39,852 bases of DNA, taken from the NCBI GenBank assembly GCA_017519005.1, contig JAFWTG010000133.1, forward strand, positions 1 to 39,852, read 5' to 3'. This document shows, piece by piece, positions 1 through 39,852 of the stretch (position 1 is the stretch's first letter; each line of letters opens with the position of its first letter). The notes beneath the pieces are model-generated. The model had not been told where the DNA came from, did no database searches, and worked only from the letters and a program-made list of their open reading frames with translations. Source of the DNA: Oscillospiraceae bacterium. GTDB lineage: Bacteria > Bacillota > Clostridia > Oscillospirales > Oscillospiraceae. The translations under genes and the position numbers were made by a program.

Positions 1-921
1 GGCCTCGTCGATCACGTCCGCCACGATGGGCTGGAACGCCGCCTTGCTCAGGTTCTCCCGCAGCTGGGGCCAGCCGTAGTCGAACTCATGGTTGCCGAGG
101 GTCGCGTAGTCGTAGCCCGCGGCGTTCATCACGGTGATCGCGGTTTCGCCCTTGCTCAGGGACACGTAGGGATTGCCCTGGCTGTAGTCGCCGGCGTCCA
201 CCAGGAGCACCGTGGCGCCCTGGGCCTCCAGGTCGGCCTTCACCTTGGCGACCTGGGCGAAGCCCATCAGCGCGCCGTGGGTATCGTTGGTGTGCAGAAT
301 GATCGTCTTGCCGCTCAGCTCGCCGGCGGGGGGCTCCACAGACTCAGCCCGGACGTAGAGCTGTAGCGCGAAGGCGGCCTCGTTGGCGGCAATGTTGGTC
401 TCGGAGGCATAGAAGGTGGTAAACTTTCCGCCGTAGTACTCGATGCCCCGCAGGTCGCCCTGGCCGCCGGCGGAGGTGGTGGACACGAGGTACACGCTGT
501 CCGCGGTGGCGGCCTGAGAAACGGTCCAGTACTTGCAGTCACTGTCCAGAACCAGGTTGTTGTAGCCGGAGGGAACGGACAGATACCTGCCCTCGGCGTC
601 CTTGAAGGCGATCCCGTCGTCCGTGACCTCCACGGTCCAGACGATCTGCGCCTCCGGGGCGCTCAGCTTGCCGTCAGCCGGAGCCACGTCCACGCCCAGG
701 CGATAGCGCTCGGGGTTGTTGGCAGCCGTGCTGTCGGCATTGGAAATGGCCTTTCCGGCGGCTGCGTTGACGATCACGACCTGACTGCCGGCCTGAAGCT
801 CAGCAGCAAGGACGTACTCGTCGGCAGCCGGCTCCTCGGCAAAGCTCATGGGCAACAGGGAGAGTACCATGGCCAGTGTCAGAAGCAGCGCAAGGACTCG
901 CTTGGTAAGGTGTTTTTTCAT
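1..921 (-). CDS. Secreted 5'-nucleotidase / cyclic phosphodiesterase family protein (C-terminus cut by window edge)
   Basis: This metallophosphoesterase should release phosphate from extracellular nucleotides. The reading frame is open to base 1, so only the first 307 residues are present. The N-terminus (MKKHLTKRVLALLLTLAMVL, then a small-residue site near SFA-EEP) is a Sec signal peptide. Residues of about 40-200 form a domain I do not recognise. The catalytic domain then begins with ILHTNDTHG, VDAGDYSQGNP and LGNHEFDYG, the three metal-binding blocks of the 5'-nucleotidase family. An AAAGGAG ribosome site precedes the ATG. The gene has its own promoter and lies after the HU terminator, so it is probably transcribed alone. 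Family assignment is firm; the substrate is not known. Confidence 0.9.
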   Translation of the reverse strand, partial: MKKHLTKRVLALLLTLAMVLSLLPMSFAEEPAADEYVLAAELQAGSQVVIVNAAAGKAISNADSTAANNPERYRLGVDVAPADGKLSAPEAQIVWTVEVTDDGIAFKDAEGRYLSVPSGYNNLVLDSDCKYWTVSQAATADSVYLVSTTSAGGQGDLRGIEYYGGKFTTFYASETNIAANEAAFALQLYVRAESVEPPAGELSGKTIILHTNDTHGALMGFAQVAKVKADLEAQGATVLLVDAGDYSQGNPYVSLSKGETAITVMNAAGYDYATLGNHEFDYGWPQLRENLSKAAFQPIVADVIDEA

Positions 922-980
922 ACTGCGTACTCCTTTTCATGATATTTTCTGAAAGCGTTTCCTGCTTTTTCAGCATTCTT

Positions 981-1009
981 ATTGTAGCACAAATTGAAAG
1001 TACGGACAA
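981..1009 (-). promoter_or_regulatory. Sigma-A-type promoter of the 5'-nucleotidase gene
   Basis: On the minus strand, TTGTCC (1009-1004) and TACAAT (986-981) are separated by exactly 17 nt. They lie about 60 nt upstream of the start codon at 921. The rest of the 922-1101 gap shows no gene. Confidence 0.6.
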
Positions 1010-1101
1010 GCGTTTTTCCGGGTTCCGGCGGAGATTCCGTCGGAGAAAATCCTTTGAAAATCTTGTGCATTTCGCCAATTGACCGGCGCGTGCTTCCAAT
1101 G

Positions 1102-1135
1102 AAAAACGCCGCAGCTCCGACTCGGAGCTGCGGCG
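1102..1135 (-). terminator. Intrinsic terminator after HU
   Basis: Read on the minus strand, a perfect 14-15-bp GC-rich stem (arms starting CGCCGCAGCTCCGA) is followed directly by TTTTT. It starts about 10 nt after the HU stop codon and ends the kinase-mtaD-spoVB-mazG-hup operon. Confidence 0.93.
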
Positions 1136-1144
1136 AGTATGGTC

Positions 1145-1420
1145 TTACTTCGCGACCTTGGCCTTCAGAGCCTGGCCGGCCTTGAACGCGGGGACGCGGC
1201 TGGCGGCAACCTCAACGGTCTCGCCGGTGCGGGGGTTCTTGGCGCTGCGCGCTTCGCGCTCTCTGGTCTCAAAGGTGCCAAAGCCCACCAGCTGGACCTT
1301 CTGGCCGGCAGCCAGGGTCTCGGCGACGGTTTCGAGCACGGCGGTGACGGCCTTCTCGGCGTCCTTCTTGGTCAGTTCAGTCTTTGCGGCAACAGCTGCC
1401 ACGAGTTCGGTCTTGTTCAT
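1145..1420 (-). CDS. hup: DNA-binding protein HU
   Basis: This is a histone-like nucleoid protein of 91 residues, the usual HU length, and it should bind and bend DNA as a dimer. It has the typical start [20 protein letters not shown], the core GFGTFE and the DNA-binding beta-arm region around [10 protein letters not shown], followed by a lysine-rich end ([13 protein letters not shown]). An AAAGAGGT ribosome site lies upstream. The gene follows mazG by 21 nt and is the last gene before a strong terminator. The spoVB-mazG-hup order is common in endospore-forming Firmicutes, where an S4-domain gene and yabP/yabQ often follow; those are absent here. Confidence 0.97.
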
Positions 1421-1441
1421 GAATGATACCTCTTTCTTTGA

Positions 1442-2143
1442 TTACTCTTCGTCTTGCGCCGCCGTCTCCCTCCGGGAGAATTCGGCGACAAATTTCTGGC
1501 AGGTCTCCGCCAGGGCAGTCTCGGGGTCCAGGCCCGCGCTCCGGGCCAGCCGGACCAGGGCGAACAGCGCCCGGCCCAGATGCTCCTCCGCGTCCGGCCC
1601 CTCCGTCCGGCAGAGTCCCGCGATTTGCAGGGTCAGCTCCTCCCGGGCCGCATCGGCGTCGGGCCTGTACAGCCCGCTCCGCTCCGCCTTGGACAGGAGC
1701 TTGTCCGCCCGCCAGAGGGCGGGCAGGGCATGGGAGACGCCCTCCATGGCCTGGGCGACGGTCTGATTGCCGCGCTGCGCCCGTTTCAGGTCCTCCCAAT
1801 CCATACGGCTCTCCCCCTGCCGGAACAGGTGCGGATGGCGGGTGATCAGCTTCCTGCACACGCCGTCGCAGACCTGATCCACGTCGAAGCGTCCCGCGTC
1901 GGCCTCGATGCCGGCATGGAAGACCACCTGGAGCAGGACGTCGCCCAGCTCCTCCCGCAGGTGCTCCGGCTCGCCCTCGTCCAGGGCCTCGCAGGCCTCG
2001 TAGGCCTCCTCCAGAAAATTCCGGCGGATGGACTGGTGGGTCTGCGCCTGATCCCAGGGGCAGCCCCCCGGTCCCCGCAGCGCGGCGACCAGGCGGACCA
2101 GGTCGGAAAAGCCGTATTCGGATTTCTCCGTAAAATCTATCAT
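1442..2143 (-). CDS. mazG: Nucleoside triphosphate pyrophosphohydrolase MazG
   Basis: MazG hydrolyses (d)NTPs to monophosphates and pyrophosphate, for house-cleaning or alarmone control. The domain opens with LRGPGGCPWDQAQTHQSI. The metal-binding EExxE...ExxD pattern is visible in FLEEAYEACEAL and LREELGDVLLQVVFHA, followed by KLITRHPHLF. The length of about 233 residues is close to the usual 250-270. I chose the ATG at 2143; a GTG at 2152 in the same frame would add MQN. Neither has a good Shine-Dalgarno sequence. It sits between the spoVB-like gene (70-nt gap containing two direct copies of AAAAACCCG) and hup, as in other spore-forming lineages. Confidence 0.93.
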   Translation of the reverse strand: MIDFTEKSEYGFSDLVRLVAALRGPGGCPWDQAQTHQSIRRNFLEEAYEACEALDEGEPEHLREELGDVLLQVVFHAGIEADAGRFDVDQVCDGVCRKLITRHPHLFRQGESRMDWEDLKRAQRGNQTVAQAMEGVSHALPALWRADKLLSKAERSGLYRPDADAAREELTLQIAGLCRTEGPDAEEHLGRALFALVRLARSAGLDPETALAETCQKFVAEFSRRETAAQDEE

Positions 2144-2213
2144 ATTTTGCACGCTTTCGCAAGTGTTAATTCTGAAAATACCGGGTTTTTTTCAAAGAAT
2201 TTCGGGTTTTTCG

Positions 2214-3890
2214 CTATTCGATTCGCAGCAGCCTCGCAATCTTGTCGCCCTTGGGCAGCAGGGTGCAGTCGTCCTTCGTGACGACCTTCAGCAGCAGGAC
2301 CATGACCGCGTAGACCGCGGCGGCGCCCAGGATGGAGAAGCCGGCCCGCAGAACCAGCGGCAGACCGATGAGCAGGCAGAGCTTGTTCAGCAGGAAGGCC
2401 GCGGCGCCCATGACCACAGAGGCCAGGGCGGGCTTCAGGACGTTGGGGATCAGCCGCGGCGGGTTGCGCAGGATGCGCCGGATGGCGACGATGTCCAGCA
2501 CGGCGATCAGCATGTAGCATATCAGGGTGCCCACCGGCACGCCGACGATGTGGATTTTCGGGTTGCCCACCAGAATAAAGTTAATCAGCACCTTGGCGAC
2601 GCCGCCGATCACCATATTGATGACCGGGATATAGACGTAGCCGTGGGCCTGCATGATCGCGTTCATCACCAGCACGAAGGCGTTGAAGAAGACGCAGAAG
2701 CCCAGGATGCTCATGAGGGTGCCCGCAACCCGCAGGGTCTCGCCCGAGTAACCCTTCAGCAGCTGCATGATGGGCTCGCCCAGCACCACCAGGCCGATGG
2801 AGCAGGGCATGGCGATCAGGCTCATGACCCGGGTGGCGGACTCCGCCACGGTGTTGGCCCGCCGGGTGCGCCGCAGGGTCAGCTGCTCCGTGATGGCCGG
2901 GATGGCGGCCACGGTGAGGGGCGTGATGAAGGCGCAGGGCATGTTGAAGACCGTCTGGGCAAAGTTGTAGACGCCCTTCAGCCGGTCGGCCGTGGTCTCG
3001 TCGAAGCCCGCAGGTCCCTTGAGCTGGCCCATGTAGACGCCGATGTCGATGGTGGTGATGATCTGCAGGCCCGCCGCGCCCAGGGTGATGGGGACGCCGA
3101 TGGTCAGCAGCTGCTTGACCGTGGTGCGCCAGGAATAGACCGTGTCGTCCCGACACTCCTCCAGCAGAGCCGCGGAGGCCTTCCGCCGCTTCCAGACCAG
3201 GTAGGCCGACGCGGCCACGGTCCCCAGGGTGACGCCCAGGATCGAATAGCCGGCGGCCTTGGAATGGGCCAGCGTCAGAGCCGCCACCCGGGGGTCCGTC
3301 TCGGGCAGATTCTCGGGCAGCTCGGTGACGAGGCCGTTTTTGACGGCCACGGACATGACCACGTAGGCCAGGCCCAGGCCCACCACCAGCTTGCAGAGGG
3401 CCTCCATGACCTGGGAGACCGAGGTGGGCACCATATTGCCCTGGCCCTGGAAGAAGCCGCGCTCAGAGGAGATGATGCCGATGAAGAGCACCGCCGGAGA
3501 CAGGCAGAGAATGGCAAACCAGCTCTTCTCGGAGTTCATCCAGGAGGCCAGCTGTTTGCAGAGCAGGCCCATGCCCAGGGCGCCCACCAGACCAATGCCC
3601 AGGAAGACCGCCCGGGAGACCCGGTAGATCTGGTGGATCTGCTTGGTCCGGCCCAGGGTCTGGGCCTCGGAGATCATCCGGGACATGGCCACGGGCAGGC
3701 CGGTGGTGGACACCATCAGCAGCACGGAGTAGATGTCGTAGGCTGTGTTGAAATAGCCGTAGCCGTCGTCTCCGATGATATTCGACAGCGGAATCTTATA
3801 CAGAAAGCCCAGGACCTTCACGATGGCCGTTGCCAGCGCCAATACCGCCGCGCCGCCCAGGAAGGTTTGCTTCTTATTCGTATTCGACAC
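2214..3890 (-). CDS. spoVB: SpoVB/MurJ-like polysaccharide or lipid II flippase
   Basis: This is a 558-residue polytopic membrane protein of the MOP/MATE flippase superfamily. Members move lipid-linked oligosaccharides across the membrane; SpoVB proteins act in spore cortex synthesis. It has a typical start (FLGGAAVLALATAIVKVLGF), then about 14 hydrophobic segments, with YDIYSVLLMVSTTGLPVAMS and SSERGFFQGQGNMVPTSVSQ as characteristic blocks. It ends with a basic tail. The start lies 4 nt after the mtaD stop, so the two are co-transcribed. The neighbourhood with mazG and hup matches the yabM/spoVB locus. Whether it serves sporulation or the vegetative wall cannot be told from sequence. Confidence 0.88.
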   Translation of the reverse strand: MSNTNKKQTFLGGAAVLALATAIVKVLGFLYKIPLSNIIGDDGYGYFNTAYDIYSVLLMVSTTGLPVAMSRMISEAQTLGRTKQIHQIYRVSRAVFLGIGLVGALGMGLLCKQLASWMNSEKSWFAILCLSPAVLFIGIISSERGFFQGQGNMVPTSVSQVMEALCKLVVGLGLAYVVMSVAVKNGLVTELPENLPETDPRVAALTLAHSKAAGYSILGVTLGTVAASAYLVWKRRKASAALLEECRDDTVYSWRTTVKQLLTIGVPITLGAAGLQIITTIDIGVYMGQLKGPAGFDETTADRLKGVYNFAQTVFNMPCAFITPLTVAAIPAITEQLTLRRTRRANTVAESATRVMSLIAMPCSIGLVVLGEPIMQLLKGYSGETLRVAGTLMSILGFCVFFNAFVLVMNAIMQAHGYVYIPVINMVIGGVAKVLINFILVGNPKIHIVGVPVGTLICYMLIAVLDIVAIRRILRNPPRLIPNVLKPALASVVMGAAAFLLNKLCLLIGLPLVLRAGFSILGAAAVYAVMVLLLKVVTKDDCTLLPKGDKIARLLRIE

Positions 3891-3894
3891 GAGA

Positions 3895-5223
3895 TCAGTC
3901 CTTTCCTCCGGTCGGGTCGTTATCCAAAAACACCGTGGGCATCGCGTGCTCCGCCAGCTCCTTGACCACGGCGTCCAGGTCGATGGTGGGCCACTTGCCG
4001 GCGGCGTAGAGGATTTTGCCGCGAACCATGGTCATGATCACGTCGCTGCCCCCGGCCGCGTAGCAGAGATGGGAGAGCACGTCGTGGCAGGGCATCAGAT
4101 GGGGCTGGGTGAAGTCCAGGAGAATCAGGTCCGCGTCCATGCCGAGCTTCAGCATGCCGCATTCCTTCTCCCGGCCCTGGGCGCGCGCGCCGCAGACCGT
4201 CGCCATCATCAGAGCCGCCTGGGGCGGCAGGGCCTCCGCGTCGGCGTGGACGTCCTTCGCCATCAGGGAGGCCGCCTTGATCTCCTCGAAGAGGTCCAGA
4301 TTGTTGTTGGAGGAGGCCCCGTCGGTGCCGAGGGCCACGTTCATCCCGGCCTTCACCATGGCGATCACGTCCGCCTTGCCGGAGGCCAGCTTCAGGTTGG
4401 AGACGGGGCAGTGGACCGCCGTGACCCTCCGCTTCGCCAGCAGGGCCATATCCTCCGGCTCCAGCCAGACGCAGTGGGCCGCCTGGGTGCGGCTGTCGAA
4501 GACGTGGTGGCAGTCCAGGAGCTGGGCGGGGGTCAGGCCGTACTTCTCCTTGCAGGCCTCATGCTCCTTTTTCGTCTCGGAGAGGTGGACCTGCATGCCC
4601 AGGCCCTCGTTGACGGCGTACTCCCCCAGGGCCTCCCAGAGGCGGTAGTTGGAGGTATACTCCGCGTGGACGGAGCACTCCGCCCTGATTCGCCCGCCGT
4701 CGTAGCCGTCCCACTTCTCATGCAGCTCCCGCAGCTCCCGGCAGGCCGGGTAGTTCTCGAAGTCGAAGTCCTCAGACCAGAGGGTGATGCCCCGGCTGAG
4801 ATTGGCCTTGATGCCGCTCTCGGCCACGGCCTCGGCGATGGCGCCGCAGTGGTCGTACATATCCGAAACGGAGGTGGTGCCGAAGCGCAGGCACTCGGCG
4901 ATGGACAGCAGGGTGGCCGCCTTGACGGCCCGGTCGTCCAGCTTCGCCTCCCGGGGGAAGATATACTCATAGAGCCAGGTGTGCAGGTCGTGGCCGTCGC
5001 CGTAGCCCCGCAGCAGGCTCATGGGCAGGTGGGTGTGGCAGTTGATCAGGCCCGGCATCAGGACCATGCCCTCGCCGTTGATGATCTGCTTGGGCTGCTC
5101 CCTGGGCGGCGTCCGGTCGATGTAGGAGATCTTCCCGTCGGTCACGCCCAGAAAGGCGGCGTAGTATACGTGCATGGCCTCGTCCATGGTGACGAGGGTG
5201 ACGTTCGAAAACAGAGTATCCAT
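3895..5223 (-). CDS. mtaD: 5-methylthioadenosine / S-adenosylhomocysteine deaminase-type amidohydrolase
   Basis: This 442-residue amidohydrolase is predicted to deaminate methylthioadenosine, S-adenosylhomocysteine or adenosine in the cytoplasm. The metal site is visible: MPGLINCHTHLPMSLLRG (H63, H65), a later ECSVHAEYTSN histidine, the QVHLSET histidine and GTDGASSNNN with the catalytic aspartate. VHCPVSNLKLASG is also typical. It lies 3 nt downstream of the kinase gene and 4 nt upstream of the flippase, so it is in the same operon. The family also contains guanine and other nucleobase deaminases, so substrate specificity is less sure than the fold. Confidence 0.88.
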   Translation of the reverse strand: MDTLFSNVTLVTMDEAMHVYYAAFLGVTDGKISYIDRTPPREQPKQIINGEGMVLMPGLINCHTHLPMSLLRGYGDGHDLHTWLYEYIFPREAKLDDRAVKAATLLSIAECLRFGTTSVSDMYDHCGAIAEAVAESGIKANLSRGITLWSEDFDFENYPACRELRELHEKWDGYDGGRIRAECSVHAEYTSNYRLWEALGEYAVNEGLGMQVHLSETKKEHEACKEKYGLTPAQLLDCHHVFDSRTQAAHCVWLEPEDMALLAKRRVTAVHCPVSNLKLASGKADVIAMVKAGMNVALGTDGASSNNNLDLFEEIKAASLMAKDVHADAEALPPQAALMMATVCGARAQGREKECGMLKLGMDADLILLDFTQPHLMPCHDVLSHLCYAAGGSDVIMTMVRGKILYAAGKWPTIDLDAVVKELAEHAMPTVFLDNDPTGGKD

Positions 5224-5226
5224 GGT

Positions 5227-6150
5227 TTATCCCTTCGGCAAAAATTCTTCCTTCAGCAGGGAGCTCTCCGGCAGGCTGGCGGGGTCCAGGGGGTCGAAGG
5301 ACTCCAGGCCCTCCAGAATCAGGTCCACCAGCTTGGGCTGGGGGTGCTCCTCGGCCTCGATCAGCATGGGCTCCGCGATGGGGCGGAAGGCCGCCACCTC
5401 ATAGCCCAGGGAGGAGTCGATGGCGTAGTGGGCGCTGCTCTTGAAGGGGGTGATGTACTTTTTCTCCCCCAGGCGCACGTTCCGCCAAAGGCCCAGGGTC
5501 TCCTCGGCGCTGGAGGCCCGGAAGTAGAAGTCCCGGACGATGCGCCGCAGGACCCGCATCCAGACCCGGTCGAAAACCTCCACGTCGTTGTCGTAGACGG
5601 AGGAGGCCGTGGAGACGAAGAGCCGGGTGGCCTCGGGGTTCTTGTCGGTCAGCATGGGGTTCAGGCCGTGGATGCCCTCGAAGATGACCACCTCGTTCTC
5701 ACGGAGCTTCAGCGGATGGAATTTCTCCGGCACCGGGGCCTGGATTTTGAAGTCGAAATAGGGGACCAGAATCTCCTCCCCCCTGTCCAGGGCCTCCAGA
5801 TGGCGGCCCAGCATGGCGGTGTCCAGGCCCTCGGGGGCCTCCAGATCAAACTCGCCCTCCTTGGTCCGGGGATAGTCCGGGTCGGACTTCGGCCGGTAGT
5901 AATCGTCCAGGGAAATCATGTGGGCGTAAACGCCGCGGGCCTCCAGGGCCCTTTTGATCCGGGAAGCGGTGGTGGTTTTGCCGGAGGAGGAGGGGCCGGC
6001 CAGCAGGGCCACGCGGCTCTGCTTCAGGCGGCTCAGCACCACGTCGGCGGCCTTGTCGATCCGATTGTCGTAGAGATTGTCACAGCGCCGGACAAAGCCC
6101 TTCGGGTCGGTGCGCAGGGCAAAGTTGATTTCGTCGAGTTCGATCCGCAT
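5227..6150 (-). CDS. Uridine kinase-like / phosphoribulokinase-family nucleoside kinase
   Basis: This 307-residue P-loop kinase carries Walker A GPSSSGKTT at residues 52-60, followed by ISLDDYYRP and VVIFEGIHGLNP, both hallmarks of the uridine kinase/PRK family. The stretch of about 45 residues before the P-loop is longer than in canonical Udk. This matches the clostridial nucleoside-kinase group that in some relatives is fused to a threonyl-tRNA synthetase-like N-terminal part, which is lacking here. It is the first gene after the consensus promoter at 6241-6269 and starts the kinase-mtaD-spoVB-mazG-hup operon. The substrate is probably a pyrimidine nucleoside, by family only. Confidence 0.83.
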   Translation of the reverse strand: MRIELDEINFALRTDPKGFVRRCDNLYDNRIDKAADVVLSRLKQSRVALLAGPSSSGKTTTASRIKRALEARGVYAHMISLDDYYRPKSDPDYPRTKEGEFDLEAPEGLDTAMLGRHLEALDRGEEILVPYFDFKIQAPVPEKFHPLKLRENEVVIFEGIHGLNPMLTDKNPEATRLFVSTASSVYDNDVEVFDRVWMRVLRRIVRDFYFRASSAEETLGLWRNVRLGEKKYITPFKSSAHYAIDSSLGYEVAAFRPIAEPMLIEAEEHPQPKLVDLILEGLESFDPLDPASLPESSLLKEEFLPKG

Positions 6151-6205
6151 GGTCGTGGACTCCTTTATCTATCATTTTTGGTCTTTCCGTTTTTCGCAGT
6201 TCCGC

Positions 6206-6228
6206 GCCGACTCCGGGCGTCGGCGCTC
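6206..6228 (-). other. Hairpin in the leader of the kinase operon
   Basis: Arms GCGCCGAC and GTCGGCGC form an 8-bp stem with a 7-nt loop between the hemZ stop and the kinase start. No T-run follows on either strand, so it is not a clear terminator. It falls just downstream of the expected transcription start. Confidence 0.45.
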
Positions 6229-6233
6229 AGGTA

Positions 6234-7709
6234 TTAAGTTATTATACCCGGTTTTTCATCCGTTGTCAATTGTTCCAGCAGGGCAGTTTTTTCCGCCAGA
6301 ACCTCCTGTATGCGCTCCACGTACTGCTTGGGGTACTTGGGGTTGCACTGGCGCTCCAGCCGGTTCTCCGGCAGGTTCCGCTTGCTGACGGCGCCGCCGC
6401 CCAGGGCCAGGATGGAGCTCAGCTCCTCCATCATATAGATATTGTACAGGCAGGCGTCGCCGTCCCGGCACCAGCCCACGTTCTCCAGGCTTCCGGTCAT
6501 ATACTTCTGTCGGTAGAGGTAGTATGGCGCGTAGCCCCGGGCCGACAGGGCCGCGTTGGCGCAGTCCACCATCTCCTCCACGGCGGCCTGGCTCGGCAGG
6601 GCCTCCCGGCGGTGGAAGAGCTCGGCCCCCTTTTTCAGGGCCAGGGTGTGAACGGTGATATTGGAGGGGTTCAGGGCCAGAACCCGGTCCAGGGAACGGG
6701 CGAAGCTCTCCGGGTCGTCCTCGGGCAGGCCCGCGATCAGATCCATGTTGATGCTGGCAAAGCCCGCCTCCTGCGCCTGGAAGAAGGCCCGCTCGATATC
6801 GGCGGCGCTGTGGCGTCGGCCCACGGCCCGCAGGACGGCGTCGTTCATGGTCTGGGGGTTGATGCTGACCCGCCCGGCGCCCAGCTCCCGGATGATCCGC
6901 AGCTTCTCGGGGTCGATGGTATCGGGCCGTCCGGCCTCCACCGTATATTCTATCAGCCGGGAGCGGTCAAAATGCCTGTTGATTGCCTCCATCAGCAGGC
7001 GAATTTGCGGCGCCGAGAGGGTGGTGGGGGTGCCGCCGCCGATATAGAGGGTCCGGAGCGTGAGACCGGAGCGCCGCATGCCCGCTCCCACCGTCTCGAT
7101 CTCCCGCAGCAGGCAGTCCAGATAGGGCGTCAGCAGCTTGCCGGCGCTGCCCTCGGTCTGGCTGACGAAGGAGCAGTAGGAGCAGCGGGTGGGGCAGAAG
7201 GGGATGCCGACGTAGACCGAAACGTCCGAAGGGGCCAGGAGCCGGGCGGCTTCCACGGAGGCCAGACTGGCCTGCACGCAGAGCCTCCGCCGGGCCGGCG
7301 TGACGAAAAACGTCTCCTCCATGAGCCGGTCGGCGCTCTCCGCCGTCCCGCCGGCCAGCAGATGCCGGGTGCTCAGCTTGGTGGGTCGGACGCCGGACAG
7401 GGCGCCCCAGGGCGGGGCCGCGGGAAGCTGGGGCAGGGCCGCCAGATAGTAGGCCCGCTGCAGGATTCTGCGCCGCAGGGCGTAAGTCTCCTTTTCCAGC
7501 GCCAGCCGCTGGATACCCCGGGTCGTGACGCCGTTGCGGGTGATCTTCGCCGTGGCAGTGAGATATTTCTTTCCATAGCTGAGCCGGGAGACAGCCCCGT
7601 CCCCCCGGAAGGGCTTGTCGCAAAACTCCATGGGCTCCTCCGGGAAGAGGCAGAGCTGGAGCTGCTCCAGCGCGTAGCGGTCGCTGTGACCGTGCAGATA
7701 TAACTTCAT
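6234..7709 (-). CDS. hemZ: Oxygen-independent coproporphyrinogen dehydrogenase HemZ
   Basis: This is a radical-SAM enzyme of haem biosynthesis, predicted to convert coproporphyrinogen III to protoporphyrinogen IX without oxygen. The length of 491 residues fits HemZ rather than the shorter HemN/HemW. An N-terminal region of about 160 residues precedes the cluster motif GIPFCPTRCSYCSF (C172, C176, C179). Further HemN-family blocks follow: TLYIGGGTPTTLS, EAGRPDTID and GRVSINPQTMND. A CAGGAAAC sequence precedes the ATG. It follows the second sortase by 80 nt, with no convincing terminator between them, so read-through from the pilus operon is possible. Its last codons contain the promoter of the next operon. 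Confidence 0.9.
   Translation of the reverse strand: MKLYLHGHSDRYALEQLQLCLFPEEPMEFCDKPFRGDGAVSRLSYGKKYLTATAKITRNGVTTRGIQRLALEKETYALRRRILQRAYYLAALPQLPAAPPWGALSGVRPTKLSTRHLLAGGTAESADRLMEETFFVTPARRRLCVQASLASVEAARLLAPSDVSVYVGIPFCPTRCSYCSFVSQTEGSAGKLLTPYLDCLLREIETVGAGMRRSGLTLRTLYIGGGTPTTLSAPQIRLLMEAINRHFDRSRLIEYTVEAGRPDTIDPEKLRIIRELGAGRVSINPQTMNDAVLRAVGRRHSAADIERAFFQAQEAGFASINMDLIAGLPEDDPESFARSLDRVLALNPSNITVHTLALKKGAELFHRREALPSQAAVEEMVDCANAALSARGYAPYYLYRQKYMTGSLENVGWCRDGDACLYNIYMMEELSSILALGGGAVSKRNLPENRLERQCNPKYPKQYVERIQEVLAEKTALLEQLTTDEKPGIIT
6241..6269 (-). promoter_or_regulatory. Consensus sigma-A promoter within the 3' end of hemZ
   Basis: On the minus strand TTGACA (6269-6264) and TATAAT (6246-6241) match the consensus perfectly with a 17-nt spacer. 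They lie in the last codons of hemZ, and the predicted start is about 80 nt before the kinase gene. This separates the housekeeping operon from the pilus/hemZ transcript. Confidence 0.85.
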
Positions 7710-7789
7710 GATTTGTTTCCTGTCGTTTCAGCGCATTATGGTTTTCGTTCGTGGGCGCTCGCGCGTCGATATGCGAAACCCTCCGCAGG

Positions 7790-8392
7790 TCAGTTCCGGA
7801 CGCAGCGGAGGGTGAGGCGGGCCTGGCCGCCGTAGGTACAGGTAAAGAAGCTGAGATCGTAGCCGGAATCGTTCATCTCCGTGACCATATTCGGGCCCAG
7901 GGTCTCCAGATCCGCCACCTCATAGGACCAGGTGAGGCCGTCCATATCCGTAAAGCGGACGGCGTCGCCGGGGCGCAGTCTGGTAATCAGGCTGTAGAGC
8001 CGGTTATAGTTGTGGGCGCAGAGCACCAGATTCCCGCTGTAGGTGGAGCCGTGAAAGCGGCAGGCTCCCAGCTTCAGCAGGGATTCGGAGCAGCTGTCGA
8101 ATACCGGGACCTCGTAGCCGATGGCCGGAATGGAGAAGACGCCGGTATAGCGCCGCCCATCGATCTCCGTCGTAGGCATCTCCGGCGGAGGCGCCAGGGG
8201 ATCCGTCACCAGCGGCGGTGGCGCGGCGGTCTCCCGGGCAGCTGCAGCCCGTTCGGAAATCACCGGCAGCACACGGGCAGAAAAGGAGGCCACCCGATCT
8301 GACTCCTGTTGATTGAACAGAAGCAGGCCGGCGGCCCCCAAAATCATCAGAATGCCGAGCCCGATCAGAATCGCGCCGAGCTTAGTTCTCAT
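7790..8392 (-). CDS. Second sortase of the pilus cluster (class A/D-like)
   Basis: This is a transpeptidase of 200 residues anchored by one N-terminal membrane segment (GAILIGLGILMILGAAGLLL). A Pro/Ala-rich linker (about 50-75) leads to the sortase domain. Catalytic candidates are H127 (VLCAHNY), C185 (SFFTCTYGG, a variant of TLxTC) and R192 (ARLTLR). It has no C-terminal membrane segment, unlike the class C enzyme upstream. The gene overlaps the minor pilin gene by 11 nt. A likely task is anchoring finished pili to the wall or attaching the minor subunit. That role is inference; the sortase fold is well supported. Confidence 0.85.
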   Translation of the reverse strand: MRTKLGAILIGLGILMILGAAGLLLFNQQESDRVASFSARVLPVISERAAAARETAAPPPLVTDPLAPPPEMPTTEIDGRRYTGVFSIPAIGYEVPVFDSCSESLLKLGACRFHGSTYSGNLVLCAHNYNRLYSLITRLRPGDAVRFTDMDGLTWSYEVADLETLGPNMVTEMNDSGYDLSFFTCTYGGQARLTLRCVRN

Positions 8393-9041
8393 GACGACGC
8401 TCCCTGCGGATGCACAAGCCTACCAAGATCAGGAATACGCCGCCCAGCAGCAGCAGCGGCACGGGCCAGTTGACCTGGCCGGTGGGCGGCAGGTCCGGCG
8501 GAGGCGTCTCGGTGGTGGGAACGGTGCTCTCCTCCACCAGGGGCTCCAGCTTGGGGACGGCCTCGACGTCGAAAATCCACTCCTTGTTGATCTCCATGGG
8601 GATGGAGATCAGGGCGGGCAGCATTGTCTCATAGCCCTCGAAGGGTTTCGTCTGGCTGAGCAGCCAAACGCCCAACTGCAGATCCTCTGCCTTTGCGGTT
8701 CCGTCCTCGCCGATCTGAATCTCCTGCGCGGGGAGCTGCTTGCTCTGCGCGTACTCGAAGAGCTTGGACGCCGCGTTCTCGCCAAACAGATCGTCAATGG
8801 TCAGGCCCGCATCCGCATAGTCCTCACACCACTGCAGAGACTTGATCTCGTCATTCCAGAAGGCGAGCATCCGAAGCTCCACGGAGCCGCCGGTGACGGA
8901 GATCTCCCCGTTATTGAAATGGAAGGAAATGGAGCCGAGCCGGTCAGACCCGTTGAAGTAGCCTGCGGCGAACACCGAGGTCGCTGTCAGGCAGATGATG
9001 GCAATGACGCACAGAAGGCGGCAAAGCGTTTTTCGCAGCAT
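8382..9041 (-). CDS. Minor / base pilin with LPPTG sorting signal
   Basis: This 219-residue secreted wall protein has a signal peptide (MLRKTLCRLLCVIAIICLTA, site near VFA-AG). Its compact Cna/SpaA-like beta domain contains GSISFHFNNGEISVTGGSVE and LQLGVWLLSQTKPFEGYETM. A Pro/Thr linker leads to the sorting signal LPPTG (184-188), a hydrophobic stretch and an RRERR tail. Its small size and position after the class C sortase suggest a base or accessory pilin. A GGAGG ribosome site lies before the ATG. Its 3' end overlaps the start of the next sortase, implying translational coupling. Confidence 0.85.
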   Translation of the reverse strand: MLRKTLCRLLCVIAIICLTATSVFAAGYFNGSDRLGSISFHFNNGEISVTGGSVELRMLAFWNDEIKSLQWCEDYADAGLTIDDLFGENAASKLFEYAQSKQLPAQEIQIGEDGTAKAEDLQLGVWLLSQTKPFEGYETMLPALISIPMEINKEWIFDVEAVPKLEPLVEESTVPTTETPPPDLPPTGQVNWPVPLLLLGGVFLILVGLCIRRERRHEN

Positions 9042-9065
9042 AACAGGTTCCTCCGATTCTTTCTT

Positions 9066-9917
9066 TCATTCTACGTGCCGCAGCGCTTTCATCTGCTCTG
9101 CTCTCTGTTTCTTGCGATTTGGCCGCAGCATGGCAAGCAGGAAGAGCAGCAGCAGGATGGGCAGGGCCAGGCAGGGCATCACGATCATGGGATCGATCTG
9201 CAGCGCGTCGGCGGAGAAGCGCATGATCGCGCTTCGCGCCGTCTCGATGCGGGTGCCGCGTACCAGAAGCCGATGGGAATTGACGCCGTAGGGCGTACAG
9301 GTGACGAGAGTGCAGTAGTCCTCCCCCTCGGTGATGGCAAGGTCCTTGGTGACTTCCGGCAGAACCTTACGGATCTGATCCACCTCATAGGTCAGGGTTT
9401 CATCCAGGACCTGAACGTAAAAGATATCGCCCAGTTCCAGCTTTTCCACGTCGCTGAGCAGCTTCGCGCTGGGCAGACCGGTGTGCCCGGTCAGGACAGC
9501 ATGGGTGGAGGAACCGCCAACCGGAAGGGAAGTGCCGGCCAGATGCCCCACCGCGAACTCCAGAACCGCGTCCTCCGTGCCATGATAAATGGGCAGAGAC
9601 ACTTCAATTTTGGGAATTTCCAGATAGCCCATAACGCCGGTTCCGCTGACGTCCAGGGTCTCCGTATACTCCTTCATTTCGTTTAGCGAAAGATTGAAGT
9701 GCAGCGGCAGCTTTGCCAGCTCCCGGTTATAGGCGTTGGCGGCCTCCAGAAAGCGGGTTTTCTGGGTGTTTTCCAACTGCGAGACGTCGTACATATACTC
9801 GGCCACGAGCCGGGATTGCCGCAGGGAATTCACGTAGTTGCTCACTGGCGGATACACAAGCAAGGACAGTCCTGCAAGAAAAACCAGGATCAACAGAATT
9901 GATTGCCATCGTTTCAT
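9066..9917 (-). CDS. srtC: Class C (pilus-polymerising) sortase
   Basis: This 283-residue membrane enzyme should link pilin subunits through a pilin lysine. It has membrane segments at both ends (about 6-25 and 243-265), which is characteristic of class C. The catalytic residues are H145 (VLTGHTGL), C207 (TLVTCTPYG) and R216 (NSHRLLVRG). The DPW/DPF lid motif common in class C sortases is not visible in the region before the catalytic domain, so the lid may be absent or divergent. An AAGGAG ribosome site precedes the ATG. It lies downstream of the major pilin behind a strong hairpin and upstream of the minor pilin. Confidence 0.93.
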   Translation of the reverse strand: MKRWQSILLILVFLAGLSLLVYPPVSNYVNSLRQSRLVAEYMYDVSQLENTQKTRFLEAANAYNRELAKLPLHFNLSLNEMKEYTETLDVSGTGVMGYLEIPKIEVSLPIYHGTEDAVLEFAVGHLAGTSLPVGGSSTHAVLTGHTGLPSAKLLSDVEKLELGDIFYVQVLDETLTYEVDQIRKVLPEVTKDLAITEGEDYCTLVTCTPYGVNSHRLLVRGTRIETARSAIMRFSADALQIDPMIVMPCLALPILLLLFLLAMLRPNRKKQRAEQMKALRHVE

Positions 9918-9935
9918 GCAGGATTCTCCTTGCCT

Positions 9936-9966
9936 GCCGCGGTGCGGGGAGACCCCGCACCGCGGC
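9936..9966 (-). other. Strong intercistronic hairpin between major pilin and srtC
   Basis: A perfect 14-bp stem with a 3-nt loop (arms beginning GCCGCGGTGCGGGG) lies 33 nt after the pilin stop. On the pilin strand it is preceded by AAAAAGAG and not followed by a T-run; the T-run is on the opposite strand. It may protect the pilin mRNA 3' end or attenuate sortase expression. Confidence 0.7.
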
Positions 9967-9998
9967 TCTTTTTGAATTCAGCTCAGAATTCCGACAGC

Positions 9999-11807
9999 TC
10001 AGTTGGCGTCAGAGAACTTCTTGACAACCAGCAGGATGCCGGCGCCGAGGACCAGCAGGCCGCCCAGGACGTAGAACAGGGTGGTGCCGATGCCGCCGGT
10101 GGAGGGCAGGATGCCGCCGCTGTGGTTCTCGATGTCGGCGTGCAGAATGCCCATGTTCTCCTCAGTGGGCAGGAACGGATCGCCGTCGATGCTGATGAGG
10201 ATGGGATCCTCGCTCTCAATGGAGTGCTCGGCAATGATGTCGAACTCGATGGGCTCGATGGTGTTGTAGCCCGGAGGCGTCACAGTCTCGGTGATGCGGT
10301 AGTGGCCGTCGTCAACGCCCTTCCAGGTGAAGGTGGTGCCGGCGTTGCTCTTGCGGGCAATGCTGCTGATGGTGTAGGAGAAGGCGCTGGTATCGGGGAC
10401 CAGGGTGTTGCCTTCCATTCTGTAGTACTGGATACCGATGGCGGAACCGCCGGCAACCAGACCGGAAATGGCCTCCACGTCGGAAGCCTTCAGATAGACG
10501 TCGAAGGGTTCCGGAGCCTGGCCGGGCTTATCCAGAACGACGTAGTACAGCTCGCCGGTAGCGGGATCAACGTAAGTACGGACGATCTTGTCGTTGATTC
10601 TGATGATCTCGCCGTCGCCGGTGCTGCTCTCTTCGCCGTTGACCTCACCGGGAACAACGACCCAGTGGCCTTCGGGATGCTCCTCGTCGATGACCCACTT
10701 CTCCAGCTGGAACTCAGCGCCGGTCAGGGGCTCGCCGTTCTCGTCGACCTTGTCCACGATGACCTCGTAGGTGAAGACCACGACCTTGTCCCAGGGGGTG
10801 AAGCCGGTGGTGGTCTCATCAGTGGGGTTGTTGGAGTACTCCATGCGCATTTCGTTGGGGTTGCCGGGCACGCCGATGATGGCGTCCTCGTTCAGGATGG
10901 AGAAATACTCAACCTGAATCAGGGAGCCGCCCTCGACCTCGGGGATGGCCTTCAGATCCTCAAAGAGGATGTCGAAGGTGCAGCCGTCGTTGGGGAACAC
11001 GATTTCGAAGCCGGCAAAGATCTCCACGCCGTCAACGAACACTCTGACAGTGTCAGGCTGGAAGGTCAGGCCTTCGCTCTCCTTGTCGTGGAAGACCAGC
11101 TTGTAGCTGTCGTACTTGTCGTAGTCGGCAGCAACGGTGCCGTTCAGCTGGAAGGGAACGGGATCGCCGATGTCGTAGTCGGCGGAATCCTGCCAGTCGC
11201 TGTAGCCGCCAACAGGATCGGTGGAGTCGTTGATATCCTTCACCTTCTTGTAGGAGACAACGCCGGTGGTGTCCTTGGCCTCGATGGTGACGTCGCCCTC
11301 GACCAGCAGGATGTAGTCGGAGTAGGTGTCAACCGTCAGGTTGGCGGAGGTATCCTTGACGTAGTAGTAGCCGTCGCCGACGACGTTGATCACAGCGTCA
11401 TTCGCGGCGTCGCCGGTGGCGGAGCCGGCGGGAGTGGTGGTGAAGCGATCCACGACAGCAGCGAAGGCACGGAGCTCCTCGCTGTTGGAGGGATAGTCCG
11501 CCAGGACCTTGACGACCTCAGCGGCAGACTGGCAGCCCGCGAAGTCGGGCAGCTCAGTGCGCAGGGCCTCCAGCAGCGCAACGCCGTTCACGCCGCTGCC
11601 CCAGCTGACGTCGGACAGAGCGGTGGTGTTGGGGTCATAGTTGCCGGCAAAAACCTGGTAAGCGGTAAATTCGTGCGCTTCACCGGCATCGGGGTTCTCG
11701 ATGGTAATGGTGTGCGGAGTGGTGGAGTCAGCAAACGCGGTCAGGCCAAGGGTGAAAACCAGGGCGGCAACCAGCAGAAGGCTGACAACTTTCTTCAGGG
11801 TCTTCAT
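9999..11807 (-). CDS. Major pilin subunit, LPSTG-anchored (SpaH/EbpB-like fimbrial protein)
   Basis: This 602-residue pilus backbone protein has a signal peptide with cleavage near AFA-DS (residue 26). An N-terminal domain runs to about 175. A fimbrial isopeptide-forming D2-type domain follows (about 185-350, including SYKKVKDINDSTD and VFHDKESEGLTF). A CnaB-type domain starts at YEVIVDKVDENGEPLTGAEF and ends with the E-box YRITETVTPPGY (E507). The sorting signal is LPSTG at 567-571, then a membrane segment and a short tail. K178 (TIEAKDTTG) sits where related pilins carry the polymerising lysine; this is inferred by alignment from memory. The start overlaps the adhesin stop as ATGA, with GGAGG inside the adhesin 3' end. 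Confidence 0.93.
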   Translation of the reverse strand: MKTLKKVVSLLLVAALVFTLGLTAFADSTTPHTITIENPDAGEAHEFTAYQVFAGNYDPNTTALSDVSWGSGVNGVALLEALRTELPDFAGCQSAAEVVKVLADYPSNSEELRAFAAVVDRFTTTPAGSATGDAANDAVINVVGDGYYYVKDTSANLTVDTYSDYILLVEGDVTIEAKDTTGVVSYKKVKDINDSTDPVGGYSDWQDSADYDIGDPVPFQLNGTVAADYDKYDSYKLVFHDKESEGLTFQPDTVRVFVDGVEIFAGFEIVFPNDGCTFDILFEDLKAIPEVEGGSLIQVEYFSILNEDAIIGVPGNPNEMRMEYSNNPTDETTTGFTPWDKVVVFTYEVIVDKVDENGEPLTGAEFQLEKWVIDEEHPEGHWVVVPGEVNGEESSTGDGEIIRINDKIVRTYVDPATGELYYVVLDKPGQAPEPFDVYLKASDVEAISGLVAGGSAIGIQYYRMEGNTLVPDTSAFSYTISSIARKSNAGTTFTWKGVDDGHYRITETVTPPGYNTIEPIEFDIIAEHSIESEDPILISIDGDPFLPTEENMGILHADIENHSGGILPSTGGIGTTLFYVLGGLLVLGAGILLVVKKFSDAN

Positions 11808-14800
11808 TGTTTGTCCTCCATTCTTTTGTGTTGTTTTATTACATAAACAAGAACCACAGCCAGCAGCATAAGAAGTGCTCCAATCTCTACATACAACGAA
11901 TTGCCCACGCTGCCGGTCTTGGGCAGCTGATAGGGTTCGCAGTTATTGGAGATTGCGATGATGCCTCCAGTGATGCCATTGTTTATATAAACGGGTGTGT
12001 AGCCGGGAACGGGGTCCTCTGCGACGTAGTAGTAGTAATCGCTGCCGCTTTCATCGCAGGAGGGCAGATCGCCCCAGGTGTAGGTCCAGTCGTTGTCCTT
12101 TCCGAGATGGATGGGGTTTTCGACCTTCTCGGTGGCGGGAACCTGGACCATACCGGTCTCGCCGGTGGGATCGGTGGTGCGGTAGAGGGTAACGGTGATG
12201 GGGGCCTTGTCGGGGTTCAGCATTTCCTCGCCGTAGGGCGTGAACCAGCGCTTGTTTACGGTCAGACCGCTGAAGGGATTGGGGATCACGGCGGCGCCGC
12301 CGTTCTGGCCGTAGAAGCTCACGTCCTCGATGGCCACGCCGGAGCCTGCTCCGGCCTCCTCGAACACCTCTTCCTTGGTCTGGTCACCCTTGGGCAGGCA
12401 AACGAACCAGACTACCGTATGGTCGTCGTCATAGCCCACCGGAGGCCGGATCTCCGTGAAGCGGTAGAGCGTGCTGACGAAGAGATCCTTGTTGGAGCCG
12501 ATCAGCGTCAGGATGATCTTGCCGGATTCATTCGTTTCGTAGTACTGCTCCGGATTGTCCTCGTCCGCCATCTTCGCCCATACGCCGTGCTCGGGATCCC
12601 AGTATTCCAGCTGGAACAGCGCGCCGGGCAGGACCTTGGCATAGTTGTCCGCGTCCACCTTGGTAATGGTAATGACCCGCTGCCAGGCCGTTGCGCTGGA
12701 GCTGACGCCGTGCAGGACGATGGAGGTGCTGGATTCGAAGCAGCCCTCCAGGATGGCGCGGTTGCCCACGTTGGTCTGGCCGTCCAGGATGGCGGTGAAG
12801 TCCACCGTATACTCATAGACCAGCACGTAGGCGGTCTCATCGCGGAGCGTGACTGTCATCGTACGGGTGGCGGGATCGAAGGAGAGGCCGAAATCGTAGG
12901 GCATCACACGGTTGCCCAGGTTGTCCGGCTTGCTGGGATCGTAGCGGTAGAGCTTGACGCTGCCCAGCTCCAGGTTCGAGCCGATGGCGGAGCTGAAGCT
13001 GTCGGTCAGGGTGAGCCACTCGCTCTCCGGGTTCAGGTCCTCGGCGCCGGCATTGATCAGCACGGAGAAGCGCAGCCGATTGGTGGGATTGCCCTCGTCG
13101 TCGCTGAGCTGCACGCCGTTCTTCCAGATCCGCTTGGGCTCGTTGATGACGGTGACGGACTCCGTTGCGGTGTAGTCGTCCCAGGTCGCCACGTTGGTGA
13201 AGGTCTCGCTGGCGTGGGTATAATCGTTCCACAGGGACTCGTCGGTGAGGCGGACGCTGTAGACGATGCCGATGTAGGCGTAGGTCTGCTTCATCTGATC
13301 GGTGATCCCCGTGGCGGTGAAGCTCAGCAGGGTCTTGCCGTCCGTTGCGGGGGCCGCCGTATAATGGAAGTTGTCGCCGGCGGCAAAGGCACCGTCGTAC
13401 TCGCCGTGGTAATTCACGCCGGTATAGAAGGCGCGGACGCTGTTGGGAATCAACTCCGTCCCGGCGGGCAGCAGGTCCGTCACGGTCAGCTCGCCGTCCG
13501 TCACAGCGGTCAGATCCAGCAGCAGCCGGTATTCCAGCTCGCCGCCAAAATCATCGTAGTACAGGGTCTGGTCGTCGGAGCTGTAGTGGCCGTTGACGTT
13601 GAGCTGCTTCTCAAAGGCCTTGCCCTTGCGGTGGAAGGCCAGCGCCACGTCGTAGACTCCGCCGCGCAGGTAGATATAGTTTTGATAGGACCAGTAGTCG
13701 CCCTCCTGGGCGGCTCTGGCGTCCAGCCAGGTGGGGTAATCCTCCGCCACGACCTCATAGCCGTGGAAGCTGTTGCCCCGCAGCGGGACCAGCTCGAAGA
13801 CCACGCGGGAAACGTGGGTTTCACCGTCGTCGGGCTGGATCACGTTGCCCTGGGAATCGTAGTAGGTCAGCACGAAGTCCACGTAGTCGTTGGCCTCGTC
13901 GCCGTAGTAGTAGGCGGTTCCGTCGCTGATCAGGCGCAGGTTGCCCCGCAGGGCCTGCTCCAGCTCGGCCGCGTAGCCGAAGTGGAGATTGTTGTCCAGA
14001 TACTCGCCGTCGTTCACGTCCATGACGGGCGTGGAGATGTTGTCGCGGAAGCTGTAGCCGTCCAGCTCGCCCACGGGCAGGGTCACGTGGAAGCTCCAGT
14101 TGGTGCGGACCATGCCGTCGGGGAAGACGTGCTTGGAGCCCAGGGTCTTGTCCACGCCCTCGCTGCGCTCGTCCACCGTGACCTCGGACACCACGACGGT
14201 CTCCCGCTCGTTGATGAGGCGGACGGTGTTGCGGACCGTCTCGGCGGTGGTGGGGGCGGTGGTGCTGTAGCGGATGAAGTAGGGCTTTGCGGGCGCGTTG
14301 GGCGGGAAGACGTAGGAAATGGTCCGCCCGTCCGCGGGCGTCAGGTCCGCGTAGCGGACGCCGTTGGCGTTGGAGAGAATGACCTTGCCCACCGCGGGAT
14401 AGGGCAGCGTATCCTCAATCCTCCAGCCCGCCACGGGACGGCTCTCAGGGTTCACGGTGATGACCCAGTCGATCAGACCGGTGAGCGGATTGAAGGTGCC
14501 GCTCTTGGTGACGTCGCAGGTGTAGGAGATGAAGAAGGTGGTGGCGGCCTCCAGCTCGCCGGCGGTGGCGGTGGCTTCGTTGTCCAGCTCAAAGCTGGCG
14601 CTCAGGTCGGGCTCCAGATCCACCCGGTAAAGGATCTCATATTTCTCTCCGGCCTCCAGGGCGGGCAGCTCGGGAATGCTGAAGCCCATGCCGTCCGGGG
14701 TCCAGGAGAGCGCGAAGCTGCTTACGGCCGTTCTGCTTCCGTCGGCGCCGATGCGGGTGACGGAGAACTCGCTCTGACTGTAGGCGGCGTGCAGCAGGGT

Positions 14801-15982
14801 GGCCGGCGTCTGGTTGGTGAGCAGATCCGTGATGGAGATCGGCGCGCCGGTGCCCTTCTCGGTGGAGACGGTCAGGCTGTAGTCGGCCCAGCTGTAGTCC
14901 TCGCCGAATTCGCCGGTCTTCTCCAGACTCAGGTCATAGCGCTGCGTGTCGGGGACGGTGATGGTGATGGTGCCCGCGTCGTTTTCAAACTCGACCACGC
15001 GGTCGGTGCCGTCGTCGTTGGCGTAGAGGTAGGAGCTGAACTCCACCGTGCCCATGATGGCGTTGCCGTTGGCAAAATCCTCGTTGAAGAGGATGCGGAT
15101 CAGGCCGTCCTCGGTGATGGTGTAGACGCCGACTGGCACGCCCTCGTCCATGACCTCGCCCGAGGTCTCCTGAATGGGCCGGACGCCCTCCGGCAGCTGG
15201 TAGTAGACGTAGCGGCTGTCGGGCGTGACGGTATTCTTGGGAATATCGTAGACGATGGCGGCCTTGGCCGTCTCGCCGTTTTCAAACCAGGTGTCCTCCA
15301 CGAAGACGCCGCCCTGCTGGCGCTGGAAGATCGCGCTGTCCAGATAGGGAGCCAGGTCGATGCCCTCCTCCGGGAAGACGTAACCGGGGTCCTCCGAGGC
15401 AATGGACGTGGGGACGGTCACGACCCGGATGATCGGCTCCGGCCGAAGCGGCTCGGTGACGACGGGCTCCTCGGGCGCCTCCGTCTCCGCGGGGATCGGC
15501 TCCTCCGGCTCGGTGTCGGCAGGCTCCGTCACGACGGGCTCCTCAGGCTCCGTGGGGGCCGGCTCCTCCGGCTCGGTGGGCAGCTCGGCCGGCTCGGTGC
15601 TCACAACGGGCTCCTCGGTGGTCGCGGGCGCTTTGGTCAACTCCGGCTCGGGCTCCGGCTCGGCGTAGCACGCGTCCGTATGGACGTGCTCCTCCATGCC
15701 GCAGACCAGCAGCTTCGTCCAGCACTCGTCGGTGTGGGTATGGTTTTCCCCCTCCTCCTGGCCGCAGCTCAACGCGACGAGCCAGCAGGACCCGTCGTGG
15801 ACGTGCTCCGCCCGGCCGCAGATCAGTTCCTTTTCCACCGTGCGGGCAGGGAAGATCAGCGCATAGCTGGTCAACAGCACCACCACGAGTGCCACGATCA
15901 TGCAGCTCCGAAGCCATATTGACTTGTTCTTACGGCGCTCCGCAAACACGGTCACGGCGCTTTGAGACAAATCGTTCTTCAT
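11804..15982 (-). CDS. Giant pilus tip adhesin with Cys/His motifs, CnaB domains and LPKTG anchor
   Basis: This 1392-residue surface protein probably forms the pilus tip. Residues 22-44 are a membrane segment ending in SYALIFPARTVEKE. Three modules with two Cys around an HxH follow (C55-C66, C73-C87, C94-C105; H60/H62, H81/H83, H99/H101). A Pro/Glu/Thr stalk covers about 107-185, then a long series of beta-rich domains. Near the end are a SpaA-like domain (ITKVDADNYAKVLPGALFQL to YRFTEIRPPVGY) and a CnaB domain (LTVNKRWFTPYGE to YVAEDPVPGYTP). The sorting signal LPKTG is at 1353-1357, followed by a membrane segment and KQHKRMEDKQ. It is co-translated with the pilin gene. The ligand is unknown. 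Confidence 0.9.
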   Translation of the reverse strand: MKNDLSQSAVTVFAERRKNKSIWLRSCMIVALVVVLLTSYALIFPARTVEKELICGRAEHVHDGSCWLVALSCGQEEGENHTHTDECWTKLLVCGMEEHVHTDACYAEPEPEPELTKAPATTEEPVVSTEPAELPTEPEEPAPTEPEEPVVTEPADTEPEEPIPAETEAPEEPVVTEPLRPEPIIRVVTVPTSIASEDPGYVFPEEGIDLAPYLDSAIFQRQQGGVFVEDTWFENGETAKAAIVYDIPKNTVTPDSRYVYYQLPEGVRPIQETSGEVMDEGVPVGVYTITEDGLIRILFNEDFANGNAIMGTVEFSSYLYANDDGTDRVVEFENDAGTITITVPDTQRYDLSLEKTGEFGEDYSWADYSLTVSTEKGTGAPISITDLLTNQTPATLLHAAYSQSEFSVTRIGADGSRTAVSSFALSWTPDGMGFSIPELPALEAGEKYEILYRVDLEPDLSASFELDNEATATAGELEAATTFFISYTCDVTKSGTFNPLTGLIDWVITVNPESRPVAGWRIEDTLPYPAVGKVILSNANGVRYADLTPADGRTISYVFPPNAPAKPYFIRYSTTAPTTAETVRNTVRLINERETVVVSEVTVDERSEGVDKTLGSKHVFPDGMVRTNWSFHVTLPVGELDGYSFRDNISTPVMDVNDGEYLDNNLHFGYAAELEQALRGNLRLISDGTAYYYGDEANDYVDFVLTYYDSQGNVIQPDDGETHVSRVVFELVPLRGNSFHGYEVVAEDYPTWLDARAAQEGDYWSYQNYIYLRGGVYDVALAFHRKGKAFEKQLNVNGHYSSDDQTLYYDDFGGELEYRLLLDLTAVTDGELTVTDLLPAGTELIPNSVRAFYTGVNYHGEYDGAFAAGDNFHYTAAPATDGKTLLSFTATGITDQMKQTYAYIGIVYSVRLTDESLWNDYTHASETFTNVATWDDYTATESVTVINEPKRIWKNGVQLSDDEGNPTNRLRFSVLINAGAEDLNPESEWLTLTDSFSSAIGSNLELGSVKLYRYDPSKPDNLGNRVMPYDFGLSFDPATRTMTVTLRDETAYVLVYEYTVDFTAILDGQTNVGNRAILEGCFESSTSIVLHGVSSSATAWQRVITITKVDADNYAKVLPGALFQLEYWDPEHGVWAKMADEDNPEQYYETNESGKIILTLIGSNKDLFVSTLYRFTEIRPPVGYDDDHTVVWFVCLPKGDQTKEEVFEEAGAGSGVAIEDVSFYGQNGGAAVIPNPFSGLTVNKRWFTPYGEEMLNPDKAPITVTLYRTTDPTGETGMVQVPATEKVENPIHLGKDNDWTYTWGDLPSCDESGSDYYYYVAEDPVPGYTPVYINNGITGGIIAISNNCEPYQLPKTGSVGNSLYVEIGALLMLLAVVLVYVIKQHKRMEDKQ

Positions 15983-16030
15983 TTCCGAATCCTTATTTCA
16001 TCCAGTCTGGTTTCTGATCTTTTTCTGCAG

Positions 16031-16048
16031 CGGGCGGCTCTCCGCCCG
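16031..16048 (-). other. Small hairpin between signal peptidase and adhesin genes
   Basis: Arms CGGGCGG and CCGCCCG form a 7-bp stem with a CTCT loop, 4 nt after the signal peptidase stop. No T-run follows on the coding strand, so transcription probably continues into the adhesin gene. Confidence 0.4.
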
Positions 16049-16052
16049 GAAT

Positions 16053-16637
16053 TCAACGAACGGAGCCGAAGCTCCCGAGGGGCCACACGCAGAACAGCAC
16101 GCGGCCCAGCATATCCTCCGGATCCACGCAGCCCAGAATGCTGTTGCGGGAATCGGCGGAGATGACGCGATTGTCGCCCAGGACGAAGTACTGGCCGTCC
16201 GGCACCTGGAAGGGAAACTCCACGTCGCCGCTGCCGGCGACCTTTTCGGTCAGATAGGGCTCCTCCAGCGGGACGCCGTCCACGGAGACGTTGCCGGCCT
16301 CGTCCATGTCCACCACGGAGCCGCCCAGCGCGATCACGCGCTTGATGAAGATCTTGCCATTGTAGTGGAAGGCGATGACGTCGCCGACCTTGGCCTTGCT
16401 GGTCTTGATCGCCGTCACGATCTCCCCGTCCGTCAGGGTGGGGGACATCGAACTGCCGTAGGCCTTCAGCACCGGCATGAACAGGACCGCGATCAGAGCG
16501 GTGGCGGCCGCCACCGTAATCAGGGCGTAGAGCGCGTTGCGAAGCAGATGATGCTGATTTTGCTTGTGCTTCTTCCGCTGGATCTCCGCCTCCAGTTCCG
16601 CAATGGTGGGCAGCTCAATGGGTTTTTTCTTCTTCAT
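16053..16637 (-). CDS. lepB: Signal peptidase I of the pilus operon
   Basis: This type I signal peptidase of 194 residues should release signal peptides from exported proteins, here presumably pilins. One N-terminal membrane segment lies at about 36-57. Catalytic S63 is in GSSMSPTL, K99 in KIFIKRVIALGG, and the conserved GDNR box is at 154-157 (VLGDNRVISADSRNSI). The ATG at 16637 has GGAG about 10 nt upstream; an in-frame TTG at 16646 is the alternative start. Signal peptidases encoded inside pilus operons (SipA/LepA type) can serve in pilus assembly. It follows the coiled-coil gene by 48 nt and precedes the adhesin. Confidence 0.93.
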   Translation of the reverse strand: MKKKKPIELPTIAELEAEIQRKKHKQNQHHLLRNALYALITVAAATALIAVLFMPVLKAYGSSMSPTLTDGEIVTAIKTSKAKVGDVIAFHYNGKIFIKRVIALGGSVVDMDEAGNVSVDGVPLEEPYLTEKVAGSGDVEFPFQVPDGQYFVLGDNRVISADSRNSILGCVDPEDMLGRVLFCVWPLGSFGSVR

Positions 16638-16685
16638 GGTTTCCAAACTCCACGGGGAAGGACCGGAGATCGGTCTGTTCCCGCG

Positions 16686-18323
16686 TTATACCTGAACGTT
16701 TCCGATCATCTTGAGCATCTCACGCAGGCCCTGGTGCTCGTCGTAGAACTGCTCCAGGTTGTCGGTGATCTTGTTCCAGTGATCGTCCGCCTCGCGGACC
16801 TTGCGGACGTAGAGATCCGCGGCCTCGCGGCCCAGACGGTCCGCCTGAAGCTTGGCGGTGTGGACAATGCGGTCCGCTTCCTTTTGGGCGTCGGTCTTGA
16901 GCTGATCGGCCTCGGTCCTCTTGGCGTTCTCGTATTCCTCGGCGCCGCGGCGAAGCCCATCGGCCTGCTGCCTGGCGTCGCGAACCAGCTCGTCAGCCTG
17001 CTGCCTGGAGCTCTGTGCCAGCTCCTCCGCCTGCTGCCTGGACTCGGCGTTCAGCCGCTCGGCCTCGCTGTGGGCGGCGGCCAGAAGCTCCTCCGCCTGT
17101 CGGCGGGACTCCTGATTCAGCCGATCTGCCTCCTCCTGGGCCTTGCTCAGGATGGCGTCCGCCCGGTTCTGGGCCTCCGTCAGGGAGGAGGTGGCCTTCA
17201 TCTGCGCCTCCAGCAGGGTGGAATTTGCCATATTATGCTTCTGGGAGCTGATTAAATCGGCTTCCTTTTCGACGATGCTGGCCTTCGTTCTGGAGTTCTC
17301 CAGCAGGGTATCGGCCTGCTCCCGGGCCTCGGTGAGCAGATCGTCGGCGTCCTTCTGGGCCTTGGCGCGCAGCGCGGCGGTCTCCTGCTCGGTCTGCGCA
17401 CGGAGCGCGGCGGTCTCCTGCTCGGTCTGCGTGCGGAGCGCCTCGGTCTCCCGGGCGGCGTCCTCCCGCAGGGCGGCGGCCTTCTCCTCCGCCTCGCGCA
17501 GCAGGGCTTCGGCCCGGGCGGCGGACTCGGACTCCAGCTGCTCGCTGGCAGCCCGCTGATCGGCCTCCAGCCGGGCGGCGTTATTCAGATATTCGTCGGC
17601 GGCGGCCTGCGCGGCCTCAAAGACGCCGTTGAGCTGCAGACTGGCCTCGGCGATGGAGCCGGCCTCCTTCAGGATGGCCTCGCGGCGCTCCAGAGCGGCC
17701 TCGCGCTCCTGCAGCCGGGCCTCGGTCTCGGCCAGCTTGCGCAGGGCGTCCTGCAGCTGGGCCTCCTGCTCCGCGCTCTTCAGCTCCAGCTCGGACAGAC
17801 GCTCCGTCTGCTGCCCCAGCTTTTCGTCGCGGGCAGCCAGGACGCGGTCCTTCTCGGCCAGCTGCCGATCCTTCTCCACGTAGACCGCCTCGTGGCGGGC
17901 AAGCTCCTGCTCGCGGTCGTTGAGACGGCTTTCGAGCAGACCGTTCTTTTCCGCGATCTGATCGTCCTTCTCCCGCAGCAGCCGATCCTTATCGTTCAGC
18001 ACGGCGTCCCGCTCGGCAAAGAGCCGGGCCTGCTCGGCGATCCGCTCGTCCTTCTCGCTGAGCTGCTGATCCTTCTGAATCAGCTGGCGGTCCTTCTCTG
18101 CCATCTGGTCGTCCTTGCCGGCCAGCAGACGGTCCTTTTCGGCAAGCTGCTCGGACTTCTCGGCGAACTGACGGCGCTCCTCCTCCAGGCGGGTGTTGGA
18201 GGTCTTGAGTTCAGATTCCTGATCCTGCAGCTTCTTTTGCAGCCATTCATTCTGCTTCATTTGATCGACCAGGAGCTCCATGAGCTCGGTCTTGCGCAGA
18301 CGACGCAGTTCCTTATTCGTCAT
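16686..18323 (-). CDS. Long cytoplasmic coiled-coil protein heading the pilus operon
   Basis: This 545-residue protein lacks a signal peptide or membrane segment and is almost wholly alpha-helical. The first part (MTNKELRRLRKTELMELLVD) looks like a short helical head. Next come strict 7-residue repeats of LxEKDxx type (LAEKDRL, MAEKDRQ, LSEKDER, LREKDDQ), then 11-residue repeats (AALRAQTEQET; later SRQQADELVRD, ARQQADGLRRG) reminiscent of DivIVA C-terminal coils. The last 30 residues (about DDHWNKITDNLEQFYDEHQG) are not repetitive. I chose the ATG at 18323, with GAGGCG upstream; an in-frame ATG at 18368 would leave a leader of about 13 nt. Function is unknown; its position suggests a scaffold or placement factor. 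Confidence 0.8.
   Translation of the reverse strand: MTNKELRRLRKTELMELLVDQMKQNEWLQKKLQDQESELKTSNTRLEEERRQFAEKSEQLAEKDRLLAGKDDQMAEKDRQLIQKDQQLSEKDERIAEQARLFAERDAVLNDKDRLLREKDDQIAEKNGLLESRLNDREQELARHEAVYVEKDRQLAEKDRVLAARDEKLGQQTERLSELELKSAEQEAQLQDALRKLAETEARLQEREAALERREAILKEAGSIAEASLQLNGVFEAAQAAADEYLNNAARLEADQRAASEQLESESAARAEALLREAEEKAAALREDAARETEALRTQTEQETAALRAQTEQETAALRAKAQKDADDLLTEAREQADTLLENSRTKASIVEKEADLISSQKHNMANSTLLEAQMKATSSLTEAQNRADAILSKAQEEADRLNQESRRQAEELLAAAHSEAERLNAESRQQAEELAQSSRQQADELVRDARQQADGLRRGAEEYENAKRTEADQLKTDAQKEADRIVHTAKLQADRLGREAADLYVRKVREADDHWNKITDNLEQFYDEHQGLREMLKMIGNVQV
17371..17469. repeat. 33-nt tandem repeat inside the coiled-coil gene
   Basis: Two nearly identical 33-nt units (17371-17403 and 17404-17436) and a diverged third (17437-17469) encode the 11-residue motif around LRAQTEQETAA. 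The repeat is in frame with the hendecad period of the protein. Confidence 0.85.
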
Positions 18324-18387
18324 TGTCGTTCGCCTCGCTTTCAAAGTCAAATTTGGCATTCTATCCATTGCCTAATTTTTCGTTTAT

Positions 18388-18416
18388 ATTATAATCTGCG
18401 GATAGCGAAAATGCAA
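18388..18416 (-). promoter_or_regulatory. Promoter of the pilus operon
   Basis: On the minus strand TTGCAT (18416-18411) and TATAAT (18393-18388) are 17 nt apart. The predicted start leaves a leader of about 55-60 nt before the ATG at 18323, which supports that start over 18368. No other comparable promoter was seen upstream of the pilus genes. Confidence 0.72.
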
Positions 18417-18477
18417 TTACTTTTTTCCGAAATTTTGAAAAAAGTTTGCAAAAGCTTCACAAAAAAGGATTCATTGA

Positions 18478-18505
18478 TTGCAAATCGGTTACTATCTGTT
18501 ATAAT
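18478..18505 (+). promoter_or_regulatory. Promoter of the Y-family polymerase gene
   Basis: TTGCAA (18478-18483) and TATAAT (18500-18505) are separated by 16 nt. The leader then contains an 8-bp hairpin at 18519-18540 (arms CCGCAGCC/GGCTGCGG). I see no clear SOS (LexA) box, so damage control is not supported by sequence. Confidence 0.6.
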
Positions 18506-18588
18506 AGCGGCAGAGGGGCCGCAGCCCGGGTCGGCTGCGGGCGCGATGAATAATTTTTTAAAACTATGAATAACAGGAGGCGGATCGG

Positions 18589-20097
18589 ATGGAGCGTCAA
18601 AAGCAGTACGTGGCAATTGATCTGAAGTCCTTCTATGCCTCCGTGGAGTGCGTGGAGCGGAGCCTGGACCCGCTGAACGCCGCCCTGGTGGTGGCGGACG
18701 AGAGCCGCACCGACAAGACCATCTGCCTGGCGGTCTCCCCGGCCCTGAAGGCCTACGGCATTCCGGGCCGCCCCCGGCTCTTTGAGGTGAAGCAGGCGGT
18801 GGAGCGCATCAACGCCCGCCGTCTCGCCGACGCGCCGGGGCGGCGCTTCACCGGCGCCTCCGCCTTCGCGGACCGGCTCCGCGCCAACCCGGGCCTGAAG
18901 CTGGAGCCCATCGTGGCCCCGCCCCAGATGGCCCATTACATGGACTGCAGCGCGGGGATCTATCAGACCTATCTCAACTACGTGGCCCCGGAGGACGTCC
19001 ACGTGTACTCCATCGACGAGGTCTTCATCGACGTCACGCCCTACCTTAATATATATAAATGTACGGCCCGGGAGCTGGCCGCCCGGATGATCCGGGACGT
19101 GCTGAGCCGCACCGGCATCACCGCCACGGCCGGCGTGGGGACCAACCTCTATCTCTGCAAGGTGGCCATGGACATCGTCGCCAAAAAGCTGCCCGCCGAC
19201 GCCGACGGCGTCCGCATCGCGGAGCTGGACGAGCGCCGCTACCGCGAGCTGCTCTGGGACCACCGCCCCCTGACGGACTTCTGGCGGGTGGGCCGGGGCA
19301 TCAGCCGGAGGCTGGAGGCCAACGGCCTGTACACCATGGGGGATATCGCTCGCTGCTCCCTGGGCGGAGACCATCAGCGGCACAACGAAAGCCTGCTGTT
19401 CCGGCTCTTCGGCGTCAACGCGGAGCTGCTGATCGACCACGCCTGGGGCTATGAGCCCTGCACCCTCGCCGATATCAAGGCCTATAAGCCCCGGTCCAGC
19501 TCCCTCTCCTCGGGTCAGGTTCTGCACCGGCCCTACAGCTTCGAGGAGACCCGGCTGATCGTCCGGGAGATGGCCGACGCCCTGGCGCTGGATCTGGCGG
19601 AGAAGGGCCTGGTCACGGACCAGCTGGTCCTGGCCGTGAACTACGACGCGGAAAATCTGAAGACCCCGGAGGCCCGCAGCTTCTTCGACGGGGCCGTTGA
19701 CCGGGACTGGTACGGCCGCGTCGCCCCCAAGGCCGTCAACGGCTCCCGGAATCTGGGCGGCCACACGGCCTCCATGAAGCGGATCGTGGAGGCGGCGGTC
19801 AGCCTCTTCGAGCAGATCGCGGACCCGGCCCTGAGCGTCCGGCGGCTGGGCCTGGGGGCCAACCACGTCCGCAGCAGGGAGGAGCTGGCCCGGGAGCCCG
19901 CCCAGCTCAGCCTCTTCGACGACCCGGCCTCCCGGAGCGCCCGGGAGGCCGGCGAGGAGAAGGAGCGCCGCCAGCAGGAGGCCATTCTCTCCATCCGGAG
20001 GCGCTTCGGCAAAAACGCCATCGTCAAGGCCATGAACCTCCAGGAGGCCGGCACGGCCATGGACCGCAACGAGCAGGTGGGCGGCCACAAGGCCTGA
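18589..20097 (+). CDS. Y-family DNA polymerase (UmuC/UvrX-like)
   Basis: This is an error-prone translesion polymerase of 502 residues. The catalytic palm blocks are YVAIDLKSFYASVECVER (first metal aspartate) and VHVYSIDEVFIDVT (SIDE box). The region TAGVGTNLYLCKVAMDIVA also fits UmuC/DinB. It resembles the Firmicute UvrX/YqjW group more than DinB because of the inserted segment RFTGASAFADRLRANPGLKL after the fingers. Near the C-terminus AQLSLFDDP is a good beta-clamp-binding peptide (QLSLF). A GGAGG ribosome site precedes the ATG. No YolD-like small partner gene is seen on either side. It is divergent from the pilus operon. Confidence 0.92.
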   Translation: MERQKQYVAIDLKSFYASVECVERSLDPLNAALVVADESRTDKTICLAVSPALKAYGIPGRPRLFEVKQAVERINARRLADAPGRRFTGASAFADRLRANPGLKLEPIVAPPQMAHYMDCSAGIYQTYLNYVAPEDVHVYSIDEVFIDVTPYLNIYKCTARELAARMIRDVLSRTGITATAGVGTNLYLCKVAMDIVAKKLPADADGVRIAELDERRYRELLWDHRPLTDFWRVGRGISRRLEANGLYTMGDIARCSLGGDHQRHNESLLFRLFGVNAELLIDHAWGYEPCTLADIKAYKPRSSSLSSGQVLHRPYSFEETRLIVREMADALALDLAEKGLVTDQLVLAVNYDAENLKTPEARSFFDGAVDRDWYGRVAPKAVNGSRNLGGHTASMKRIVEAAVSLFEQIADPALSVRRLGLGANHVRSREELAREPAQLSLFDDPASRSAREAGEEKERRQQEAILSIRRRFGKNAIVKAMNLQEAGTAMDRNEQVGGHKA

Positions 20098-20209
20098 GGC
20101 GGGGACTTGGGCCCCGGAAACGGAAACGAAACGCCGCGGCGCCGGAGAAATCGCCGTTTCCCGCGATCCGGCGCCCATATTATGGAAACGTCATTGCAGC
20201 TTGCTTCGG

Positions 20210-20240
20210 CCCCGTCGGGGAAACCCGACGGGGTTTCCCC
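20210..20240 (+). terminator. Hairpin after the polymerase gene, possible terminator
   Basis: CCCCGTCGGG and CCCGACGGGG (20210-20233) form a 10-bp stem with a GAAA tetraloop, followed by only TTT. An overlapping alternative stem (GGGGAAAC with GTTTCCCC, 20217-20240) competes with it. Another hairpin lies upstream at 20138-20175 (9-bp arms GGCGCCGGA/TCCGGCGCC). Confidence 0.5.
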
Positions 20241-20487
20241 CTGTCTGTGGAAAAGCTACAAATTTTTTCAGAGAGCCCGACAATTCGACGCTTTTCCGGG
20301 GCGGAAATCCCGGGCCCAAGTGGAAAACCCGGTGGAAAATGTGGACAACCGGATCGTTTTCCACCGGGCGGCCTCTGTTATTTTGGGGGATTATGTTACC
20401 CAAAAATCAATCCCTTGTGGTGGCGGGAAAAGAGTGTCGAACTGTTACTTCTCCGTGGAAATGCCGAAGGGCGGAAAATTTTTCCAC
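20236..20487. other. Gene-free region with repeated GTGGAAA/TTTCCAC boxes
   Basis: The 477-nt gap between the polymerase and the U32 gene (20098-20574) holds no convincing gene. It contains seven boxes of the GTGGAAA type: near 20237, 20320, 20332, 20341 (TGTGGACAA), 20357 (inverted), 20455 and 20479 (inverted). TGTGGACAA differs by one base from the complement of the DnaA box TTATCCACA; the others are weaker matches. A possible -10 TATGAT lies near 20531, before the U32 gene. Confidence 0.45.
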
Positions 20488-20574
20488 GCCGGAAATGCGT
20501 TTTGCTCTGGAAATTTTCGCGCCCGTATGGTATGATAGGCTCCCACGATTCTGATTTATCTCCCGAGGTCTGCC

Positions 20575-22659
20575 ATGCTGGAACTGCTCTCTCCCGCCGG
20601 ATCCATGGATTCGCTCCGCGCGGCGGTACAAAGCGGCGCCGACGCCGTATATCTGGGCTCCGGCCCCTTCAACGCGCGACAGAACGCCAAGAACTTCTCT
20701 CTGGATGAGTTGGCGGACGCCGTGCGCTATTGTCACGTCCGGGGGGTTCAGGTCCATCTGACCCTGAACACCCTGGTGACGGACCGGGAGCTGGAGCAGG
20801 CCGCTCAGACCATCACCGCCGCCGTTCAGGCCGGCGTGGACGCCTTCATCGTCCAGGATCTGGGCCTGGTGTCCCTGCTGCGGCAGATGGCCCCCGAGGT
20901 TCCCATCCACGCCTCCACCCAGATGTCGATCCACTCGCTGGACGGGGTTCTGCGGGCGGCGGCTCTGGGCGTCAGCCGGGTGGTGCTGGCCCGGGAGCTG
21001 AGCCGGGAGGATATCGCCTATATCTGCCGCAACAGCCCCGTCGAGATCGAGGTCTTCGTCCACGGGGCGCTGTGCATGTGCTATTCCGGACAGTGTTATT
21101 TCTCCGCGGTCGTCGGCTCCCGCTCCGGCAACCGGGGCCAGTGCGCGCAGCCCTGCCGCCTGGCCTACGGCTACGGCCGCTACGAGGACAAGTACCCGCT
21201 GAGCCTCAAGGACAACTGCCTGATCCCCTGGGTCGGGGAACTGGAACGCCTGGGGGTGGCCTCCGTCAAGATCGAGGGCCGCATGAAGCGGCCGGAATAC
21301 GTGGCCGTGGCCACCCGGCTCTACCGGGCCGCCATCGACGGGCAAAGCGTCTCTCCCGCCGAGATGCGGGATCTGCGGGACGTCTTCTCCCGCCAGGGCT
21401 TCACCCAGGGCTACTACCTGGGCCAGACCGGGCCGGAGATGTTCGGCACCCGCCAGAAGGAGCAGGAAAACAAGGAGCTGCTGCAGCGGGCCCGGGCCGG
21501 CTATGAGAACACCGAGGCTCCGCTGGTCCCCGTGCGCTTCTATGCCGTTCTTAACCACCGGCAGAACGCCATGCTGGCGGTGGAGGACGACCTGGGCAAT
21601 CTCTGCAAAACCGAAGGCCCCGTCCCGCAGGCCGCCGTCTCCCGGCCCCTGACCCAGGAGGCCCTGGCCGAGCGCCTGGCAAAGACCGGCGGCACGCCCT
21701 ACCGCTGCACGGAAGCAAAGAGCATCATCGAGCCGGGGCTGAGCCTCTCCGCCGCGGCCATCAACGCCATGCGCCGGGAGCTGCTGGCCCATCTCACCGC
21801 CGTCCGCGGCCGCCAGCGGGACCGGGAGCTGAACTCCTATTCTCCCGTCAAGCGCTATCCCGGCCAGAGCAAGCCGCCCCGCTGGACCGTGGGGGTCCTG
21901 AGCCCGGAGCAGCTGACGCCGAAGCTGCTGGCCATGAAGCCCGCCCGGCTTTACGTTCCCTTGTCCATGTTCAAGCAGGACAGCGGCTGGATGGCCCGGG
22001 TCCCGGCGCAGACGGAGCTGGCGGCGGTGCTGCCCCGGGTGATCCGGGACGGCGAGACCGCGCAGGTCCTGGCCGCTCTGGATCTGGCCCACGGCCTGGG
22101 GGTCCGCCTGGCCCTCTGCGGAAATCTGGGCCATATCGACCTGGCCCGCTCCCGGGGCTTCGCGGTCTGCGGCGACTTCGGCCTGAATCTCTTCAACTCC
22201 CGGGCCATGAACGTCGCCCGGGGCCTGGGCCTGGAGAGCGCCACGGTGAGCTTTGAGCTGACTCTGCCCCGGATCCGGGACCTCGGCAAGCCCATTCCCA
22301 CGGAGCTGCTGGCCTACGGCCGCCTGCCGCTGATGCTGACGGAGAACTGCGTTATCAAGAATCGCTCCGGCCGCTGCGCCTGCCACGCCGGTCCCACCAA
22401 ATTGGTGGACCGGAAGGGCGAGGAGTTCCGGGTCCTGCCGGACCAGGACAGCTGCCGCAGCGTCATCTACAACGGCAAGAAGCTCTATCTGCTGGACAAG
22501 CTCCCCGAGCTGCGGGGCCTGGGGCTCTGGGCGCTGCGGCTCCAGTTCACCACCGAGAACCCTCTGGAGGTGGACGCCGTGATCTCCGCCCTCCGGAGCG
22601 GAGGAAGCTTCGACCCCGGAGCCTGCACCAGGGGGCTGTACTACCGGGGAGTAGAGTAA
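20575..22659 (+). CDS. U32 family peptidase / tRNA-rRNA hydroxylation-type protein
   Basis: This 694-residue protein starts MLELLSPAGSMDSLRAAVQS with SGADAVYLG, as U32 proteins do. The U32 signature lies at EVFVHGALCMCYSGQCYFS, followed by cysteines in RGQCAQPCRLAYGYG. A long C-terminal part (about 370-694) with an RSGRCACHAG cysteine cluster resembles the DUF3656-containing RlhA type. Members are annotated as collagenase-like peptidases, but characterised relatives (TrhP, RlhA) hydroxylate tRNA or 23S rRNA. I favour RNA modification over proteolysis. The stop codon overlaps the first unit of a heptamer array that bridges to maf. Confidence 0.88.
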   Translation: MLELLSPAGSMDSLRAAVQSGADAVYLGSGPFNARQNAKNFSLDELADAVRYCHVRGVQVHLTLNTLVTDRELEQAAQTITAAVQAGVDAFIVQDLGLVSLLRQMAPEVPIHASTQMSIHSLDGVLRAAALGVSRVVLARELSREDIAYICRNSPVEIEVFVHGALCMCYSGQCYFSAVVGSRSGNRGQCAQPCRLAYGYGRYEDKYPLSLKDNCLIPWVGELERLGVASVKIEGRMKRPEYVAVATRLYRAAIDGQSVSPAEMRDLRDVFSRQGFTQGYYLGQTGPEMFGTRQKEQENKELLQRARAGYENTEAPLVPVRFYAVLNHRQNAMLAVEDDLGNLCKTEGPVPQAAVSRPLTQEALAERLAKTGGTPYRCTEAKSIIEPGLSLSAAAINAMRRELLAHLTAVRGRQRDRELNSYSPVKRYPGQSKPPRWTVGVLSPEQLTPKLLAMKPARLYVPLSMFKQDSGWMARVPAQTELAAVLPRVIRDGETAQVLAALDLAHGLGVRLALCGNLGHIDLARSRGFAVCGDFGLNLFNSRAMNVARGLGLESATVSFELTLPRIRDLGKPIPTELLAYGRLPLMLTENCVIKNRSGRCACHAGPTKLVDRKGEEFRVLPDQDSCRSVIYNGKKLYLLDKLPELRGLGLWALRLQFTTENPLEVDAVISALRSGGSFDPGACTRGLYYRGVE

Positions 22660-22692
22660 GTAAGAATTCAGAATTAAGAAGTAAGAAGTGAA
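22658..22692 (+). repeat. Heptamer array 1 (AAGTAAG/AATTAAG), between U32 gene and maf
   Basis: Five consecutive 7-nt units: AAGTAAG, AATTCAG, AATTAAG, AAGTAAG, AAGTGAA. They begin inside the U32 stop codon and end 3 nt before the maf ATG. No proper Shine-Dalgarno remains for maf; AAGAAGTG from the array is the only candidate. Confidence 0.85.
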
Positions 22693-22695
22693 AAT

Positions 22696-23379
22696 ATGGA
22701 ACTGATCCTTGGCTCCCAGTCGCCGCGGCGGCGGGAGCTGCTGGAGCGGATGGGCCTGAAATTCCGGGTCCTGACCGCCGATATCGACGAAACGAAATAC
22801 GAGACGGAGGACCCCGAGGCCTCCGTGCGCCGAATCTGCCGGGCCAAGGCTGCCGCCGTGGCGGAGCGCCTGAAGCGGGAGAATTCTCAGTTCTCAGCGC
22901 TCCATTCTCAATTGGTACTGGCCTCCGACACCATCGTGGTGCTGGACGGACGGATTCTGGGCAAGCCCCATGACGCGGCCGAGGCGAAGGCCATGCTGCG
23001 GGCCCTCTCCGGCCGGGAGCACGCCGTGTATACGGCCTTCACCCTGCTGCCCGTCGGGGGAACAGCGAACGAGACGGCGGGGGACGGGGGACGCGGGTCC
23101 TTCGGCTCCGGCTTCGCCTCCGCTCAGGACGACCAGCGCGGAGCCTGTACGCACTGTGAAAAAACGCTCGTGAAATTCCGGGAGCTGACGGAGGCGGAGA
23201 TCGACGCCTACACGGCCTCCGGCGAGCCCATGGACAAGGCCGGCGCCTACGGCATTCAGGGCCTGGGGGCCATGCTGGTGGCGGGCATCCGGGGGGATTT
23301 CTTCACAGTCATGGGCCTGCCGGTGTGCGCCCTGACCCTGGCCTTGAAGCGCTATGGGCTCGACCCGCTTTCCCCGTAA
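22696..23379 (+). CDS. maf: Maf-family nucleoside triphosphate pyrophosphatase with two repeat-derived inserts
   Basis: Maf hydrolyses dTTP/UTP or modified nucleotides. The family blocks are present: LILGSQSPRRRELLERMG, ADIDETKYE, LASDTIVVLDGRILGKP (catalytic D78), FRELTEAEIDAY and MDKAGAYGIQGLGA. The 227 residues exceed the usual 190-200 because of two inserts: 62-72 (NSQFSALHSQ) from a heptamer array, and about 121-154 (GGTANETAGDGGRGSF and on) from GGGGAAC-like units plus a dispersed palindrome. Both keep frame and lie between conserved blocks. The stop codon lies in the edge of another dispersed palindrome. The neighbours mreC and mreD fit the common maf-mre linkage. Confidence 0.92.
   Translation: MELILGSQSPRRRELLERMGLKFRVLTADIDETKYETEDPEASVRRICRAKAAAVAERLKRENSQFSALHSQLVLASDTIVVLDGRILGKPHDAAEAKAMLRALSGREHAVYTAFTLLPVGGTANETAGDGGRGSFGSGFASAQDDQRGACTHCEKTLVKFRELTEAEIDAYTASGEPMDKAGAYGIQGLGAMLVAGIRGDFFTVMGLPVCALTLALKRYGLDPLSP
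22879..22913 (+). repeat. Heptamer array 2, inside maf
   Basis: Units GAGAATT, CTCAGTT, CTCAGCG, CTCCATT, CTCAATT in register. They encode the first extra segment of Maf. The motif is the reverse complement of the AATTGAG-type units found elsewhere. Confidence 0.8.
23058..23160 (+). repeat. Composite insert inside maf: heptamers plus dispersed palindrome
   Basis: GGGGAAC and AGCGAAC units are followed by CGGGGGA CGGGGGA CGCGGGT (period 7). A copy of the dispersed element TTCGGCTCC...CTCCGCTCAGGACGAC follows, the complement of the GTCATCCTGAGCGGAG family. It adds about 34 codons in frame. Confidence 0.75.
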
Positions 23380-23466
23380 GGGGCGGCGTCCTCCGAAGCA
23401 AGGCAAGTCCTTCCGGGGACGCCCCGCGCCTCCCGTTCTCTGATCCGTTCGGGACGCCGGCCCCTG
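23371..23466. repeat. GTAGGGGCGGCGTC-type palindrome between maf and mreC
   Basis: The left arm GTAAGGGGCGGCGTCC pairs imperfectly with the right arm GGGACGCCGGCCCC about 75 nt later. The maf stop codon TAA is part of the left arm. The same family recurs at 30789-30866 and 38801-38881. Confidence 0.65.
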
Positions 23467-23499
23467 CGGGCCGCATCTTCAATTCAGGAGAAACGAGCT

Positions 23500-24330
23500 A
23501 TGAAAAAGCATTTATCCGCCAAGACCAAATGGCTGATCGTCGCCTCCATTCTGCTGGCGGGGCTGATGACCGTGACCGCGGCCACCAACCGGGGCCGGCC
23601 CGGCGAGAGCCTGGTCCAGACCGCTCTGACGCCCTTCCGCTCCGCGGCCAGCGCCCTGGTGCGGCAGATCGAGCGCTACTACGACTACGTGTTCCGCTAC
23701 GAGTCCCTCCAGGCGGAGAACGACGCCCTGAAAAAGCAGATTCTCACCATGGAGGAGGACGTCCGCAGCGCGGACTCCCTGCAGCGGGAGAACGAGCGGC
23801 TCCACCAGCTGCTGGGTATGCTGGAGGAGCACGAGGACTGGGTGCCTGCCTCAGCCTATATCATTGCCTGGGAGGACAGCAGCTGGCGCTCCGCCTTCAC
23901 CATCGGCAAGGGAACCAACTCCGGCATCCATGAGGGCATGGTGGCCGTCACGGAGTACAACCAGGTGGTGGGCCTGGTGACTGCCGCCGGTCCCAACTGG
24001 GCCACCGTCACGACGGTGCTGGACTCCGCTCTGGGCATTTCCGCCACCGTAGCCTCCACGGGCTACAACGGCGTGGTGGAGGGCGCGCTGGCCACCGGCT
24101 CCCAGGGCCTGCTGCGGATGAACTATCTGCCCACGGACTCGGTCCTGCGCAACAACGACCAGGTCCTGACCACCGGCTCCACGGTCTATCCCCGGGGCCT
24201 CATCATCGGCTACATCACCGACGCCGACTTCGACCAGACCGGCGTGGCCAAATACGCCCTGCTCAGGCCCGCCGCGGACTTTGACGATCTGGAGCAGGTG
24301 TTTATCATTACGGATTACGAGAACCAGTAA
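23500..24330 (+). CDS. mreC: Rod shape-determining protein MreC
   Basis: MreC is a scaffold of the cell-elongation machinery. The 276 residues include one N-terminal membrane segment (TKWLIVASILLAGLMTVTA), a coiled coil (about 65-110, YESLQAENDALKKQ) and the paired beta-barrel part (AYIIAWEDSSWRSAFTIGKG, VGLVTAAGPNWATVTTVLD, LTTGSTVYPRGLIIGYI). An AGGAG site precedes the ATG. It starts the mreC-mreD-PBP2 cluster. mreB, usually just upstream, is not in the window. Confidence 0.96.
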   Translation: MKKHLSAKTKWLIVASILLAGLMTVTAATNRGRPGESLVQTALTPFRSAASALVRQIERYYDYVFRYESLQAENDALKKQILTMEEDVRSADSLQRENERLHQLLGMLEEHEDWVPASAYIIAWEDSSWRSAFTIGKGTNSGIHEGMVAVTEYNQVVGLVTAAGPNWATVTTVLDSALGISATVASTGYNGVVEGALATGSQGLLRMNYLPTDSVLRNNDQVLTTGSTVYPRGLIIGYITDADFDQTGVAKYALLRPAADFDDLEQVFIITDYENQ

Positions 24331-24333
24331 TTA

Positions 24334-24361
24334 TGCATCCTGCATTCTGCAGTTTGCATTT
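24334..24361 (+). repeat. Heptamer array 3 (TGCATTC), between mreC and mreD
   Basis: Four units, TGCATCC, TGCATTC, TGCAGTT, TGCATTT, followed by TGAAAGG, which runs into the mreD ribosome-binding site. The array fills the whole gap after the mreC stop. Confidence 0.8.
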
Positions 24362-24378
24362 TGAAAGGAGGGACCGCG

Positions 24379-24915
24379 TTGTTCAAATACTTTCACCTGA
24401 CGAAGCTGCAGTGGCAAGGGATTCTGAGATGGTCCCTCTACGGGCTGCTGACTCTGCTGGTGCTGCTTTTGCAGACCGTGGTGCTGTCCCAGCTTCCGGT
24501 CTGGGGGGCAAAGCTGACGCCGCTGCCGGCGCTGATCGTCTGCGTCTGCGTCCGGGAGGGGCCGGAGAAGGGTGGGCTCTACGCCCTCCTGGCCTCTCTG
24601 CTCTGGTGTCTGTCCGGCGCGGATTACGGCAACCTCTCCCTGGCAGTGATCCCCGTGGGCGCCATGCTCTCCGCCGTGCTCTGCCGGGCGGTGCTGACGC
24701 TCCGCTTCCTGCCCACGGCTCTGTGCTGTCTGGCCGTGACCCTGGCCAACGCCGCCGTGATCTTCGTCTTCAAGCTGATTCTCCCGCCCACCATCGCCCT
24801 GGAGAATCTCTGGCGGGTCCTCCTGCCCGGCGCGGCCCTTTCCATGGCCTTTGTGCCGCTCCATTACTTGCTGGTGAAGCTCATCAGCAGAATCGGGGTG
24901 CGAGATGCGTTATAA
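24379..24915 (+). CDS. mreD: Rod shape-determining protein MreD
   Basis: This 178-residue membrane protein with about five hydrophobic segments is the MreD partner of MreC in the elongasome. MreD is weakly conserved, so position between mreC and PBP2, size and topology carry the assignment. I chose TTG at 24379 because AAAGGAGGG (24364-24372) lies 6 nt upstream; a TTG at 24361 is in frame but has no ribosome site. The 3' end overlaps the PBP2 start by 11 nt. Confidence 0.88.
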   Translation: MFKYFHLTKLQWQGILRWSLYGLLTLLVLLLQTVVLSQLPVWGAKLTPLPALIVCVCVREGPEKGGLYALLASLLWCLSGADYGNLSLAVIPVGAMLSAVLCRAVLTLRFLPTALCCLAVTLANAAVIFVFKLILPPTIALENLWRVLLPGAALSMAFVPLHYLLVKLISRIGVRDAL

Positions 24916-26971
24916 TATGAAGCTGCGGCTGGGCCTTTTCGTGTCGCTCTTCGCCCTGCTGCTGGGGGTCTACGTCTACCGGCTGATTCAGCTCCAGGTG
25001 GTGAGCCCCCGCAAGAGCGCCTCCGGCGCCGGAACCTACACCTATGACACCCGCGTCACCGCGGCCCGGGGTGAAATTCTGGACCGGAACGGCAACGTGC
25101 TGATCTCCAACCGGGCCAGCTACAATCTGATTATCTCCGGCTACGCCCTCTTCAACTCCGACAGCCCCAACGAGAGCCTGCGCCAGCTGGTCCGTCTCTG
25201 CCGCGAGCTGGAGATCGATTACACCGACCATCTGCCCGTCACCCGCGGCAAGCCCTACGAATATGAGACCGCCAGCTATTCCGACAGCTGGAACAACTAC
25301 TTCCGCAGCTTCCTGCGCCAGAACGACTGGGACGCCGACGTCTCCGCCGCCCAGCTGATCAAGCTGATGCGGAGCCGCTTCCGCATCCCCAACGACTGGA
25401 GCGACGAGGACGTTCGGGGCGTCCTGGGCCTGCGCTACGAGCTGGACCTGCGGAACTACACCAATCTGCCCACCTACACCCTGCTCTCCGACGTGGACGC
25501 CGCCCGGCTGGCGGAGCTCATGGAGCTGAACACCCCCGGCATGCAGGTCCAGGCCAGCACCGTCCGGGAGTACAACACCAGCTACGCCGCCCACATTCTG
25601 GGCCGCACTGCGGCCATGAGCCCCGAGGAGTGGGAGGTCTACCGGGAGAAGGGCTACGCCATGGACGCCTTCGTGGGGAAGGACGGCCTGGAGCGGGCCT
25701 TTGAGGAGCAGCTTCACGGCACCGACGGCATTCTGCGGACGACGCTGGACCGGGAGGGGAATATCGTCTCCCAGTACTACGCCGTGGAGCCCAAGGCGGG
25801 CTCCAACGTGGAGACCACCTTGGACATCAGCCTGCAGCGCACCACGGAGGAGGCCCTGGAAAGCTTTATTCTGAAGCTCCGGGAGACCGGCGTGGGCGCC
25901 AAGGAGGAGGGCAAGGACGCCGAGGGCGGCGCCGTGGTGGTGCTGGATATCAAGACCGGGGCCGTGCTGGCCTCCGCCTCCTATCCTACCTTCAATCTGT
26001 CCACCTTCTCCAGGGACTACGCCGATCTGGTGCAGGACAAATATGCCCCCATGTTCAACCGGGCCCTGATGCAGGCCTATCCCCCCGGCTCCATCTATAA
26101 GATGTCCACCTCCATCGCGGCGCTGAACAACGGGGTCATCTCCCCCCGCACCACCGTGGAGGACCGGGGCATTTACGACTACTACGAGGACTTCCAGCCC
26201 GCCTGCTATCTCTACACCTCCAGCCGCCAGACCCACGGGATCATCAACTGCGCCCAGGCGCTGACGGTATCCTGCAACTACTTCTTCTACGAGGTGGGCC
26301 GGCTCACCGGCTGGCAGAAGATGGACGAGGTGGCCAAGGCCCTGGGCCTGGGAGAGGCCACCGGCGTGGAGCTCTCCGAGACCAGGGGCTGGCGGGCCAA
26401 CCCGGAAACCAAGCGCACCCTCTATTCCGACCCCGCCTACCAGGCCTTCACCGACGGCGACATCATCGCCATGGCCATCGGCCAGTCGGAGAATCGCTTT
26501 TCGCCCCTGCAGATGGCGGTCTACACCGCCGCCCTGGCCAACCGGGGCGTTCGCTACAAGGCCACCCTGCTGAACCGGATCATTTCCGCGGACTATCAGG
26601 AGCTGCTCTACGAGATGAAGCCCGTCGTGGCCTCCCGGCTGGAGATCTCCGACGACGCCTACGCCACCTATACCGAGGGTATGCGCCAGGCGGTGGCCGC
26701 CCCCAACGGCACGGCCAACAAGACGCTGGGCTCCTATCCGGTCCCCGTCTGCGCCAAGACCGGTACCGCCGAGCACGGCGCCGCCGGCTCCGACCACGCC
26801 TCCCTGGTCTGCTACGCCCCCGCCGACGACCCCCAGATCGCCATCGCCATCTACGTGGAAAAGGGCGCGCAGGGCGGCAACCTGGGCTCCATCGCCCGCA
26901 CGATCTTCGACGCCTGCTTCGCCACCAGCACCGAGAACGACACCCTGACGCCGGAGAACGCGCTCAATTAA
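24905..26971 (+). CDS. mrdA: Class B penicillin-binding protein 2 (peptidoglycan transpeptidase)
   Basis: PBP2 cross-links peptidoglycan during elongation. This 688-residue protein has an N-terminal membrane anchor (LGLFVSLFALLLGVYVYRLI), a dimerisation domain beginning TRVTAARGEILDRNGN, and a transpeptidase domain with S396-x-x-K399 (PPGSIYKM), S456-C-N (TVSCNYFF) and K618-T-G (CAKTGTAEHG). It overlaps mreD by 11 nt; an in-frame ATG at 24917 is an alternative start. It is the last gene before a repeat-rich stretch and a terminator at 27299. RodA is not adjacent. Confidence 0.96.
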   Translation: MRYNMKLRLGLFVSLFALLLGVYVYRLIQLQVVSPRKSASGAGTYTYDTRVTAARGEILDRNGNVLISNRASYNLIISGYALFNSDSPNESLRQLVRLCRELEIDYTDHLPVTRGKPYEYETASYSDSWNNYFRSFLRQNDWDADVSAAQLIKLMRSRFRIPNDWSDEDVRGVLGLRYELDLRNYTNLPTYTLLSDVDAARLAELMELNTPGMQVQASTVREYNTSYAAHILGRTAAMSPEEWEVYREKGYAMDAFVGKDGLERAFEEQLHGTDGILRTTLDREGNIVSQYYAVEPKAGSNVETTLDISLQRTTEEALESFILKLRETGVGAKEEGKDAEGGAVVVLDIKTGAVLASASYPTFNLSTFSRDYADLVQDKYAPMFNRALMQAYPPGSIYKMSTSIAALNNGVISPRTTVEDRGIYDYYEDFQPACYLYTSSRQTHGIINCAQALTVSCNYFFYEVGRLTGWQKMDEVAKALGLGEATGVELSETRGWRANPETKRTLYSDPAYQAFTDGDIIAMAIGQSENRFSPLQMAVYTAALANRGVRYKATLLNRIISADYQELLYEMKPVVASRLEISDDAYATYTEGMRQAVAAPNGTANKTLGSYPVPVCAKTGTAEHGAAGSDHASLVCYAPADDPQIAIAIYVEKGAQGGNLGSIARTIFDACFATSTENDTLTPENALN

Positions 26972-26973
26972 TC

Positions 26974-27071
26974 AGGGAACAGGGAACGGGGAACAGGGAA
27001 CAGGGAACGGGGAACGGGGAACAGGGAACAGGGAACAGGGAACGGGGAACAGGGAACAGGGAACAGGGAAC
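26974..27071 (+). repeat. Heptamer array 4: 14 units of (A/G)GGGAAC
   Basis: Fourteen uninterrupted 7-nt units, ten AGGGAAC and four GGGGAAC, start 2 nt after the PBP2 stop codon. An inverted array of the same motif and the same count lies at 27626-27723 inside the pseudouridine synthase gene, so the two could pair. Confidence 0.97.
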
Positions 27072-27085
27072 AGGAGCGCCCGTAG

Positions 27086-27247
27086 GGGACGGGTCTCCCG
27101 TCCCGCCGGGTCCCTGCCGTACCACGCCGTAGGGGCGATCATTGATCGCCCGGCGTTCGGTACGAACGCAATTTGCCGGAGGCAAATCCCGACCACCGAC
27201 CGGCTGCGAGGGATCGCCCTGCGGTCGATTGTTCGCCTGCGGCGAAC
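27086..27247. repeat. Chain of five perfect short hairpins with 1-3-nt loops
   Basis: In order: GGGACGGG-TCT-CCCGTCCC (27086), GGGCGATCA-T-TGATCGCCC (27133), CGTTCG-GTA-CGAACG (27154), ATTTGCC-GGA-GGCAAAT (27171) and GTTCGCC-TGC-GGCGAAC (27231). No credible gene lies in the 384-nt gap 26972-27355; it is filled by this chain, the heptamer array and the terminator. Confidence 0.85.
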
Positions 27248-27298
27248 CGAACAAGCATCGTTTGTCCGCCGTTCCCGCATCGACAAGCAAAATAAGGC

Positions 27299-27345
27299 AA
27301 GAGGTAAGAAGCACGTCCAACGTCCTTCTTACCTCTTTCTTTTTA
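27299..27345 (+). terminator. Intrinsic terminator of the mreC-mreD-PBP2 operon
   Basis: A perfect 13-bp stem (AAGAGGTAAGAAG with CTTCTTACCTCTT, 13-nt loop) is followed by TCTTTTT on the plus strand. It lies 328 nt after the PBP2 stop, beyond the inserted repeats. It faces the convergent pseudouridine synthase gene. Confidence 0.8.
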
Positions 27346-27355
27346 ATTCTTACTA

Positions 27356-28477
27356 TTAAATTTTACTTCTCAGCTCCGCCCGGGAGACGAAGGTCAGCCG
27401 TTCTCCGGTCAGCGGGTTGTCCAGGGAGACCCGCCGGGCGACCAGCTGCTGGCCTGCCGGAGCAGGGGACGGCGGACAAGCGATGCCTGTCCCCGCAGGC
27501 GGAGTCATTCCGAGCGCAGCGAGGAATCCGCATCCTTCGTCCCCTGATGCCTGATGCCTATTGCCTGGTGCCTCGTCGGTGCGTGGTAACGGTGGCGAGC
27601 AATGCTCGCCGCTACAGGCGGGCCCGTTCCCTGTTCCCCGGTCTCCGTTCCCTGTTCCCCGGTCTCCGTTCCCTGTTCCCCGTTCCCCGTTCCCTGTTCC
27701 CTGTTCCCCGTTCCCTGTTCCCTGGTACTGGGGATCCCCCAGGATCGGGAAGCCCAGGTACGAGCAGTGGACCCGCAGCTGGTGGGTGCGTCCGGTGAGG
27801 GGGCGAAGCTCCAGGCGGCAAATGGGGGTTCCGTCCGGCAGGCGCTCCGGCCCCCGTGCCAGGACCCGGAAGCGGGTCCTGGCTGGCTTGCCCTCCGGGC
27901 TGACGCAGCGCAGCAGACTGGGGGCCGGGCATCTGCCGATCGGCAGGTCGATGAGCCCCTCGTCCTCCGCCGGTCCGCCCGCGGTCAGGGCCTCGTAGAC
28001 CTTTTCCACCCGGCCCGCGTCCAGCTCCTCCATCAGCAGCCAGTGGGCCCAGGCGTTCTTGGCGAAGACCACCACGCCCATGGTGTCCCGGTCCAGGCGG
28101 GTCAGCACGTGGACGGCGCAGGCCTGGCCGGTACGCCGATAGTAGCCCAGCAGCCGGTTGGCCAGGGTCCCGGTCTGGCGGTGGAAGGTGGGATGGACGA
28201 TGACGCCCGCCGGCTTGTCCAGGACGATCATGCATTCGTCCTCGTAGAGGATGGAGAGCGGCCCGTCCTCGGCGGGAAAGTCCGGCGTGCGCTCCTCGAT
28301 GGTGACGCGCACCTGATCCCCCGGCTCCAGGACGCGGTTGGTGTGGGCCGGCTCCCCGTTGACCCGAAAGGCGTCCAGGGGCTTCAGCCGCCGCACCAGG
28401 CCGTCGGAGATCCGCAGCTCCCGCCGCAGGGCGGAGAGCAGCCTGGTTTTGCGCGTCATCGTCACGGTCAGTATCAT
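27356..28477 (-). CDS. RluA/RluD-family pseudouridine synthase with large repeat-derived insert
   Basis: This enzyme isomerises uridine in rRNA or tRNA. It has an S4-like N-terminal part (LRISDGLVRRLKPLDAFRVN) and catalytic D129 in TRLDRDTMGVVVFAKN; DKPAGVIVHPT and LRPLTGRTHQLRVH are the other RluD-family blocks. After GDPQYQ (about 252) roughly 90 residues (253-343) derive from heptamers and palindromes (GTGNGEQGTGNGERG and on). The normal ending resumes at QQLVARRVSLDNPLTGERLT. Total length is 373 residues against about 300 normally. The ATG at 28477 has GGAGG 7-8 nt upstream; a more upstream start would read through an inserted element. The exact RNA target is unknown. Confidence 0.88.
   Translation of the reverse strand: MILTVTMTRKTRLLSALRRELRISDGLVRRLKPLDAFRVNGEPAHTNRVLEPGDQVRVTIEERTPDFPAEDGPLSILYEDECMIVLDKPAGVIVHPTFHRQTGTLANRLLGYYRRTGQACAVHVLTRLDRDTMGVVVFAKNAWAHWLLMEELDAGRVEKVYEALTAGGPAEDEGLIDLPIGRCPAPSLLRCVSPEGKPARTRFRVLARGPERLPDGTPICRLELRPLTGRTHQLRVHCSYLGFPILGDPQYQGTGNGEQGTGNGERGTGNGDRGTGNGDRGTGNGPACSGEHCSPPLPRTDEAPGNRHQASGDEGCGFLAALGMTPPAGTGIACPPSPAPAGQQLVARRVSLDNPLTGERLTFVSRAELRSKI
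27504..27529. repeat. GTCATTCCGAGCG-type dispersed palindrome inside the pseudouridine synthase gene
   Basis: GTCATTCCGAGCG followed by CAGCGAGGAATCC. This family is widespread in gut Firmicutes; related copies lie at 37570-37609 and inside maf. Confidence 0.75.
27544..27571. repeat. Heptamer array 5 (CTGATGC), inside the pseudouridine synthase gene
   Basis: Four units: CTGATGC, CTGATGC, CTATTGC, CTGGTGC. They are part of the in-frame insert. Confidence 0.8.
27594..27610. repeat. GGCGAGC hairpin inside the pseudouridine synthase gene
   Basis: GGCGAGC-AAT-GCTCGCC, a 7-bp stem with a 3-nt loop, with flanks GGT and GCTAC. A second copy with loop ACT lies at 34985-35001, with the same flanks. 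Confidence 0.8.
27626..27723. repeat. Heptamer array 6: 14 units of GTTCCC(T/C), inside the pseudouridine synthase gene
   Basis: Fourteen 7-nt units, two of them GGTCTCC variants, in the opposite orientation to the array at 26974-27071. Read on the minus strand they encode the GTGNGE/RGTGNGD repeats. Loss or gain of one unit would change the frame of the last ~120 codons. Confidence 0.95.
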
Positions 28478-28501
28478 CCGACAGGCCTCCTGTTCTGCAG
28501 A

Positions 28502-28621
28502 TTTGGATTTGTCGGGCTCTCGCCGTAGGGCGGCCTGACCCCAGGCCGCCGCTGACACGCTGGTGGTTATCGCGGCGGCCAGAGGTCTGGCCGCCCTACG
28601 CAACATCCATACAAATCCCGA
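28502..28621. mobile_element. 75-bp hairpin element, copy A (MITE-like)
   Basis: The core 28525-28599 runs from GTAGGGCGGCC to GGCCGCCCTAC and folds over most of its length. It is flanked by GGATTTGT (28505) and ACAAATCC (28611), a short terminal inverted repeat. Copies B and C lie at 33511-33623 and 37303-37420. Here it occupies the leader of the pseudouridine synthase gene. Confidence 0.8.
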
Positions 28622-28629
28622 TTTTCTTT

Positions 28630-28658
28630 ACTATACCCCACGGAAAAGAAAAAATCAA
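28630..28658 (-). promoter_or_regulatory. Promoter of the pseudouridine synthase gene
   Basis: On the minus strand TTGATT (28658-28653) and TATAGT (28635-28630) are spaced by 17 nt. The start would fall at the edge of hairpin element A, so that element is transcribed as a structured leader. Confidence 0.65.
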
Positions 28659-28677
28659 GTTTGACATAAATTAACGC

Positions 28678-28706
28678 TTGACAAGCGTGCTGTTTCCCGG
28701 TAGAAT
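28678..28706 (+). promoter_or_regulatory. Promoter of rny
   Basis: TTGACA (28678-28683) and TAGAAT (28701-28706) are spaced by 17 nt. It leaves a leader of about 95 nt before the rny ATG. The 332-nt gap 28478-28809 holds element A, two divergent promoters and a leader terminator. Confidence 0.82.
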
Positions 28707-28723
28707 AATCTTTGGATTAGTTT

Positions 28724-28766
28724 GCCCGCTCCGAGCTGTGGGAAAGCTTGCGCGGGCTTTCTTTTT
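28724..28766 (+). terminator. Terminator-like structure in the rny leader
   Basis: GCCCGC pairs with GCGGGC (28724/28752), with an internal AGCT/AGCT helix, then TTTCTTTTT. It lies between the rny promoter and its start codon, so it could attenuate the gene. Confidence 0.6.
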
Positions 28767-28809
28767 CTCGGCATACCCAATTCTTTATGAAAGGAGGTGT
28801 GCGGAGTCT

Positions 28810-30360
28810 ATGGAATGGATTTGGTATATCCTCCTGCCCGTTCTGGGCATCGCCGTTGGAGTTGTCGCATCCGTTTTCTTCTTCAACAAGCTGAAGAAGG
28901 ACGCGGTTGATAAGATAAAGAGCGCGGACGAGGAAGCCACGCGTCTGTATAACGAGGCCATCAAGGCCGGTGAAAACAAGAAGCGCGAAATGCTTCTGGA
29001 GGCCAAGGAAGAGATCCATAAAACTCGCACCGAAAACGAACGTGAGATCAAAGAGCGCCGCTCCGATCTCAACAAGCAGGAACGCCGCCTGCAGCAGAAG
29101 GAAGAGACGCTCGACAAAAAGCTCGACAACTTCGAGCGCAAGGAAGAGGAGCTCCGCAAACGGCAGCAGGCCGTGGCCAACACCCAGGAGGAGGTCAACT
29201 CCATCAAGAAGGCCCAGCTGGAGATGCTGGAGAAGATCTCCGGTCTGACCCAGGAGGAGGCCAAGGTCCTCATCATCAAGAACGTGGAGCAGGAGGCCCG
29301 CCACGACGCGGCCGTCAAGCTCAAGGACATCGAGGCGGAGCTCAAGGACAACGCCGACCAGCTTGCCCGGGAGATCATCTCCACCGCCATTCAGCGCTGC
29401 GCCGCGGACCATGCCGCCGAGGCCACCGTCTCCGTGGTGGCCCTGCCCAACGATGAAATGAAGGGCCGCATCATCGGACGCGAGGGCCGCAACATCCGCA
29501 CCCTGGAGACCATCACCGGCGTCGATCTGATCATCGACGACACCCCCGAGGCCATCACCGTCTCCTCCTTCGATCCCGTCCGCCGCGAGATCGCCAGGGT
29601 CGCCCTGGAGAAGCTCATCGCCGACGGCCGCATCCACCCCACCCGCATTGAGGACATGGTGGAGAAGGCCCGCCGCGAGGTGGAGCAGACCATCAAGCGG
29701 GAGGGCGAGCGCGCCGTCTTCGAGACCGGCGTCCAGGGCCTGCATCCCGAGCTGATCAAGCTGCTGGGCCGCCAGAAGTACCGCACCTCCTACGGCCAGA
29801 ACGTGCTGAACCACTCCATGGAGGTGGCCCACATCGCCGGGCTGCTGGCCTCCGAGCTGGGCGAGGACGTAGCCCTTGCCAAGCGGGCCGGCCTGCTGCA
29901 TGACCTGGGCAAGAGCGTGGACCACGAGATGGAGGGCAGCCACGTCCAGCTGGGCGTGGAGCTGGCCAGAAAGTACAAGGAATCCCCCGAGGTCATCCAC
30001 GCCATCGAGGCCCACCACGGCGACGTGGAGGCCAAGACCATCATCGCCTGCCTGGTGCAGGCGGCCGACGCCATCTCCGCCGCCCGCCCCGGCGCCCGGC
30101 GCGAGAACGTGGAGAACTATATCCGCCGTCTGGAGAAGCTGGAGGAGCTCACCGGCTCCTTCCCCGGCGTGGAGAAGGCCTACGCCATCCAGGCCGGCCG
30201 CGAGGTCCGCATCATGGTCCGTCCCGAGGACGTGTCCGAGGACAATATGGTCCTCATGGCCCGGGATATCGCCAAGAAGATCGAGGCCGAGCTGGAATAC
30301 CCCGGCCAGATCAAGATCAACCTGATCCGCGAGACCAAGGCCGTGGATTACGCCAAGTAA
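28810..30360 (+). CDS. rny: Ribonuclease Y
   Basis: RNase Y is a membrane-anchored endoribonuclease that starts mRNA decay in Firmicutes. The 516 residues comprise an N-terminal membrane segment ([20 protein letters not shown]), a long coiled coil (about 30-200), a KH RNA-binding domain ([18 protein letters not shown] from about 216) and an HD domain with LLHDLGK (H364, D365). The ATG at 28810 is preceded by AAAGGAGGTG. It is monocistronic: own promoter, and terminator 18 nt after the stop. Confidence 0.98.
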
Positions 30361-30377
30361 GCGCCTCCGGCGCGACG

Positions 30378-30417
30378 AAAAGCCCGCTCTGCTGCTTCCG
30401 CAGCAGGGCGGGCTTTT
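30378..30417 (+). terminator. Bidirectional terminator between rny and cca
   Basis: A stem of about 15 bp with a TTCC loop (AAAAGCCCGC ... GCGGGCTTTT) carries T-runs on both sides. It serves convergent rny and cca. Confidence 0.95.
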
Positions 30418-30423
30418 GCGCCG

Positions 30424-32199
30424 TCAGGTCGCTCCGTCCGGAGCGGACCGGGCGGCTTGCAGGAGGGCGGTTTTTTCATTGGGCAGCGCGCCGCTCAGGA
30501 CGGCCTCCAGCAGGGCGTTCAGGACCGCGCCGAGGGCGGGGCCCTTGGGGATGCCCAAAGCCATCAGATCGTTCCCGTTGACCGCCAGATCCTTCAGAGA
30601 GAAAACGGCTTCCTGGGCCAGCAGCTCCCGGGCCAGGGTCTCCAGCCGGTCGCAGGCCGCGGCCCGGCCCCGGCAGTCCGGGTGGTGGGCCAGGGCGTCC
30701 GCCCGCTTCAGATCCAGGAGGCGGAAGAAGTCCTCTTCGCCCAGCTTGCCGATCAGTCTGCGGACGGCGCGCTCCGCCGCGGAAATTTTCGCAGGGGGCG
30801 GCGTCCTCGATGCCCCGGACCCTCCGGACGCTGATGCCTGCGGGGCGTCGAGGGCGCCGCCCCCTGCGGGCTCCACCGGCGGGTCGATGGGGTAGTCGTG
30901 CAGCTCCACCAGCCTCGAGACCCGGTTGACCGTGTCCTTGTCGAATTTCAGCCGGGTCAGGGCCTCCCGGGCCAGGGCTGCGCCGGGCTTGGCGTGGCCG
31001 TAGAAGTGGCCCCGGCCCGTCTCGTCCAGGGTGAAGCAGGCGGGCTTGCCCGCGTCGTGGAGCAGGGCGGCCCAGCGGCTGATCCTGTCCGGAGGGGTGT
31101 TCTCCGCGGCGACGGCGCTGTGCTCCAGCACGTCCCAGCAGTGGTAGGGGCTGCGCTGGTCCAGCCCGGCCATGGGGGCCAGCTCCGGCAGGGGGACCGC
31201 CAGAATGGGCCAGTATGCCGTCACGATCCGGCGGACGCCGGGGCCAAGAAGCAGCTTGGTCAGCTCCACGGCAAGGCGCTCCTTGCTGACCAGGGCGAGG
31301 GTATCCTTCAGCGCCAGGGCCGCGGCAGCGGTGGCGGGATCGATTTCAAAATCCAGCTGGGAAGCGAAGCGCAAGGCCCGCAGAATCCGCAGGGCGTCCT
31401 CGTTGAAGCGGGCATAGGGGTCCCCCACGCAGCGGATGATCCGGGCGTTCAGATCAGCCTGCCCGCCGAAGGGGTCAACCAAGCCTTCCCCTTGAGGGGA
31501 AGGCGGCGCGCAGCGCCGGATGCGGGGCGTATCGACAGGCCGCCAGGCCATCGCGTTGATCGTGAAGTCCCGCCGCGCCAGGTCCTCCTCCAAAGAGCGC
31601 GTAAAGGCCACGGAATCCGGGTGCCGGTGGTCGGCGTAGCCCGTCTCGGTGCGGAAGGTGGTGATCTCCAGGGGCAGGCCCTCCAGCAGCACCGTGACGG
31701 TGCCGTGCTTCAGGCCGGTCTCGATGATGCGCTCCCCGGCGAAGACCGCCTCCGTCTGCTCCGGCAGGGCCGCGGTGGTGATATCCCAGTCCCCGGGCTC
31801 CCGGCCCAGCAGGGCGTCCCGAACGCAGCCGCCCACCAGGTACGCCTCGAAGCCCGCGGCAGTCAGCCGGGAGAGGGCCTCGCGGGCAGGGGCGGGAGGA
31901 AGGGACAGGTCACAAGTGACAGGTGACAGGTAGCGGTCGTCAGACGGGGAGGCGCTTCCAAATTTGTCATTGCGAGACCAGTCCGGAGACTGGTCGTGGC
32001 AATCCGTTCCCCTGCCCCCTGGCGACCGGTGACTTGTGACCGGTGTGTCATTGGACGCCACCTCATCCGCCCCAGTGTGCGCACTGGGGCACCTTCCCCT
32101 CAAGGGGAAGGCTTTTTCTGGTGACTGGTGACTGGTGACTGTTGCCTTGCGTCCCTCGTCCCCTGTTCCCGGTTCCCTGTTCCCTGTTCCCTTGCCCAT
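30424..32199 (-). CDS. cca: CCA-adding enzyme (tRNA nucleotidyltransferase) with repeat-derived leader and inserts
   Basis: This enzyme adds or repairs the tRNA 3' CCA. Class II blocks are clear: AYLVGGCVRDALLGREPGDW, LARRDFTINAMAW, IIRCVGDPYARFNEDALRIL, and an HD domain with LLHDAGKP. The 591 residues are far above the usual 450. Residues 1-103 are wholly repeat-derived; the normal protein would begin near PAREALSRL. About 221-239 (TPRIRRCAPPSPQGE) and 442-473 (PAGGGALDAPQASASG region) are further in-frame inserts between conserved blocks. The ATG at 32199 overlaps the upstream stop as TGATG, suggesting coupling; GTG at 32061 is an alternative. Either way translation passes through repeats. 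Confidence 0.9.
   Translation of the reverse strand: MGKGTGNREPGTGDEGRKATVTSHQSPEKAFPLRGRCPSAHTGADEVASNDTPVTSHRSPGGRGTDCHDQSPDWSRNDKFGSASPSDDRYLSPVTCDLSLPPAPAREALSRLTAAGFEAYLVGGCVRDALLGREPGDWDITTAALPEQTEAVFAGERIIETGLKHGTVTVLLEGLPLEITTFRTETGYADHRHPDSVAFTRSLEEDLARRDFTINAMAWRPVDTPRIRRCAPPSPQGEGLVDPFGGQADLNARIIRCVGDPYARFNEDALRILRALRFASQLDFEIDPATAAAALALKDTLALVSKERLAVELTKLLLGPGVRRIVTAYWPILAVPLPELAPMAGLDQRSPYHCWDVLEHSAVAAENTPPDRISRWAALLHDAGKPACFTLDETGRGHFYGHAKPGAALAREALTRLKFDKDTVNRVSRLVELHDYPIDPPVEPAGGGALDAPQASASGGSGASRTPPPAKISAAERAVRRLIGKLGEEDFFRLLDLKRADALAHHPDCRGRAAACDRLETLARELLAQEAVFSLKDLAVNGNDLMALGIPKGPALGAVLNALLEAVLSGALPNEKTALLQAARSAPDGAT
30789..30866. repeat. GCAGGGGGCGGCGTC-type palindrome inside cca
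   Basis: Arms of about 27 nt with two mismatches enclose a 25-nt loop. It encodes the second internal insert of Cca. The family is that of 38801-38881. Confidence 0.8.
31484..31518. repeat. CCTTCCCCT hairpin unit inside cca
   Basis: CCTTCCCCT-TG-AGGGGAAGG is followed by CGGCGC-GCA-GCGCCG. It encodes PPSPQGEG, the first internal insert of Cca. The first hairpin recurs at 32092-32111. Confidence 0.8.
31904..32192. repeat. Composite repeat block forming the Cca N-terminal leader
   Basis: From left: GACAGGT heptamers (31904-31931); a hairpin GACCAGTC-CGGA-GACTGGTC (31976-31995) within ATTGCGA...GGCAAT; GGTGACT-type heptamers (32021-32048); hairpin GCCCCAGTG-TGCG-CACTGGGGC (32069-32090); hairpin CCTTCCCCT-CA-AGGGGAAGG (32092-32111); TGGTGAC heptamers x3 (32119-32139); GTTCCCT heptamers x4 (32165-32192). 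The block alternates heptamer arrays and hairpins. Confidence 0.85.
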
Positions 32200-33488
32200 C
32201 ACAGCGTCTCCGGCGGCACCAGGCCCGCTTTGACCATCTCCTGCAGGGAGCGCAGGATGCCCAGCTTTGCGTGGTACCATGTGAGGCCGCCCTGGAAGTA
32301 GACCGCGTAGGGGGGACGGATGGGGCCGTCGGCGGAGAGCTCAATGGAGGAGCCCTGGACGAAGGCGCCCGCGGCCATGATAACCTCGTCGTCGTAGCCC
32401 GGCATGGCCCAGGGGATGGGCTCCACGTAGGAGTCCACCGGGGCCGCCGCCTGGATGCCCTTGCAGAAGGCCCGCATCCCGGCCTCGGAGCCCAGCTCCA
32501 CGGCCTGGATGATGTCGTGTCGGGCCTCGGCGGAGCCGGGGATCACCCGGAAGCCCAGGCGCTCGTAGAGGGCGGCGGCGAAAATGGCGCCCTTCAGCGC
32601 GCCCGCCGTCACCGTGGGGGCCAGGAAGAGACCCTGGTAGAAGCTGGGCAGGATGCCCAGGTTGGCCCCCACCTCCTGCCCCAGGCCGGGGGCCGAGAGC
32701 CGGTAGGCGCAGCGCTCCACGCAGGCCTTGGTGCCCACGATATAGCCGCCGATGGGGGCCAGGCCGCCGCCGGGGTTCTTGATGAGGCTGCCCACGCACA
32801 GGTCGGCCCCCACCTGGGAGGGCTCCAGCTCCTCCACGAACTCGCCGTAGCAGTTGTCCACCATCACCAGCACGTCTGGCTTCATGGCCTTGCAGAAAGC
32901 GATCAGCTCCCCGATCTGCCGCACGGAGAAGCTGGGCCGGGTGGCGTAGCCCTTGGAGCGCTGGATGGTGATGAGCTTGGTCTTTTCGTTGATGGCGCCG
33001 ACGATGCCGTCCCAGTCAAAGCTGCCGTCGGGCAGCAGGTCCACCTGCCGGTAGCTGACCCCGTACTCCGCCAGAGAGCAGGGAGATGGCCGGATGCCGA
33101 TGACCTCCTGGAGGGTGTCGTAGGGGGCGCCCACGGGGGAGAGCAGCTCGTCCCCCGGCAGGAGATTGGCCGAGAGGGCCACGGTGAGGGCGTGGGTGCC
33201 GCAGGTGATCTGGGGCCGCACCAGGGCGGCCTCCGTCCCGAAGATGTGGGCGTAGACCTGCTCCAGCCGCTCCCGGCCCACGTCGTCGTAGCCGTAGCCG
33301 GTGGTGGCCGCGAAGCAGGCCGCGTCCACGCGGTTTTCCCGCATGGCAAGAACGACCTTCCCCTGGTTCAGCTCAGCCATCTCGTCGATTTGTTCAAAAC
33401 GCGGCTTTAGGGCCGCCAGCGCCTTCTCCCCGAAGGCGTAGACCTCTTTGGATATTCCGTTTTTTTCGTAGGTTTCTAACAGTGTCAT
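32199..33488 (-). CDS. Methionine gamma-lyase family / 'aluminium resistance' PLP enzyme
   Basis: This fold-type I PLP-dependent protein belongs to the Met_gamma_lyase (aluminium resistance) family. The 429 residues include the PLP lysine in GSLIKNPGGGLAPIGGYIVG, plus TTGYGYDDVGRERLEQVYA, VRPQITCGTHALTVAL and VMVDNCYGEFVEELEPSQ. The ATG at 33488 (MTLLETYEKNG) has AAAGGAAC upstream; earlier in-frame starts would run into hairpin element B. Family members are widespread in Firmicutes next to tRNA-modification genes such as miaA or hfq; the true substrate is unproven. Its stop overlaps the cca start (TGATG). Confidence 0.9.
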   Translation of the reverse strand: MTLLETYEKNGISKEVYAFGEKALAALKPRFEQIDEMAELNQGKVVLAMRENRVDAACFAATTGYGYDDVGRERLEQVYAHIFGTEAALVRPQITCGTHALTVALSANLLPGDELLSPVGAPYDTLQEVIGIRPSPCSLAEYGVSYRQVDLLPDGSFDWDGIVGAINEKTKLITIQRSKGYATRPSFSVRQIGELIAFCKAMKPDVLVMVDNCYGEFVEELEPSQVGADLCVGSLIKNPGGGLAPIGGYIVGTKACVERCAYRLSAPGLGQEVGANLGILPSFYQGLFLAPTVTAGALKGAIFAAALYERLGFRVIPGSAEARHDIIQAVELGSEAGMRAFCKGIQAAAPVDSYVEPIPWAMPGYDDEVIMAAGAFVQGSSIELSADGPIRPPYAVYFQGGLTWYHAKLGILRSLQEMVKAGLVPPETL

Positions 33489-33510
33489 AAGATTGTTCCT
33501 TTTTGAAAAA

Positions 33511-33623
33511 TCGGGATTTGTATGGATGTTGCGTAGGGCGGCCAGACCTCTGGCCGCCGCGATAACCACCAGCGTGTCAGCGGCGGCCTGGGGTCAGGCC
33601 GCCCTACAGTTCTACAAATCCGA
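33511..33623. mobile_element. 75-bp hairpin element, copy B
   Basis: The core 33533-33607 is identical in length to copies A and C. The outer ends TCGGGATTTGTA (33511) and TACAAATCCGA (33613) form a near-perfect terminal inverted repeat. It fills most of the gap between the lyase-family gene and msrA. Confidence 0.85.
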
Positions 33624-33629
33624 ATATGC

Positions 33630-34133
33630 TTATTGCTTCCGGTTCTTTACTTTCTGAATCAGGTCCCTGGGAATATGGCAGTACCCCGCCGGGTTTTTGA
33701 TGAGGTAGTCCTGGTGGTAGTCCTCCGCGGGGAAGAACTGCTCCAGGGGCTTGCACTCGACGGCGAGGGGCTGGCCGACCTTCGCTTCCAGCTTGGCAAG
33801 CTCCTCCCGGATCGTCGGCAGCAGAGCCTCGTCGGTGTAGTAGATGCCGGTCCGGTACTGCTCGCCCTCGTCGGGGCCCTGCTTGTTGACGGAGGTGGGG
33901 TCGATGCACAGGAAATAGCAGTCCAGCAGCTCGGAAGTGGGCAGGACGGTCTCGTCGTAGACCACTTCCACGGTCTCGGCGTGGCCGGTGTGGCGGTATT
34001 TGACTTCTTCGTAAGTGGGGTTTTCGGTACGCCCGTTGGCGTAGCCGACGCGGGTGGAGATCACGCCGGGGAGTTGGCGCAGAAAGTGCTGGGCGCCCCA
34101 AAAGCACCCGGCGGCAAGGTAAAGTTTCGTCAT
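33630..34133 (-). CDS. msrA: Peptide methionine (S)-S-oxide reductase MsrA
   Basis: MsrA repairs oxidised methionine. The 167 residues are the usual single-domain length. The catalytic cysteine is in LAAGCFWGAQHF near the start; VISTRVGYANG, YRHTGHAETVEVVYD and KQGPDEGEQYRTGIYY are family blocks. There is no MsrB fusion. It lies between hairpin element B (downstream) and a heptamer/hairpin block (upstream). A GGAGGA ribosome site precedes the ATG. Confidence 0.97.
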   Translation of the reverse strand: MTKLYLAAGCFWGAQHFLRQLPGVISTRVGYANGRTENPTYEEVKYRHTGHAETVEVVYDETVLPTSELLDCYFLCIDPTSVNKQGPDEGEQYRTGIYYTDEALLPTIREELAKLEAKVGQPLAVECKPLEQFFPAEDYHQDYLIKNPAGYCHIPRDLIQKVKNRKQ

Positions 34134-34159
34134 CGTATTTTCCTCCTTTTTGGGGGTGG

Positions 34160-34265
34160 AATTAAAAAATTAAGAATTAAGAATTGAGAATTAAGAATGA
34201 TTGGAGTTTTTCAAATTGCGATTTGAAAAACACATTCACTTCTTACTTCTTACTTGTTACTTGCT
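34160..34265. repeat. Heptamer - hairpin - heptamer composite
   Basis: AATTAAG units (34168-34195) come first, then a perfect 11-bp hairpin GTTTTTCAAAT-TGCG-ATTTGAAAAAC (34206-34231), then ACTTCTT units (34238-34265). The right-hand array contributes the last codons and stop of the small membrane protein. The hairpin recurs at 38753-38782. Confidence 0.85.
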
Positions 34266-34876
34266 GGGAAGAGGCAGGCGATGATCGCGGTGTGGACGAA
34301 AAGCAGCGGCAGCCGCAGCAGCGTCGGGTCGACGACCGTATCCAAAGCCGCCGCCAGAAGCCGCAGGCCCAGGGCGGCGATCAGCAGGAGCCAGACGCAG
34401 CGCTGCCGGGTCAGGCGCACGCTGCGCCAGACGGCGGCGACGGCGGCGGCCAGGAAGCAGAGAGGCAGCAGGCGCAGCAGGGTCCAAGCTTGGGAAGCCT
34501 CCCCCCGGAGCATCACGGCGGCGGAGGCGGCGCAGACCAGCAGCCGGACCAGGGCGGCCCCCACGGCGGTCCAGAAGCTCCAGCCGTCCCGGATCTCCCC
34601 GCCGAAGCGCTTCTCCCAGAGCAGATAGAGCAGCAGCCAGGCTCCGGTGGAGAGCAGGCAGTCCGCCAGCTCCCCCAGGGCCGGCCAGGGCCCGCGGAGC
34701 GCCGGGAGCCAGGCCGTCAGCAGCAGAGGCAGCAGAAAAGCCAGATCGGAGGCCGCGCAGAGGGAGGCGGCCCCTGCGGCCAGCCTGCCCGTCCGCCCGG
34801 TCTTCCGGAGCCGCGTCGCGCAGACGATACAATATACGATTTCCGCGGCAAGAAGGGCGGCGGCAAGATATTCCAT
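34250..34876 (-). CDS. Small polytopic membrane protein, unknown function
   Basis: This 208-residue hydrophobic protein has about six predicted membrane segments (for example LAAALLAAEIVYCIVCA, LAFLLPLLLTAWLPAL, CVWLLLIAALGLRLLAAAL) and positively charged short loops such as TRLRKTGRTGR. I do not recognise a family. An AAAGGGATG sequence lies 7 nt before the ATG. The final residues (PASNK) and stop are contributed by the heptamer array at 34238-34265, so the original C-terminus may have been altered. Codon use looks like its neighbours. It could be a spurious reading of GC-rich sequence, but the regular membrane segments favour a real gene. Confidence 0.6.
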   Translation of the reverse strand: MEYLAAALLAAEIVYCIVCATRLRKTGRTGRLAAGAASLCAASDLAFLLPLLLTAWLPALRGPWPALGELADCLLSTGAWLLLYLLWEKRFGGEIRDGWSFWTAVGAALVRLLVCAASAAVMLRGEASQAWTLLRLLPLCFLAAAVAAVWRSVRLTRQRCVWLLLIAALGLRLLAAALDTVVDPTLLRLPLLFVHTAIIACLFPASNK

Positions 34877-34900
34877 ACAGACGCATCCCTTTCATTTCCA

Positions 34901-35001
34901 TCGTTCAAATGGCAATTGGAACGATTCCACAATTATTCATTCTTCATTATTCATTTTTCATTTGCCCCAGGCGGGGTACGGGGTGGCGAGCACTGCTCGC
35001 C
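34901..35001. repeat. Hairpin, heptamer array and GGCGAGC hairpin upstream of the membrane protein
   Basis: TCGTTCAAAT-GGCA-ATTGGAACGA (34901-34924, one mismatch) is followed by CACAATTAT, four heptamers TATTCAT, TCTTCAT, TATTCAT, TTTTCAT (34934-34961), then GGCGAGC-ACT-GCTCGCC (34985-35001). The hairpin plus array is a relative of the element at 38725-38782 in inverse orientation. Confidence 0.8.
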
Positions 35002-35026
35002 GCTACGGGTGGGAAATCCCTGATCC

Positions 35027-37210
35027 CTATTTCTTGTTCTTCTCCATCCATTTGGCCAGCGCGTCGGCCATGGCGGGGTTGGCCTCCGTCTTGTTCTCCT
35101 GCTGGGCCATGAAGCGGCGGACGTCGGATTTGCCGGCGCCGTCCCGCTTGCGGCGGGCCTCGAAATCAGACAGCTTTTCCCGGTAGCCGCAGGCGCAGGC
35201 GAAGGTCTGCTTGTCCCCCTCGCCCCAGAGCTCCAGCTTCTTGTGGCAGTTGGGGCAGCGGGCGTTGGTGATCTGGGTGGTCCGGCGGCGGAAGCCGCAC
35301 TCCCGGTCCGGGCAGACCAGCAGCTCGCCCCGCTTGTCCTTCACCAGCAGCAGCAGCTTGCCGCACTCCGGGCAGGGCTTGCGGGTCTGGTTGTCGTGGG
35401 AGTAGGAGGCCTCGCTGGCCTTCACGTCCTTCACCAGCTTGGCGGCGTACTGCCGCATCTCCGCCACGAAATCCGTGTCCCGCTCCTGGCCCTTGGCGAT
35501 CCGGGCCAGCCGGTCCTCCCAGCGGGCCGTCAGCTCCGCGCTGCGGAGCTCCGCCGGGGCCAGGTCCACCAGCTGGATACCCTTGGAGGTGGGGATCAGG
35601 GTCTTGCCCTGGCGCTCCACGTAGAAGCTGGAAAAGAGCTTTTCGATGATGTCCGCCCGGGTGGCGGGGGTGCCCAGGCCAGAGGTCTCCTGCAGAATCT
35701 TTTGCAGGTTCTTATCGCTGACCTGGCCCTGGGGATGCTCCATGGCCGTCAGCAGCGTGGCCTCGGTGTAGCGGGCCGGGGGCGCGGTCTTGCCGTTGGT
35801 GAGCCGCAGCTTCCGGACCTTCAGCCGCTGGCCCTTTTGGAGCTCCGGCAGACGCTGCTCCTCCTCGGCCTCGGCGTCCTCGTCCTCCAGGGCGGCAAAG
35901 TTTTTGTCGTAGGCCGCTTTCCAGCCCTGGTCCAGGACCCGTTTGCCGGAGGCGGTGAAGCTCTGCTCCCCGATCTTCACGGTCAGGGAGATCTGCTCGT
36001 ATTCAAAGGGCGGCAGCAGCACCGCCAGGAAGCGGCGCACCACCAGATCATAGATATTCTTCTCGGGGCCCGTCAGCTCGTAAAGGCTGGCGGCCTCCTC
36101 TGTGGGAATGATGGCGTGGTGATCCGTGACCTTGGCGTTGTTCACCAGGTATTTCGTCTGGAAGGGCTTCTTCCGCTGAATGGCCCAGGCCAGCTCCTTG
36201 TATTCCCCCTGGGCCACGGCCCGGAGCCGGTCCGGCAGGGTGGGGACCACGTCGTCGGAGATGTAGCGGCTGTCGGTGCGGGGGTAGGTGAGGGCCTTGT
36301 GGCGCTCGTAGAGGCTCTGCATCAGGTTCAGGGTCTCCTTGGCGGAGTAGGCGTACTTCTTGTTGGCGTCCCGCTGCAGCTCCGTCAGATCGTAGGCCGC
36401 CGGGGGCGGGGTCATCTTCCGCATCTTGGAGATCTGGGTGATGACGGCCTCCTTTCCCTCGCACTGCTTCAGCAGGGCCTCGAGCTTCGCCTTGTCGAAG
36501 GAGCGGCCGTTCCCCTTTTCGTCCTTCCAGGAGGCCCGGAAGCCCTCCAGCTCGGCGCAGAGGCCGTAGAAGTCCTTGGGGACGAAGCGGCGGATCTCGT
36601 TCTCCCGCTCCACCACCAGGGCCAAAGTCGGGGTCTGGACCCGGCCCGCGGAGAGCTGGGCGTTGTGCTTGCAGGTGAGCGCCCGGGTCACGTTGAGGCC
36701 CACCAGCCAGTCCGCCTCGGACCGCGCCTGGGCGGATTTGAAGAGATTGTCGTAATCCCGGGCGGGCTTCAGATTGGCGAAGCCCTCCCGGATGGCCTTG
36801 TCGGTCTGGGAGGAGATCCACAGCCGCTTGGCGGGCTTGTTCCAGCCGGCCTTGACCATGATCCAGCGGGCCACCAGCTCGCCCTCCCGGCCCGCGTCGG
36901 TGGCGATGACCAGCTCCGATACGTCGCCCCGCTTCATCAAATTCGTGACCACCTTGTACTGGCGGGAGGTCTCGGGGATCACCACCAGCTTCATCTTCTC
37001 CGGCAGCATGGGAAGGTCGTCCATGTTCCATTTTTCCAGCTTTTTGTCGTAGACGTCCGGGTCCGCCAGGGTCACCAGATGGCCCAGCGCCCAGGTGACG
37101 ACGTAGCGATCCCCCTCCAGGTAGCCGTCGCCGCCGCGCTTGCAGCCCAGAACCCGGGCCAGCTCCTTGCCGACGGAGGGCTTTTCCGCCAAAACTAAGG
37201 TTTTCGCCAT
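35027..37210 (-). CDS. topB: DNA topoisomerase III
   Basis: This is a type IA topoisomerase of 727 residues. The Toprim domain starts KTLVLAEKPSVGKELARVLG. The active-site tyrosine is Y309 in ALTYPRTDSRYISDDVV. TTGA and TTDAGREGELVARWI-type Toprim residues (ATDAGREGELVARWI) are present. Two C-terminal zinc-finger-like modules are visible: CPECGKLLLLVKDKRGE with CPDRECGFRRR, and ARCPNCHKKLEL with CACGYREK. The ATG at 37210 has AAGGAGG upstream and is preceded by its own promoter. Its length fits TopB/TopIII of Firmicutes. Confidence 0.95.
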   Translation of the reverse strand: MAKTLVLAEKPSVGKELARVLGCKRGGDGYLEGDRYVVTWALGHLVTLADPDVYDKKLEKWNMDDLPMLPEKMKLVVIPETSRQYKVVTNLMKRGDVSELVIATDAGREGELVARWIMVKAGWNKPAKRLWISSQTDKAIREGFANLKPARDYDNLFKSAQARSEADWLVGLNVTRALTCKHNAQLSAGRVQTPTLALVVERENEIRRFVPKDFYGLCAELEGFRASWKDEKGNGRSFDKAKLEALLKQCEGKEAVITQISKMRKMTPPPAAYDLTELQRDANKKYAYSAKETLNLMQSLYERHKALTYPRTDSRYISDDVVPTLPDRLRAVAQGEYKELAWAIQRKKPFQTKYLVNNAKVTDHHAIIPTEEAASLYELTGPEKNIYDLVVRRFLAVLLPPFEYEQISLTVKIGEQSFTASGKRVLDQGWKAAYDKNFAALEDEDAEAEEEQRLPELQKGQRLKVRKLRLTNGKTAPPARYTEATLLTAMEHPQGQVSDKNLQKILQETSGLGTPATRADIIEKLFSSFYVERQGKTLIPTSKGIQLVDLAPAELRSAELTARWEDRLARIAKGQERDTDFVAEMRQYAAKLVKDVKASEASYSHDNQTRKPCPECGKLLLLVKDKRGELLVCPDRECGFRRRTTQITNARCPNCHKKLELWGEGDKQTFACACGYREKLSDFEARRKRDGAGKSDVRRFMAQQENKTEANPAMADALAKWMEKNKK

Positions 37211-37261
37211 GGGAAACCTCCTTGGAATGCAAAAATGCAAAATTTTCGTAAGTTGGGATAT

Positions 37262-37290
37262 ATTATAATGTGTCGGTTGGGAAAAATCAA
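37262..37290 (-). promoter_or_regulatory. Promoter of topB
   Basis: On the minus strand TTGATT (37290-37285) and TATAAT (37267-37262) are 17 nt apart. Hairpin element C begins just upstream of the -35 box. Confidence 0.75.
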
Positions 37291-37302
37291 CAGGAAAGAG
37301 AC

Positions 37303-37420
37303 AAATCGGGATATGTCGGGATGCTGCGTAGGGCGGCCAGACCCCTGGCCGCCGCGATGACCGCCAGCGTATCGGCGGCGGCCTGGGGTCAGGCCGCCCT
37401 ACGGCGCTGCTCGATAAACC
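37303..37420. mobile_element. 75-bp hairpin element, copy C
   Basis: The core 37328-37402 matches copies A and B with a few substitutions, several of which keep stem pairing. The left end AAATCGGGATATGTCGGG is recognisable; the right end has decayed. It lies between the divergent topB and hrcA promoters. In the 456-nt gap 37211-37666 the remainder is promoters, CIRCE boxes and one further palindrome; no gene is seen. Confidence 0.8.
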
Positions 37421-37472
37421 CCAATTCCCGCGCGGCAACTCGTGAACAATTCGTAAATATTCAAAATTGCCC

Positions 37473-37501
37473 TTGACTTTTCCCTTGGGCTGGTGTATAT
37501 T
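37473..37501 (+). promoter_or_regulatory. Promoter of the hrcA operon
   Basis: TTGACT (37473-37478) and TATATT (37496-37501) are spaced by 17 nt. The -10 box abuts the CIRCE operator, which suits repression by HrcA. Confidence 0.88.
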
Positions 37502-37526
37502 GGCACTCAGAGAGATGGAGTGCTAA
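37500..37526 (+). promoter_or_regulatory. CIRCE operator (HrcA binding site)
   Basis: TTGGCACTC-N9-GAGTGCTAA, one mismatch from the consensus TTAGCACTC-N9-GAGTGCTAA. It overlaps the transcription start of hrcA-grpE-dnaK. Confidence 0.95.
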
Positions 37527-37550
37527 GCACTTCCATATATAGAGTGCCAG
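37524..37550 (+). promoter_or_regulatory. Second, degenerate CIRCE-like box overlapping the first
   Basis: TAAGCACTT-N9-GAGTGCCAG (7/9 matches in each half) has the same 9-nt spacer and shares three bases with the first box. Confidence 0.6.
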
Positions 37551-37569
37551 GGCGAATCGGAAGGAGAAC

Positions 37570-37609
37570 GGATTCTTCGACTCCGCTGCGCTCCGCTCAG
37601 AATGACAAG
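37570..37609. repeat. GTCATTCTGAGCGGAG-type dispersed palindrome in the hrcA leader
   Basis: On the minus strand it reads CTTGTCATTCTGAGCGGAGC and ends GTCGAAGAATCC. Relatives lie inside maf (23090-23135) and the pseudouridine synthase gene. It is within the 5' UTR of hrcA. Confidence 0.75.
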
Positions 37610-37666
37610 TACGCGCTCTGATCTCGATACCCGGATCCTGAAATTCCGAACAAAGGAGGCGGCACG

Positions 37667-38743
37667 ATGGAATTAAGCGATCGGCAAAAGCAGATCCTGC
37701 GGGCCATTGTGGATATCTACGTCTCCACGGCGGAGCCGGTGGGCTCCAAGGCCATCGCGGCCCTGCCCGACGTGAGCTGCTCCTCCGCCACCATCCGCAA
37801 CGAGATGGCGGAGCTGACCCAGATGGGTCTGCTGGAGCAGCCCCACACCTCCGCGGGACGGGTTCCCTCCCCGGCGGGCTACCGGCTCTACATTGACGAG
37901 CTGATGCAGGACTACCGCCTGAGCCTGGACGAGACCAAGTCTCTCAACGAGGCCCTGGAGCTGAAGAGCCAGGAATTCGACAAGATGATGTCCCAGGTGG
38001 GCAAGCTGGTCTCCAAAATGACCAACCTCCCGGCCTACACCGTGGCCACCCGCCGGAACGAGGCCGTGGCCAAGCACTTCGACCTGATTCAGGCCGGCCC
38101 CGGCAGCATCATCCTGGTGCTGATGCTCTCCGGCGACGTGGTGAAAAACAAGCTGGTGAAGTTGCCCGTGCGGGTCACGGAGGCGGATCTGAAGCTCCTG
38201 GCCGCGGTGCTGAACACCAGTCTGACGGACCTCACCGCCGAGGAGATCACCGGCGAGCTGCTGGATAAGATCACCCGCTCCGCCGGTCCCGCCAGCCCTC
38301 TGGCGCCCCTGGTGATGGACTTCACCCTGGAATGTCTGCGGCAGCAGCACGGGGACGTCCACCTGACGGGCCAGATGCGGCTGCTGGGCCAGCCCGAATA
38401 CAAGGACGCCGCTGGCAAGGCCCAGGAGGTCTTCGAGACCCTGGACGAGGAGCTGATCTCCAATCTCCCGGCGGTGCTGCCCAAGGACGGTCCGGTGCAG
38501 TTCCTGGTGGGCCCCGAGAACGTGGCCAAGGAGCTGAAGGACACCTCCGTCGTCATGATGCGCTTCGACATCGGCGAGGGCATGCAGGGCACCATCGGCG
38601 TCGTCGGCCCCACCCGTATGGACTACGCGAAGATCACCGCCAAGCTGGGCTACTTCGCGGAGAACCTGGGCAGGATGTTCCAGAAGGGCGGCCAGCCCAC
38701 GCCGCCGCCGGCTTTGCCTGACGGAATGAAAAATGAAGAATGA
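37667..38743 (+). CDS. hrcA: Heat-inducible transcription repressor HrcA
   Basis: HrcA binds CIRCE and represses chaperone genes. The 358-residue protein has an N-terminal winged-helix part (LSDRQKQILRAIVDIYVSTA, CSSATIRNEMAELTQMGLLE, PHTSAGRVPSPAGYRLYIDE), a long middle domain and a C-terminal IGPTRMDY-like block (GVVGPTRMDYAKITAKLGYF). The last residues (GMKNEE) and the stop codon come from a heptamer array, so the native C-terminus may have been altered. AAAGGAGG lies upstream of the ATG. It heads the hrcA-grpE-dnaK operon. Confidence 0.97.
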   Translation: MELSDRQKQILRAIVDIYVSTAEPVGSKAIAALPDVSCSSATIRNEMAELTQMGLLEQPHTSAGRVPSPAGYRLYIDELMQDYRLSLDETKSLNEALELKSQEFDKMMSQVGKLVSKMTNLPAYTVATRRNEAVAKHFDLIQAGPGSIILVLMLSGDVVKNKLVKLPVRVTEADLKLLAAVLNTSLTDLTAEEITGELLDKITRSAGPASPLAPLVMDFTLECLRQQHGDVHLTGQMRLLGQPEYKDAAGKAQEVFETLDEELISNLPAVLPKDGPVQFLVGPENVAKELKDTSVVMMRFDIGEGMQGTIGVVGPTRMDYAKITAKLGYFAENLGRMFQKGGQPTPPPALPDGMKNEE

Positions 38744-38782
38744 ATAATTGTGGTGTTTTTCAAATTACCATTTGAAAAACAC
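38725..38782. repeat. Heptamer array and hairpin at the hrcA 3' end
   Basis: AATGAAA, AATGAAG, AATGAAT (38725-38745) include the hrcA stop. They are followed by AATTGTG and the perfect 13-bp hairpin GTGTTTTTCAAAT-TACC-ATTTGAAAAACAC (38753-38782). Confidence 0.85.
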
Positions 38783-38800
38783 AAAACGATCATTTTCCCG

Positions 38801-38881
38801 CTGTAGGGGGCGGCGTCCTCGACGCCCTGTGCGTATCAGAAATCAAAAGGTTCGGGCCGTCGGAGACGCCGGCCCCTACAG
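38801..38881. repeat. CTGTAGGGGGCGGCGTC-type palindrome between hrcA and grpE
   Basis: Arms of about 27 nt with a few mismatches, beginning CTGTAGGGGG and ending CCCCTACAG, enclose a 26-nt loop. No T-run follows, so the operon is probably not terminated here. Confidence 0.8.
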
Positions 38882-38908
38882 ATGAATATCGCAAAGGAAT
38901 GAGCAGCT

Positions 38909-39484
38909 ATGTCTAAGAAGAACAAAGAAAAGAAAGGCCAGACTGTGACGGAGGAAACCGCCTCCGAGGTCGAAGAGATCAAGGAAGAAGCTTCCGCCGA
39001 GGAAACAGCTGAGAAGGAAGCTCCCAAGGCGGAGACCCCCAAGGAGTCCGAGCTGGAAAAGGCTCAGAAGGCCCTGGCCCAGGAGCACGACCAATATCTG
39101 CGGCTGGCGGCGGAGTACGACAACTTCCGCAAGCGGAGCCGCAAGGAGAAGGAAGCCCTCTACACCGACGTCAAGGCCGAGACCGCAGCGAAATTCCTGC
39201 CGGTCTTCGACGATCTGGAGCGGGCTCTGGCCAACGAAACCGCCGACGAGGCCTACAAGAAGGGCGTGGAGCTCATCATGGCCGAGTTCCGGAAGATCAT
39301 GATCGGCCTCGGCGTGGAGGAGTTCGGCGAGAAGGGCGACGCCTTCGATCCCAACGCCCACAACGCCGTGATGCACGTGGAGAATGAGGAGCTGGGAGAG
39401 AACGTCATCGCCCAGGTCTTCCAGAAGGGCTTCCGCATCGGCGACAAAGTCATTCGCCACGCCGTCGTGCAGGTCGCAAATTGA
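38909..39484 (+). CDS. grpE: Nucleotide exchange factor GrpE
   Basis: GrpE releases ADP from DnaK. The 191 residues have an acidic N-terminal tail and coiled coil (about 1-60), then YLRLAAEYDNFRKRSRKEKE, the hallmark helix, and a C-terminal beta domain (PNAHNAVMHVENEELGENVI, GDKVIRHAVVQVAN). It lies between hrcA and dnaK in the usual order. AAAGGA lies 12-14 nt upstream of the ATG. Confidence 0.97.
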   Translation: MSKKNKEKKGQTVTEETASEVEEIKEEASAEETAEKEAPKAETPKESELEKAQKALAQEHDQYLRLAAEYDNFRKRSRKEKEALYTDVKAETAAKFLPVFDDLERALANETADEAYKKGVELIMAEFRKIMIGLGVEEFGEKGDAFDPNAHNAVMHVENEELGENVIAQVFQKGFRIGDKVIRHAVVQVAN

Positions 39485-39492
39485 CCCCGTAG

Positions 39493-39545
39493 GGGCCGAT
39501 GCCCACATCGGCCCTCCCCCCCCGCAGCGGCGCACAGTGTGCGCC
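39493..39545 (+). other. Two perfect hairpins between grpE and dnaK
   Basis: GGGCCGATG-CCCA-CATCGGCCC (39493-39514) and GGCGCACA-G-TGTGCGCC (39529-39545). Neither is followed by a T-run, so they may set mRNA processing or stability instead of ending transcription. The first belongs to the GTAGGGGC repeat family. Confidence 0.65.
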
Positions 39546-39580
39546 ATATAAACCTGTTAAACCATACACTGTATATATAG

Positions 39581-39852
<272 letters not shown>

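Follow-up and report, generated by a model that had tools for sequence, protein, structure and literature searches.

A 39,852-nucleotide stretch of DNA from an Oscillospiraceae bacterium (the window) carries many short tandem arrays that share a seven-base period while their motifs differ from site to site, raising the question of what makes or keeps steps of seven bases. A sequence-only reading had placed such arrays at no fewer than a dozen sites, and Tandem Repeats Finder (TRF) bore this out: of the 14 sites listed there, 12 gave a row of period 7 (22658, 24330, 26973, 27543, 27623, 31904, 32118, 32152, 34159, 34238, 34932 and 38725); at 32028 there was no such row, and only two or three degenerate units were seen by eye. 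At a low threshold (score 30) TRF gave 15 period-7 rows in the window, with 1238, 23078 and 30077 beyond the positions already named, but period 9 had 13 rows as well (2.0-2.7 copies each), so period 7 is not outstanding by number at that score. Under a stricter lag score the window held nine arrays of period 7, and among periods 2-6 and 8-13 the sole other array had period 9; lags 14, 21, 24 and 28 gave 5, 3, 1 and 2 arrays, which we think are mostly echoes. The window held no Rfam match at the gathering threshold and no tRNA genes. Its features are listed below, with hairpins divided into class A (GC-rich, GTAG-footed REP-like palindromes) and class B (AT-rich palindromes).

22658..22689, + strand: array AAGTAAG/AATTAAG, period 7, purine-rich on +, 4.6 units, in the spacer between a U32-peptidase gene and maf (TRF, lag score)
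22880..22914, + strand: degenerate AATTCTC-like heptamers in frame in maf, about four units, position 22886 (by eye)
23046..23138, + strand: 92-bp segment within maf (comparison with relatives)
24330..24363, - strand: weak period-7 array ATTCTGC, just 3' of mreC (TRF)
26973..27074, + strand: purine array CAGGGAA/CGGGGAA, 14.6 units, immediately following a penicillin-binding-protein gene; left arm of an island of ~750 bp (TRF, lag score)
27082..27151, + strand: two GTAG-footed palindromes, the first with GTAG at 27082-27085 and GGGACGGGTCTCCCGTCCC, the second with GTAG at 27129-27132 and GGGCGATCATTGATCGCCC (by eye)
27543..27573, - strand: array CCTGATG, pyrimidine on +, 4.4 units (TRF, lag score)
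27594..27615, - strand: REP-like palindrome GGCGAGCAATGCTCGCC with a CTAC foot (GTAG on -), facing the next array
27623..27726, - strand: array CCCGTTC/CCCTGTT, pyrimidine on +, 14.3 units, forming the island's right arm (TRF)
28525..28599, strand not applicable: paired REP palindromes, GTAGGGCGGCC type, without heptamer array (by eye)
31904..32192, strand not applicable: island of arrays and palindromes between methionine-gamma-lyase and CCA-adding-enzyme-like genes; arrays GACAGGT 31904-31931, CTGGTGA 32118-32141 and CCCTGTT 32150-32192 (TRF)
33533..33607, strand not applicable: another two paired REP palindromes, GTAGGGCGGCC type (by eye)
34159..34198, + strand: purine array AATTAAG, left arm, with a 31-nt core identical in the related genome G020
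34206..34231, strand not applicable: AT-rich core palindrome GTTTTTCAAATTGCGATTTGAAAAAC, class B
34238..34263, - strand: array ACTTCTT, pyrimidine on +, right arm (TRF)
34900..34925, strand not applicable: class B palindrome ATCGTTCAAATGGCAATTGGAACGAT
34932..34963, - strand: array ATTATTC, pyrimidine on +, after palindrome ATCGTTCAAATGGCAATTGGAACGAT (TRF, lag score)
38725..38748, + strand: weak array AATGAAA (TRF)

The excess of period 7 over other periods, which the sequence-only reading had predicted, was found in the part of the genome covered: 81 stretches including the window (1,059,420 bases, ~46% of a 2.29-Mb assembly). The RNase Y of this assembly is closest to that of Oscillospiraceae. 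There the lag-score detector found 109 period-7 arrays, as against 10 of period 6, 8 of period 8, 3 of period 9, 2 of period 10, 7 of period 12 and none of periods 4, 5 and 11; over lags 1-30 the next highest count was 11 arrays, at period 15. When 40 of these 81 stretches were simulated once under a Markov-1 model, no period-7 array arose, versus 57 in the real sequence. Moreover, sampling of 13 genomes of the same genus gave 75 arrays of period 7 versus 0-5 for other periods, and 80 RNase Y loci of relatives gave 33 of period 7, eight of period 6, five of period 9 and none of periods 5, 8 and 10.

The period had also been taken as independent of motif, and here the reading has to be amended: the motifs, though different, are related. 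Of the 30 motifs in the genome, 29 were joined by single substitutions into one component, while the largest component averaged 11.8 (maximum 22) in 300 sets of shuffled motifs, a control that retains letters and not position preferences; the network had 38 edges versus a mean of 18.1 (maximum 29) in the shuffled sets. A seven-base period can therefore persist through descent with modification, and no dedicated machinery for steps of seven is required. Two other ideas about the motifs were abandoned: i) a G-quadruplex function, for which repeats of at least four units with runs of G3 or longer would be expected, since by motif this suits a minority, namely AACAGGG (21 of the 109 arrays), AGGGATC (three) and AACGGGG (one), the others lacking G3; ii) the argument that a common unit order proves copying, as such order was found in 45 of 91 imperfect arrays versus 41-45 in the control and does not discriminate.

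What about half of the arrays of the genome have in common besides their period is a neighbouring hairpin. In the 60 nt upstream of an array, read on the pyrimidine-rich strand, a strict test found a hairpin at 50 of 106 arrays of the genome (31 class A, 19 class B), as against 31 class A and 3 class B in 3,000 random 60-mers (~1%); among relatives, with duplicates dropped, the figures were 33 of 113 (22 class A, 11 class B) as against 21 class A and no class B in 3,000. Neither class preceded the remaining 56 and 80 arrays, respectively. This strict count supersedes a loose pattern-based classification (58 of 109), and a stricter near-perfect-stem test placed a hairpin upstream of 28 and downstream of 11 of 105 arrays (1.25% of 400 random sequences). 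Position and orientation were nearly fixed: class B hairpins lay upstream in 19 cases and downstream in none (relatives, 11 and none), while class A hairpins on the opposite strand were found upstream of no arrays (relatives, two) and downstream of one (relatives, three). The GTAG foot of upstream GC-rich hairpins almost always faced the array; class B feet read by eye as GGAG, GGTG, GGTA or TGTG, never GTAG. Folding energy in 30-nt windows was lowest 36 nt before the array (-8.4 versus -6.4 for random genome), with a dip of -11.1 before GC-rich arrays, a dip of -6.2 at AT-rich arrays that was purely local and did not go below random genome, and a second, downstream dip (-7.8 over all arrays). 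The AT-rich cores covaried: 33 cells had changed on both sides versus 8.7 in shuffles (none of 500 as high), and 7 of 11 pairs versus 5.0 (a level reached in 24 of 500).

Neighbouring arrays that point in opposite directions almost always stood in one order, 42 pairs being purine-left/pyrimidine-right (RY) and 3 the reverse (YR), that is 19:1 in the genome itself and 23:2 in relatives. Motifs no more than one substitution apart were found in 14 of the 19 own RY pairs and 13 of the 23 in relatives, far more than the permuted match of 0.16, sd 0.08 (own) and 0.07 (relatives); the relatives' permutation figures predate the removal of duplicates, and the 23 RY pairs hold no duplicated locus. Overlapping loci in the relatives' set were L090/L204, L093/L241 and L224/L238/L239, and removal of exact duplicates took the hairpin count from 34/115 to 33/113 and the YY pairs from 21 to 19, leaving RY and YR unchanged. 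In the window, the right arm at 27623..27726 has 57 nt in common with the inverted left arm at 26973..27074. Neither the hairpins nor the ordered inverted pairing figured in the sequence-only reading. The same cores and orientation rule were seen by eye in a minor period-8 family of eight arrays in the same genome.

At the same genes in related species, the array of one species was often absent or of another motif in the next. For example, the 31904..32192 spacer measured 18 bp in G013 and held different arrays in G020 and G017. Three array matches were noted, the last two as copied composites: i) the window array at 34168 and its counterpart in G020, the closest relative found, had 31 identical nt and a flank of ~87% identity; ii) L049:2230 and L203:1059 (G020) had 27 identical nt and a nearly identical neighbouring hairpin, while the far flank differed; iii) L011:64 and L069:114 had 45 nt of array in common, followed by 93% identity over the next 40 nt. 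Arrays of unchanged length across strains would, by the sequence-only reading's own criterion, speak against it; the unit number was the same in both arrays shared with G020, which leans that way, but in two cases only and between different species.

Three proteins of the genome matched PF01797 and also NF047646, at 57.2, 54.0 and 49.2 bits; the cut-off being 80 bits, we call them RAYT-like and not certain RAYTs (REP-associated tyrosine transposases). By eye, REP clusters surrounded the gene on contig C95 (there including palindromes of the GTAGGGCGGCC type) and lay both around and inside that on C120, while the protein on C47 had peptide repeats apparently encoded by REPs. In these incomplete assemblies, 14 genomes of the genus had at least 20 matches of one GC-rich motif pattern; PF01797 was present in 10 of them and not found in the other four, and it was present in 3 of 10 genomes with fewer matches. 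Cleavage by TnpAREP occurs between C and T, according to the part of PMC8266576 drawn on here. As a source of the units such cleavage was rejected, because, by eye, the purine arrays lie on the same strand as the GTAG foot, the common GC-rich motifs there lack CT, and several AT-rich motifs lack it on either strand. The common GC-rich arrays, read on the pyrimidine strand, start and end with CT.

On balance, the seven-base arrays are probably the arms or tails of small fold-back elements that formed around REP-like hairpins and multiplied in the genus, so that the period is inherited. An array would be copied together with its element; point mutations would spread in register through three to five units by slippage or conversion; and the motif would drift by single steps while the period stayed at seven (eight in one sister lineage), inherited with the element and not made anew at each site. 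With less assurance, RAYT-like transposases may have moved, and may still move, the GC-rich hairpins, carrying the arrays passively. A bolder version, which we put forward tentatively from the sequences, would be a composite mobile element in which a REP-type hairpin, with a seven-base tandem tail on its foot, is propagated as a unit by RAYT-like enzymes, matched purine and pyrimidine arms bracket islands, and the period is heritable while the motif drifts; the literature searched gave no earlier description of such an element. A SINE-like target-primed tail was rejected on reasoning, as tail motifs differ between copies, and so was target-site duplication, as flanking arrays are inverted and not direct. 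Growth from the hairpin end was dropped too, the ratio being 38:19 in the genome (p 0.016) but 42:39 in relatives (p 0.82). A third unit that seemed the odd one of four, with deviations in 36 of 47 arrays of the genome itself and 39 of 53 unique arrays in relatives, proved skewed in the same-detector simulation too (unit 3 odd in 657, unit 2 in 431), and a direction-neutral detector shrank the excess to 17:8 and 16:6.

A serious rival, if on the whole an unlikely one, is a general seven-base slippage bias, in which slippage would follow the length of DNA held by a polymerase, at any site and perhaps most often beside hairpins that stall the fork, with the motifs as local accidents. Slippage by one given polymerase, or templated addition, both proposed in the sequence-only reading, may play a part. 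The hairpins do precede the arrays, and the period-8 family indicates that such a ruler could be inexact. Rehm 2015 (PMC4692102) reports an excess of heptameric repeats in bacteria, Xanthomonas and Nostoc among them, and cites a polymerase-size slippage hypothesis. Moreover, over 350 kb of a cyanobacterial (Trichormus) plasmid that we scanned, period 7 led with eight arrays, the other periods between 4 and 15 having 0-2 each; by eye there was no comparable hairpin rule, and one inverted pair stood in the opposite order. Thus a general bias may exist apart from elements. On the other hand, local slippage fits poorly with motifs that form one network and are common to inverted arms, and with the same unit number of two shared arrays in two species.

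Selection for function is improbable: the purine-left/pyrimidine-right arms would form long RNA or DNA hairpins that terminate transcription in both directions, govern RNA stability or bind proteins, and pairing would keep the arms matched. The matched arms, their nearly fixed orientation and the covarying AT-rich cores are in its favour, as is the share of convergent spacers. By rough gene calls, with contig-edge arrays left out, 50 array spacers comprised 25 co-directional, 16 convergent and 9 divergent, versus 66 convergent among 318 gaps of 100 bp or more; this excess is modest, the covariation may reflect fold-back copying, the arrays turn over between species as described above, and 13 of 109 lie within predicted ORFs. 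Chance or assembly artefact, which the fragmented assembly (141 contigs, 86% complete) might suggest, has a negligible probability given the empty Markov control, a like bias in relatives that were deposited separately and the arrays shared with G020.

Several known systems come close to these arrays. The STRR heptanucleotide repeats of cyanobacteria, also seven-base tandem repeats, are not known to follow a hairpin rule. Three tandem heptanucleotides in Calothrix are mentioned in a passage of PMC4692102. The G-rich heptamers of Xanthomonas and Nostoc, as portrayed there, resemble ours in being genome-wide and mainly non-coding, with ~four units preferred, inverted repeats mentioned, and length and sequence varying among related species; they differ as G-rich families, whereas here most of the 30 motifs lack G3 and are tied to hairpins. 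The TAACTGA repeats of Beggiatoaceae, Cyanobacteria and Bacteroidetes, in the sections of MacGregor 2015 (PMC4679880) that treat them, are likewise seven-base intergenic direct repeats, but of a single motif, related heptamers being rarely or never repeated, and in BOGUAY mostly just 5' of start codons; here there are 30 motifs, in spacers of all three gene arrangements counted above. GTAG REP/RAYT systems, as outlined in parts of PMC3733652 and PMC8266576, are closer in their high-copy palindromes of 20-40 nt with an unpaired GTAG foot, intergenic and sometimes intragenic, beside RAYT genes; the class B hairpins, without GTAG, differ. Such repeats are listed for Proteobacteria, Cyanobacteria, Chloroflexi and the PVC group in PMC3733652, whose main text had no match to Firmicutes or Clostridi; a GTAG REP-like system in a gut/rumen Oscillospiraceae-like genus falls outside the phyla listed there. 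Open-licence literature yielded no clostridial counterpart of the period-7 arrays. For the over-representation of seven-base repeats in scattered lineages, the cause given in that portion of PMC4692102 is so far a hypothesis; the tie to REP-like hairpins, the near-fixed orientation and the matched arms suggest an alternative, inheritance with an element and not fresh slippage, which can be tested in strain collections.

Some arrays also lie in loops of genes. The array at 27623..27726 falls within a pseudouridine synthase ORF (27356-28606, - strand). In maf, the heptamer site has a counterpart in G017 encoding a similar NSQF..LNSQL peptide and none in G020, while the 23046..23138 segment corresponds to 19 bp in G020 and G013 and to 112 bp with other heptamer arrays in G017, the frame being open in the window, G017 and G020. 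In-frame heptamer stretches thus occur in housekeeping genes.

The source genome is an assembly of 141 contigs (2.29 Mb, 86% complete), of which the window is contig C141 (39,852 bases). At 12 of the 14 window positions for which period-7 repeats had been proposed from sequence alone, a period-7 row was returned by TRF; the other two were degenerate. At a low TRF threshold period 9 was nearly as common in the window (13 rows vs 15 for period 7), its rows being short and two-copy; scoring by lag (+1 per match, -2 per mismatch) found nine arrays of period 7 there, a single one at period 9 and nothing for the remaining lags 2-13. Across 81 stretches of the genome (1,059,420 bases, window included; array cut-off score of at least 14), there were 109 period-7 arrays but only 0-10 for each other lag from 4 to 12, the strongest competing lag up to 30 being 15 (11 arrays). 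Loci of the best 80 RNase Y relatives listed, nearly all from Oscillospiraceae or Clostridia assemblies and many of ruminant gut origin, carried 33 period-7 arrays vs at most eight for lags 5, 6, 8, 9 and 10. Moreover, 75 were found in samples of 13 same-genus genomes (591,990 bases) vs at most five for other periods; the samples of the relatives G013, G017 and G020 were partly picked for matching window repeats, which biases densities but should affect the between-period comparison less. The period-7 signal is real and stronger than originally claimed. Samples of 20 other-genus genomes (319,064 bases) yielded five period-7 arrays, four of them in a single genome, and a GC-rich motif pattern occurred in 19 of 24 genus genomes (our own counted) vs none of 36 others.

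Read on the pyrimidine-rich strand, many arrays were preceded by a hairpin, of two classes: i) class A, REP-like and rich in GC, whose stems vary and whose foot reads CTAC (GTAG in the complement), as in GGCGGTCAATGACCGCCCCTAC followed by AGGCGGGT and (CTGTTCC)n; and ii) class B, AT-rich with the apex ATNGCNAT (the motif searched for), for example GTTTTTCAAATTGCAATTTGAAAAAC. Under strict tests, 50 of the 106 arrays scored in our genome had either class within 60 nt upstream (A in 31, B in 19; three of the 109 lacked 60-nt flanks and are omitted), as did 33 of 113 in relatives (22 A, 11 B; duplicates removed). Per set of 3,000 random 60-mers, our genome gave class A 31 times and class B three times, the relatives class A 21 times and class B never. 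Class A on the opposite strand was found upstream of no own and two relatives' arrays, and downstream of one and three respectively. Hairpins downstream of arrays (23 own, 23 in relatives) were of class A only and often represented the next unit of a head-to-tail series. Mean folding energy in 30-nt windows was lowest 36 nt upstream of the array, at -8.4 (vs -6.4 for random genome sequence), with a smaller dip downstream (-7.8); the dip was -11.1 for GC-rich arrays but only -6.2 for AT-rich ones, a local fall from about -3.2. The AT-rich cores showed covariation: among 16 of 31, hand-chosen for diversity, both sides had changed in seven of 11 pairs (shuffles 5.0; 24 of 500 as high), and by cell there were 33 both-side changes (shuffles 8.7; 0 of 500 as high).

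Neighbouring arrays (at most 300 bp apart, score of at least 10), scored as purine-rich (R) or pyrimidine-rich (Y), were oriented YY 24, RY 19, RR 10 and YR 1 in our genome, and RY 23, YY 19, RR 19 and YR 2 in relatives (duplicates removed). Motifs of RY partners were at most one substitution apart in 14 of 19 own and 13 of 23 relatives' pairs (permuted fraction 0.16), while same-orientation neighbours matched less clearly (own 0.38 vs 0.28 permuted; relatives 0.45 vs 0.25). Two arm pairs lie in the window:

Window 26973-27074 and 27623-27726: arms flanking a 550-bp island that contains GTAG palindromes
Window 34159-34198 and 34238-34263: arms round a class B core

The proposal that the period is independent of motif was not borne out. 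Own arrays comprised 30 distinct motifs read on the pyrimidine-rich strand (28 with strands merged), connected by 38 one-base differences, with 29 of the 30 in a single component; letter-shuffled sets (n=300) had on average 18.1 edges, never more than 29, and their largest component averaged 11.8 motifs, reaching 22 at most. In relatives, 42 motifs gave 57 edges and a component of 36 (shuffled maxima 40 and 31), and 17 motifs were common to both sets. As the motifs form one network, a constant period with a drifting motif is the expected trace of descent plus in-register homogenisation. We lean, with reserve, towards an inherited, element-borne origin of period 7, and the special slippage or templated addition suggested by the sequence-only reading is possible but not needed. 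A general seven-base slippage ruler is a less likely but serious rival; the main argument for it is that the bias extends beyond the hairpin elements. Along 350 kb of one plasmid from Trichormus variabilis, period 7 was likewise the commonest (8 arrays vs 0-2 for the others from 4 to 15), but no hairpin rule was visible by eye and one array pair was pyrimidine-left, another purine-left; the period bias is therefore wider than the elements described here. Such a ruler is also already published: the Discussion of PMC4692102 reports over-represented heptamers and cites a polymerase-size hypothesis. Searches of open-licence papers gave no description of heptamer arrays that form the tails of REP hairpins, nor of arrays of this kind in Clostridia.

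Eight arrays in our genome have a period of 8 instead and belong to a second lineage, ATGAAACT. This sister family (ATGAAACT / AGTTTCAT) runs purine-left, pyrimidine-right round AT-rich cores, as in the period-7 layout, at these loci:

L051 6128-6259: period-8 family
L052 10889-11029: period-8 family
L080 5195-5300: period-8 family
L031 4243-4277: period-8 family
L041 4143-4176: period-8 family

In arrays of 28-33 nt (own and relatives), the variant unit was most often the third of four across many motif families; this skew is partly a detector effect, with a 33:14 excess remaining on the 3' side of centre.

Orthologous spacers in relatives frequently lacked arrays or carried different motifs. 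The spacer at window 31897-32199 measured 302 bp vs 254 in G020, the closest relative found, and, from a nearer anchor, 192 bp vs 321 in G017, with differing arrays in both comparisons; the G013 counterpart was 18 bp. Against five relatives, 22 orthologous-spacer comparisons (some own spacers counted repeatedly) had an array in either genome (8 in both, 9 own only, 5 relative only), and 35 had none in either. Two arrays were clearly shared with a relative, each with G020 (a different species) and with unit number unchanged:

Window 34168: 31 nt identical in G020
L049:2230 vs L203:1059 (G020): 27 nt identical plus the adjoining class B hairpin; far flank differs

Compared with window 34159-34263, the G020 stretch L173 kept the left arm and half the hairpin; the match broke off in the middle of the hairpin, where different REP sequence took over, as though the palindrome had served a rearrangement. 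Stretch L090 (325-489) matched window 27001-27152, inverted in the relative, with heptamer arrays adjoining. Within a heptamer island, window 31966-32006 holds a repeat of GTCATTGCGAG...GTGGCAATCCG type, a type that presumably occurs in other bacteria.

That the arrays serve a selected function we consider improbable. By rough gene calls, 13 of 109 arrays lay within ORFs, and 50 spacers with arrays were co-directional (25), convergent (16) or divergent (9). Heptamers also occurred within coding loops: one segment of maf was 92 bp in the window vs 19 in G020, and 112 bp with different heptamers in G017, the frames being open in all three. By eye, a pseudouridine synthase ORF was extended by the island at ~27465-27725 relative to L093.

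Three Y1_Tnp proteins were found in our genome, all matching the REP-associated tyrosine transposase (RAYT) model, each below its cut-off. REP hairpins were clustered round the transposase-like gene of contig C95, the same type recurring at window 28525-28599 and 33533-33607, and lay around and inside that of contig C120. PF01797, which also takes in ordinary IS200-type transposases, was matched in 10 of 14 genus genomes with at least 20 hits of one motif pattern vs three of 10 with fewer (24 genomes), a comparison confounded by incomplete assemblies and kinship. On the - strand of L170 (contig C47), a 613-aa ORF runs in a single open frame from a PfkB-like kinase through repeated peptides PVGAVIGRPLESPQAP, which look REP-encoded, to a RAYT-like domain.
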